DNA of 64,000 bases, taken from positions 49,000,075 to 49,064,074 of the forward strand of contig CM059564.1 in assembly GCA_030386875.1 (NCBI GenBank). The letters run 5' to 3'. Shown here piece after piece: positions 1 through 64,000 of this stretch (the first letter of the stretch is position 1; every line of letters begins with the position of its first letter). The DNA is from Morinoia aosen (taxonomy: Eukaryota; Arthropoda; Malacostraca; Amphipoda; Talitridae). A model generated the notes under the pieces. It saw only the letters and a list, made by a program, of their open reading frames with translations. It had not been told where the DNA came from and did no database searches. A program made the translations under genes and the position numbers.

Positions 1-1289
1 CCTCGTTTCTGAAGAGTCATTGTTCTTTTGCATTATAACTTCAAGCGCATAACAGAGATGTGAGAATGTTGGTTTCACTTGCAATTTGTCGGCAAGAGCA
101 CACGTTTGTTGAAAATGCACGTACTGTGCCCCATGTTTCAAGAGAAATTGCTAAAAAAGCTTTAAAGGCTCTGATCAACTAATGAAGAAGGCCCAAAAGC
201 TCTCTGGACAGGTATAATGACACAAACTTATCAACTATGTACATGTATATGCAGGGCTAATAGAGCTGTCAGGCCTCGAGTTGTGAAACGATCTGCAGGA
301 AATGCGTATCCACCTTGTAATATAATTACTGTAGTGCGATATATACTTATCTTCGCAATGGGCATGTGCTTACCAGTAAGAGGAGAACGCACAAAGCGTA
401 TATAGATTTTTCGAATCCTTGCAGTTTATCATTCATCATAACAAGAGACGTAAATATACAATTTAAAGCAAGCGATCACGATCAGACTCCATTTTAGATA
501 ACGATTTAAAGGATTTATTTGCATCATGGAGTAGTAAAGTGGTTTATATTTATGAGTTTTAATTATTGTGGCAATACTTGTTACAATATTTATTGGATGA
601 CACCCATGTATATGTTTAACAGATAAAAATTTTTATGACAAACCTTTATCGAACTCACTATTAATGATTTTTTGTCAAATTTCTTCATTGGAAATAAACT
701 GTTTTCCACTCTTTTTCTCTCGGGATCATGCGTCTCAATAATTTGATTTTTAGTGCCAATGAAACATTTTATGAAAAATATGACGATATTGACTTTTGAG
801 CAGGCTGTAGGGTACTCAGTTTTCAGTCCCCGGAAGAAAACCTTCCTGCAAGCCGTGCACATTTCGTGACCAAAATCCCTAGGGATCTGTCGCGCGTCAT
901 TCTAATTCACGTTGTTCCTAACTGCGTCTCAAGCTATAGCAAAAGAAATTATTATCTAAAATTCAATGTGCTCGAAATGGTACAACAGAGAAATGCCAAA
1001 TTCGGGTGTTTTTACCGAGACACTCGCATTAACTGAACTAGACACTAGATACGCCATTTATTGATGATGGATATTGCTGCACTAAATATTGGGTTTAGTG
1101 CATTAAAGTGCTCTAAAAGTAACGTTTATATTTTGCCCTAAAACCAAAACTGGCATAAATTTACTGCACTCTCTGTCTTTCCTCAAACTGCGCTGATGAT
1201 TGAGCCATCAAAGCTGAAATTTTCAATAAATTATACATGTATACATTTTACCAGTAACACACTAACCAGTTCTTTAAAAATGGGCATTT

Positions 1290-1845
1290 GTTTAAAACAA
1301 GTCACTAATCGATTTTCGATTTTTTGTTGCTTCTCTGATAGATATGTCAAAATGAACTGCTTTTTCTATGCACTTTCCGTCGCAAATGGGTTTTTACCGA
1401 GTTATAGCAGTAATTTTATTTTCGTCTCCCGCAATTATTCTCCTCCTTCAAATAGCAAAAATCGTCGCGTTTTCTTTTAGGAAACAGGTCATAGAAAATA
1501 TGAGGGAGAGATTCTGATAGAATCTCTGTTCCGACGGCTCTAATGCGCAGGAATGGACGTTTGATTACGTTACGTTACGTTAGGTTAGGTTACGTTAGGT
1601 TAGGTTACGTTAGGTTACGTCAGGTTACGTTAGGTTACGTTAATTTAGGTTAGGTTTGGTTAGTTAGGTCGGGTTAAATTATATTAGTTAGGTTACGTTA
1701 CGTTACGTTAAGTTACTACTATAATTCGTTAAATACTTAATTTCGACGGAAAGTGCATAGAAGGATATTTTTTTATTTTGATGTCATTACCATTATAAAA
1801 GTAACAAAAATTTGAAAATCAATTAGATACCTGTACAAAAAAATC
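1290..1845. mobile_element. MITE-like element with ~100-bp terminal inverted repeats and a telomere-like core
   Basis: The matching right arm (near 6,090-6,110) lacks this segment, so it is an insertion. Its ends, about 1,290-1,387 and 1,741-1,845, are inverted copies of each other. The clearest shared stretch is CTATGCACTTTCCGTCG at 1,367-1,385, with its complement at 1,743-1,762. No transposase is present. The centre is a TTAGG/TTACG array. The exact ends and target duplication are uncertain. Confidence 0.6.
1563..1720 (+). repeat. Interstitial telomere-like TTAGG/TTACG pentamer array
   Basis: About 30 degenerate pentamers of GTTAG/GTTAC type are seen. TTAGG is the ancestral arthropod telomere repeat, but this array is short, degenerate, mixed with TTACG, and enclosed by MITE-like inverted repeats. 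It is therefore an internal satellite rather than a chromosome end. Confidence 0.75.
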
Positions 1846-2196
1846 ATCAAAATGTGTAGCTATGTTACATTAGCAATTGATTAGAGTTATCCTATGCTGT
1901 ATGTCGAAACGATAGTAAGTGTATCTGCACTATTGCTGTGCGTCACCTCACCGCAAACGTTCTCAACCAACTAAACAGTGAGCATTTGTGTTGTTGCTGG
2001 GCACTGCAGCTCCCGCCAGCGGCCTACCACCACCACCACCCGACTGAAGTAACCCGAGTCCTTACGGGAGACAGTAGTGGTCCTTATGCAGCGGCACTCG
2101 TTGTCGGCTGCAGAGGATACAGTTCCTTCTGCGCAGGTAATACCTACCTTCAAAATACAGGCAGGACATTTGAATAGAGGTTTGAAAAATGGAGAT

Positions 2197-4207
2197 TTAA
2201 ACAATTTTAAACAATTTAAACAATTTATTTACCACAGGTGATACAGAGGTAGAATGTTTCTGTCTAGTACAATGGTCAAACTAGCGTATAGCTACCTGTG
2301 GGCCCGAACAAGTTCAGAGACTTCTAGGGCATCCTACCATCACGTTATTCTAAGGTCTACAATAATGTTTAACCTAATTCACTTAACCTAGTTTCGCGTT
2401 GGACTGATCATTGAGATAATTAACTCGATATTTTATGCTGTAATTTACAGTATACATTAGGTCAAATCGGCGATATTTAGCAGTATGTTCGATAAAACGA
2501 TTTAAGAGCAGACTGAAGATCGGTTATGTTACCCATGGCAAGTTACATTATTAGGACCAGACATGTAGGAGGCAAGATTTGACATGGTGATCTTACACGA
2601 CTAGTATTCTGATAGGAAGTGAGACTCAAGATGTCTTTTGAATACTTTGTACGAATTACTTTCACGGATCTCCGCAGGTATTGAGTTCCAAGTTTTAGTT
2701 CCAACGAAGAGGATACTGTGTTGCGACAGGGCCTTTGAATAATAGGGAAGCATGAATTTACTTCTATTTCGGGTTAAATGGTCGTGATGACCAGTTTGCG
2801 CAATTAATAATTGTTTTAGGCTATTGTCGACATCATTTCTTAATGTTTTGTAAATGAAATTACAAATGGAGATTTTGTAGAGATCCGAAAGTTTAAGTAT
2901 TTGTAAATTTTTGAATGAATCATTTGCGTGAGCATTATATTCTTGGTTCTTTACCGCTCTGATAGCTCTTTCCTGCAGAGTAAAAATTGTGTTGGTTTTA
3001 TTTTTATCAGTTCCGTGCCATGCTTCTATTCCGTATTGCAAGTATGGAGAAACGAGCGTTCGGTAGAGCATATGTGAAACTGTTTCAGACAGAAAATTTT
3101 TAACTTTATTTAGAATTCGATGGATTGTGATAATTTAGAACTAATATGAGTGATGTGCTCTTTCAATGTCAGATGTTTATCTATTATGATTCCCAGAAAC
3201 TTACATGAGTTGGTTTCTTCGATTTCACCTTCGCCAATTTTAATGCGTGGGAGAGATACATTTTTCTTGTATGAGAATGTAACATAATTTGTTTTATAGA
3301 TATTAAGGCTTATTTTATTAGCTTTGAGCCACAATGAAACCTTATGAAGTTCATTATTTATATTCTCCACAATCCTAGCGGGATTTTGGTTCGGAAGGAC
3401 TGCAGAAAGCGTAGTGTCATCGGCAAAAAGTATGAATTTGAAGAATGATATAGATTTTATAATATCATTGGTAAAAATCAGAAACAGGAAAGGCCCATGA
3501 ACAGATCCTTGTGGAACTCCATGGCTAATTGTCTGTGGGTCTGATTTTGCGTCGTCAATGACAAATTATTGCTTCCGATTTGTTAGGTATGATTTGAACC
3601 AATCATGGGCAATGCCTCGAATGCCATAACAGTTTAGTTTCGAGAGTAGTATTTTATGGTCCACATAATCGAATGCTTTTCGAAAGTCAAGAAATACAGA
3701 GAAGACAGGCTTTCCTTCATCTATATTAGAATAGAGGAATTGTAAATGATTTAATATAGCCTGTGTTGTTGATTTTTTAGAGCGAAAGCCGAATTGTTTA
3801 TCGTAAAGAAATGATTTTTGTTCAAAATAAGAGTACACTTTTTTACACACAATTTTTTCGAATACTTTGCTAATAATTGGTAGTACGGAGATAGGTCGAT
3901 AATTGTTTACACAGGTTTTTTCACCATTTCTAAAGATAGGGGTTACTCTAGCAACTTTAAGGGAGTTCGGGAAAGTGCCTAGGAAGAGAGACTGGTTAAT
4001 AAGATTGGATATCAGCAGGGCTACAATATCAGCAATAATTTTAAGTACTTTTGCCGGAAACGTTTGTAACCCACCCCATTAATTTTTCAGGTTGTTTATG
4101 CACGCAATTACATCGGAAGAGTTGGTAGGCATAAAGAAAAAGAAGTTATGTTCTCGAATATGATCCATGTATTCTAGGTGATCAGCAGGTTCACTTGGAA
4201 TACAGAT
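2197..4207 (-). mobile_element. 5'-truncated non-LTR retrotransposon (jockey/CR1-like)
   Basis: The insertion is defined by comparison with the uninterrupted right arm. The flanking sequence is continuous once 2,197-4,207 is removed, leaving a short target duplication AGAT (2,193-2,196 and 4,204-4,207). Read on the minus strand, the element starts just upstream of the reverse transcriptase domain, so the endonuclease is missing. It ends in a short tandem tail of the TTGTTTAAA type at 2,197-2,222. Truncation at the 5' end with a simple-repeat 3' tail is typical of target-primed reverse transcription. Because it sits in only one arm, it arrived after the inverted duplication. Confidence 0.85.
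2601..4125 (-). pseudogene. Reverse transcriptase remnant of the non-LTR element
   Basis: The minus-strand reading runs through recognisable RT blocks: an N-terminal PTNSSDV segment near 4,100, NNYRPISVLP near 3,890, a DFRKAFDYVDH block near 3,680, the PQGS motif near 3,510, and the catalytic FADD at 3,416-3,427 (usual form YADD or FADD). The C-terminal thumb-like block LYRTLVSPYLQYG follows near 3,050. The frame is broken by an in-frame stop near 4,079, another near 3,566, and a frameshift near 3,110, so no enzyme can be made. The motif set fits the jockey/CR1 group; the exact clade is not resolved. Confidence 0.9.
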
Positions 4208-4490
4208 GATGGTCATTTGAGAATACCGCTGCAGCCGAGTGTTCTGTACCCATGTTCTAGATTGGTAAAAAATCAATGGATCTCCTCATTAGCAATCATG
4301 TTCATATCTTTGATCTAATGCATCTTTAATTTGGTGCTGTGTTGTTCTGTTCATTCGTTCACTGATTCTCAGTGTTTCTAGCGGTCTTATACAAATAAAA
4401 TACTCCGTGATTTGTTTCTTTCACTATTTTAGATCGCAAAAAAAACCTTCAACGCTACATGAACCGGACAACAAGCCATACCAGTGCGAC

Positions 4491-5459
4491 CAGTTCTTGA
4501 GTAAGATGTGAGCGCGTTTCGTTTCATCGACGAAGCAAGAGTTCAGGATGTGAGGCCCCAAGCTTTAAGTAGGGCGTTCTTTTGTTGAAATAAAATAGGT
4601 TTTGGTTTTATTACGGGTTATCGTTTTCCCGTTCACTGTTTTCCTGTTTTTCAGCATCTCCTCTGAGTTTCTTCTCCTACTTTTATTTTGTTTCTCAACC
4701 GTTTCTCTCAACTCACTGTTTCGCTGCGCAATGGATCGTGTGTGGGAACTCCCCTAGTGCACAGATTCCCCGTTCCCTTAGCTTCATACTTAAATGGTGC
4801 CTTCTTATTTTTTTCTTTTGAACACCTTTGTTGGGGTGAGTTAAACTCAAACTAACTTATCTAAGCAAGAGCTCATCTCTTGCGTTGCCATAGAAATCTC
4901 GAAGCTTGTTTGGCTTGCAATGTTAGTACTGCTGACAGTTGGGTTTTTAGTATTTCTTGCGTCTTACTCATGATGATCCACATGTTTGCAGGGAATAAAC
5001 CATTCTAATCTTTCCAAATTGGACTCAAGATGCGACTCAACAAAGGTCATGAAAGAGTATAAAAGGTGCCAGCGTTGACGCAAGTGGCAGAGGCGTTCAT
5101 ATGTCGCATGTAAACGAAGAACTCAGAGTATGCGAGACGCATCATTATAAATCAGACAAACACAGAGTCACGAAGAATAGAGAATCACTCTGTAAGTGTG
5201 TTCAACAGTAATCCTTACCATACAAATTATTGCAGACTTACTTAGTACAAACTAATTTTTAAAGTTTCCGACTTTCGAAGAGAAGCTTGTTTCCTCTTAT
5301 TACCGCTAGTGTTCCAGATATATAGGGGGATTTTCAAAATTGGGTCCTAAAAGAATTTTCAATGACTCCCAAAATAACGGACGGATTAAAAAAAACAGTG
5401 GTGTAATTCCCAGAAATACTAGTTTTGTCTCGGCTACTTTTTGAGTGCAATATTCTTCA
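4491..5459. other. Unpaired centre of the inverted duplication
   Basis: This roughly 1-kb spacer separates the two arms and has no inverted partner. No long open frame or known element is visible. A TATA-like promoter motif lies inside it (5,058-5,066). It would be the loop if the arms paired. Confidence 0.55.
5058..5066 (+). promoter_or_regulatory. TATA-box-like motif in the spacer
   Basis: TATAAAAGG is a strong match to the metazoan TATA consensus and is followed by about 100 bases of moderate GC. No gene is seen downstream on this strand within reach, so this could be a promoter relic of a mobile element or chance. Confidence 0.25.
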
Positions 5460-7375
5460 TGTGCTACTTATGGCTTGTTGTCCGGTTCATGTATATTTCA
5501 ACGTTTTTTTAACGATTTAAAATAGCGAAAACACCAAATTGCGGAGCATTTTATTTGTATACAACCGCTACAAACACTGAGCATCACGAGGACAGCAGAA
5601 AATACACGTACGAATGAATGAAGATATGAGCTAAATAACGAAGCATAAATTGAATAATGAAAGATGCATTTGATTAAAGATATGAATGAATGTGATAGCT
5701 TATGAGGTTATCACATGGGCTTTCAACCAAGCTAGAACACGAGTAGAGAACACTCAGCTGCAGCGGTATTCCCGCATGTCCGTCATCTCCATTTGTCGAA
5801 CCTCTATTTAAATATTCTGCCTTTATTTTGAAGGTAGGTATTACCAGTGCAGCAGCAACCGCATCCGCTGCAGCCGATAATGTGTGCCGCTGCCCAAGGA
5901 CTCGAGTAGTAAAGCGCTATACAGACCCACCGCGACCCTGGCCATAGTCTGCCATGACCCTGGCTTGGCAGGCCCAGGAACACAAATCCTTAGTTGCTTG
6001 AGAACGTTTACGGTGTAAGGTGACGCTCAGCATCAGTGCTACCATCGCTCCGACATGCAGCATAGAGTAACTGTGATCAAATGCTAATATAACATAGCCA
6101 CATGGTTTAAAGAACTTATCAGTGCGCAAGTGGCATAATGTAAACACGTATAACTTATTGAGAATATTCAGCTCCGATGTCACTATCTCGTGTAGCGCAG
6201 TTCGGGGAAGGCAGGAGTGCGGTGTATTTGTGCCAGCTTTGATTTCGAGGAAAATAGAAGCGCTACTACATGCATGGTAGTGCAGTAATATCCATCTCCG
6301 CTTAACTGCGTACCTAGTAATCATCTAGTTCAGCTTAATGCGAGTGTCTCGGTAAAAATGATCGAATTTGGCATCTCTCTTTTGTATTATTTCGAGCTCA
6401 TTGAATGTAATATAATAATTTCTTCAAGATCGATGTATTGCAATAACCTGAGACGCAGTTAGGGACAACGTGTCCTAGAATGACACACGAGAGGTCCCTA
6501 GGGATTTTGGGATCTAAATGTGGACGGCTTGCAGGAAGGTTTTCTTCCTGGGACTGAACATTGAATACCCTGTAGCCTGCTGAAAAGTCTTATCAGATTT
6601 TTGATAAAAATATTTCATTCGTACTAAAAACCAAATTATTGTGACTCATGAGCCTGAGAGGGGAGATGTAAAAACTGATTTAGTTTCCATATGGAATGTT
6701 AATACAAAAACCATTGAAAGTGGGTTTGATATTGAGTAAATAAATACGAAGGAATGAAGATCCTTAATTGGTAAACATACATGGGTGTCATCCAATGAAT
6801 ACGCGTATTCTAAAATTTTCTGTCACAAAAATTAAAACCTATAAAGTTTGAACCAATTCACTATTCGGTGATACAAATAAATACTTCGAATCGTTATCTA
6901 AAACTTATCTTATCGCTTGCAGTGTCTTATCGCTTGTTTTACTTACGTCACTTGTTCTCATAGATTATAAACTGCAGCGGTTCCAAAAATCTAGATACGC
7001 TTTGTAAAGTTTTTCTCTCATTTGTAAGCGCATGCTCATTGTGGAGATACCTGCATAACGTATTAAACGGGGAATACTCGTTTCCTGTTGATTGTTTCAC
7101 AAATCGAGGTGTGACAACTCAATACCACTTGCATGTTTATAATCGATAAGTCTATATAACTAAACGTGTTAAGAAAGCTTTTGGGACACACGTCATAAGT
7201 TGGTCCGAGCATTGAAGCTTTTTTAGCAATCTCTCTTGAAACATGAAACTCCAAAGCATGTATTTTCAATCTTTGCATTCTCAAGCCGAAAAATGCAGGT
7301 GAAACTAACGTTCTTGCATCTCTGTTGTGCACTTGAAGTTACTGTACAAAGAAGAATGACTCTTCAGAAAAGGAG
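5460..7375 (-). repeat. Right arm of the large inverted duplication
   Basis: Reverse complement of the left arm without its two insertions, giving an ancestral-like reference for the sites. Good anchors are the block around 5,473-5,510 (pairs with 4,430-4,475), 5,800-6,030 (pairs with 1,935-2,185), 6,310-6,370 (pairs with 1,000-1,060), and 7,200-7,375 (pairs with 1-180). The 135-codon open frame at 5,917-6,324 on the minus strand is not conserved in the left arm and is not called. Confidence 0.8.
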
Positions 7376-7434
7376 GAGTTCTTCTCCAGAGATTAATGGA
7401 AGGAAGATGATAGAAGAAATTCCACGTATTCATA

Positions 7435-7620
7435 CTGCCTTTAGCGGCCACACGAGGTCACGTCTTCTGGTCGGGACCGGTTTTGTGAGAGCGCCTAGTC
7501 CAGTCTTATTCAATAATTTTTGCTAGAAAGCACCTTCGGTTAAGCGCATTGATTGAGAGAGCCGCAGCTACTGCAAGTTAATATATGTTATATAAATTGT
7601 ATATTTATTTATTACTATAT
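7435..7620 (+). repeat. Dispersed direct repeat, copy 1
   Basis: About 185 bp, from a CCTTTAGCGGCC block to an AT-rich end, repeated in the same orientation at 9,037-9,223 at roughly 85-90% identity by eye. The two copies flank the first coding exon of the protease gene. The family is unclassified. Confidence 0.7.
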
Positions 7621-8319
7621 TTTTCAAGAGCCGCGCAATGAATACCACTGGGCTAGTCTATTTGAAGTTGATTCTGCATTCTGGCATGCGCGCCAGAGTG
7701 CACACATGCGTCGATACATTGGGATTAAATTCTGAAGGGAACTGGAAAAAGAAAGATAAACTGGTGTGTAGTCGATGGTACAGTTTATATTGGTTCTTAT
7801 TTGTATCAGATAACTTAGATTACGAAGAAGACGATTAATTAATAAAATATGAAAGACTATTAAAATGGAAAACTTGAGTTGTTTATGGTTTAAATGAATG
7901 GGAAAACGAAGGATGAACGTTTGTCAAAATAATTAATCTGGATTTCCACCCTCTAATTAAGGTATCATTCACTGCCCTACGAGTGTGTCTAGAATTGTAC
8001 ATTTTTGCTTTGTTTAAGTCTGTGTGAACTGTAGTTTATATTTATGTCCCAATGTATTGTTACAGCTCTTCATTTTTTATTTCAGGTGCCTAATTTACGC
8101 AAAAAACTATACCGCAAACTTATTAGAAATTTCAACTATTTTTTTTAATATTCTAAACCTAGCACCTAAAAGCTCAGTGTCCATTTAGACACGCCTCAAC
8201 TTTTTGAAGCAATGAACATTATGTAAGCACAACACGCGAAACAGAAACATTCTGCGCGAATCTTCCTAACCTAAGACTTTATAACTGCATGTTAGCTATC
8301 TAGAGCGGCAGCTGCAGAC

Positions 8320-11300
8320 ATGCATTCCCTTCGACTGCTGGTGACGGTGTGGGCAACCACCTGCGCCTTGTGGGGCCCTTCCTCTGTGCGTTGCGCTGGT
8401 GAGTTGTACGGAGGTTCATTTATTCTCTTCTTAGAACAGGCACGAATTTTTGCCTGCAATTCGTAGCATAATCATAAACCTATTTATTTCTTTAGGGTTT
8501 GGGTTTCTGCCGGCAATTGGAAGCATAACCATAGAGCTGTTTTTTTTATTCAGGATACGGAATAACCATGAAGCCATTTATTTCCTTGGTCACAGGTTTC
8601 TAACTACTATTGATAAGGTGACCAAGGAGCTATTTTTTACATAGGGCACGGGTTTTTGCTAGGAAGTGGTAGCATGACCGCAAAGCCATTTTATTTATTC
8701 AAGGCTTAGCATCCGTTTTCGCTACATGAAAGGATTCTCACGAGAAACTCGAGTGATGTTTTAGGCTAAGAATATCTCAATTGCGGAAAATCTTAAGTAG
8801 TGACAACTTTCAAGTACTGGTCATTTCAGAAAAAAGTGGAAATATGAATTTTGTAACGCTTTTCAGTGACGAAAACTCAATCTTCTTGTGTTTAATAAAT
8901 ACAGCGTCAGTCTGCCTGATTGCTGAGGAATTAGCATGAGTTAAGCAGGCTGGGTGGAGTGGTGGGTTATAATTTGCGCTGATGATAACCTTCAAGCTTC
9001 AGAAATTAAAATTTAAATAATGCCTTTAGCGGCCTTCATACTGCCTTTAGCGGGCCATACGCGGTCACGTCTTCTGATCGGGACCGATTTTGTGAGAGCA
9101 CCTAGTCCAGTCTAATTCAATAATTTTTGCAAGAAAGCACCTTTGGTTAAACGCATTGAGAGAGCCGCAGCTAGTGAAAGTTAACGTATGTTATATAAAT
9201 TATATATTAATTTATTACTATAAGTTGACAGAATATTCTCAAATAAAGTTGACAGAATAATATTTGATTTTTTCCAGATTTTCAAAAATAGATTCATACC
9301 AATTAAGCACGAGTTCGAAGTTTAAACTCGCCTTCATTCATATACTCGATGATAGCAAGAACGGATGACCGGGAGCTACCTGAATCGTGGAAGAGAATAA
9401 TTTGGATATGAACATTCGCGCCAGCCATCAAAATCAGGAGATTATGGTCGCTGTTCAATGCTCCCTGTACACAGTAAAGACAATCCGGCATGAACTAGAG
9501 AATTTCAGTGAAGACTTCAAGGTTACGAGGAGACTAAATTTCCCCAAACTCTAATGGTTTTTTATGCGTATCCTCAGAGGGTGATGTGATGCGTCCAAAT
9601 CCCAATATTTGGCCTCCAAACTCTCCTGATCTTTACCCGATGGATTATTATGCATGAGGCGCTGTCGAGAAAGATACCAATCGCCGTGCCAGTACTACAA
9701 GAGATCAGTTAATCGTTAGAATTAAAGCGGCTATTTATTTGAACAGTAAACGTGGCCTTACAGTGAGCGTTGCCTTACAGTGAGCGTTGCCTTACAGTGA
9801 GCGTTGCCTTACAGTGAACGTTGCCGTACAGTGAGCGTTGCCTTACAGTGAGCGTTGCCTTACAGTGAGCGTTGCCTTACAGTGAGCGTTGCCTTACAGT
9901 GAGCGTTGCCTTACAGTGAGCGTTGCCTTACAGTGAGTGTTGCCTTACAGTGAGCGTTGCCTTACAGTGAGCGTTGCCTTACAGTGAGCGTTGCCTTACA
10001 GTGAGCGTTGCCTTACAGTGAGCGTAGTGCCGGGCCGGGTGGGAGAGCCGTGCCAATTTCCTGACGGAGTGGCGGGCCGCTGCGAGGAGCTGGGCGAGTG
10101 CCTCAGCTCGGGGGGCGTGGCCAGGCGCAACGGGAGTGTTGCCCTCTGCAGGTCCTCGTCCGCCCTTGCCGTCCACGTCTGCTGCAGGAGGCCCCACCTC
10201 ATCGCCCGAGCGAGTCAGTGGGGGGAGTGACCGCTGGTGATAACTGTGTTTGATCGGGGTGAAATTATGTGAGATTGCTGATGTCTCATGCTTTGTTGTG
10301 TTGTATTTCTTGTAGTTGTTGTCATTTATTGTTGTTGGTGTCATTTGTTGCTGCTGTCACTAGTTATTGTTGCTCTTATTATTCATTTTCGTCATTATGT
10401 GTTGCTGGTTTTATTATTTGTTAATTTTTCATTGTTTTTCACTGTTTAGGTTTACTGGAAAACGTACCCGTGTTCACGTATCAATTTAGGCTACACAGAG
10501 TTCATTTCCGTCAAAAATTATTTTATTTTCGCTTGATTCGGTAAAGGATTGTTGCGACGGATACGATTTTAATGTCGAAATATTTCTCTTTGCTTTCTGC
10601 GACTTTTGAATGAACCACGAAACAGCTCCGTGTTGCGAAAACTTTATTTGTTAAGTAAATTTCATTATGGTTGTTCCAAAACATAAGTATTCTCTTTTTT
10701 TTTAATTTCTCCCATGGTCCCAGTCATTCTCGTTGCGTGGATTGCTTCATTTCCGCTGGATTTATCTGTGAAAGCCTCAATTTCCAACAAAAACAAACCT
10801 CACTCTGAAGTATTTAACTTTTGCATCATAAAACAACAGGAACGAGCAGATCTTGCGCCATGCTCACATTATTTGATCGTCCGATGTATGTACAGAGGAA
10901 TCTTATAAACTTGAGCAAATATTTTATAAATGCATTCCATCAGCAATGCTCCTCTCGTAAAAATATTCTCCCTCGAGTAAAATCACCAATATTTTTGAAT
11001 ACTCGATTGAAAAATGTTAGTGGAGGTGTAAGAGATGTGGATCAAACTTTAGGTTACTCTATTCTCAAGCGTAAATCTAGGGGACATTTTGTGAGTTTGT
11101 GCCTTTGTCACACGTACGTGCATGGACCTGGTGGACATTTATGCATTTTCACGCAGTGTGCAACGTGTGGTCGGACTACTGGAGCTCTGCATCCAGCGCC
11201 CAAAACAGCACCTGCATCACGGAGAAGCCCCTCATTTTCGGGGGCGTGGAGGCGGTGCTGGGGGAGTTCCCCAATATGGTCCGTACTCGGGGGTGTGATG

Positions 11301-14300
11301 GGGGGATTCTAAACCCTTTTTTATTTAAATACATCTTGAGAATCTCAAATCCTTTTATTTAAAGCACATTTTGAATGGAATCTCAAATTATTTTATTAAA
11401 AGCACATTTTGAGAATCTCAAATCCTTTAATTTAAAGTACATTTTGAGAATCTCAAACCCTTTTATTTAAAGTACATTTTGAGAATCTCAAATCCTTTTA
11501 TTTAAAGCACATTTTTAATGGAATCTAAAATCCTTTTATTTAAAGCACATTTTTAATGGAATCTAAAACCCTTTTCATGTAAAGCACATTTTGAAGGAAA
11601 TATAAATTCTTTTTATTTGAAAGCATGTCCCTTTTTTCTTGAACTGTAAACATCTTCCACGACTTTGGAATAAATTTAAATATCCTGAATGTTCCATTTA
11701 TTCATGCATTTTCAGGATGACTTGGCATTTCTATGATTGTTAAAGTACTAATGTTCCAACATAGTTTCCTTTCCAGGAATTTCGATAATTAATTAGCAGA
11801 CCTTTTTTCTCACACGTCATCATTTAGGATGCTTATTATGAATATGAAATCATTCATGAGCGCATGTGATGAATCACGGGCTTATGGAGTTCGTTTTAAT
11901 TCAACATTATAAGTGAATGAACAAGTTCTAATGCATGATTTCTTCGAGGTGGAAGTCATTAACCCTTTAACGTCCGAATTTTTGTACTCATATTACCGTT
12001 AACACAACCACCGTCACTGGACTGGTGCTGGCATCAGGCAGTCGTCGATTTCAGGATGAGAAAGGAACTGCCACTTGGCAGAGAACTTCAAAGAACACAT
12101 TAGGGAACTAATTGAACAAGAAATACAATATATTAAGGGTATTTTTGAAAGAGGACACTGGTGTCCTCTGGGGCGTTAAAGGGTTAAGGTAGCACAACTA
12201 AATAAATACTTTAACTTCTTATTAATCTTGACATTTGCGTTTCTACTTTCACGCCAAGAAATTAGAAAACTTTGATCACAATATTAGGCATTTACTGTGC
12301 ATGAAGAGGATCTCGTGTAGGTCTCTGCAATCCAGAAAAACGAGGATGACGCGTGGGGATATATTCATGCTCGAGATGTTTATATATACTTGATAAATAG
12401 CAACTGTATAGTAAACACGTTCAGCAATTTTCTTCGTCTTTCAACGAGTCATGAACTGGAACAACTGTCGAGAAATAGAATACTGAACCTTATTTCGGTA
12501 TCTCTCCTCAAAGATATTTCTCTTGCATGCTGACAGCAGCTGCATCTTGAGGTCACCGAAATGAAATAGACCAATAATACATCTCCCTCTTCTGACGTGG
12601 TAGCAACAATCTCCAGATTGTCACTGATTTTCTCAAAGCATTTGTACTCGGTTTACAGACAGGTCGTTTATATTTTTGATGCCTGTGTAACCTGTGTGAT
12701 GAGAAGTGAACGTCCTAACACCACTGAGGGTTGAACTCGGGACCTTCGGAACGGAAAGAAAATCAGATTTACTAACGACCTCGGGGACAACAAGGTATTT
12801 TAATGAGCCTCTTCAAGCAATTAAGTTTTAATGCGCAGACCACCCCAATTTTCTTCTAATGAGTCTCTTTAAACAATGAAGTTTCATTGCTTTGATAAAG
12901 CGATTGCTTTTACTTGTTAAAGGTGTCATTAGGCCACCGGACGGACAACGGCCTGGAGTGGAAGTGTGGCGGTAGTCTTATCACCCCACTATTTGTGCTC
13001 ACGGCTGCCCACTGTCTCACGTGAGTCACTGATGCCCGTACACACAGGGGCTACTGTTCATACAGATATATATATATACCCAACCACATATATATATATG
13101 TATATATATATATTTGTTTCATTAAAAAATTTTCTATTGTTTTTGTTAATGATTTGTTTGTTTATTTTCTCCAGATCTCTTATCGTATTTTTTTGTTCAC
13201 TAGTCGTGAAGCTAAAAATTTCTCCTAAAGTCATATGATTAAAATTGCGCGATGCGTTTCGTCCTTCTCGTTAGAACTCATACCAAACTGCTCACTCCTT
13301 TATCAGCAGCCATTGAACTAGCACTCGACCCGTACCGCTGCAAAACCTGTAATTTTAGCCTGAAGATGTCCGAAGACGAACGAAACGCGTCGCGCAATTT
13401 TAATGATATGACTTTAAAAGAATTTTTTAGCTTCACGACTAGTGAACAAGAAAATACGATAAGAGATCTGGAAAAAATAAACAAATCATTAACAAAAATA
13501 ATGGAATATTTTTTAATGAAACATGTATTAAAGAGTCGCTGTTCCCTCGATACGCATATATTTATATATATATATAAAGTTTTACACGTGTTCCTATACA
13601 TGTATGTAAACATAATAGAAAGCAAAATATATATTTTAAAATATTCTTATATACCTAGGAGAATAGACATTGTTTATTTTACAAAGGTGTGTAAAATATA
13701 CAACGGAGAGTGTGTTAGGCGTTCCATATTAAGAATTCTGCTTTTTAACTTGCAATCTGTTGATGTCTCATCAGTGGGGGGCATACTGCATTTGTGTTCA
13801 TTTTCCTTCCAATTTCTATACAAATCCCTTGGAGAAGAGGACGGTGCACACTAAACACACTACTGAGGCCAACAAATGATTTCTTAAATAAATTTCGCTA
13901 CACTGAGAAAAATTTTGTCGTAAAACCAACATTATTTTGTGTGACAAGTTGTCTCAAATTCGGAACACAAAAGGGTGTCGACAGTGTAAATCATCAGGCT
14001 ATGTATTATGACACACTTTTGTGCGCCATGACACACTTAACGTAAGTCAATTTTATTTCACATAAATATTTCACCTTCTCAGTCTTGTTACTCGAGTACA
14101 CGAATGTTCACACATTTCAACCAATTTAATACCGTCTAGAAATTAGATGAAAAATTAGAGAAGGTATTAGGGTTTTTGGGGAGAGTTGGACTGCATTCAC
14201 TGTTCGGTTTTCTACAAAACATTTGAGGCCCTTTGATATGTAAATGTATGATTTAACTCTTTCAACCAATTTAGTATGTGGTCAAAGGAAATACTCTAAT

Positions 14301-17300
14301 GTGTATCAAAGTATTTCGAATATTTGTTTGAGACACACAGGTGTGTCAAAAATTTCTCTCAGTGTAGAAAAATATTCTCGTGCAGGTCGAGGGATTTCTG
14401 CAAAGATCAGTTCGAAGATATATTTTGTGTATGCAAAAATACCTCAAAGTTTGATACCTTTAATAAACTACGTTAAGAAACCTTTGATAAGCTACATTCA
14501 AACAACTTTAATTTGAAACTATGTTCGTCAACCATTCATTAGGCTTTGAATACTCCGCTCACGCAGTTGACTCAGAGACACATCATCCAAAGTACATATG
14601 AGGCTAATTCGACACCTTCCCCACGGTTGCCAGCTCAGAGAATCTCGTGGTGACGCTGGGGGAACACGACAGGTCCCTCCCCGGCGTTGGCACCCTCAGG
14701 AGGCTGAGCCTGGACCTGCCTCAGGGCCTCGCTGGGGAGGACAGGATACGTGCTGGGGGCGCTGACTTCGAGGCTGTGGAGCAAGTCATCGATGTGAGTG
14801 TTGTTGGGGGTGGTGGTAGTGGTGTGGTGGTGGTGATAGTGGTGGTAATGGTATATGTGGTGGTGTTGCATGGTACTGGAGCGGATGGTGACGTTACATT
14901 GTACCAATACTCAGAGGAAAGCACTGGTACGAGGGATAGTAATGGGAAGAGTAAAAGTTTTATTTCAACAAAAGAGCAGACTATCAGGCTTGGGAGGGTA
15001 TGCGTGCTGCTGCATGAGGAAGAGCAGTTTCCATGTATGAGCATTGGTCCTGACACAGTTGTGCGTGCATTGGCGCTCAGTTCGTGATGATACACTCAAT
15101 GATGCCGTCCACACTTAAATACATCCTCCACAGTAAACTTACGGGCTTGAAATACCGGCTTCCGAAGCCTAAATTCACACACAAGTTCAAGCTCCTCCCC
15201 TCATACGGACCGCATTTCAACACAATTGTCAACCGCATTTCAATACCATTTTCGACCGCATTTCAACACCTTTTTCGACCACATTTCTATGCCATTTTTG
15301 ACCGCATTTAACACCGTTTTATTCTGGCACAGGTGGCGGAGGTATTCGTGTACCCAGAATACCAGCGTCGCTACCACGACATCGCGCTCCTCAAACTCGA
15401 GAGACCTGTGAGTCGGTCGTTGAGGGCAGAGATTGTTAGTTTAACTCCCTAAAAAGTGTGCCAAAACGAGGAAGGAAGAAGATACCATTGAGTATTGAGG
15501 CGGGGGCATGTGGAATCTATGTACAAGGTGTGAAGTGTACCTTCGCAATATCTCCCTGCGCATGGAAACAGGCTGGAAGTTTTTAGACAAGATAAAAGTG
15601 GAAAAAGAAAGTAATAGGTTTTGAAAAACAGGGCTGCGATGAACCGAAATTCGATGATCTGTAACAGTTCAAAAAATTATTCTATTTTTACTAATGGGGG
15701 TTAACCAAACCTTGTGGATGGGACCTCACTGTTTCCCCGTAGGAGTGGGTTTGGATACCATTATTGTATTCCCATGAAAGGCTTTTGGAAAATATTTCAG
15801 AAGCAGATAGTTATAATATTTTACGACATCCAACTGCGCTAATTGAAATGAGGACTGTGTTAACAACAATCCTGCATTTAACTTTGGGGTACCTAAATGT
15901 TAGGAGAAAGTGTTCGTTTGGGCCTGAATTTGCTGAAATGGGTCTCTAATTAGACAGGTGTTACACAACAACAATAATTTAAATTGTGCTGGGCAAGTAT
16001 ACTTTACTGATTGCTGTAAGTACACGACTGAGAGAAGCTTTTAATAACCGAATAGTTGCATTAAATTAATAAAATGGGTGGCCTCCAAGATCCCCAGATC
16101 TAACACAATGAGAATATTTTCTATGGAAATACTTAAAGGGAAAGTATATTCTAACCCCCTCAAAACACTAAAGAATTTGAGGAAAGTATCATTAACGAGT
16201 TCAATGTACTAAAAGATTATCGACATTTAATTAAACGAGTTGCTTTATCGATGCGGTCATGACCTCAAAAGTGCGTGTACAGAAATGGACGAAAAAGGAA
16301 AGGTATTGAAGATTAAAACATGTTTACTATATTTTTCATAAAATGTTGCAAAAAGTTCTTTGTGAAAGGTGTTGTAGCTTAAAACATGTTCACAATATTT
16401 TTAATGAAATGTTGTAAAAACTTCTTTGTGGACGATACTGAAGCTTAAAACACGTTCACAATATTTTTATTCAAAATTGTAAAAAGTTCTTTTTTGAAAC
16501 TTTAGCTGAAGTTTAATTGTGGCGCGTACATTTTATTGTTCGGCTTTCCTGCGCAAACGTGTTTCTGACGGCCTTCAGTAGAATAATTAAAGGTAAATAT
16601 TTTTGATGGTACTTAATTAGACCGTATGGCATTTGTTGAAAAGAATTCAACGAAGAATATGGTCGAAATAGAATAAAATTGCACCAAATAGCTTTTCAAT
16701 TATATTATTTTCCCATTGGGTTCCATTTTTCGAGGGACACTCTGTATGATTTATTTCTGTTGAAATACTTTTGAATGAATACCCTAACTTTGAAGTGGAG
16801 CTATAAAACAAAAAAAAACACGTTGAGATTTCACAATAACATATAATTTGTTGAATAAATTATAGCTCTAACTTCTGAAAAAAGTACGCTAGTTAATTAT
16901 TGAGCACGGCAGAAGAAACAAAGTAAGGTCCAACCAGTCTTTTTTCCGTCGACCGTGTGGTAATGCTGAAGTCACGACAACGGACCAATAGCAGCGCTCA
17001 CATTGCATCTGGCAAAGCTGCTGGCTCCAAATCTGGCTCTACTATTGGCCGAACAGCATATCGCAACGGTGACGTCATAAAGTTAGTTTGAAATAAAGCC
17101 GTTCTATTGGCTAGCCGAGCAAGAGGAGGTATATTTCCCCCATAGAAATGACTCTATTTTGTTTCCTCTACCGTGATACTGAGTATGAAGCATCACTGAA
17201 TGGATGCGTCTCTGCGCAGGCGTCACTGACAACTCGAGTGTTGCCCGCGTGTCTGCCGGACACTGCGGTGCAGCACTTCTCCCGCTACTCCAAGTTTGTG

Positions 17301-20300
17301 GTGGCGGGGTGGGGGGGCACTGAGGGTGAGTGGGGGTGTTGTGGGAGAGGAGGGGCTAGTGAGGGTGAGTGGGGGTATTGTGGGGGGTGGAGCTACTGAT
17401 GGTGTGTGGGGTATTGTGGGGGTGTGAGAGCTAATGATGGTGAGTGGGGGTACTGAGGGTGAGTGGGGGTATTTTGGGGGGGTAGGGGTGCTGAGGGTTT
17501 AGTGGGGGTACTGAAGGGGAGGGGGGGGGGTATTGTGGAGAGGGGGTGAACTGAGTGTGAGTGGGAGTATTGTAGTAGAGGAGTGGGGGTATTGTAGTGG
17601 AGTGGGGGCTACTGAGGGGGAGTAGGGGCTATTGTGAGTGAGGGAGAGGGCTACTGAGGGTGAGTGAGGTTGCAGAAGTATGAGTGGAGGTGCTGAGAGT
17701 GAGGGGAGAATACTGAAGGTAATTGATAGGTGTGGTCAAGTTTCACCACCATTACATTCACCGAAGGGAGAAAACAATAAAACAGTGCATTTTTTTCAGG
17801 AGATATTCTCATTATGAAATCATTTTGTCATTGTTGCACATTTCTCTCGCTTGTTTCTTGGTTTGTACCTACAGCCGCTGTGTACTCCGGATTCCCCGAC
17901 GCTACATAATGACTGTAAATTTCTGTTTTTAATGATTACCATTCTTTTGTTTACATTTTATTTCGAAGTTATTCTAATACCAAACTAGAGGAAATGAAAC
18001 AAGAAAAAGAAGCGTATTTAATCTAGTAAAAACGGTTAAAACAAATGCACCTTCAAATATTGTGACGAGGGTGCACTTTTTGTAAGTATTTGTATGTGTT
18101 GTTTGTAATCGTCGTGCATGAGTTTGCAAGTGTGTACTCGCATGTATATTTTTATTAGCTCCACCCGAATCTTTTTTCTGATAGTGTTTGACGAGCGCAT
18201 CTTTTGTACAGGATTCACTCACTTGGAACATGGTATAACAATTCAGCAAATGATCTTTTTTATCTCTTTTTCACCGAATAAATTTGTTCTCAGTAAATCG
18301 TATTACCGTTCAGAAAAAGAACTTTTCCATGACAAAAACTTAAACCAATTTCATACTTTGTTTTCTTAAACTTACACTTAATTGCATAATTTAAACTAAT
18401 TATGTAAATGAGGCTCTGACAGTATTACAACAATTACAATGACAAAACAACGGGTACTCACTCATTCATGGTACGCATTCAAAGAAGCTTTGAAATATAA
18501 ATAACTTGAATAACGCCCGACAATGAACAAAATGAAATTTTGACTTATAATGAACAAGGCATTACGATAACTTGCATAACGACTTACACTGAACAAGGCA
18601 TTTCAATAACTTGAATAACGACCTACAATGAACAAAGCATTACAATAACTTGAATAACAACCTACAATGAACAAAGCATTACAATAATTTGAATAACGAC
18701 TTACAATGAACAAAGCATTACAATAACTTGAATAACGACCTACAATGAACAAAGCATTACAATAACTTGAATAACGACCTACAATGAACAAAGCATTACA
18801 ATAATTTGAATAACGACTTACAATGAACAAAGCATTACAATAACTTGAATAACGACCTACAATGAACAAAGCATTACAATAACTTGAATAACAACCTACA
18901 ATGAACAAAGCATTACAATAATTTGAATAACGACTTACAATGAACAAAGCATTACAATAACTTGAATAACGACCTACAATGAACAAAGCATTACAATAAC
19001 TTGAATAACGACTTACACTGAACAAGGCATTACAATAACTTGAATAACGACCTACAATGAACAAAGCATTACAATAACTTGAATAACAACCTACAATGAA
19101 CAAAGCATTACAATAATTTGAATAACGACTTACACTGAACAAAGCATTACAATAACTTGAATAACGACTTACACTGAACAATGCATTACAATAATTTGAA
19201 TAACGACTTACACTGAACAAAGCATTACAATAACTTGAATAACAACCTACAATGAACAAAGCATTACAATAACTTGAATAACGACCTACAATGAACAAAG
19301 CATTACAATAACTTGAATAACAACCTACAATGAACAAAGCATTACAATAATTTGAATAACGACTTACACTGAACAAGGCATTACAATAACTTGAATAACG
19401 ACTTACACTGAACAAAGCATTACAATAACTTGAATAACGACTTACACTGAACAAAGCATTACAATAACTTGAATAACAACCTACAATGAACAAAGCATTA
19501 CAATAATTTGAATAACGACTTACAACGAGAAAGCATTTCAAGAAACTGAACAGCGACCTATAATGAATAGAGGACTAAAATGACGCGAATAAAAATAGAA
19601 ATTACTGGATTATTTATTTCTATTTTGTACGATAAAATGAATAGAAATTTAATGATTGAATTATTAAATATTTAATTGAAAGAACCAGAATATTTATTTC
19701 TATTTTATGAAATAAAATGGAAATAAAAAGCAGTAACAATGGCGTTGCGCAGAGGACACATTCGGCAGGAGCGACCAGCTGATGAAGGTGAACATCGACT
19801 ACATCGAGTCCAACCTGTGCTGGCAGCGCTTCAACGACAACCCCTTGTTTCGGCCCCCCTGGGGCATCACCACCGACCTCATCTGCGCCGGGGCAGACAA
19901 CAAGGACACGTGTCCGGTCTGTACTTTCCTCATGTCAATATCTACTCGCAACCTTCTTCCCAGTCTGGCTTTTTCGCTGCCTGCATGCATGTTTTTTGCC
20001 GCCCAAGTAATTAAATCGCTAAGGCACCGAAAAACATGCATGCTCTGGCGAAAAAGTTAGACTGGGGTATTGTGTTAATGTTCAGAACCTTCCTAATGCT
20101 CAGTACCTACTCGTTCCTGATTACATTTTTATTGTCTACATGCTGATCATTATCTTCTTGCTATACCCTTGCGACGCATAACACTGAGTGCCAAAAAAAT
20201 ATGTTTTGAAAATCGTCCAGGACTTTCCAACTGAATTAGACTAATTTTGATTCTCTGAGTCCGAAAATGAACTTGGTTTTGCTCAATAAAGTTAGGATTT

Positions 20301-22035
20301 TTTGCTAGAGAAATTTTTAAAAAATCGGTTTTCGTAAAAAAACAAATTTCTGCAGATCATCAGCTGATAAACCCGTGACGATCTTTTCCGTTTTCCTTAA
20401 AAAATAGAAGTCAACGCATCCAAAATAATTCAGTTTTTATTTACTTCATCAAATTTGATAAGTGCACTCACACCTGTATCTTAACTGTACTGCACGATGC
20501 AGTGCACTGTATCTCAAAAAGTTGACCTGACAGAGCAAAATCAATGTGATATTCGGACTCAGAACACCATAATTAGTCTAAATCTGCTGAGAAACCCCTG
20601 ACGATTTTTTGGCTGTTACTCTGTGATATATATAATCTTCTTATTACCTACTTGCTATGTTACTAATTACCATTATGCTGCCTACCTATTGCACATTACC
20701 TTTTTATTACCTACTAACTGCTCATCACCATTTCATTTATCCACTTACTTCTTATTACCTTCTTATTGCCTACTTGCCCTTTATTACCGTCGTATTGTTG
20801 CCTTATGCTGCCCATCACCCTCTTATTTTTTCTACTTGTTTTTATTATCTTCTTATTGCCTACTTGCTCCTCATTACCTTCTCATGCTTTAGTTGCTGAA
20901 AATCTTCTGGAAACGATTTCATCTCATGATTTTTAAACGCAAATTATTTGTGTTTACGTATATTAAAACATCTACAACTATTTCTTAATTTTCAGCCCTC
21001 GTGTTCTTGCTATAGTTTTTACTGACTCACTTCACATTACCTAGAACTATCTTAGTATCTTGAATTTACATTCTCGTTATTCATCTAAGACCACTTTTGA
21101 AATCAGGGTGGAGCGAAAGAGAAGTTGAGTCAGACTTCGTATACTGAATCATGTTTTAGAAATTGAATCAGATCATAACGATCCTAAAAAGTATGTTAGG
21201 CACGTCTGGGTGATCTAAGAGGCTGAAAAGCGGCAAAAGTCCTTCAGGCTTCACTAACTTAGATGTCATTACTGACAACATTGGCGCACTGAGAGATCAA
21301 TGTGCTGTCAGTGCAACTCACGAGGTTTGCATTCTGAAAAAAAAAGCGTACGGACACTAGTATATCTTTTCGAAAAGCGGCCACTCACAGGGAGCTAATA
21401 AGCCCACAGTTAAATGCAAATTAAAAGGTCTAATTGCTTAACCTATGATACTGGTTGAATGACAGTAACAAAGTTTGCTGTCGGCACTAGGGTGACTATG
21501 GGGAAATATTCACCTCATTGCTTGACTTTATTGTATCGTATGTAAAATCACAGTGCACAATCAATACCAATATAAATTTTGCATTCACTTCAAGCTGAAA
21601 CTAGCAACTGTCCGCTCTATTTACATGCATCACTCAGGTAAGCGCTATGCGTGCTCTATTCGTATTTAAATACATCTCTTAGTAATTGCAATACCGGTAT
21701 TTTACAGCGTTTTGAGCAGGGTGACATACTCGTACTTACATAACATGTAGGTGTCATGCGTGTTCTACTCGCATTACACACATCATTCAGGTAAGTAACA
21801 GCCATGCCTCTATATGTTGTTTTTTGCACAGGGCGACAGCGGGGGACCGCTCATGCAGGAGACGGACCTGCCGGACATGCCCCAGGGCCGCTGCAGGCCC
21901 CGTGTGGTGGCGGGGGTGGTGAGCTTCGGTCCCCCCTGTGGACAGTTCGGCGCCTACACCAGAGTCGCGTCCTACCTCGACTGGATCACCGCCATTGTCG
22001 CGCCTGCTGCTCTTCCTGCTCCCGGAGAAACATAA
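8320..22035 (+). CDS. CLIP-domain serine protease (CLIPC/Snake-like), nine exons
   Basis: Secreted trypsin-like zymogen of about 400 aa. Coding exons: 8,320-8,398; 10,019-10,213 (or from 10,028); 11,157-11,278; 12,923-13,020; 14,634-14,793; 15,333-15,407; 17,220-17,325; 19,753-19,916; 21,832-22,035. All phases join and all introns are GT-AG. Residues 1-25 form a signal peptide. Residues 38-82 form a clip domain with six cysteines, ending VCC. Cys111 precedes the activation site KPL|IFGG (cleavage after Leu117), the Leu-type site known from CLIPC proteases such as Snake and Hayan. Triad: His162 (TAAHC), Asp234 (DIALL), Ser336 (GDSGGP). Asp330, six residues before the serine, predicts cleavage after Arg/Lys. 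Such enzymes act in haemolymph cascades (Toll or prophenoloxidase activation); the exact role here is inferred. The ATG chosen starts the hydrophobic leader. The neighbouring array converges on its 3' end. Confidence 0.9.
9037..9223 (+). repeat. Dispersed direct repeat, copy 2 (protease intron 1)
   Basis: Second copy of the repeat at 7,435-7,620. The opening TGCCTTTAGCGG block is duplicated at 9,020-9,055. It lies inside intron 1 of the protease gene. Confidence 0.7.
9330..9750 (+). pseudogene. Mariner/Tc1-like transposase remnant, internally deleted
   Basis: Positions 9,400-9,540 read as a helix-turn-helix-like segment ([12 protein letters not shown]). Shortly after, 9,612-9,740 reads as the C-terminal signature of IS630/Tc1/mariner transposases, [14 protein letters not shown], then [10 protein letters not shown]. 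In intact transposases these parts are separated by most of the catalytic domain, so this copy has lost its middle. There is an in-frame stop after DYYA. It lies in protease intron 1, immediately before the 17-bp array. Confidence 0.65.
9754..10025 (+). repeat. 17-bp minisatellite, 16 copies, ending at the exon 2 acceptor
   Basis: Sixteen almost identical units of GTTGCCTTACAGTGAGC. Each unit carries an acceptor-like TTACAG and an overlapping donor-like GTGAGC. The last unit provides the acceptor used for, or next to, exon 2 of the protease. High unit identity points to recent expansion. Confidence 0.95.
11310..11610 (+). repeat. ~37-bp imperfect tandem repeat in protease intron 3
   Basis: About eight units built from CCTTTTATTTAAAGCACAT plus TTTGAGAATCTCAAA or TTTTAATGGAATC variants. 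The array begins about 30 bases after the exon 3 donor (exon ends at 11,278). It is non-coding. Confidence 0.85.
11611..12922 (+). other. Rest of protease intron 3, no recognised feature
   Basis: AT-rich intron sequence. A partial inverted match between AACCCTTTAACGTCC near 11,960 and GGGGCGTTAAAGGGTT near 12,170 suggests a degraded short foldback element of about 225 bp. Nothing else is supported. Confidence 0.4.
13112..13540. mobile_element. Inverted pair of Penelope-like (PLE) ends, intron 4
   Basis: The segment 13,112-13,263 is the reverse complement of about 13,379-13,537, with TA-rich tracts outside both arms. The arms meet a distinct inner spacer of about 115 bp. The inner edge of the right arm carries a hammerhead-like core. 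Pairs of terminal repeats carrying hammerhead motifs are known for Penelope-like retroelements. No Penelope reverse transcriptase is present, so the assignment rests on the motif and arrangement only. Confidence 0.45.
13359..13392 (+). ncRNA. Hammerhead-ribozyme-like motif (candidate, probably degraded)
   Basis: CTGAAGA (13,360-13,366; fits the CUGANGA core) is followed by a GTC-CGAA-GAC hairpin that could be stem II and then by GAAAC at 13,382-13,386, in the order required for a hammerhead core. Four extra bases lie between the stem and the GAAA box, so activity is doubtful. Confidence 0.35.
13901..14364. mobile_element. 464-bp MITE with TA target duplication, intron 4
   Basis: Terminal inverted repeats start CACTGAGAAAAATTTT (13,901-13,916) and end AAATTTCTCTCAGTG (to 14,364). 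TA precedes and follows the element, as expected for a TA target duplication. The interior has several internal GTGTGTCA-like inverted motifs and no transposase. A TA site fits Tc1/mariner or ISL2EU-type non-autonomous elements. Confidence 0.75.
14804..14868 (+). repeat. GGT/GTG-rich microsatellite after exon 5
   Basis: Degenerate GGTGGT/GTGGTG repeats begin about ten bases downstream of the exon 5 donor (exon ends 14,793). Open frames reading through it as His- or Val/Gly-rich peptides are artefacts of the repeat. Confidence 0.85.
15205..15318 (+). repeat. ~22-bp tandem repeat just before exon 6
   Basis: About five units of a CCGCATTTCAACACCATTTT-type sequence with substitutions. It ends about 15 bases before the exon 6 acceptor (exon starts 15,333), so it supplies much of the pyrimidine-rich tract. 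Confidence 0.8.
15431..15775 (+). repeat. Dispersed ~350-bp repeat family, diverged copy in intron 6
   Basis: Shows the family landmarks in order: TTAACTCCCTAA, a GAGGAAGGAAGA block, a TATTGAG...GGAATCTATG block, GAAAAACAGG, GGGACCTCAC and a terminal ATTATTGTATTCCC. It is the most diverged copy and the only one outside the acyltransferase array. Other copies start near 38,940, 46,325, 50,400, 53,361, 55,838, 61,487 and 63,633. Confidence 0.65.
16010..16330 (+). pseudogene. Mariner/Tc1-superfamily transposase C-terminal remnant
   Basis: Reads [11 protein letters not shown], then WPPRSPDLT, then [16 protein letters not shown], then after a frameshift [20 protein letters not shown]. This is the typical C-terminal third of arthropod IS630/Tc1-like transposases ([20 protein letters not shown]). 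At least one stop and one frameshift make it dead. A GGGACACTCTGTATG block near 16,735 may mark the element's end. It lies in protease intron 6. Confidence 0.75.
16905..17155 (-). repeat. CCAAT/CRE-bearing dispersed repeat, copy 1
   Basis: About 250 bp, reverse-complement related to 48,095-48,355 at roughly 75% identity by eye. It contains several CCAAT/ATTGG boxes in both orientations and a perfect TGACGTCA near 17,071. It ends about 65 bases before exon 7 of the protease. It may be a mobile-element promoter or LTR fragment. Confidence 0.65.
17326..17715 (+). repeat. G-rich minisatellite replicating the exon 7 donor
   Basis: Degenerate units of GGTGAGTGGGGGTATTGTGG and variants begin exactly at the exon 7 donor (exon ends 17,325). 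Several units repeat both the exon end (CTGAGG) and the donor GGTGAGT, giving a ladder of cryptic 5' splice sites. Long G runs also give quadruplex potential in the transcript. Confidence 0.9.
18500..19560 (+). repeat. 39-bp satellite array in protease intron 7
   Basis: About 25 units of the type GAATAACGACCTACAATG followed by an AACAAAGCATTACAATAACTT-like part, degenerating at both edges. Variant positions (CGACC, CAACC with ATTT, CGACTT) recur in a three-unit order, suggesting a higher-order period of about 117 bp. The period is a multiple of three, so the antisense strand is open for 312 codons (18,603-19,541) encoding a 13-residue repeat. It has no sign of being a gene. Confidence 0.95.
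20190..20620. mobile_element. Foldback/MITE-like hairpin element, intron 8
   Basis: The segment 20,205-20,300 is the reverse complement of about 20,530-20,612. Matching blocks include AAAATCGTCCAGG with its partner at the far end, TTAGACTAATT, GAGTCCGAAAAT and TTTTGCTC. There is no coding capacity. Confidence 0.65.
20630..20895 (+). repeat. Pyrimidine-rich imperfect repeat, intron 8
   Basis: Degenerate units around TTATTGCCTACTTGC and TTATTACCTTCTTATT. The open frames across it are low-complexity Tyr/Leu/Ser stretches and are not genes. Confidence 0.7.
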
Positions 22036-22066
22036 ATCAATGTTGCACAGTGGCACGTGCGCTTAT

Positions 22067-22268
22067 ATGCCGCTTTCTTCTACTTACTGCTTCTATAGAG
22101 AAGAATAAATTACTGTGCACTTACTTTCACGGTGGTAAGTGCACTTGGTACTCTGCATTTACAAGCCCCTTTCTTCTACTTACTGCTTTTACCGAGAAAT
22201 GTAAATTATTTGTGCACTTGCTTACTCAGTGGTACTTGCACTTAGTACTCTGTATTTACGAGCCGCTT
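22067..22268 (+). repeat. Twofold ~100-bp tandem duplication in the protease 3' region
   Basis: TTTCTTCTACTTACTGCTT begins two successive units of about 100 bp, each ending in a GTACTCTG-ATTTAC block. It lies just downstream of the stop and spans the poly(A) signal, which is intact only in the first unit. Confidence 0.75.
22104..22109 (+). terminator. Poly(A) signal of the protease gene
   Basis: AATAAA lies 69 bases after the stop codon at 22,033-22,035, the expected distance for a short 3' UTR. Confidence 0.65.
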
Positions 22269-22269
22269 A

Positions 22270-23401
22270 CTTGCAGAGAGCCTTCGAATTTATTGCACAG
22301 TTTTCTTATCTTCAGTATCTAGTAGTATCTCACGTACAGGGCATGTTAGACGCTACAGTCAACCCGTTAATGCTACATCAATGTGGTAGCCTCATTAATT
22401 AATGCAACATTAATGTGGTAGCCACAAGGAGTAGCCGCATTATTGTGATCACAAGGAGTCTACCAACTACGGAAAGGGGCTTCGCAGCAAAAACAAGTTT
22501 TAATATTTAATTTGTAAAAATGCATTTCTTCCTAGCTTCTCTGTTTTGTACTTGCCTCTATAAAGGCATGTGATTGTAATTACATACTACATTACAACGT
22601 CATACGGTTTTTCTCAACCTTAACTTGCGGATACAAAAAAAATAAAAAAGAAAAACAGTTCATTTCCAAAAGAGGTGATAACATTTTACGATAGAGATAA
22701 ACATTTATTCTGTAAAAAAATTGGTAAGTTATACCCTGGTGATGTATTTCGGCCGTCAGATATGGGTCACTCATATTACCCAGCTAGATTTTTATTCTCT
22801 TTTTACGTAATTATGAACGATTTCTACGCAACGCATAAAGTTTGCCTCATAACCCTGCCTTATTCATGGGCGTGGTCTGTCCCCCTGGTTTACTCGTGAG
22901 CGTACGTATTAAAAAAATTAATTACTGTTATTGCCATAAAATTATAGCGCTATAAATTTTGACACTGCTTGCTGTGGAAAATATCACCATTGAGGCTTTC
23001 AATACTATTCGTAAATAAAGGGGATGCGTGATTTCTAAATTAAATTAATTTCCTTTGAGCTTTCGACTACCAACTTCAGCGACACTCAGGAATTATACGG
23101 CTGCTTTCTAAAAAATTTTATTTTAAAAAACTAAAATACCAGGAGTGAATTTGTGACAGATGTTTTCTTTACGACATTGCGAGCAGTTCTAAAACTAAGA
23201 AAAGAAAGAGAGAGAGCAAAAGGAGGAAAATCAGAGCGGAATATCAATATAAGAGATCTCCTATACATGTATATCTGTAAAAATAAGAACATTATCACCG
23301 ATAAATTTTCGAGCTGTTATGATGAACTAATCTAAAGGCAAGGATTGAACAAATCTAAAATTTTCTGCCCTTGAGACCATCACGTAATGTGCACATTACT
23401 G
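22270..23401. other. Intergenic, between the converging protease and acyltransferase A
   Basis: AT-rich sequence separating two genes that end toward each other. A small repeated ATGTGGTAGCC motif occurs near 22,380-22,440. No gene is supported. Confidence 0.6.
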
Positions 23402-23407
23402 TTTATT
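23402..23407 (-). terminator. Poly(A) signal of acyltransferase A
   Basis: AATAAA on the minus strand, about 65 bases beyond the stop codon of exon 3. Confidence 0.5.
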
Positions 23408-23472
23408 GAAATCCTATAAGTTCATTAACAATTTTCTGCCTGCTATATGTATACTTGGACTTAAAATTCGAC

Positions 23473-26400
23473 TTACGAAGTCCAAATTTCACAGGCATGG
23501 GTACGCAGATGGTTTAGAACCTTGTCTACTATATTTCTGGCAAGGTCAGGCGATATGTAGCGAGTATTGTAGTCAAACGAGAATGTCAGTTTCCCACGAA
23601 AAGTTTGAAAGACGAAAGCATCATTTGTTTTATAAGAGTGAAGTGTAGTCGACCGCCTAATTTGAACAGCTTTTACATTAGAATGTTCACCACCGTCAGG
23701 TTTTAAGAAAAATTTCGTTACATCTCCCATATTTGAAGTAGAGTAAACTCTATGACAAGGTATTTTATACGTGTAAAGTTCAGATGACTTTTTCACAGGA
23801 GGAAGAGTTTCCGTATCCAGTATGACGTTATAGATAATTTGCTTATCATCCACACGATGTCGGAAGGCGCTTTGGAACTTTCGAGCGCCATCCCAAAATT
23901 TTGAATGAATGTCTTTTTCCACAGGATATGAAATCCTCAACATGTCCACATGAGGACCAAATGAGTTCTCTGCTTCACACCCCCAGTATCTTCTTTCATT
24001 GACATCGTGGTAGGAAACGATATCGTAGGTGTCTTCTGACAGTCCTGCTTCTTGGAACAATTCCACTAACGCGCATTGCACCACGGAACAAAATCCAGAA
24101 TGCACACTCACATTCTCTGATTTACTTTTCTTTATAAACTCTGAAGTCGTTTCTTCATCGATCTCGGAGAATATGGTTAAAGTTTCCGGATTTCCTTCAG
24201 CGCATGGCGGAAAAACCTTCGTTAACAAAGAGCCAGAGGCAGCTGGTGCATTATAATCTTCCCTCACTTTACGAGCCACAGCAGGATTGGTCTGTAAGAT
24301 GATTTCAGCTTCTCGAATCAGCTTGTCGTGGTGCTCCGGTCCTACGTAAGAAGCAAGCTGTTCATCGTCATCGATGATGATGCCGTCAATGACGCTGTCA
24401 AGCAGATTGAGGAAGAACCCACACGTGCGCATGGATGAATGTCCGTCCGTGATCGTGTGTTGGAGACCAAACAAAACCCTGTACACGTACTTGAATGGCT
24501 CGTCTGGGTCAGCAAGGAGAAACTCCAAGGCAGGCATGACAGTAACTCTCCAGAGAGGACCAGTCTTCAGGTCGTACTGCTTACGGGTTTCTTCTGCCAG
24601 TAGAGTCTCGTACTCTTCAGGAGATGACAACCACTGTTTACAAAAGTAAAATTAGCTATGAAAGCAATGGAATTAAACTCAGACATTGACAGGATTAATC
24701 TTATCTCTTACAGTGTCGTGAATATTTTTTACACAATTTGAATTGTACGCTACAGCTGATTGTAAAACAATCAATACAATATGGAGGCAGTGTTGGCAGT
24801 GTGAAGGAAATACGGACAAATAATAAGAGATAAATATTTAATAAAACAATATACAATAATTAATAAATTAATATAGAATGAATAGATTGTTTGTATCAAC
24901 ATTTCAGCACAACACACCTGTGGTCTTTTAAAAAGAAAAAATAAATTGAAAAAAGATTAAAAATTGTAGCATTTTTCACGATTGTTGCCAAATATCAAGA
25001 AAGGATATTTTTTGGAGTTTCTGTACTTGCTATAAATACAGATACAAACTCTCGAATTCCTTCAAGTTTTTCATCGTTAGGAAAATTTACTGAACATTTT
25101 TTGTTTCTTCTGTTGAAACTCCGTGTATAAAAATGAGAATAATAATTTTATCCCTTCTGAATGTAAGATTTGGTAATTCAAGCACTTTCAATTCAGCAAC
25201 AGTGTGAGCGTAACAAGGTTGTATGATTTTTGAAAGTGAATATCTCACGTGGACGCTAAATTACTAGTGTGATATCAAATTTGCTTCAACCCTTGCACTT
25301 TTGGAGTCAAAAAATGATGCATTGCACCATTTACATTTTATTTTATGTTTGTACGAATTAGATCATTTCCCTCATGAAAAGTTAAATCTTAAAGAGAACT
25401 GGTTGTTGGATTTTATTGTATTAAATTGTACTTGGTTTACATATTTCTCTTGTTGCTACGGTATACAAGAGAATGGGCCGGTATGCTTTAGTTCCCATTT
25501 TATATTTTAATTTGAACTTAAATCGAGCCAATTATCAATTAGGATAAATTTATTTTACGAACAGTTCTTACATGAAGCTTTTGTTCAAATAAAAATAACG
25601 AGACAAAAGAGTATAAAATTTTCTTAGTGACGAGACATGATATTGTTCGTCGCAGTTTTACAAGACTCCAGGGCTATAGAGCCCATGGTAATTTCACAAC
25701 TGGACAACATCGTCGTTTGAGTGTTTACTACAAGGACACTTTAGCTGGAAATTGAGACTCAATAATAGTTAACGTGTGACTCACGCGCAGTAAGATGCTC
25801 TCTTCCTTCATCTGACACAACCACAGCGCTCCCTCATCGTCCACATCAACGCACACCCGGAGGTTCGGTAGCTTCCTGCCATAGTAACGAAAAAAATAAT
25901 AATTATTCGAGTCTTCGATTCACTAACCAAGTTGGTCATTTATTTGTCTTATTTACCTTTCATGTAAATCATATCCATGAATTGGTAAGTACTAGTTTGA
26001 AAATACTTTAGGCTCTACAACAAAGACATAAGTTTTACGGTGTGACAGTGATGATCAATCAGAGATAACCAGTATATCAAATGTATTTCTCAATACAAGA
26101 AGCCGATTAAATGATATTGATAATTTTTCAACGTATTAGATACGAAAGAGATCTTGCCTCTCGCATTGGAGTATAAATACTCAACATGATAACTGCCGCA
26201 AGACCTTCCTTCACTACATGAAATCAGTTACACGGAGATGAAGGAACGCACAAAAAGGCCATCCATAGGGACTGTTTTACTGTTGCTTTGTTTGACTGTC
26301 ACCTTTAAATAAATTATAACTAAATCCACGCTTTGCTCAATGAATCATCGTTCGTTTATTCATAAGACACACAATGAACTCTACCAATAAATTAAAGACC

Positions 26401-26695
26401 AAATTTGGAAGAGATACACTGAGCGCACTAAATGTGATGATGCTTTTATTGAAGCTTATAATTTTTCCTGTTGAAACTCTAAGAGTTTATCTTAGCATAT
26501 AAAAAAAACTTGAAATCACCTGTAGAGGTGCTGCAGAGCTGTACGGACAGCGCTCTCTTTCAAAAGTTGCTTGGCGGTGACGGTAACGCTGTACACTGAC
26601 AAATTACAGCTGTGGTCATTGCAAAATATGTAATATCGCTCCAAATCAGTAGGCTTCCGCAATATTCGAGCCTTAAAATCGCTTGAAGCTGCCAT
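23473..26695 (-). CDS. Acyltransferase A, condensation/alcohol acetyltransferase-like
   Basis: Exons 26,520-26,695; 25,785-25,875; 23,473-24,633, giving 475 aa. The ATG starts MAASSDFKARIL, matching the paralogues. The family has the CoA-dependent (BAHD/condensation/AATase) acyltransferase pattern: an N-terminal RKxTxLE block, then the catalytic HHxxxDG motif. Here that motif reads QHTITDG (residues 147-153), with the first His replaced by Gln but the second, catalytic His kept. A C-terminal FRGKLTFSFDYNTRYIS block follows. The expected reaction is transfer of an acyl group from CoA to an alcohol or amine; the substrate is unknown. No signal peptide or membrane segment is seen, so a cytosolic location is inferred. 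It is the leftmost (3'-most) gene of the six-copy array, one of its two most divergent members, and converges on the protease. Confidence 0.85.
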
Positions 26696-27524
26696 TTTTG
26701 GGCAGAAAGGTTAAAATATCTGTCTAAAATAAACCGAAAATCAATGAAATGATGCATTTTCAGGTTTGAAAATAGCAACTCACATGTAGTACTCGTATAG
26801 AATACGCACGATATTTTAGCCAGAACTTCTTGTATGATTGTGGCAGGGTGTGCGCTGTGTGGAGTGTATTGGCGCTGCTTTGGTTTGATTGCTGCAATGT
26901 CTACACTTAGGTAACATCCACAATTCAGGCACCTCTTCAATAAAAAATATTTTTCTCACTCAAGAACGAGCGTTGTTGTGGTAAACATAGAATTATTCTA
27001 TAGTCAACAATGCATCGCCGCACAAGAGCAGAAAAAATTAGAAGTTCCGCATTCACGAGGGTCCCCAGGCTGCCGACGCCACCTCCACCACACGCTAGTG
27101 AAGGGGAACCAATCAATTGCCCTAAAGTAGGGAAAGTATGAACAAACTTCCCTGTTTGAGATTCCGTAAATTTTGATATTGTCTCATTGGGAAATTCATT
27201 TGATCTCGAGTGCAATGCATGTGAATTGTTTACAATTTCAAGTTCGATTAAAATGCCCATTCACTCATTCTCCGGATTTTAGTAAAGTTATCTCGTTTGC
27301 TTTCTTTTTCGTGATTCACTGAGCTCAAATTTTTACTTGAACCCAGTTTTATCCTTACTTTCACATTTCCTTCACCTTATTAACTCTAGCATCAATATCA
27401 TCTCAATGAATTAAAGTGGGACCAGCTATTAGAGGCAAATAGTGAAAAATTACTCCACAAATTATCGTACGCTATAAAAATAGTTACATGTGTATCAAAT
27501 TGTTCAAAATCAGCCATTCAGGAC
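26696..27524. other. Upstream region of acyltransferase A
   Basis: Holds the presumed promoter of gene A, but no TATA or initiator can be picked with confidence. The 107-codon open frame at 26,937-27,260 (-) has no paralogous counterpart and no recognisable domain. Confidence 0.4.
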
Positions 27525-29905
27525 CAGCAGGCCACAACCGAGACGGTACAGAAGCGGTTTTGTTGAAAGTACAGAAATTTCTTGAGATACCTGTCCAACT
27601 CGAGCGCCATCAAAAGACGAGTTCACCACTCGTAACTTTTGAAAGAATGCACCTATTGGCTTCAAATTACTCTCAAACAAAAAAACGAAACATTTTCTGT
27701 TTTGATATTGTAGACACGACCCAAACTGTTTTCTGGCAACTACAGAGATTCCTCGATAAACCTTTCCGACTCGCGCGCTTGCAAAAGACTTAAGTCCACT
27801 ACTCGTAACTTTGAAAAGAATGCACCTATTGACTTCAAATTACTCTCAAGCGAATGAAGAAAATATTTTCTATTAATATATTATAGACAAAATCCAAACG
27901 GTGTTCTAGAAACTTCAAATATTTCTCGATAAACCTATCTGAATCGCTCGCCGTCGAATGACTTAAATTGACCCTTTCGCACTCGCGCGTTATCAAAACA
28001 TGTAACTTTACTCTGTTCTCAGATACGAAATAACAATATCCTCAACGTTACGTTTAATCAACAGACCATTTCCTTTGCATTTGTTGGAAAATTCGATGCC
28101 AAATTTCAAGACCGGAAGCACATCGAACTAGAACATGACGTATAGAACGTTGACCATATAAAATTTCTGAACAATATCATAGCAGAGGAGCATAACTTTC
28201 ATTTCAGAGGATACATTCTCGAAACGATTTTGGATATTACTATCATTTAATTAATCAATTAATCACTTAAAAAAACAGAACAAATATTTCTTACCTATAG
28301 CTACAAATTGAAAAGGAAGAAACAAAACAAGCCCGTAAATACTCTTACTGACAACGTTAATGATAAAGCGGGCGAACCGTAAAAGTTTGTCTATCTGCAA
28401 TAAATTTTAGAAAAAATTATAGAACACTTAAGCATTCTGAAGGAATGTGTTGTGATGTCGAAGCAAATACAGTCAGAATGACATAACCTAAAGAAGAATA
28501 CATTAGCCTGTACGGAAAACTTTCCGCGGAAATCGTAGGGGGCATATGCATCAACGCCTAAATGACCTGTTTCGCAGGAGGAAGAGTAAAAAAGACATAT
28601 CTTTCAAATCTGCAACACTGACATAATTTTATAAAATATAATTAAATGTAAATATCAATAAGCATAATATAGGATTGCTACAAAGCCAACGGAAGTGGAC
28701 GAATAAGCATTTCAATGGTTGAACATGTAAATGAAAAAAATAGGAAAAGCAAGGTAATACAAAAGCTTATTTTGAGGTATTACCCATTAGCAAAAGACAA
28801 ATAGTCAGGTACAGGTTTAGCAAATGCTTGCAAGAAAAACAGTAAGAGTATTTTAGCTTTGAAAAAAAATTCATGAACACTGTGCGAAATAAAATATTAA
28901 CTACAGCGGCGCGGGTGGAGTTCCACATAAACCTAAGTAGAAGAGGAAAAAATTAAAGCATTTGATTTCCAAAGATATTCATAGGAGAAAGGATGACACA
29001 GAGACTATTGATAGAATATTTGCATAAATGAAGATTTATATCAAACACACAAAAATTTGGGTTTTGTGCTTCTATTTTCCAAATATGTCCCTAATATAGG
29101 TAATGTCATTCTTAATTTAATTATATTCATAATCCTTTGATGCCTCAACGCGTTCTTTCAGGATGCTCAGGTATTTTTGGCTATATTTAAAAAAAATCAG
29201 TTTAAAAAGCGTTTAAGATGCGTCTAGATCAAAGTTAACGTTCTCAGAATATTCACGGGTTTATTGCATATGTTGCTTAAAATTCAAAGCTATAGGTAAA
29301 AAATTATTCGCTATGGCATTGTTTTCAAGAGTTAAATAGATGAATTGCCGGAATATAAATCTCCCGAACCCCTAAAGAATACAGTACATTCTCAGAAATG
29401 AGAACCATGCTTATCAGCCATGAAATTGTTCAGAAATTTTATGTAGTCCACGCCCAATACGTCATTGTCTACTTTGAAGTGTTTTCGGCCTTGACATTTG
29501 GCATCGAATTTCCAACAAATGCAAGGGAAATGGTCTGTTGATTGGAAGTAACGTTGAGGATATTATTACTTCGTATCTGAGAACAGAGTAAAGTTAGATG
29601 TTTTGACAACGCGCGAGTGGGAAAGGGTCAACTTAAGTCTTTTGACGGCGCGCGAGTCGGAAAGGTTTATCGAAAAATTTCTGTAGTTTTCAGAAAACCG
29701 TGTGGATCGTGTCTATAAAAAGGAAATAGAAAATGTTTTGCCCTTTCGTTTGAGAGTAATTTGAAGTCAATAGGTGCATTCTTTCAAAAGTTACGAGTGG
29801 TGGACTTGAGTCTTTTGACGGCGATGGAGTTGGACAGGTATCTCAAGAAATTTCTGTACTTTCTACAACTCGGTTGCGGCCCATCGGTGGCCGGTCATTC
29901 AGGTA
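27525..29905. mobile_element. Foldback element with long compound inverted repeats
   Basis: The left arm (about 27,525-28,215) is the reverse complement of the right arm (about 29,380-29,905). The left arm holds three tandem sub-units of about 140 bp, each with a TTTCTNGA...CCTxTCC...CTCGxGC block and a GCACCTATTGxCTTCAAA block; the right arm holds about two. The 1.1-kb centre has no long open frame or transposase. The GCACCTAT...TTCAAATTACTC motif recurs in the intronic palindromes of genes E and F, so these belong to one family. Confidence 0.75.
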
Positions 29906-31192
29906 CATTCTACCAGAGCTCTGTTAGTCTGCTGTTGAGAACGATGTCATTTCAGCTCCGTAAATTTAATGGTTGACGCGAAAACTGAATTTTCAGCACC
30001 ATGTCTTCTCATTAAAAAATAAAGAAGCAAGCAAACTGTGGACCATTACACCCAATATATTACACAAATGCTGTACATGCTTGATGCTGTACATCAAGCA
30101 AATGTCTAGTACAGCACAGCACTGTTTCATCGCGTACACGCTCACGGGATGAGTTACAGAAAGAGACTGACTGTTCTGAGGATATCGGCAAAACGTGAAG
30201 GTCATCTGGAATGCTGGAAAGCCGGTTGGCTGAGCCACATGGGTTGGTTGCAAGGCAGGCAACCCACTCGGACCGAATTGTCCTGGCTCTCAACGTTATT
30301 TGAGAGAAGGAAACGATACAACGTTCAAAAAGTCTCAATCGTTTTTGAAATTTGTTGAAAATGAAAGTTTTTTTTCACATGTCGGTATATTTTCCGTTGA
30401 ATTCATACCCTGCAGCAATTTGGTGAAAGAACACTAGAGATTGTAGGAACAATAGAGAAAGTTTAATTTTTACCCAGGGTACGAGTTTAGTCAGGGTCGA
30501 ACACTGTCATCCTGACGTGGAATGCCCAAAATTTAACTTCAGATTCGCACACACGCTCACACATCTCGCTATTTTGAAGAACATACTACCGTTTGCAGAA
30601 CATAAAAATTAAATCAATGAGATGAAGACGAGTTATTATTAACTATCAACTCTGACGAACTTAAATGAACTTGTAAATGAGCTTCGAGCTGTTGCATACA
30701 AGTCAAGCACACTTTCGCTACTCAGAGTAACACTTGATTCTTCGACTCTAAATTGATGTACAATCTTTGTAGGAAGGGAAAGCTACCCTCATTTCAGTAA
30801 TGATAAAACAAACACTTTCAAAAAATGAATTAGAATCAACAACTAATTTACCAGGAAAAATCACTTGGCAATGCCTTTGATTTGACAAACAACATTCAAA
30901 ACGCTAGTATACTAATTCGTCATTTTCTTTGCCTCGCATTGCAATGATATGAAAGGAATACAAGCACATTGTCCATGTGTTGGACCTATTGAGTTGTATT
31001 GTCAGAAGTGGCTTCAAATACCAAGGTTCGTATGAATAACGTTTTTATATGCGGAAAAACTAATTAATTGCTTGTAATTTTTTGGTCCCTGCATGAAACG
31101 TAAATTTACTCGAACATAGAATGATTATATCATACCCCACACATACCTACGCAACATAATTCATGAAGGAAAATAACACCGGAAGGAAAAAT
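29906..31192. other. Intergenic between the foldback element and acyltransferase B
   Basis: AT-rich sequence with no gene or repeat that can be supported. The open frames near 29,993-30,358 overlap on both strands and lack domain features. Confidence 0.5.
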
Positions 31193-34095
31193 TCATGTTC
31201 CGTGCTTACGAAAGTGAACGAGAACTTTTTCTACGATATTTCTGGCAATACGAGAAGAGATGTATCGAGTGTTGTAATCAAATGAGAACATGAGCTTTCC
31301 ACGGAACGTCTGCACAGCAAAGACGTTGTTTGTTTTGTATGTGTGGAGGGAAGTTGAGCGACTGATCTGAAGAGCTTTAACATGGCGGTGTTCTGCTCCG
31401 CAAGGTTTTAAGAAAAGTTTCGTCACGTCTCCCATATTTGAGTTACTGTAGACTCTAAGGCATGGCATTTTGTACTCGTGCATTTCAGAGGAGTTTTTCA
31501 CTGGAGGAAGGTTTTCTGCGTCCAATAAACTCATGTAAATCATTTGTTTATTGTTTACCCGTTCCTGAAAATTTTCGTGGAACTTTCTGGCTCGTTCCCA
31601 GAAATTTGCGCTCAGATCTTTCTCACATGGAAATAATATCCTCAAAGAGTTAACGTGAGGCCCGAACAATTTATCAGTCTCACCGTCCCAGTATCTTCTC
31701 TCATTGACATCGTGGTATGAAACGATATCGTAAATATCCGCTAAAAATAATGCCTCCTGAAATACCTCTACGAATACAGCATTAAGTATGGAAGAAATTC
31801 CTGTATGAACTGTAAGCTTTTCGGATTTCATTTTCTTCACAAGAGCTGTAGTCGTGGCAACGTCTAGCTCCGAGAAAATCGTCAAGGTTTTCGAGTCCTT
31901 TTCATGCTTTGGAGGGAATGCCTTGGTTAAGAGGGAACCGCCTGCACTTTTCAACACATCATAGTCGTCTCTCATTTTACAATCAACATCAGGCTGAGTC
32001 TGTAAAACCATTTGAGCTTCCTTCACCAACTTGTCATGATATTCTGACCCAATATGTGAAGCCAACTGCTCGCTGTCATCGATGGTGACGCCTTCAATGA
32101 CGCTGTCAAGCAGACCGAGGAAGTGTCCACATATGCGCATCGAGGAATGACCGTCTGTGATTGCGTGATGCAGACCAAACAAGACGCGGTAAACGTGGCT
32201 GAATGAATCGCCAGCTTCTATGAAATTCGAAGGCTCTTGCGCAGGCATGACGGTTACTCGCCATAGGGGACCGTTCTTCACATCGTATTGCGTGTGGGTC
32301 TCCTCAGTTCTCAAGCTCTCGTAGCCTTCTGGGGACGACCGCCACTGTTCAAAATAGGAGTCAAGATTCAACTAGCATTGAAACAGATAGGGCTATTTAT
32401 GAAATAGTTTCGAGAAAATGTCTGGATTTTTAAAAAAACGGAAATACCAAAAATCATCGACAAATTGTTGATACTTTTAGAAAGGGCGAACTGTGTCTTC
32501 AAATATTAGGATTTCAGAGTTTGAACTATAAAAAATGGTCTCAAACTAGTAAAAGTTCTGCTGCGTAAAACGTCTGAGTTCAACCCTAGCTATTTTGTGA
32601 AATACTGGCCAAAAATTGAATTTCTTCAACTATTTAATAACTCAAAACCAGACAACTGTCGTACACTCTGTGTAGCGCTTGTGTTGCACCATAAAGTCCA
32701 GTTCACAGGCAATATTACTTCACTGCCATCACAGCATTTGCTAATCATGTCGTACTATTATAAATCCCATTCTATGAGCCATACTCAACAGAATAACTTG
32801 AAAAATTACAGCCGAGCTCCATATTTTATCTAACATATGATGGAAGCAGCACTTTCATTCTAAATTCAAATCAGCGATTGCAAATTTTTTTGATGCGGGA
32901 TAAATCATAGTTGCAGGTATAAAATTAGCTGAAACTGCTGGTTTTGGGAAGATGTATTTGTAACCAAGAAATTTTTTGAAGATGTTGAGTGGAAGTGAGT
33001 TGCCCGCACTCCCAACTCTGTTCCCTGCATTGTTATCAGTAGTAATTTGAGAAACACAATTTCATTTCATTTTTTAACAATCACGCGAGTTTCTTTAGTG
33101 TCGGACATCCCTAAATCCATAGAACAAGAAATAGCGTACACTTTCATCCCATAGAGTAATTTCTGTTTTAATTTTTGAAGTCACACATACTCATTGTGCA
33201 ATAGGACCTATACGGATCTCAACACTATATCATCCACTCGCTAATAAGCTGAAAGTATACCTGCAGTAAGATCTTCTCTTCCTTCATCCAACACAGCCAC
33301 AGCTCTTCATACTCGTCCTCTTCTATGCAAACTCTGAGGTTAGGAATCTTCCTGAAACAACAAGAAATAAGGAAAATATTCATGTGTCAAGCAACAAAAC
33401 ACCATTGTTCAAAAAATTATTAATTTTCGTGCATCACAGAAGTAGAAGTCGTTGGACATTTTGAAACAAAAGTGGGAAGAAGAATTCTGAATACTTAAGT
33501 AAGTATGCAGTTAACGAGATGGCCAAATTGGTGTTGGAGTTTTCATCAAGCGTGAGCGTTCCCAAATCGAGGCACATTTGTGACTGAGAATGACTTTCAC
33601 AGCAAAACTAGTCTAAGTAAGCAAATAAATCTAAGTAAGTGTTAAAATAATAAGATAAAGACTGAGTCAAAATTATCAAGATCAAAAAGTCACACATAAG
33701 GAAATAAATACTTAGCGTTTCAATCCCATTCAATTTCTTGAGTCATACTACCAACTGCATCTGGTTGGTTCAGTAGCAAGAGATATTTATAGCCAAGAAA
33801 TTTTAAACAATAATAAGTGAGTCATACTACCAACTCCAGCTGGTGGTGGTGGTGGGTGGTTTAGTAGGCGGAGGTATTTATAACCAAAAAATTTTAAACA
33901 ATAACCAGTCAGGGCTAACCTGTAGAGATGTTGCAGGGCTGCGAAGACTCCTTCCTGCTGCAACGAGCCCTTCGTTGCGACCGTGACGCTGTACACAGAA
34001 AGATTGAAGTTGTTGTCGTGGGAAAACTGAAAATATTTCTCCCTTGAAGAGAGTTTCCTTATCACGCGATCCTTGAAGTCTATTGGACTTGTCAT
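31193..34095 (-). CDS. Acyltransferase B, condensation/alcohol acetyltransferase-like
   Basis: Exons 33,920-34,095; 33,261-33,351; 31,193-32,344, giving 472 aa. Exon lengths and phases match the other copies (exon 1 ends after two bases of an Arg codon, exon 2 ends in phase 0 before a Trp). The active-site motif is HHAITDG at about residues 148-154. The C-terminal block is FRGKLMFSFDYNTRYIS. Exon 2 is acidic (ICIEEDEYEELWLC...KEEKILLQ). It has no frame damage and no signal peptide. With A it forms the more diverged part of the array; the core motif is complete, so it is likely an active enzyme of unknown substrate. Confidence 0.87.
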
Positions 34096-36829
34096 TCTTA
34101 CAGAGCGGCTAATTCTACTTTCAGCAAATTAACACGCACGTAGAACTAATAATTCTTTTTCAACGAACCGTTCACTTCCTGTGGGTATAAAAATAGTACC
34201 ATTATCTAGGAGCTAAAATGCAGCAATTTAGGGAATAACGCACAGTTGTCGTAATGTATCTATACGGGTTTAATTCACTGTAAATTCTGGTGTTGGAAAT
34301 TATACCACAGTGGCAAATCAAAGAAAGTTGTAAGGCATCGCGCTAATATTTCAGAGCTACTCAGGTAATTTGATAGTACTACTTGTTTGAGAAGACATAT
34401 TGTTTAGAGAAATGAAAACAACCTTTTCAACATTTTTCAGGTGAATAGAACCTCACTTTCCACATTTTATTAAGAAGCTGCAGAAGCGGGATATCCGTAT
34501 TAAATGTTGTCTTCAGCATCAACTTGAGTAGACATGTCCGTTCGGCAAATTTGTGTTATGGACAGTGACTAAGTAATTACTAATAAAACGTTAGCAAACC
34601 TTCAACGGCTCACATCTGAATAGGAAATATGAACTCGGCGACCTAAAATATAGATTTGGTCCAAAGCAGGAGAGCAATTTTCTATTTTTCATCACTTTAC
34701 TGCCTAAGCCTGAATCAAAACAAGAAATGTTTAAAATGCTTCGTAGTTCGATAATGTTATTTTTAGCATCAGCATTATTTTTATTTCCTGCACCTTCCAC
34801 TTACGGCATTCACGATGAGGTAATTTCAAGATTTGAGTCCCACTGACGAATGCCAGCCTAAACTCCACACATAAATTATTAATCCATGCTAGGCAATCAC
34901 GGTTCTCTTCTAAATTCAATTCCATGTTTTTTCAAGCTTAAAGCATGGATAGTAGGTAGGACGAGTTCAAGTTAGGGTAAGTTAACTTCAGCTTGGTTTA
35001 AGTAAGGTTAGTTTTGAAACATTTAAGTAGACAAAATAATTTTGCATTACGAGTGAACGTTACGATATCCAAATTTTGTTTACGGTCATTTCTTATGGCT
35101 ATGTTTTGGGTTTATTTACGAAAGGCAAAGTTGAATGTAATTTTATGGTAGCGATATCATGTATTAAAAATTAAACAATACTTAAAAACAGGGATATTTG
35201 GCCGGTAACCCTAAACACACGATGATAATTGTTTTTCCTCTAAAAATTATTATATTAACTCTCCTATACTTCACAAAACGCTTCAAACGGCTCCTAAGTT
35301 ACAGGGGCAGAGCCGAGCTCAACACGGCAGCAGCGCAAGAACGAAGATTTTTTTATTATTGGCTGATAAACTTTAGATAAAAAACTCTTATACACCTAGA
35401 GAAAGATGAATCGTCAAGGATTTATTTTCTGAACATCAATAATACTGAGGCACATGACTGAGTTACAGTTCTTTAGTCCCGGTCTGTACAAACATTTCAG
35501 GTTATCGTCTGATAGTCATCTCCTGCATGTGACATGTCCCACACCGAGTGGGCTGAGGGCCATCAAATAACGTCTAGTTTTTAATTTTATGATATAAGCA
35601 TATCTCCTTCAGATAACATTATTTGTACCTAAAAGAAACTCTTAAGTCTTTTATTAAAAACAATGGCTCTGCCGCATTTTAGAGATCATAATAAAATTTG
35701 AGTTTAATCAAAAACGGAACACTTTGTGGGAAAGTAGGGAGCAATGATTCTGGTTCACCACTGAAATCACTGGTGAACACAAAAAAATATATATTTTTAC
35801 GACTGCAGCTTAGAAAACGAACTGCCACTTATTTAATAAGCTTATAAATATCATTCCAAATCATTTATTCCACAAACCCACAATAAATTAAAGTTTTCAG
35901 AATGTGTTATTAAAATATTTTCAACATTGTTTGCTTTTCTTCATACGAGTGAGACTCAATGGCAATTATTAATATAGACGCGCTCTCCAAACAAAATACA
36001 AAAATCATTTGCTCCTTATTTCATCCTTTGCTACACCCATCACATGCAACCTTTCGGCGATGACTGTCTTATGATAAAGATGAGTGTTTTGAACAGCAGA
36101 GGTTAGACAAACAGCCCAGAACGAGGGCTCATACCAATCGAGTATTTATTCCCCAAGAATATAATACGCAATCACATGAAATATTTCACACCCTTAATTG
36201 CTTACATCTAATGGAAAGCGATCACATGTTAATAAATCAGCCTCATCAGTTAACTATCAATCAAGAGAAAGAATGAAATCAATAGAAGTGTGACAGCGTG
36301 GGAACAATTTCCTCGTGAAACTTGAAAAACCAACAAGGAAAAAACAACCTTCGAGTCTGACATTCACCAATCACTCAGACTCGAGTTCCTTTTCAGCACA
36401 CACAGATATGAGCTCTGAGACCCTAAATTGCGCTCCGATAATGTCATGTTCTTTAGATACGCACGAATCTACCGCTACATATCTTCCTTCGGAATATTGA
36501 TGCATTTTGAATATACTGGAACATTTCAGAACGACTCGACATGTACTGCAACTGGATGAAATACCTTACGAGAAAAAGGGCTTGGGGATCAGAGAGGTAA
36601 TTTCCTAACGAGTGAGTATGGGGATGAGAGAGGGAGGGGAAGAATTTTCCCCATTTAATCTACTTATTGTGTGTTGATTACTTCGTTTGTGCTCCTGAAT
36701 TTCAAGTCTGTAAGAGTCATTTACTAATATCGATTTTACGCATGGTTCCTCGTTGGTAAAACATTTTGTAATTACTTAACATTCTTGCGAAAATATTAGC
36801 AAGCTTTGGCTTTCTACCTAAAATAACTA
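34096..36829. other. Gap between acyltransferases B and C, distal part
   Basis: AT-rich intergenic sequence. No transposon signature or domain-bearing frame is seen. A short run of TTAGGTTAGG-like degenerate words occurs near 34,960-35,020. Confidence 0.4.
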
Positions 36830-36830
36830 C

Positions 36831-37021
36831 CTGTAAGACTGCAGTCAGATAAATTAAATTTGCTGACGAAATGACTTTTCACTTCTTTTTCAAAATCTAT
36901 CAGTTGCTGGTAAACGATGGATTGGCCTGAGCAGGTTACGAGGCTTTGACATGAGTGCGGAGAAGCTTTTGAAATAGTTTTGTTGTTCTGAACTCCCACG
37001 CAACATGAGACCGCTGTATGC
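36831..37021 (-). CDS. Candidate orphan exon, Cys-rich, function unknown
   Basis: The minus strand is open for about 60 codons between an acceptor-like ATACAG and a donor-like TTACAG|GTAGTT. It encodes a segment with five cysteines (VSCCVGVQNNK, then HSCQSLVTCSG, then ending NLSDC). A related ATGAGACCGCTG motif occurs in the gap between genes D and E (about 50,285). No domain is recognised. It could be chance; it lies 3' of gene C on the same strand. Confidence 0.25.
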
Positions 37022-38939
37022 ACATCGCAATAGTTTGATATGTCATAAAAAAAATCACAAAATGCCCTCAACCGAAGAATTCCTCAGTAAAAGGTAAAGA
37101 AATTCAACGATTGCTCGAGGATCGGTCTCACATTTCTTGCTGTCTAGAATCTATGATGTGCACGCAGCATATTATTTTAATTATAATTTACCCACAATTA
37201 CCGTAAAGACAAATAACAATGAAAAGAAGGCCTATTTCAAAGGCAGGGATGACCTCGAAGGTGACACTGGAACCGTTCCTCCAAATCTTACGAAACATTC
37301 GCTCGCAAGTGGAAGAGTACTTTATCCACGATGCTCTTTGCAAGGTCAGTCGATGTGTACCGCGTGTTGTAGTCAAAAGAGAACACTAATTTTCCTCGAA
37401 ACGTTTGGAGAAAGAAAATATTGTTCACCTTGTGCGAATGAAAGCATGAAGACCTTCTGATCTGCAAAGCTTTGACGTGGAAGTTTTCGCTCCCGTCGGG
37501 TCTGAGGAAAAGATTGGTCACGTTTCCCATGTTTGAGGTGTTGTACACTGTTAAGCAAAGACTTTTATTCTTGTATATATCAGCCGATTTCTTCACTGGT
37601 GGAAACTTCTCGGCATCCAGTTCATTCATGTAGAACATGTGCTTGCCATTCACATTTTCATGGAAGGTTTTATGAAACTGACGAGCACTGTCCCAGAGAT
37701 TCGACTGGATAACTTTCTCCACTGGGAACAGAATCCTCACAGATCCGATTTGGGGTCCGAACAGCTTTTCGCCCTCGCAGTCCCAGTATCTTCTTTCGTT
37801 CAGATCGTGATAAGATACGATGTCGTATGTTTCTCTCTCCATCCTTGCCTCTCGGAACATTTCTACAAACGCTGAATGAAGTATGGAACAAAATCCAGAG
37901 TGAACGCTCACTTTTTCCGCTTTCATTTTTTTCAAGAGACCAGACGTAGTTGCCTCATCCAATTCAGTAAAAAGCGTCAGAATTTCGGGGCTTTGGTCTC
38001 CATTATTCGGAGGGTACGCTTTCGTTAACAACGATCCAGCGTCAGTCATCGCATTATAACCGTTTCTCATTTTACGATCCACGTCAGGTTTCGTGCGTAG
38101 AATGGTCTGGACTTCCTCAACCAGCTTGTCGTGGTGCTCTGACCCGACGTGGGTGGCCAACTGCTCGCTGTCATCGATGGTGCTGCCATCAATGACGCTG
38201 TCCAACAGACTGAGGAAGAACCCGCACATGCGTATGAAGGAATGACCGTCCGTGATGGAGTGATGCAAACCAAACAAGATGCGGTACACGTGGCTGAAGG
38301 CATCGTCCGCGTCAAATTGCGATGGCTCCAACGCAGGCATCACCGTAACGCGCCAGAGGGGGCCAGTCTTCACGTCGTACAACTTGCGGGTCTCTTCTAT
38401 GTATACAGAGTCAAACACTTCAGGAGACGTCAGCCACTGTGGTAGACTGGGCAAATTAGTTTGTGTTCCGTTCAAAGTGTCGTTTTCTAATAAAAGATTT
38501 ATCATAGAGAATTATACTTTGGCATGTAGGGAAACAAATGGAGCTATAAAGAATCTATCATTCTCTTTGTTACTACAAAGCCATTTAATTAAGAAAATAT
38601 TCAGAGCCTAGATTTCACACACACATGTCATAATTTTTGTTAATCTGAACCAGGGATTCCCAACCTTTCTCTGATCTTGTACCTCTTCAATATTTCAACA
38701 GATTGGCATGTATCCCTTATATCTTATGATATGAAGGGTAGTATATATATAATGTATTCAGTGAAATATGTAAACAACTAAATGGAATTAAAACATTTAT
38801 ACACAGTTATCGTTTTTTAACATGAAATGAGCCCTTCACCTATGCAAATATACTCGTTTGGGTACCCTCCCACACGTTGGGAACCCCTGATGTTAATGAT
38901 CATTGAGAAATGAAACTGTTCACGGTATTCGATGTGACA

Positions 38940-39310
38940 GATTAGATTAGATTATAAGTTAGTTTAAGCCTCCCTAACCGCTGCAAAAATAGAGCGTATC
39001 GAAGAGAGGAAGGAGGAAGGCACCATTTAGTATGGAGATAAGAAAATGAGGAATCTATGCAAAAAGGGCATAGAAACAGTAAGATGGGAAAGAAGTTCAT
39101 GAAATAAGATAAAAGTTGAAGAAGAAAGTCAGAGGTGCTGAAAAAACAGGACAGTAGTGAACCGAAAAAAGGTTGTCCTTAACATAACAAAAAACATTTT
39201 ATTTCAACAAAAAGAAGGCCTACCTAACTCTCAGCTCGGGCCCTCACATGGTTCCCCTGGGAGCGCTAATTCCCATAGATACAATAGTTGTATCCCCCTG
39301 AGGGGTTCGA
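38940..39310 (+). repeat. Dispersed ~350-bp repeat family, full copy (intron 2 of C)
   Basis: Starts AGATTAGATTATAAGTTAG and TTTAAGCCTCCCTAACC, then GAGAGGAAGGAGGAAGG, CACCATTTAGTATGGAG, GGAATCTATGC, GAAGAAAG, AACAGGACAG, TTAGCTCGGGCCCTCAC-type and GGGAGCGCTAATTCCCATAG blocks, and a terminal ATACAATAGTTGTAT palindrome with CCCCCTGAGGGG. It has no open frame. It behaves like a SINE or a non-autonomous retroelement but has no clear RNA polymerase III box. Confidence 0.8.
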
Positions 39311-39446
39311 TGTGACACACCTGGATCTGAGCCTTTATTTTCAAGTATAGTGGAGCGTTAATAATTATAATCAGTGGAAGTGAAGGTAACTCATTTTTAA
39401 AAGAATAATTGTCTTATTTAAAACAGTCAATAAGTAAAAATATTTA

Positions 39447-39480
39447 CGGACGTTTTGACCTCGGGGGTCATTATCACCAA
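39447..39480 (-). ncRNA. Second hammerhead-like (Penelope-type) motif, degraded
   Basis: On the minus strand TGATAATGACC is followed by CCCG and AGGTCA, then AAACGTCC. The order resembles the core/stem II/GAAAC arrangement of Penelope-like terminal repeats and is analogous to the motif at 13,359. Core bases are mutated. Confidence 0.25.
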
Positions 39481-40753
39481 AGAAACAAGAAAAAATTAGT
39501 CAACTGTAAATTAAACTATATCAAAATAGTGAGAGAAACGTACGTATGAAAATAGTCAAAATCGATTTAGTATAAGTACTACACCAGTGGCAAAAGGAAT
39601 ACTGATTGCATGTGTGTTAAACAGGTTTATTTTCAAATTGAACATCGGTTATAAAATGCAGAGATTCATATGAACTCAGATAGAGCAAATAACTTTAATA
39701 TCCTCTAATCAAACTGGAAGGTCACTCTTCTTTGTATGAGAGCGGGCTGAGGAATGTGAAGGTACAGAAAGGAACTGGTTGGTCCTTAAACTTCTGCCGG
39801 TATGCTCAGCAACACGAACACCGAGGGCTCAAGCAGTTGAGCCCACGTACTATACGCTTATATGCTTCAATGTTTCTAAAACCCGTTTTCATTGTAGCCT
39901 ATGCCAAGACGATAATGAATCGGGGGGTTAAGCATAACACTGGGGATGAATTTTGAACGACTCCGAGTATACAGTTACTGAACCAGCATAAAAAACTGTC
40001 AATAGGAATAAATTATCAACAAGTATATCACAATTGTGAAGAATTTCAAAACCTGCAACAAAATTTTTTCTTCTTTCATTCTGCACATCCACCACTCGCC
40101 CTCCTCATCCTCCTCTAAGCATACCCTGAAGTTTGGTAATTTTCTGTGTAAAACGGGTTATGAAAGTTACTGTTGAAACGAATGTATGAAAAACTGAGAA
40201 GAGAAATTTTAAAAATATTAAAACTGAAGCTTTCGAAGCTAGATGCGTTTTAGTGGAAAGTATTATGCAACGAAAAAAATGTTCATTTGCATTGTAAAAC
40301 ACAAAAATTATAGTAAGTAAGCCCAAAATGTAAAAAGTTTGCAGGAAGCCAAGCAAAGAAAAGAAAAAACATTCGATAATCAGATAAAACTTTTGTATTT
40401 GAGAAAAGACTACGCACTGTTTTTTTTCAAAACGACAGAGCGCTAATTTCTGTAAATATTGCCATTTTAGGACGGAACAAAATTTATTGAATAAAGTATA
40501 CGATAGATAATTTCGGAATACATGCGACCGAAAATACTTCCTATAATCAAGTTAAGAGAATTCATAGAGGACAACTAAACTGACCTGTAGATATGCTGCA
40601 AGGCTGTGCGGACGGTGCCCTGCTGCAAGGGCCACCCACCGTCAGGCAGTACACAGAGAAATTAGCCTTGTTATCGTGCAAAAATTGGAAGAACTTTTCC
40701 AACGGAGTTAGATTCCGCAGGACGCGGTCTTTGAAGTCACTTGAATCGCTCAT

Positions 40754-43416
40754 GTTTATTAAAAAAGATAAAAATGCGTAGAAAGTTGCTGCTATCAACT
40801 GTAATGGAAAAAAAAACAAATTGAACGATGAAAGATTTACTATACTGCAGAAAAATCATAAAAGGTTCACTAGAAAATTCATTTCTGAATCGCCGAGAGC
40901 AAGCAGCGCGGAAAAACTAAATATTTTTTACTAATGTCTTATTTGTATAACACCCAGGAAACTTTTAGATCATCTCAAAGTTATATTTATCATTCTTTAG
41001 AATGTATACAAAAATTAATTTAAATTACACTAGTAAGTAGATATTAATATGTTTGGTCATATCAATTCACGCATATTTGCATAATAGTTGACATGACCAA
41101 CCAACAGCAATTCCAACACGCAGCATTTAATTAAACAAGTATTTTTCTTTCCAAAAGAGACACACCAGACACAGAATGCATTGAAATATACAAAAAATAA
41201 TTTCATCTAATTTCCACACACAAGTCTCATGTCAAAATTGACTTGAAGAAAGAGATGACAACACCTGATAATGGGCCTGGATGATAAATAGGTCCTTAAG
41301 ACCTATTCAATATTGTAGAGCTTAAATTGTTTATCACAAAAATCCTTTCTACGAGAATTTTAACGTATTGATACACAATGTCTATCTTACAGCACTAAGC
41401 TAAATAATTAATACAGTTAAAAACAGTGCATAGAACAAAATTCACTCGTACTAGCACTCTGTAGTCGTAGATCATCTCCAAGCTGATAATCCAGTAGCGC
41501 AGTAAGGGAAGGGCCACGGAGCCATCACCCACACCCGTAATGTTGAACTGGGGGCCAGTTTTAGTCACCGTTTTATGTGAAAGAATAATAAGATTGCTGA
41601 TAATTAATGACTGGGCCCGCGAAATCATTGGCTGGCTGCGCCACTGCTGATAACTAAACCTGCGTCGCAATTGGCGGGCTAGATGATGCGCTAAGGTGGC
41701 GGTAAAAGATATTGTATTCGTATGAGATTCCTCGTAACTAAGTTAGGGATTCATTACATTCATCTGGGAGCGCTAATTCCTACAGATACAATGGTTGTAT
41801 CCCCCTGAGAGGAGAAACGGTAGAAAATTTTAGCACATTGGTTTCCAGAGCTCGTCACGCTGATGAAAAAATATGTATGGTCATAGATCAGAGGAAAGGA
41901 ATGAATAAAAATAAAGACGAAAACGGTCGTGTAGGTGGTCAATTGTACTATACCGCTCTTTAAAAAAAATAAGAAAGAAAAGTAACCAAAGAAACCATAA
42001 GGCCTGTTGATCGATATTGCAAATCTAGCAACAAAACAGATTCTCGCCACCCGTAATGTTGATTCTATGTTGAGTACGATTACTACAGAAAGAACTTGTT
42101 CTACAACACATATCTACGACAGTAGACATTAGCAGTACACCGTATGTATTTCCTCTTAGCTGTATACCGTATGTACTTCCTCCTCCAAAGCGTAACAAAG
42201 GAATCCTACATGAATCAGAAGAGCGTTGAGTGCCCAATCTAAGCAGAATGATGATCCTTTTCACCGCACTTTTTGGAAGCGAAGCGTATAACGCAATGGA
42301 ATTTTCTCTGTTAACTGAAGGGAATTTATTGAAACGCATTGAACTTTTTAAAAACTTTACATTAACAAAAACCTTGGGATTATATATGAACAAAAACCCT
42401 CGATACTTTATTCATAAATGGGAGTATACCATTCCTAAAACAAGTTTTAAGTATAATTTCAGACACCGATAAATTCATCTCGATGATCGGGTGGTAGGCT
42501 ATTTTACTCTGAATATTATTAGTCATTCTAAATTATTATTCTAAATTCGTTCATTCATGGAAAGCAAAGATACACAAAATACATTAAGTTAACTTCAGAC
42601 GCCTATGTATCGCAATTGATTACGAAACCGTTAATCGATTTCGTGATACTTGCGTAGATATTTTAGTCAAAGATTCGCAGATTCGTAGTGCTTAAGTCCC
42701 ACACAATTCAAGCCTCCTGGAGTGCACGCCTGAACTGTTCAAGATTATTTTATCAGTCAGTTCAATCCTCCCTAGCCACATCAAAGGCGATCTTAAGGGA
42801 ATGAAGGCGATATTAAAAGACCTTTTGAACGACAAGAAATCCATGGACACCATGTTCCCTCACAGAATAACCTGCTCATGGAAATTTTGGGAGACAGATA
42901 AAAGGTGAAGAAAAATATTTATTTTCCATTCGGAGAGAATAGCAAGAGAATATTAAGAAGAGCAAGCAGAAAATGCATGAAAACTGAAAAGTGCAGAGCG
43001 GGCACAAAAGGTAGAAGTAATGAAGTCCTTTGTATGTACAGCAGCGGTTACCTAACAAAGTGTTCATTGGGGGCCCCAGTCCCCAATGAGCAAGGGAAAG
43101 TAAGGCAAACCTAAACAGGTGGCTTCCCCATGAGTAAGGCAAACCTAAAAAGGTAGCTTCTTCTACGACACTAAAAAGAATTACTTAAGATGTCATAAGT
43201 AAAGGCCCATCATCAACCTGTCAAAAAATCTTCAGACTAAAGCATGACGAGATTATAACTCAGGGATCTGTTCTTTCTAGAATCTAAGACACGCACTCTA
43301 CAGTGTTTACAAATTCCTCATTTCAGTTCGAAATCAGTGCAAAACAAAACTAAAAAAAAACACTGCATTGGTAGAGCACTTAATAACAACGCAGATGCCA
43401 TCCGTCAGCCAAGATC
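40754..43416. other. Gap between acyltransferases C and D
   Basis: Contains the 3' end of a dispersed repeat copy at about 41,758-41,815 (GGGAGCGCTAATTCCTACAG and the ATACAATGGTTGTAT palindrome). A 122-codon minus-strand open frame at 42,025-42,393 has no recognised domain and overlaps a plus-strand frame. Nothing else is supported. Confidence 0.45.
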
Positions 43417-46400
43417 CTACTTGGCATTCGCTCGCAAATGAACGAGTACTTTATCCACGATACTCTTTGCAAGATCAGTCGATATGTAACGAGTGTTGTA
43501 GTCAAAAGAAAATACTAATTTTCCGCGGAATGTTTGCAGGCAGAAAACATTATTCGTCATGTACGAATGAACAGAAGTGGACCTTCTGATCTGCAGAGCT
43601 TTGACGTGGGAGTGTTCGCTCCCGTCGGGTCTGAGGAAAAGATTGGTCACGTTTCCCATGTTTGAGGTGTTGTACACTGTTAAGCAAGGAATTTTATTCT
43701 TGTACATATCAGCCGAGGTTTTCACTGGTGGAAACTTCTCGGCATCCAGTACATCCATGTAGAACATGTGCTTGCCATTCACATTTTCGTGGAAGGCTTT
43801 GAAGAACCGACGAGCGTTTTCCCAGAGATTTGATTGGATATCTTTCTCCACTGGGAACAGCATACTTAAAAATCCAATATGAGGCCCGAACGAATTTTCT
43901 CCATCACAGCTCCAGTATCTCCTTTCGTTAACGTCGTGATAAGAAACGATGTCGTATGCTTCATTCTTCATTCCCGCCTCTTGGAACATTTCTACAAACG
44001 CTGAGTGAACTATGGAAAAAAATCCTGAGTGAACGCTTACGTTTTCTGACTTCATTTTTTTCACCAGTCTAGATGTAGTTGCCTCATCCAATTCAGTGTA
44101 AAACGACAGAATTTCAGGGTCTTCGTCTCCATTCTTTGGAGGGTACGCTTTCGTTAACAACGATCCAGCGTCAGCAATCGCATTGTAATCGTTTCTCATT
44201 TTACGATCCACGTCAGGTTTCGTGCGTAGAATGGTCTGGACTTCCTCAACCAGCTTGTCGTGGTGCTCTGGTCCGACGTGGGTAGCCAACTGCTCGCTGT
44301 TATCGATGGTGATGCCTTCAATGACGCTGTCCAACAGACTGAGGAAGAACCCGCACATGCGCATGGAGGAATGACCGTCCGTGATGGAGTGATGCAGACC
44401 AAACAAGATGCGGTACACGTGGCTGAAGGCATCGTCCGCGTCAAATTGCGATGGCTCCAACGCAGGCATCACCGTAACGCGCCAGAGGGGGCCGGTCTTC
44501 ACGTCGTACAACTTGCGGGTCTCTTCTATGTATACTGAGTCAAACCCTTCAGAAGATGTCAGCCACTGCAGGAAATAATGCAGATTGAAACATTCTTGCC
44601 CATTTAGTTCTTCTTAAAAGTAAAGCTCACTTAAGAACATAGTACATGGACACATAGAAAAATCAAGCTAAGTTTGAAAAATACTGCATTTCCGTAGATA
44701 CAGCAAAGCAGAACGATTTCAAAACCGTGAGAAATATGGATTTCCATCACGTATCACATTATAGATAAATTTGGGACAAATAATGAGACCAATATGAATA
44801 TATAAGGATTTAAGTCAATAATGAAACATATGCTGCAATATTTGGCGACAGTTTTGGAATTAGTGTATGATGATAAAATTATTTTCAAATTCATGCAGGC
44901 AGGAAACCATTCACTAAAGTCACAATTATTGTGAATGTTATTCTCGCGCTAGGAAACGTTTATGATTATGTGGGACAGAATAGGGATCGCTTTTTTATTG
45001 TTAGGCGGAAATGAAAGGTAGAAAATAATTGCAGAAAAATTAAGGATAATGAAACTTGATTTGTTTTAGATAAAAAAAAAGTGCACAAAATCAAAGAAAA
45101 AATCAATCATCCGATTATATTTTGACAAATTATTGATACCGTCCTTTGTACAATATAAATATATGTTCAAAATAGTTATAAAATAGTCTGAATTTTCTTC
45201 CAAATAATTGCAATAAGATTTTATAATTCGTCAGCGTTTTGTCTGTGTTGATCTTCGTTATTGTAATAAGTTCCCTTCCCCGCCCTCCCAAACTTGAAAA
45301 TATGCAATAGTGTGTGATTATAAAATTTGGGAAAATGAGCAGTTAATGAATGACTTTCGATGACTTCATTGGAGCAAAATTAAACTTGTAGAAATTTGAA
45401 AGAGCCTCTGAGACCAGAAGTGGCACGGTGAATCATTTAAAAAATCTGAGAGGTCTTTACTGATGCAGTACTTGGAAACAATACTTTGTAACTGCAGTTA
45501 CTTTTCTTCTCATCCGCCCGGTACACTTCTTCTTTGAATGGCCTCCGTATGATATATTAGCTCATTAAGAAAATAGTGAAAAATCATGGAGGATTTAGAT
45601 GAACTACAAAGGAAATAGATTTAAGCTGTGTTCACCGTGGCCGAGTGGTCAAGAACGCGCCTTTCTTAAAAGATGTCGGCAGTTCGAATGCCGGCGCTGC
45701 TCGGTGATTTCTTCCCGTTGAGTAAAGGGATAACTCAGGTACAATTCTCCACTTTAACCATGTGTCGGACATGGGTACCGGCTTGACCGGGGGTAACGGT
45801 CAATGCGTCCTGGTGTTAGTTATGAGGCCCTTGAAAAACCAATGTACAAGATGGTCTGTATCAGACTTGATTGATTGGAATAACGCATGCTTCAAGGAGA
45901 ACCATGCAACTTTAGACAAGTAACACATGGATCGCATATATGAAATTTTCACGAACCTGCAATGAGATTTTCTCTTCCCTCATCCTGCACATCCACCACT
46001 CGCCCTCTTCATCCTCCTCAAAGCACACCCTGAAGTTGGGTAATTTTCTGTGCAAAATAGAAAATGTTAATAAAAGTTGGTACATGAGAAACAAATTAAT
46101 AATAAAAGAGAAAGAAAAGGTAAAGCTAAAAAGCATTCGAATTTAATCTTTCGATGTTAAGCATGTTTTACACACGAATAAAAATAAATTAATGAAAAAA
46201 CATGAAATATTTAACGCCCATTAATGTGGCACGAATAGGAAATAAAATGACAAAAAGTATGCAACCGTAGAACATAAAGTATAACCCATGCATTAAACGA
46301 TAAACATAAATATTAAGCATTTGAAAGATTAGACTAGATTATTCGTTAGCTTAAGCCTCCCTATCCTCAACAAATGAGATCCAAAGAGAGGAAGGAAGAA

Positions 46401-47492
46401 GGCACCATTTAGTATGGAGTTAAGGGAACGTGGAAACTATGCAGAGAGGGCATAGAAACAGTAAGATGAGAAAGAAGTTCATGAAACAAGATCAAAGTTG
46501 AAGAAGAAAGTAGTAGGTGCTGAAAAACAGGACAGCAGTGAATCGAAAAAAGATGGTCCGTAGCAAAACAAAAACCTATTTTATTACAACAAAAAGGAAG
46601 CCTACCTAACCTTTAGCTCGGGCCCTTACATAGTCCCCCTGGGAGCGCTAATTCCCAAAGATACAACAGTAGCATTTGAGAGAAGTTTCTTATTAATTAT
46701 ACCCAGGACCTCTAAAAAACAAACCAAGTCTATAGAACGAAAGCATACAAATGAAATTCAAACTAATTTAAATTGAAAAATGCATTTATGAAAATAGAAA
46801 TTTAATACACAAAGTACCTTTTGTTATCAAGTAATAACAATTCATAAATTTAATAATCACGTTCAACTAATTTGAACCACACATTACAGGTAATAATTTT
46901 TGTTTTCTAACTCCACATGCATCAGACGAATTATTGACTTTAGAGCATTCCTTTTATTACCCAACATCACAGATTTCTACGGGGTTTGAACATTCAATCA
47001 TGGTTGGTCTTTCATTTTTAGCAGAAAAAGTTCGCTTTTCATTTTTCATAGAAAGAAATAAAGGCGGACTTGTGCTATCAGAAATCGACGGAAATTTTGC
47101 TCCAAGAACATTAAGCAATTCGAGTTACCAAAGAAAAAGTGAGGGAGGGTTGAGAACTCGTATGTGTTCGTGATAAATTCATCTACAGTGGTTTTCCATT
47201 TTGACTAAAAACGTTTGAGGATTTCAAATTCACCTCATTCGATCTGAATTTAAAAAAATTCGATTCAATTAAATACAAAGTACAGTTCGAGTGTCATATA
47301 AAGCCAGTAAACTGACCTGTAGAGATGCTGCAAGGCTGTGTGGACGGTGCCCTGCTGCAAGGGGGCTCTGGTGGCCACCGTCAGGCAGTACACCGAGAGG
47401 TTGAATTTCCAGTCGTGCGAGAACTGGAAGAACTTTTCCAGAGGAGTGAGCTTCCGCAGAATGCGGTCTTTGAAGTCACTTGAACAGCTCAT
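43417..47492 (-). CDS. Acyltransferase D, condensation/alcohol acetyltransferase-like
   Basis: Exons 47,317-47,492; 45,957-46,047; 43,417-44,565, giving 471 aa. The start MSCSSDFKDRIL aligns with MSVSSDFKDRVL in E and F; an upstream in-frame ATG at 47,501 would add three residues. The motif is HHSITDG at residues 147-153, with the C-terminal FRGKLVFSFDYNTRYIS block near residues 440-456. It is intact in all exons. Intron 2 (about 1.4 kb) carries a tRNA-derived SINE, and intron 1 carries a dispersed-repeat copy. Closest to C, E and F. Likely cytosolic acyltransferase; acyl donor CoA inferred from the superfamily, acceptor unknown. Confidence 0.88.
45633..45895 (+). mobile_element. tRNA-derived SINE in intron 2 of acyltransferase D
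   Basis: The head folds loosely like a Leu/Ser-type tRNA. It has an A box TGGCCGAGTGG at 45,638-45,648, a B box GTTCGAATGCC at 45,682-45,692 inside a CGGCA/TGCCG stem, and CACCG/CGGTG end pairing. A non-tRNA body follows to about 45,895. The anticodon arm is mispaired, so it is not a working tRNA. Orientation is opposite to the host gene. Confidence 0.75.
46325..46675 (+). repeat. Dispersed ~350-bp repeat family, copy in intron 1 of D
   Basis: Same block order as the copy at 38,940: TTAAGCCTCCCTATCC, CACCATTTAGTATGGAG, GAAACTATGCAGAGAGG, TTTAGCTCGGGCCCTTAC and GGGAGCGCTAATTCCC. It is truncated in the terminal palindrome. Confidence 0.8.
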
Positions 47493-48094
47493 ATTCACCA
47501 AGAAAAATCAAGCCAAAGAAAGAAACTAACCTCTATTTGAAGTCTGTGGAGGAAAAAAGCAAGTTTAAATTGATAAAGTATCCAGAATACAGTGGAATAA
47601 ATGGCACACTGATAATATACAGTAGATATCTCTTAGCTCTAGAGCATGAATTCAGTATTACTTCCTCACCGACAGCAGACCACAGAGCCTTCAAGTATCT
47701 TTTACAGCAGCCACATTTACGTAGGATTAAGCAGAAACATCACGTTGTAATAACGAAAGGATACCAGAGTCCATTGGATTGAGATCTGCACAAAACAGTG
47801 GCCATTTTTTGTCATCCCAAAACCTGCTGAAATAATCCTTTCACCACTGTTCTGATGCGTGGGATAGGGTCCTGCCTTGAATGAAGGCGGTATTGCTTCC
47901 AAAGCTTTCAGGTAATGGATTTTTCTACAAAATCTTAGCGCAAAGTTGAGAGTTCACTGCAACTTCTTCAGTATAGAAGACAAAAGATTTGGTTCCTTCA
48001 GATGAGACTGAGGCCACACCATGGCTCTCCAGCTGGTTCTATGAGGTGTAAATAGGTACGACTATCTCCAAAACACGGTAGAGGACACATGCAA

Positions 48095-48355
48095 GGTAGA
48101 ATCACTTCTATGGAAGAAAATACACCTCCTCTCGTTCGGCTTGCCAATAGAACGGCTTTATATCAAACAAACTTCATGACTTCACCATAGTGACATACCG
48201 TTAGGTCAATAGTGGTGCCAAATTTGGGGCTAGCAGTGTTGTCCGATGCAATATGAGGGATGTTATTGGTTCTTTACCATGACGTCAGCACTGGAACACG
48301 GTCGACAAAAAACAGGCTGGTTTGACCATACCTTGTTTCTTCTACCGTGCTCCGG
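48095..48355 (+). repeat. CCAAT/CRE-bearing dispersed repeat, copy 2
   Basis: Inverted relative of 16,905-17,155. The CCAATAGAACGGCTTTAT block, a CAATAG box, a TTATTGG box and TGACGTCA (near 48,281) are kept in order. It lies between genes D and E, with no gene immediately downstream. Confidence 0.65.
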
Positions 48356-48997
48356 ATTAGTCTCCTGCTTCACTCACATAAATTTCATCACTCTTTGAGT
48401 CGAGGCCAGTCGCAACTGTGGAAATCTTTTTGTTGCACCAGATGAAGACACTTTCGACAAACCGCTGGACCTCTGTCAACATCATCTCGTCCTTTCAATG
48501 TATTCTTTTCTTGAGAGCTGCTGAAAGTAATTGTCTGCGACATGTTTGGTATACACTTGACTCTAAGTCATATATTCATGCCCTGTGCATAGGTGAGCTT
48601 GAAATACCAACATATCTTGCCGTTTGTCTCATGTTTCTGCAAGGAATTTTACTCTGTTTGTGATTGCTTTTAAAAAATTTCGGTCCAAACACAACGCCAA
48701 TGTCCCAGAACACGCATAATTTCACACAATGTACACCGTTTTACCAGACACATACACTTGTTTTACAACGTTACAGTTGATTGAATATTCCAGCAGCTCT
48801 CGTGACACCGATTTGATCCCGTTTCTTTGGTCGCCTTTACGAGAGAAGCCCTTTCAACACAAGCCGTACAAAAGACGTGCAAGTGTAAGACAAACTGAAA
48901 AAAATTAGGCATTTTGTGGTCATCTTAGGCTTCTCGAGCAGCAGCAAAAGCGGGTAATTTTCCACGGGACGCCATGCAGTCGTGTCAGGAGCCACGA

Positions 48998-49470
48998 TCA
49001 ACAACTCACTACTGGTATCATGGATTTTATCAGGTCTACATACCCACTACAACAGCACTTAAGAAGATAAGCCAGAAGATGACAAGTGAAGCTTCTAGAT
49101 TCTACAATGAGAGAAATGAAATAAGTACGATGAGTTTTTCTCGTTGACAATACATGATTCTCGAGATTCAAAACTTCGTTCATTAAACACCGACTTTCTT
49201 GATCTACTGTAAACGTGGGCTTGCGGTGTGAGAACAGCCGAATTCTGCAGTTAAAGTCGATGTTTGGTGCTTACGTGTAAATATTGGGTAATGTTAATGT
49301 AAAGTATTCTCTCACAAGCTTGTACGTGATTGCCGTCTGATGCTCTGGAACATAAGTAGCCGCCTGGGAATGATCCAGTTGGCTCATTGTTGCCGTAATA
49401 TATTCCACTAATTTTGTTGTTTTTTGAGCTATTTCGGACCCATCCTGTTAGGTACGTAGATATTAGGTGC
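48998..49470 (-). CDS. Candidate orphan exons, unknown gene in the D-E gap
   Basis: Two possible minus-strand exons. The first is open down to 49,275 and ends at a donor CAC|GTAAGC; it reads GWVRNSSKNNKISGIYYG and later FPGGYLCSRASDG. The second starts at 49,057 after an acceptor CTTCTTAAG and reads CCCSGYVDLIKSMIPVVSC, then stops at 48,998. Both pair with candidate exons in the E-F gap: W and YG sit at identical spacing in the first, and CCxSxxVDxI is shared in the second. No domain is recognised and no start exon is certain. It could be a degraded gene duplicated together with the acyltransferases. Confidence 0.3.
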
Positions 49471-50399
49471 ATCAGATGTCAGATATATAGGCTGAAAATG
49501 GGCTAAGATTCTCAAGATCTTGGTAACGCCCGAAAGTCCTCAACCGCCGAATTGGGACCGCAGGCTAGCTTTGTTACCAAAACCCATGCTATTTTTCCAT
49601 TTCACTACACAAAAATTCTGAGCTTTTCGGTCTCGCAGAATCTTACAACTTTTCATGAGAATTATAATTCTTACCTCGTTAAAAGCTGTGTTTGGCTCAA
49701 CGCAAAACTTCAAGTGCAAGTGAATGGAAAAGAAATACTTGGCATTGGTATAGATTTCAGTTTAGACGAAAGACAGAATATCAAGATTCAATTCACCTCA
49801 AGCACGTATCTGCTCGCTTCTTCGATATTATGGTAGTATCATCGTCCCCTTTTGTCTCTCAGACTTTTATCAGAGAACGGCCAGAACATAGAATGCATTT
49901 CTACAATTAAATTGGGAATTTTGAAAATTCTCACGATTTTTGTTTAAAAATGACGACCTATAGTGTAAAAACTTATGAACTTTGGGATCACTTGTTTATC
50001 GCTCTTTGTTTCTCTGAACATTTTAACGAGTAATCGTTTTAAAATAATTATTTAACCTTTTGACTGCCTATTGGGGCATAAGAGTATCGCTGGGCAAATA
50101 GCTCATTTACGTATCGGTGTGAATGAACAGCATTTCAATTATTTCAACATCTTTTTAGAATAGATTTAAAACTGCCAGGTAAAATATCATAAAGCCATTA
50201 CACTTCACGCTTCTTAGGAGAGATACAACTTTTTTCGAGCAGCAAAGTCCTTTTTTGAACACTGCTTTAACAACCTTTTTAACATGAGACCGCTGGACGC
50301 ACATGAGCGTTAAATACACAAGCTGATGAATGTCAGTACTTATTGGTTTATTCGCAGCTTGATTTATGCTTATGGTGAAATGAGTATCCCAAATTATTA

Positions 50400-50755
50400 T
50401 TATTTTACAAGAAAGTTTTAGCCTCCCTTAACCACGACAAAGATGTTCCAAGAGAAGAAAGAGGAAGGCACCATTTAGTATGGAGTTGAGGGAACGCGGA
50501 ATCTATGCACAAGGTGCACAGAATCAGTAAGCTAGGAAAGAAGTTCATGAAACAAGAAAAAAGTTGAAGAAGAAAGTAGTAGGTGCTGAAAAACAGGACA
50601 GCAGTGAACCGAAAAAAGATGGTCCGTAACCAAACAAAAACCTATTTTATTACAACAAAAAGGAAGCCTACCTAACCTTTAGCTCGGGCCCTCACATGGT
50701 TCCCCTGGGAGCGCTAATTCCCATAGATACAATAGTCGTATCCCCCTGAGGGGAT
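50400..50755 (+). repeat. Dispersed ~350-bp repeat family, copy in the D-E gap
   Basis: Nearly complete: TTTTAGCCTCCCTTAACC, GAGGAAGGCACCATTTAG, GGAATCTATGCACAAGG, TTTAGCTCGGGCCCTCAC, GGGAGCGCTAATTCCC, and the terminal palindrome with CCCCCTGAGGGG. Confidence 0.85.
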
Positions 50756-51709
50756 GAGTATCCCAAAGAAACTCGTTGAAGTTTAAATTTAAATGACGCT
50801 GAATGGGTACAAAATTGGGATGCTCCGGACGACACAGCTTGCTAAGCTGGTAAGAGAAGGCATGATCATCTCGACGCGACAGAAAAGTAAAATGAAGACC
50901 AAAAGTAAAAGCGGAAATCATTCGTGAAGGAGGTTGGTTGTAAGATTCGCCACGCACCGTCGCCAGATAAAAAAAACATGGGAGGAAAGATAAGGCATGC
51001 CGAACTACATTTCATACCATGCAATAGACTCCTTCAACTGAAGAACTCTAATTTTTCATGGTACAATGACGACGGCAAACATTACCACCGTAGCCTGCGG
51101 AACGTAGAGAAAGAATCCTCCGTGTCCTCCAAACAGTATCAAGTCCCCAAATAGCTCTGAAGCGCATCCCAGTACAACTCATTTTCGTAGGGGGAGAAAA
51201 ATAGGAAAAAATATTTATATGGCGTGAGGAAGTTAATTAAAACACAGCGAGTTTCAAACATAGTTTAAATGTGAAAAACCCTCGTGCTTAAATAACAAAA
51301 AAATACAGTATTCTGAGACCCGACGATACATGAGAAAAGGACATTACTTTCATGACAAAGGTTTAATGAATATCAGTAATAATCCCTAAAGCTTTTAAGT
51401 CGCTTTGAAATTCTCGCTGTTGCTTACGAAAGCGTTCTTCGGCCTTGACAACTGTGAATGGTTTGGTCAGTCAAAGATACGAGAACAGCCACAATACAAA
51501 TACTAAACACATTCGGACCAAAACATGAAAAGATTAGGATTCACACGCAGATCATCACACTTCTGTTTTGTCCACTACTTAGAACAAGTACCACACAGTT
51601 CTAGAATCATTCCATCTAACTTGAAAACTACGCATAAGAAAACTAATTAAAAAGCAATATAATGACACAGATTGCTTTGCGATCCACACAGGTACCCTTT
51701 CTCAAGACC

Positions 51710-54700
51710 CTACTGTGCACTCGCTCTAAAGTGGACAAGTACTTTATCCACGATAACCTTTGCAAGATCAGTTGAAACGTACCGAGTGTTGTAGTCAAAA
51801 GAGAAACTTAATTTTCCGCGGAACGTTTGCAGAAAGAAAACGGCGTTGTACATGTCGGATTGTAAAGAAGTGGACCTTCTGATCTGCAGTGCCTTGACGT
51901 GGGAGTGTTCGCTCCCGTCAGGCCTGAGGAGAAAACTGGTTGCGTTCCCTAGGTTTGAAGTGCCGTAAACTGTTGAGCAAGGAATTTCTTTCTTGTACAT
52001 ATCCGCTGATTTTTGAACAGGGGGGAACTTCTCTGCATCTAAAATATCTATGAAGAACATGTGCTTGCCATCGATTTTTTCATAGAAAGCTTTGTAGAAC
52101 TGACGAGCGCTTTCCCAGAGGCTCGACTTGATATCTTTCTTCACAGGGAACAAAATCCTCATCGTTACAACTTGAGGTCCGAACAACTTATCGCCCTCGC
52201 AGTCCCAGTATCTCCTTTCGTTCACGTCGTGATAAGATACGATGTCGTATGTTTCTCTCTCCATCCCCGCCTCTTGGAAGAGTTCTACAAACGCAGAGTG
52301 AACTATGGAACAAAATCCAATGTGAACGCTCACTTTTTCCGCTTTCATTTTCTTCATGAGCTCAGACGAAGTTGCCTCATCCAATTCAGTAAAAAGTGTC
52401 AGAATTTCGGGGTCTTGGTCGCCATTTTTTGGAGGGTACGCTTTCGTTAACAGGGATCCAGCGTCAGTAATCGCACTGTAATCGTTCCTCATCTTGCGCT
52501 CTACGTCAGGCTTCGTGCGTAGAATGGTCTGGACTTCCTCAACCAGCTTGTCGTGGTGCTCTGGTCCGGCGAGGGTAGCCAACTGCTCGCTGTCATCGAT
52601 GGTGATGCCTTCAATGACGCTGTCCAACAGACTGAGGAAGAACCCGCACATGCGTATGGAGGAATGACCGTCCGTCATGGAGTGATGCAGACCAAACAAG
52701 ATGCGGTACACGTGGCTGAAGGCGCTGTCCGCCTCAAATTGCGATGGCTCCAACGCAGGCATCACCGTAACGCGCCAGAGGGGGCCGGTCTTCACGTCGT
52801 ACAACTTGCGGGTCTCTTCTATGTATACAGAGTCAAACCCCTCAGGAGATGTCAGCCACTGCAGTAGATAGTGCAAATTAGATTATTTTGTTTTTTAAAT
52901 AAAGTTTTTAATTAAAAAATTAACGTGAGAACATTCTTCTTAAATGTACAGAGATAAAAGTTGAAAAAATCGAAAAATTATTTGCTTAAAAACAGTGTAG
53001 TACCTTCAAACACAAGGCAGTTAATCCCGAAATTTGCATATATGATTAATAATTATTGGTCAGTATACAGAATCAGGCCAGAAGAATAGGGTTGAAAACA
53101 TAGAAATCGGTACTACTATTTCTGCGGCGGGGGGTTGCAAATTGTCTCAATGAGTTTTGACAGTTTGGAGGAGATTTCATTGTTGTAGAGACAGAGTAAA
53201 AGCCCGCTATGAGGGAGATCAGAAATACTTTGTTCCTCGCAAGCCTCTCTTTGTTACATTAATTTTACCACAGTCCCAGAACAATACCGGATCACAAACC
53301 AGGAATTTCTTGATACAAGGAATTAATGAGGGGACAAAACCAAACATAAAAATTATGTTAGGTAATAAGTTTGTTTCAGCCTCCCTAAACACTGCAAATA
53401 GGTTCCAAAGAGAGGAAGAAAGAGGCATGATGATAGAAGAACGAGGAATCTATGCTTACGGTACGTTCCCACGCATGATCCCCTGCGCAAAGATTAGATT
53501 AAATTATGTTAGTTTAATGCCTCCCTAACCGCTACAAAAAAAAAGCGTATCGAAGAGCGGAAAGAGAAAAGCACCATTTAGTATGGAGATAAGGGAATGC
53601 GGAATCTTTGCAGAAGGGCAAAGAAACAGCCAGTTAGGAAATAAGTTTATGTAAAGAGATCAAAGTTGAAGAAGAAAGGAGAATGTGTAGAAAATCAGGG
53701 CCACAGGAAACCAAACCAGATGATCGCTAACAAAGCAAAAAAAACTATTCTATTTCAACAAAAGAAAGGCTTGTCTAACCTTTGGCTCGGGACCTCATGT
53801 TATCCATTTAGTTAACTTTTTTCTTGTTTGCCTAAATGATATGAAGGCGAATTGAAAACATTGAGACCTTTCGAACGATTTGAAAGATCTGCAAGGAACT
53901 AGCTCCTAGGTGCCCATACAGTCCAAGTGAATGTCCAAGAAAAATTTCACGTTCGGGAGGATTCTGACAAACCTGCAGCAAGATTTTCTCTTCCTTCATC
54001 CTGCACATCCACCACTCGCCCTCCTCATCCTCCTCTAAGCACACTCTGAAGTTGGGTAATTTTCTGTGCAAAGTAGGTCATGTAAGTTACAGTTGATTGA
54101 GGGTATTTTTTATAAAGCGTTTGTATCTTGGGAATGAAGCAGATAAATTTCAAAATATGAAGACCAAATATTTCGAGGCTAGGTGCACTTTTAACGTAGA
54201 ATATTGGTGAAAAAATAAAAAAGAATACCGTATTATTCAACTCTGATCAATACAATGTAGGTATATAGTTATTAAACTCATTGAGATGAGAAGTAAAAAC
54301 TCATCCAGCATAAAGTGAAAAAACACATAGAAACATGATCATGAAAATTTTACATATGATAAAAAGCTACGCCCTGTATTTTGGTGAAAATTGATTAACA
54401 TACGGAAACACTGTTTAAAAAACCAGGGTCGAAATTCATTGAATAACAGTATACGATCAAAAAATTTCCTAATACGTACGATGGAAAATATTCGGTTATA
54501 CTGCAATAAGGCTTCGTAAATTTCAGACCAATGAGACCCACTCATAATCAGAATAAAATAATTTTCCTACTTCACCTCAAGCGAATGACTGGTACTACAG
54601 AACCTTCCATTGCCCGGTATTACGGTTCACAAGATCAGTTGGAACACATATATTCACGAGCCTTCCATTTTCAGCTCACAAAATAGAATGTTCACTGTTC

Positions 54701-55354
54701 ATTATGTATACTTGTGGCGTAGACTAAATACCAATGAAAATTCTTCACTGCGAACATTTAAATAATCCAATTTGTTCAAGATAGTGAAGAAAGTTTGAGA
54801 AGGGGCATATTCTCCTTGATACTCTACAGAATTAGCATTCTGGGATCTTTTCCAGATAAGTCCCGCCACTAATGCATCACATAAGTTCAGCCACTTGTAA
54901 CTTTTGAAGTAATGCACCTATCGACTTGAAATTACTCCCAAACGAAAGAATGCTTCAATCTTTCGTTTGAGAGTAATTTGAAGTCGATAGGTGCATTACT
55001 TCGAAAGTTACAAATGGCTGAACTTATGTGTTGCATTAGTGGCGGGGCTTATCTGGATAAGATCCACATTCTGAATTGAGGAATTTCTGCGGTGTTCAAA
55101 TTCATATTATTTCACCTGAATTAATAATCCTAACTCATTTCTATAAAACACGACAATATAAGCGTCGCTGCATCAGACCTGTAGAGATGCTGCAAGGCGG
55201 TGTGGACGGTCCCCTGCTGCAAGGGGGCTCTGGTGGCCACCGTGAGGCAGTACACCGAGAGGTTGAATTTCCAGTCGTGCGAGAACTGGAGAAACTTCTC
55301 CATAGGAGTGAGCTTACGCAGAACGCGGTCTTTGAAGTCGCTTGAAACGCTCAT
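51710..55354 (-). CDS. Acyltransferase E, condensation/alcohol acetyltransferase-like
   Basis: Exons 55,179-55,354; 53,973-54,063; 51,710-52,858, giving 471 aa. Starts MSVSSDFKDRVLRKLTPMEK. The active-site motif is HHSMTDG at residues 147-153, and the C-terminal block is FRGKLSFSFDYNTRYVS. All junctions are GT-AG, and the acceptor before exon 3 is TGCAG|TGG as in the other close copies. Very similar to F throughout, with conserved introns, so the two arose by a recent segmental duplication. Intron 1 carries a 250-bp near-perfect palindrome that would fold in the pre-mRNA. Substrate unknown. Confidence 0.9.
53361..53805 (+). repeat. Dispersed ~350-bp repeat, copy with a nested second fragment
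   Basis: The outer copy (TTTCAGCCTCCCTAAAC to GGCTCGGGACCTCATG) matches the single copy at 61,487-61,805. A second 5' fragment of the same family (about 53,495-53,620) sits inside it, bounded by GCAAAG on both sides. The fragment is absent from the F unit, so it arose after the E/F duplication or was lost from F. Confidence 0.75.
54828..55078. repeat. Near-perfect 250-bp palindrome in intron 1 of E
   Basis: Arms of about 120 bp (54,828-54,951 and 54,960-55,078) meet with only a few unpaired bases around GCTTCAA. It contains the GCACCTATCGACTT...AAATTACTC motif of the foldback element at 27,525-29,905. It would form a long hairpin in the intron RNA. Confidence 0.9.
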
Positions 55355-55837
55355 ATTCGCAAAGAAATATCAATCGAACAGAAAAATCGGCTCGCTTAAA
55401 ATTCTGTGAATTGAAACACGCAGATCACACGCGATAATTATCCAGAGTACCCAACAGCAGAAAAAAGATAAATTAATAAATTTACGCATATGTCGTATCT
55501 GCCAAGGTGATGTAATATTTGACTAATAGCAACGCCATCGTGCCCAGCTGGAAAAAGAGGTTTTCTAGATTTGACCATTTCATATGGTTTACGCACCACA
55601 AATTTTGTGCCTCCACTGTAGTACCATTTGTCTGAGCAGTTGAATTTAGGTATTTACTAAATATTTCAAGTAACTATATGTTAGCCATCTGTGAAATCAA
55701 CATCAACATTTCCAACAAAATTTACTAAAAAAATCGAATCTCAAAAACAACATATTAAGAAAAATTTCTTAGTATCCAACAGTATTTACTAAAACAGCTC
55801 AAATTAAGCAAAAGTTATTATTTTATGAGATATTTTA

Positions 55838-56195
55838 AGCCTCTTCAACTATCTCAAAGTATTCCCAGTATTGAAGAAGCTTCCCAAGTATGAGTATTCC
55901 AAAGGAGAGATAGAGAAAAGCACGGTTTAATATGGAGTGATCGAAACGGGGTATCTATGCAGAAGGTGTGCTGCACACCCGTCACAAAAAAAGCAAGATT
56001 GAAAGAAGTTTACGAAACAAAAAAAACATTTTGAAGAAGGTATTGGCTAACAGAAGCTAATTGGCCTGAAAAAACAGCAGTGAAACGAAAAATCGTAACA
56101 AAACAAAACCTATTCTTTCTCAGCAAATAAAGGCCTATCTCACCTTTAGCTCGGGACCTCATATCGTCCTCATGAGAGCGCTAATTTATTAAAAG
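55838..56195 (+). repeat. Dispersed ~350-bp repeat family, diverged subfamily copy 5' of E
   Basis: Landmarks TTTTAAGCCTCTTCAAC, a GAGAAAAGCACGGTTTAATATGG-like block, GGGGTATCTATGCAG, TTTAGCTCGGGACCTCAT and GAGAGCGCTAATTTATT. It is matched by 63,633-64,000 in the F unit. Confidence 0.8.
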
Positions 56196-56313
56196 AGATC
56201 ACTCGTTTTTTCCCTTTTGAGTGAAGCGAATGACTCTCTAAAATTTGAGATTGTTAGTTTTTAATAAAATAAATCATAGAACCAGATTTCACAGAAATGA
56301 GAAAGAACTTCAC

Positions 56314-56853
56314 CGTCTCTTGCCCGATAGGTACGTTACCGTCCTGTTCTGACAGTGCATGCCACAGCACTCGGGACTCAAAGTCGAAAACACTGTTAAT
56401 ATCGAGCGTGGTATCGCATCCACATGAGAGCTCGCACAACACTTAAGATAAGCCAGATTATGTCATCCATCCAAAACCTTCTCTCGACCCTTTTGTTCGG
56501 AACAAATACCAACAGTTTTTTCCTTGTATTAGGTCACTAGTTGTTTAGGAGATTACCAGTGCATTGAAAGTAGAATGCTACCTTCGCTGATATTTTTATT
56601 TATCTTTTCCATGCAGGCCAATGATTGAACAACAGTCATACTTACGTTTTTTACGGCAGGAGGAGATTTGCACTTTGAGGAACTATTGATTTCTTTCACT
56701 CCATACGCAGTGATCAAGTACCCTGTGATGCACTCTGAACTCGCAAACCACACATTCAGTGATGATTTTCAAATGAAAGCATCACATGATTTTAATTTGC
56801 ATTTACGATACTCAATGTGCGCACCGAAAGTACGAATAAAATGGATACGAACC
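56314..56853 (-). pseudogene. Candidate orphan exons, unknown gene in the E-F gap, with a stop
   Basis: The first exon (56,646-56,853) lies between a strong acceptor (TTATTTTTAG|G) and donor (AAC|GTAAGT). It reads VRIHFIRTFGAHIEYRKC, then has an in-frame TGA, then WFASSECITGYLITAYG. The second exon (56,314-56,441), after CTTATCTTAAG, reads in the continuing phase as CCASSHVDAIPRSILTVFS and ends at a donor ACG|GTGAAG. Both resemble the D-E gap exons at 48,998-49,470. The TGA suggests a dead copy. No family is recognised. Confidence 0.3.
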
Positions 56854-57802
56854 CTAAAAATAATAAGAAGTCGAGGAACTCTGATAGTAACGCTCAAGCG
56901 CAGCGTTTCTATGTATACGGAATATTTCTTTCCAACCCATTTGTTCCAAAAATCTTGAACATAACCTAACAATGCTCTTAAAGCTAAGAAAAAGTATAAA
57001 TTATTTTCAAAAGTAGTGGTGTTCTCAAGCAGTAAGCCATAGGAAACATTTTCCGAATCGGGCTATTTCTGCAACTAGAAGGTATTTTAGAGCTAAAACT
57101 ACCTTGAAGTCGCGGTTCGGAAGCCGACGACGTTCATGCGTAAATTTTAACTTGTTCAAATTTACCTTAATTTACCACCGATTTACTGGATATCTAAACA
57201 TCGACTAGACTATAACATGTGTTATTATAGCCAGCGAGCTCTGAATTTTGCGTTAGATTATTACAGAACGACTGCGTTTTCACAAGAGCCCGACTGCGGT
57301 CCGCAGTGCAAAAGAAACCATGACATTGTTTCTTTCTCGGAATAAAATTGTTTTTCTGTTAGGAAACATAGTTGGTTATGTATTTTATATCGGCAGGAGT
57401 CTCCGATATAACTTAAGCAAGAACAGCTCGTAGGACTCGCATCTCATTCATCCAAATGTGAATGCATGTATAAGGGATTCCCTTGAAGGTTGCGTTAAGT
57501 TATAAACGTTGTACAAATGCAATTGTACGTCTGACCATAAAACAGCAAAGCAGATCGAAATCTATGGCAGGTGTTAGGAAAACGATCTGCAAAACCAATA
57601 CAAGTTATTTGGAATAAAAGCGAGAGTTTTAAACACGAATCCACACCTCACCACGATTTTCACGCACTGAAGCTCGAAGTTGAAGAGCCGTTGGTGCTTG
57701 GGGCTTGCAGCTCAACTTCAATACATCTCATTTTTGTAGGGGGGGAAAAATAGGACAGATTATTTCCATGGCGTGAGGAAGTTAATTAAAACACAGCGAG
57801 TT

Positions 57803-58057
57803 TCATATATAGTTTAAGTATGAAAATCCCTCGTGCTCATATAAGAGAAAATACAGTATTTTGAAACCCGACGGTACATGAGAAAAGGTCATTAGTTTCA
57901 AGACAAACGTTTGATAAATATCAGTTGTAATCACTAAGGCTTTCAAGTCGCTTTGAAATTCTAGCTGTTGCTTACGAAAGCGTTCTTCGGCCTTGACAAC
58001 TGTGAACGTTTGACCAGTCAAAAATACGAGAACAGCCACAATACAAATACTAAACAC
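57803..58057 (-). other. Conserved open frame downstream of F, hydrophobic then charged
   Basis: Starts about 200 bases past the stop of F. The minus strand reads CIVAVLVFLTGQ, then KAEERFRKQQLEFQSDLKAL. The E unit has the same sequence at about 51,250-51,510 but with a one-base insertion that shifts the frame. There is no in-frame ATG, and an acceptor-like GTGTTTAG lies at its start. It may be an exon of the unknown gene in the gap or simply 3' UTR of the acyltransferase. Confidence 0.25.
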
Positions 58058-58256
58058 ATTCGGACCAAAATATGAAAAGATTAGGATTCACACGCATATC
58101 ATCACACTTCTGTTTTGTCCTCTACTTAGAATAAGTACCACACAGTTCTAAAATCATTCCATCTAACTTGAAAACTACGCATAACAAAATTAATTAAAAA
58201 ACAATGTAATGGCACTGATTGCTTTGCGATCCACACATGTACCCTTTCTCAAGACC

Positions 58257-61200
58257 CTACTGTGCATTCGCTTTTAAGTGAACGAGGACTTTATCCACGA
58301 TACTCTTTGCAAGATCAGTTGAAACGTACCGAGTGTTGTAGTCAAACGAGAAACCTAATTTTCCGCGGAACGTTTGCAGATAGAAAACAGTATTGTACAT
58401 GTCGAAAGGAAAAGAAGTGGACCTTCTGATCTGCAGTGCCTTGATGTGGGAGTGTTCGCTCCCGTCAGGCCTGAGGAGAAAACTGGTTGCGTCCCCTATA
58501 TTTGAAATGCTATAAACTGTTAAGCAAGGAATTTCAGTCTTGTACATATCAGCCGATTTTTGAACAGGGGGAAACTTCTCTGCATCTAATATATCTATGT
58601 AAAACATGTGCTTGCAGTTGAGTTTTTCATAGAAAGCTTTGTAGAACTGACGAGCGCTATCCCAGAGGCTCGACTTGATATTTTTCTTCGCAGGGAACAA
58701 AATCCTCATCGCTACAACTTGAGGTCCGAACGACTTATCGCCCTCGCAGTCCCAGTATCTCCTTTCGTTCACGTCGTGATAAGAAACGATGTCGTATGTT
58801 TCTCTCTCCATCCCCGCCTCTTGGAAGAGTTCTACAAACGCAGAGTGAACTATGGAACAAAATCCAGTGTGAACGCTCACTTTTTCCGCTTTCATTTTCT
58901 TCAACAGCTCAGACGAAGTTGCCTCATCCAATTCAGTAAAAAGCGTCAGAATTTCGGGGTCTTGGTCTCCATTTTTCGGAGGGTACGCTTTCGTTAACAA
59001 CGATCCAGCGTCAGTCATCGCATTGTAATCGTTTCTCATCTTGCGCTCTACGTCAGGTTTCGTGCGTAGAATGGTCTGGGCTTCCTCAACCAGCTTGTCG
59101 TGGTGCTCTGGTCCGACGTGGGTAGCCAACTGCTCGCTGTCATCGATGGTGCTACCTTCAATGACGCTGTCCAACAGACTGAGGAAGAACCCGCACATGC
59201 GTATGGAGGAATGACCGTCCGTCATGGAGTGATGCAGGCCAAACAAGATGCGGTACACGTGGCTGAAGGCGTCGTCCGCGTCAAATTCCGATGGCTCCAA
59301 CGCAGGCATCACCGTAACGCGCCAGAGGGGGCCGGTCTTAACGTCGTACAACTTGCGGGTCTCTTCTATGTATACAGAGTCAAACCCTTCAGGAGATGTC
59401 AGCCACTGCAGTAGATAGTGCAGATTAGATTATTTTGTTTTTAAGGTAAGTTTTTAATTAAAAACTTAACGTGTGAAAATTCTTCCTAAATGCACAGAGA
59501 TAAAATGTGAAAAAGTAGAGGAAAGCTTTTCTTAAAAACAGTGTAAGTAAATTCTCTCCAACACAAGGTAGTTAATCCTGAAATTTGCACTTATGTTCAA
59601 TTATTGGTCAGTATACACACAACATAAAAATCGGTACTGTTGTTTCTGCGGCGGTGGGTTCCAAATTGTCTCAATAACTTTTGACAGTTTGGAAGAGGTT
59701 TTATTGTAGTAGAGACTGAGAAAAAGCCCGTCTTGAGGGACAGCAGAAATGCTTTTTTCCTCGCAAGCCTCTCTTTGTTCCATGTAATTCATCACGGTCC
59801 CAGGACAATACAAAATCACAAACCAGGAATTTCTTGAGACAAGGAAATAATGAGGGTGTTACGATCCTCCTTTTTTAGGATCGAATGAAGTGATTAAATT
59901 TTTTTTTTTTGGGTAATGCGTTCAAAATAACTACATGCATGCGGAAGTAATGACAAATCGAGTTTACACTCGATACATTTATATTTAGGGCGGTGTTCAC
60001 CCCCAGATATCCTCGGACTGGCCTCCAAGGAATATCGTCAGTCGCGGGAGAAGATCTTCGATGATGAAGCAGGATAAGGATATCCCGATATCAACTTCTC
60101 GTCATCGCTTGTTCAAGTTCTTCGTTTCAGCGTGCGTCAGAAGCACAAATCTCGTCGGCTTGTCTGAATCTTCCCTTGCAATATCGGTGGCTACGGGGGA
60201 TATTGTTATGCTTCTCCGCATAACTGTATAAGAAACATCGCTAAGAATCTGGATAATCGTTATCTGGCCAATAACATATTCATAAATGATTCTAAAAGAC
60301 CAAATAATAAGTCTGAGGATCAACAAGGGAGCACTTCAAATCGCCTATACCTTCAAATCGTTTATACCTTCGAGGAGGATCTTCGCTTGGACTTCGCATG
60401 GAATAACGACAGCTCACGGAAGATGCCAGGAACTTCAATGATTTCTCTTATGTAATGTTTACTTCTTATTAATAATATTTGCGGGGATTGTTAGTATAAA
60501 TATGTTAACGCGAGTAAGTAACAGCGTATTTAAATTGTTTTAGGTTCTTCTTCCATTCATATATCAATCTGGTTAAATCATAATTGCTAGTCGGCATCTA
60601 GGGAGAAGCGGCGATAACGCCACCGCGAGGGTTGCCTTCGAGGACTGGGTCAGTTAGGTGGGAGGCTCCGAAAGCCATTGACAGAGGTGTGAGCTGCGAC
60701 GAAACCAATTGCGTCGGTCCTTGCGGACTGGGCGCGTGCTTTTATCTAAACATATTAATGACTTCAACATAACCACCTCATAGCGAACGTAATTGTGCCT
60801 TGCTTTCAAATTCTATTAAGTGATCCGCAAACTTTGCTTTTAATGTCAGCTAACTATCGCCATAACGGTCGATTCGGGCGATACAAAATGGCAGCTCGTC
60901 ACCTAGAGTCCGGGCCACTCTACGAAAGCAGTCGAACCACAACTAAGTATCAATCCTCATTCACCATGTACTAACGCCTCTCCCTTCGAACTTTCTGAGT
61001 ATATAGGGTAGGATGCGAATAGCCATTATATGTGTAATCCTTAACCTTTGATTTCCTTTATTGTCAATAGTGAATATTGAATCTGATGTCTATTTAATTC
61101 CCTCCGTAAATTAGGATGAGAGATGATAACGATGATGTTGAGAAAATGATTGATTCACGAAGCCAAGAAATACGGCTATGCACTTAAAATAATATGCCTA

Positions 61201-63154
61201 CCGCTATTCGACCAAACGCTTACCGTTGTCTTGAAACGAACATGTCTTATAAATATAAATATTTTTTGCCCAAGTGGCTGGTGGCAGCGCCAAAAGCTAC
61301 CGTGATTTATAAAGACTAGAAAATAGAATAATTGTGACAAATAATGTATTTGTAGGTGTCACGAAACTAAAATCACGAAAACATCGGCAGTAATTAAAAG
61401 GAATGAAAAAACGATGACGAGAAAACGGAAAAATTATGCGATAGCCACCAGGACGTCATAACAGGGGATAAAACCAGACATATAAATAAGGTTAGGTAAT
61501 GAGTTAGTTTCAGCTTCCCTAACCACTACAAAGAAGTTCCAAAAAGAGGAAGAAAGAGGCATGAAGATAGAGGAACGGGGAATCTATGCATAAGGTACGT
61601 TCCCACGCATTATCCCCAGCTCAAAGAAACGGCAAGTTAGGAACTATGTTTACGTGAAAAGATCAAAGTTGAAGAAGAAAGGAGTATGTGCTAAAAAAGA
61701 GTACCACAGGGAGCCAAATCAGATGGTCGGTAACGAAGCAAAAAAAACATTCTGTTTCAACATAAGGAAGGCCTGTGTAACCTTCGGCTGTGGACCTCAT
61801 GTTATCCATCCAGTAAACTTTTTTCTTGTTTGCCTGAATGAAATACATCCAGGCAAACTGTATAAGTGAATTGAAAACATTGAGATATTTTGAACGATCT
61901 GAAAGATCTACAAGGAACTAACTTATAGGAGCCCATATATAAGAGTATCTGTCCATGTGAATTTCCAACAAGTATTTTACTTTCGGGAGGATTCTGACAA
62001 ACCTGCAATGAGATTTTTTCTTCTTTCATCCTGCACATCCACCACTCGCCCTCCTCATCCTCCTCTAAGCACACTCTGAAGTTGGGTAATTTCCTGCGCA
62101 AAACAGGTCATGTAAGTTGCAGTTGATTCAGGGTATTTTTATGGAGCGTTTGTATTTTAAGAATGAAGATAAATTTTAAAAATATGAAGACTTAATCTTT
62201 CGAGGTTAGGTGCATTTTTAAAGTAGAATATTGATGAAGAAATTGTAAAAAGAATTGCGTATTAGTCAACTCTGATGAATACGATGTAGGTATGTAGTTA
62301 TTAAACCCATCGAGATGGGAACAAAAAACTCATACAGCACAAAGTGAAAAAAACGCATCGAAACATGATCATGAAAATTTTGCATACGGCAAAAGGCTAC
62401 GCCCTGTATTTTCGTGAGAATTTACTAACATACAGAAACACTGATGTTTAAAAATCGAAGACCGAAATTCACTGAACAAGGGTATACGATAAAAAAATTT
62501 ACTAATACGAACGACAGGAAATACTCGGTTATACAGCAACAAGGCTTCGTAAATTTCAGATCAATTAGACCCACTCAAGAAAGTGAAGAAGGTTCGAAAA
62601 GTGACGTATTCTCTTTCATACCTTGCAGAATTAAGAATTTTGAGATATATTCCAGATAAGCCCCACCACTAATGCAACACATAAGTTCAGCCACTTGTAA
62701 CTTTCGAAATAATGCACCTATCGACTTCAAATTACTCTCAAACAAAAGAATGCTTCAATCTTTCGTTTGAGAGTAATTTTAAGTCGATAGGTGCATTATT
62801 TCGAAAGTAACAAATGGCTGAACTTATGTGTTGCATTAATGGCGTGGCTTCTCTAGAAAAGATCCGCATTCTGAATTGAGGAATTTCTGAGGTATTCAAA
62901 TTCATATTATTTCACCTGAATTAAAAATCCTAACTCATTTCCATAAGACATGACAAAGTAAGCGTCGCTGCATCAGACCTGTAGAGATGCTGCAAGGCTG
63001 TGTGGACGGTCCCCTGCTGCAAGGGGGCTCTGGTGGCCACCGTCAGGCAGTACACCGAGAGGTTGAATTTCCAGTCGTGCGAGAACTGGAAGAACTTTTC
63101 CAGAGGAGTGAGCTTCCGCAGAACGCGGTCTTTGAAGTCGCTTGAAACGCTCAT
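58257..63154 (-). CDS. Acyltransferase F, condensation/alcohol acetyltransferase-like
   Basis: Exons 62,979-63,154; 62,003-62,093; 58,257-59,405, giving 471 aa. Starts MSVSSDFKDRVLRKLTPLEK; motif HHSMTDG at residues 147-153; C-terminal block FRGKLGFSFDYNTRYVS. Exon structure is identical to E. Intron 2 is enlarged to about 2.6 kb by the LTR-like insertion (59,857-61,463), and intron 1 holds the palindrome. Exon reading frames are clean, so the insertion has not visibly disabled it. It is the rightmost copy in the window and the array may continue beyond 64,000. Confidence 0.9.
59857..61463. mobile_element. 1.6-kb LTR-like insertion (possible solo LTR) in intron 2 of F
   Basis: Defined exactly by comparison with E, where the flanks AATGAGGG and GGGATAAAACC-type sequence are continuous (about 53,331). 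The insertion begins TGTTACGATCC and ends GACGTCATAACA, giving the TGTTA/TAACA inverted ends typical of LTRs, with a 3-4 bp target duplication (GGG or AGGG). No gag or pol frame is present. A GGTGGCAGCGCC block near 61,281 resembles a primer-binding site, but it lies inside, so the solo-LTR reading is not certain; a short-TIR DNA element is the alternative. Confidence 0.6.
61487..61805 (+). repeat. Dispersed ~350-bp repeat family, copy in intron 2 of F
   Basis: Orthologous to the outer copy at 53,361 in the E unit but without the nested fragment. It runs from TTTCAGCTTCCCTAACC to GGCTGTGGACCTCATG. Confidence 0.75.
62640..62880. repeat. Near-perfect palindrome in intron 1 of F
   Basis: Counterpart of the palindrome at 54,828 in E: two arms of about 115 bp around GCTTCAATC, with the GCACCTATCGACTT motif mirrored. 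Retained in both units since the duplication. Confidence 0.9.
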
Positions 63155-63632
63155 ATTCGCAAAGAAATATCAATCGAACAGAAAACTCGGCTCGCCTTAA
63201 ATTCTGTGAAGGGAAGCACACAGATTGCTCGCGATAATTAGCCAGAGTACACTTCACGCAGAAAAAAGGGCAATTAATAAATTTACGCTTATGTCGTATC
63301 TGCCAAAGCGGTATAACACTTGACTAATAGCAACGTCATCGTGCCCAGCTGCATGGAAAAAGAGGTTCTCCAGATTTGACCATTCCATATGTTTCGCGCA
63401 CCACAAATTTTGTGCCTCAACTGTAGTACTATTTGTCTGAACAGTTAAATTTTTTGGTACATACTAAGTCTTTCAAGGAACTATGTTAGCCATCCGTGAA
63501 GTCATCAACATTTCCTACAAATGTTACTAAGTAGTTCGTATCTCAAAAACTTCAAATTAAGAAAAGTTTATTTTTTCCAACAGTTTTTATTAAAACAGTT
63601 TAAATTATGCAAAATTTATCATTTTGTGAGTT

Positions 63633-64000
63633 ATTTTAATCTCCTCCAACGATTTCAAAGCATTCCCAGAATTGAAGAGCCTTCCCAAGTATGAGTATTC
63701 CAAAGGAGAGATAGAGAAAAGCACGGTTTAATATGGAATGATCGGAACGGGGTATCCATGTAAAAGGTGTGCTGCACACCTGCACATAAAAACAGCAAAA
63801 TGTAATAAAATATATGAAACAAAACAAAAAATTAATGTAGGTATTTCCCAACAAAAGCTAATTGGCCTGAAAAAACAGCGGTGAAATGAAAGATCGTCCA
63901 TATTAAATCAAATCCTATTCTTTCTCAGCAAATCAAAGCCTATCAAACCTTTAGCTCGGGACCTCTCATCCTCCTCATGAGAGCGCTACTTCATTAAAAG
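63633..64000 (+). repeat. Dispersed ~350-bp repeat family, copy 5' of F
   Basis: Same subfamily as 55,838-56,195, ending close to the window edge at GAGAGCGCTACTTCATT. Confidence 0.8.

Follow-up and report, generated by a model that had tools for sequence, protein, structure and literature searches.

The array and its copies

The window analysed here, a stretch of 64,000 nucleotides from the amphipod Morinoia aosen, carries most of a seven-copy array that probably belongs to an old arthropod family of single-domain, cytosolic-looking HxxxD acyltransferases, with PapA-like, condensation-type and alcohol-acetyltransferase enzymes as its nearest relatives. The array is no new kind of system. It has expanded by birth and death of the ordinary sort, within a family that has been little described, and its chemistry is predicted from sequence.

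Six consecutive genes lie on the minus strand of the window (Table 1). Exons of 176, 91 and 1,149-1,161 nt (stop codon counted) are found in five of them, the intron phases, 2 and then 0, are common to the array genes, and all 12 introns of the six copies have GT-AG borders. Copies A, B, D, E and F are open throughout and encode proteins of 471-475 residues. A repeat search of the window returns the six copies in register, and blastn and tblastn searches with the exons of copy F recover all three exons from the other copies. The original prediction had described six same-strand genes with shared exon lengths and phases, each with an HHxxxDG motif. Placement, strand and introns are as described, but exon 1 of copy C is short, at 169 nt; the motif is exact in five of the six copies, and copy A has QHTITDG. 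The count of six proved too low: some 3.5 kb beyond the end of the window there is a further intact copy, G (C9:49067535-49070822), making the array one of seven copies.

Table 1. Exons of the array copies in the window (positions in the window)
Feature	Position	Strand	Remarks
Copy A exon 3	23473..24633	-	1,161 nt with stop; motif QHTITDG
Copy A exon 2	25785..25875	-	91 nt
Copy A exon 1	26520..26695	-	176 nt, ATG
Copy B exon 3	31193..32344	-	1,152 nt; motif HHAITDG
Copy B exon 2	33261..33351	-	
Copy B exon 1	33920..34095	-	
Copy C exon 3	37288..38436	-	1,149 nt, open; motif HHSITDG
Copy C exon 2	40053..40143	-	
Copy C exon 1	40585..40753	-	169 nt, 7 nt short, frameshifted
Copy D exon 3	43417..44565	-	motif HHSITDG
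Copy D exon 2	45957..46047	-	
Copy D exon 1	47317..47492	-	gene-conversion tract; 5/176 differences from F
Copy E exon 3	51710..52858	-	motif HHSMTDG
Copy E exon 2	53973..54063	-	
Copy E exon 1	55179..55354	-	
Copy F exon 3	58257..59405	-	motif HHSMTDG
Copy F exon 2	62003..62093	-	
Copy F exon 1	62979..63154	-	copy G next, beyond the window end

Copies A and B had been called diverged and C to F close, and the amino acid identities of exon 3 agree, with 61-64% for the nine pairs involving A or B and 80-90% for the six pairs inside C-F. The dN/dS ratio ranges from 0.11 to 0.39 across all 15 exon-3 pairs, and exon 3 of the array copies is under purifying selection. The likeness of copy D to E and F is mostly confined to exons. 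D differs from F at only 5 of 176 sites in exon 1 but at 150 of 1149 in exon 3, which indicates gene conversion. The mosaic test took copy C as reference, so that fast evolution of C might bias it; a direct comparison of D and F without C has the same outcome. The array is thus a neat example of exon-limited similarity, the introns and flanks of the copies having drifted apart. Birth and death by local expansion, as proposed earlier, is borne out by duplication, one probable loss (copy C) and exon conversion; unequal crossing-over would enlarge and shrink the array.

Joined as they stand, the exons of copy C meet stop codons from exon 2 onward. Because of these frameshift stops, copy C as assembled is no working three-exon gene, with exon 3 still open; it is probably a recent pseudogene or an assembly error. 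The idea of a long-dead copy finds no support, given the open exon 3, a dN/dS comparable to those of the close copies D to F, and the few changes at otherwise invariant positions: 7/171 in C, 6/170 in D, 3/167 in G, 2/166 in F and 0/164 in E, the counts of E, F, and G being pulled down by their mutual closeness. The same three observations make the lesion recent, if it is not an error of the assembly.

Beyond the array, the host genome (1.99 Gb in 29 contigs) harbors six paralogues at scattered sites, which share 18-27% identity with copy F. The family therefore comprises 13 loci, seven in the array and six dispersed, and reciprocal searches from either end of the family return the same 13. 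In the paralogues, exons start where the array genes have intron 1 (C3, C14) or intron 2 (C2 twice, C6, C11).

Superfamily assignment

Motif and profile comparisons support membership of the HxxxD acyltransferase superfamily, and point to PapA-like, condensation-type and alcohol-acetyltransferase enzymes as the nearest named families. The second histidine and the aspartate of the motif are retained in 13 of 13 loci, and HxxxDG in 12, the exception being the C14 paralogue (LHAITDA, hence HxxxDA). The animal motif aligns with a bacterial HHSISDG, and a C-terminal [ST]N[MLI] motif is present in every locus. The array proteins are single-domain, with HHxxxDG near residue 147. They appear cytosolic, without evident membrane helices: no 19-residue stretch has a mean hydropathy above 1.56 in the five full-length proteins. 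In hhalign, the array-only profile scores 77.6 (96.5%) against a bacteria-only profile, compared with 18.0 when the profile is reversed and at most 27.1 (at most 3.3%) when its columns are shuffled, in 20 trials; the 13-row animal profile reaches 98.9% against the same bacterial profile, a value that has no shuffle control.

No array copy passes any Pfam or NCBIfam cut-off. Condensation (PF00668) matches all five full-length members over their full length (best E 5.1e-6); copy F, at 22.4 bits, stays below the cut-off of 30.6 bits, and the C3 paralogue exceeds it with 32.0 bits (32.2 with its neighbours). PF07247 matches three of the five full-length proteins weakly (best E 0.0006), and the best score shown, 20.4 bits for exon 3 of copy B, does not reach the cut-off of 22; a six-frame genome search left this family unmatched and detected none of 14 controls either. 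NF006787 matches all five weakly (best 5.9e-5), copy F scoring 17.2 bits against a cut-off of 396. PF02458 is not among the matches listed, to a limit of E 10, for any of the five full-length proteins, in searches whose HMMER filters drop most weak matches, and the DFGWG motif is absent from 18 of 18 rows; membership of the BAHD family is rejected on these two grounds. Of the "condensation/BAHD-like" assignment made originally, the superfamily therefore stands by profile comparison and the BAHD part falls, and of the three Pfam models proposed for checking it, PF00668 and PF07247 are matched below cut-off and PF02458 has no match listed.

Single-sequence searches of the PDB yield nothing credible (0 matches in one, one irrelevant match at E 0.66 in another), and a five-sequence array profile yields nothing there. 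The 13-row animal profile retrieves PapA (8s6l) among PDB sequences with an E of 1.2e-4, in three weak collinear stretches. With a mixed animal and bacterial profile, a PapA-type enzyme is the best match, over positions 6-446 of 451, a strength owed in part to the bacterial rows. In prokaryote genomes, the array-only profile gave 50 candidate stretches and no relatives, and 79 candidates with three relatives once a Nostoc protein had been added. Viral contigs gave 46 candidates and no relatives, and a profile search of phages gave no match.

Predicted function

The array proteins likely perform CoA-dependent acyl transfer onto a small acceptor, and they would most likely serve to esterify a small lipophilic compound, be it a xenobiotic, a hormone or a pigment. 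The roles in detoxification and in hormone, pigment or pheromone chemistry suggested originally are putative. In the HHxxxDG motif, the second histidine would serve as general base on the hydroxyl or amine of the acceptor, which, once activated, would attack the acyl-CoA thioester, while the aspartate would hold the active site together; the preference for acceptor or acyl group may vary between copies. A retained motif is no proof of this textbook mechanism, because mutation of the motif histidine in yeast Atf1p lowers thioesterase activity only moderately, according to passages of PMC5484351.

It is improbable that enzyme activity has been lost and that the motif is retained for folding in a binding protein or regulator: the replacement of the first histidine by glutamine in copy A and the LHAITDA of C14 would fit such a loss, but the second histidine and the aspartate persist at all 13 loci and exon 3 is under purifying selection. 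An NRPS-like condensing enzyme that works in trans, depends on a carrier protein and forms amides instead of esters is very improbable. The Condensation domain is indeed the best Pfam match, and animal NRPSs with condensation domains have been published (passages of PMC10531068). However, the proteins are 471-475 residues long with no adenylation or carrier domain among the matches listed, and when the mixed profile is compared with the PDB, the match that ranks first and covers nearly all of the profile is a PapA-type enzyme.

Origin of the family

The candidate intron positions common to the array and the paralogues indicate an old nuclear family and no contaminant. That these are animal nuclear genes, as first proposed, is upheld by the introns, the contig context and the dispersed paralogues. 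At least 115 matches in the host genome to the cuticle domain Chitin_bind_4, a family that marks arthropods, identify the host as an arthropod. The insect-type families PF01395 and PF02949 have no match in the genome, a weak hint that the arthropod is not an insect, as the search also detected none of 14 controls.

An old transfer from bacteria could still lie at the root of the family. Contamination by bacteria, or a horizontal transfer from them in very recent times, is barely credible: the nearest relatives outside the host genome are bacterial (Nostoc plasmid, Syntrophorhabdus-type) among the prokaryote, phage, plasmid and viral collections searched, but the array consists of three-exon GT-AG genes within an 86-Mb contig and not of intronless bacterial ones, the six paralogues have exon starts at the array's intron places, and identity to bacterial proteins is only ~19-27%, varying with the alignment; introns, contig context and paralogues refute contamination.

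Significance

Animals possess both choline and carnitine acetyltransferases. As passages of PMC5484351 name these enzymes as superfamily members, and as the genome holds six dispersed paralogues, an animal family is less surprising than was claimed. Rather unlikely is the proposal that these genes encode soluble HHxxxDG acyltransferases which make up an arthropod family of their own, absent from the catalogues and recruited to esterify lipophilic hormones, pigments or xenobiotics. If true, the family could hold a missing gene for arthropod ester conjugates, beyond the membrane-bound acyltransferases usually suspected. Its 13 loci are nearly all under curated cut-offs, and no description of the arthropod family appears in the titles and abstract starts among the literature matches listed, although a paper may exist elsewhere. 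Stand-alone PapA- or alcohol-acetyltransferase-like enzymes are known chiefly from bacteria, fungi, and plants. Passages of PMC5484351 place alcohol acetyltransferases in fungi and plants, and in those of PMC7296158 it is a sterol O-acyltransferase that is credited with forming ecdysteroid esters. An intron-bearing, 13-locus arthropod family with an actively duplicating array provides a defined candidate set for ester conjugation.

Comparison with known systems

WS/DGAT enzymes (PF03007) belong to the same superfamily, and the array proteins match them at E 0.15 or worse. Contig C9, which carries the array, also has a separate PF03007 pair, at 26.6 and 27.8 Mb; the motif of this pair is HPCIGDG, with a proline where the second histidine would be. 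Passages of PMC3334986 report that the scale insect studied "and animals" were not found to have the HHXXXDG that occurs in the wax synthases of P. hybrida (printed as hydrida) and A. calcoaceticus. Plant BAHD enzymes (PF02458) would have the HxxxD chemistry in common with the array proteins, from which DFGWG is absent. With the fungal alcohol acetyltransferases (PF07247) they share HxxxDG, and yeast Atf1p, like them, displays HXXXDG and lacks DFGWG (passages of PMC5484351). Among Pfam families, Condensation (PF00668), comprising NRPS C domains and stand-alone relatives, matches the full-length array proteins best; these differ from NRPSs in having no attached modules. PapA-type enzymes (8s6l; PapA5, 1q9j; NF006787; PapA_C, PF16911) resemble the array proteins in size, in their single domain and in HHxxxDG; the array copies are sub-threshold for PapA_C and, unlike the PapA-type enzymes, are encoded by genes with eukaryotic introns.

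Structure of the array

The array is real and rightly placed in the window. Six consecutive same-strand genes (copies A to F) on a common three-exon plan had been predicted, and exon and splice reconstruction bore them out, on the minus strand. The six large exons were taken from stop-to-stop frames; blastn and tblastn with the exons of copy F as queries then located the two shorter exons (1 and 2) in each remaining copy. With the acceptor placed between cag and TGG, the exons measure 176, 91, and 1,149-1,161 nt, and all 12 introns of the window copies are GT-AG. The open spliced proteins contain 475 (A), 472 (B), and 471 residues (D, E, and F). Two details of the original prediction required correction. 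Exon lengths are not the same in all six genes, as exon 1 of copy C is 7 nt short (169 nt), which gives stops from exon 2 onward when its exons are joined. Nor is HHxxxDG found in all six, copy A having QHTITDG. An acceptor-like cag, seen by eye ~45-60 nt upstream of the ATG and common to copies C-G, suggests an intron in their 5' UTR.

Copy G, a seventh and intact copy, has exons of 176, 91, and 1,149 nt, GT-AG introns, and an unbroken 471-residue frame (see table). Array introns and spacers harbor a repeated transposon-like element, and intron 1 of E and F an inverted repeat of ~220 nt (88-91% self-complementary foldback).

Features of the window and related loci (plain coordinates are window positions; C-prefixed ones name contigs of the host genome, the window itself lying at C9:49000075-49064074)
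Feature	Location	Strand	Remark
E/F homologous block	51170-53332 / 57719-59856		90%
E/F homologous block	53619-54544 / 61622-62577		83%
E/F homologous block	54776-56195 / 62575-64000		87%
Exon 1 of D / F	47317-47492 / 62979-63154	-	
Inverted repeat, E and F	54843-55065; 62644-62864		
Transposon-like element	38932-39305; 46319-46670; 50399-50753; 53489-53797; 61503-61797		
Trypsin-like serine protease, probable exons	9988-22032	+	exon 21799-22032 matches PF00089, 35.1 bits
Clip domain, guess by eye	9988-10227		absent from Pfam matches
Satellite	18542-19567		39-nt unit, 26 copies; one frame open across 323 aa
Degenerate TTAGG-like tandem repeat	1557-1716		interior of contig
Three separate reverse-transcriptase-like frames	2601-4078	-	PF00078 match on 3566-4078
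PF03007 (WS/DGAT) frames	C9:26612068; C9:27786747		1.17 Mb apart
Copy G	C9:49067535-49070822		just past window end
Paralogue C6	C6:90070752		
Paralogues C2a, C2b	C2:3910083; C2:3918670		starts 8.6 kb apart
Paralogue C11	C11:28156322		
Paralogue C3	C3:46660479		
Paralogue C14	C14:37735532		degenerate motif LHAITDA

The reverse-transcriptase-like frames are presumably of the non-LTR type, and TTAGG is an arthropod-type telomere motif. The two PF03007 frames are nearly identical and bear HPCIGDG, with Pro in the second-His position; the pair may stem from either a recent duplication or an assembly duplication.

Dispersed paralogues

The host genome (1,990,973,590 bases, 29 contigs) returned at least 27 exon matches to the copy D protein, made up of three exons apiece from the seven array copies plus six dispersed loci. 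A reciprocal search with the C3 protein led back to these 13 loci, with at least 13 matches. The two C2 paralogues form a further small tandem pair. In this genome, PF00379 (Chitin_bind_4), an arthropod-typical family, has at least 115 matches, against none in 14 control genomes, which marks the host as an arthropod; PF01395 (insect odorant-binding) and PF02949 (odorant-receptor) match neither the host genome nor the 14 controls.

The C3 and C14 frames start, before KLP/RIP, at an acceptor-like site matching array exon 2 in place and phase, and continue without intron 2. Those of C2a, C2b, C6, and C11 start at phase-0 acceptor-like sites lying 26, 26, 26, and 27 residues, respectively, upstream of the GPxW tryptophan (included), against 28 in the array. 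These distances were counted by eye on translations, and the paralogue splice sites are candidates. The matching candidate intron positions point to common descent of array and paralogues. In a midpoint-rooted tree of 16 rows (13 animal and three of the four bacterial relatives described below; long branches for C14, Nostoc, and C11), the seven array copies form one group (98/100), and the animal rows split from the bacterial ones (100/99).

Protein family

Curated models barely recognise the family. All five full-length array proteins match PF00668 (Condensation; best E 5.1e-6; F, 22.4 bits against a cut-off of 30.6), and three of them PF07247 (alcohol acetyltransferase); exon-3 pieces alone match PF07247 and PF16911 (PapA_C) under the cut-off. 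Paralogue C3 exceeds the PF00668 cut-off (32.0 bits) and is the sole match to this model in a six-frame search of the host genome.

Copy D aligns with a Nostoc plasmid condensation-domain protein (22% identity, 88% coverage, E 2e-4), and copy B does so more weakly (E 0.1, 58% coverage). From 79 candidate stretches, three further relatives were confirmed, all deltaproteobacterial/Syntrophorhabdus. Array-only and bacteria-only alignments were compared as a guard against circularity, giving 96.5%, E 7.9e-10, and a score of 77.6; none of 20 column shuffles scored above 27.1, and the reversed profile scored 18.0. The 13-row animal alignment reached 98.9% and E 2.7e-17 against the bacteria-only one, the shuffle controls covering the array-only comparison alone. 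Because the bacterial rows were picked by similarity to the array, homology to them is shown, but not closest kinship.

A search of PDB sequences with the array-only profile gave no match; with the 13-row animal profile it gave a PapA enzyme, 8s6l (1.2e-4), through three weak collinear stretches, none significant singly. A mixed animal-bacterial profile retrieved 8s6l (8.7e-35) and PapA5 (1q9j, 0.0053) as well as numerous condensation domains of NRPSs, partly due to its bacterial rows. The top 19-residue mean hydropathy across the five full-length array proteins is 1.56; they thus lack a clear membrane helix, and they show no evident signal peptide.

Age and probable exchange of the copies

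Exon-3 dN/dS was estimated by the Nei-Gojobori method for pairs among copies A-F. The nine pairs with A or B give 0.11-0.16, at dS of 1.5-2.5, close to saturation; the six pairs inside C-F give 0.26-0.39, at dS of 0.12-0.37. These values indicate that the array combines duplicates of differing age, A and B being old and E and F young, and rule out an assembly artefact as its source.

E and F are homologous across most introns and flanks. Leaving the repeated element aside, D has in common with them only the exons and 3-63 nt on each side; its introns and 600-nt flanks align with theirs at 43-50% and are probably unrelated sequence. The introns of copy C retain some similarity to those of E and F (52-61%). 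D and F differ at 5/176 positions in exon 1 and at 150/1,149 in exon 3 (Fisher p 1.3e-5), a contrast also found for D-G (p 0.0021) and D-E (p 0.0057). Informative sites at which C and F differ number 27 in exon 1, where D matches F at 25, and 145 in exon 3, where D matches C at 83 (p 1e-6). Replacing F by E gives 32 such sites in exon 1, 24 of them with D matching E, and 156 in exon 3, 95 of them with D matching C (p 3e-4). Exon 1 is not slower in general, B differing from D, E, and F by 0.30-0.31 in exon 1 and 0.31-0.34 in exon 3. On this pattern, D and the E-F-G lineage probably exchanged sequence through conversion or crossing-over, confined to the exon 1 area; of these, gene conversion is likely, given a near-identical D/F exon 1 amid unlike introns and far flanks. 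D exon 3 is closer to C at the nucleotide level (89% identity, against 86-87%); as the exon-3 protein tree places D outside C+E+F+G (88/86), this nearness rests on nucleotide identity, not on a strong branch. Copy C, with a frameshift in exon 1 and an exon 3 without clear decay, is probably a recent casualty.

Proposed function

The kind of event is ordinary, a metabolic enzyme duplicated in tandem. Tandem expansion and purifying selection would be compatible with enzymes for varied small molecules, e.g., in detoxification, and a role in forming hormone or pigment esters is just as possible. In the HxxxD superfamily, the motif histidine is regarded as a general base, the acceptor hydroxyl attacking acyl-CoA, although mutation of this histidine in yeast Atf1p lowers thioesterase activity only moderately (PMC5484351). 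With the motif His and Asp retained at 13 of 13 loci, the array proteins would use the same motif-histidine general-base mechanism.
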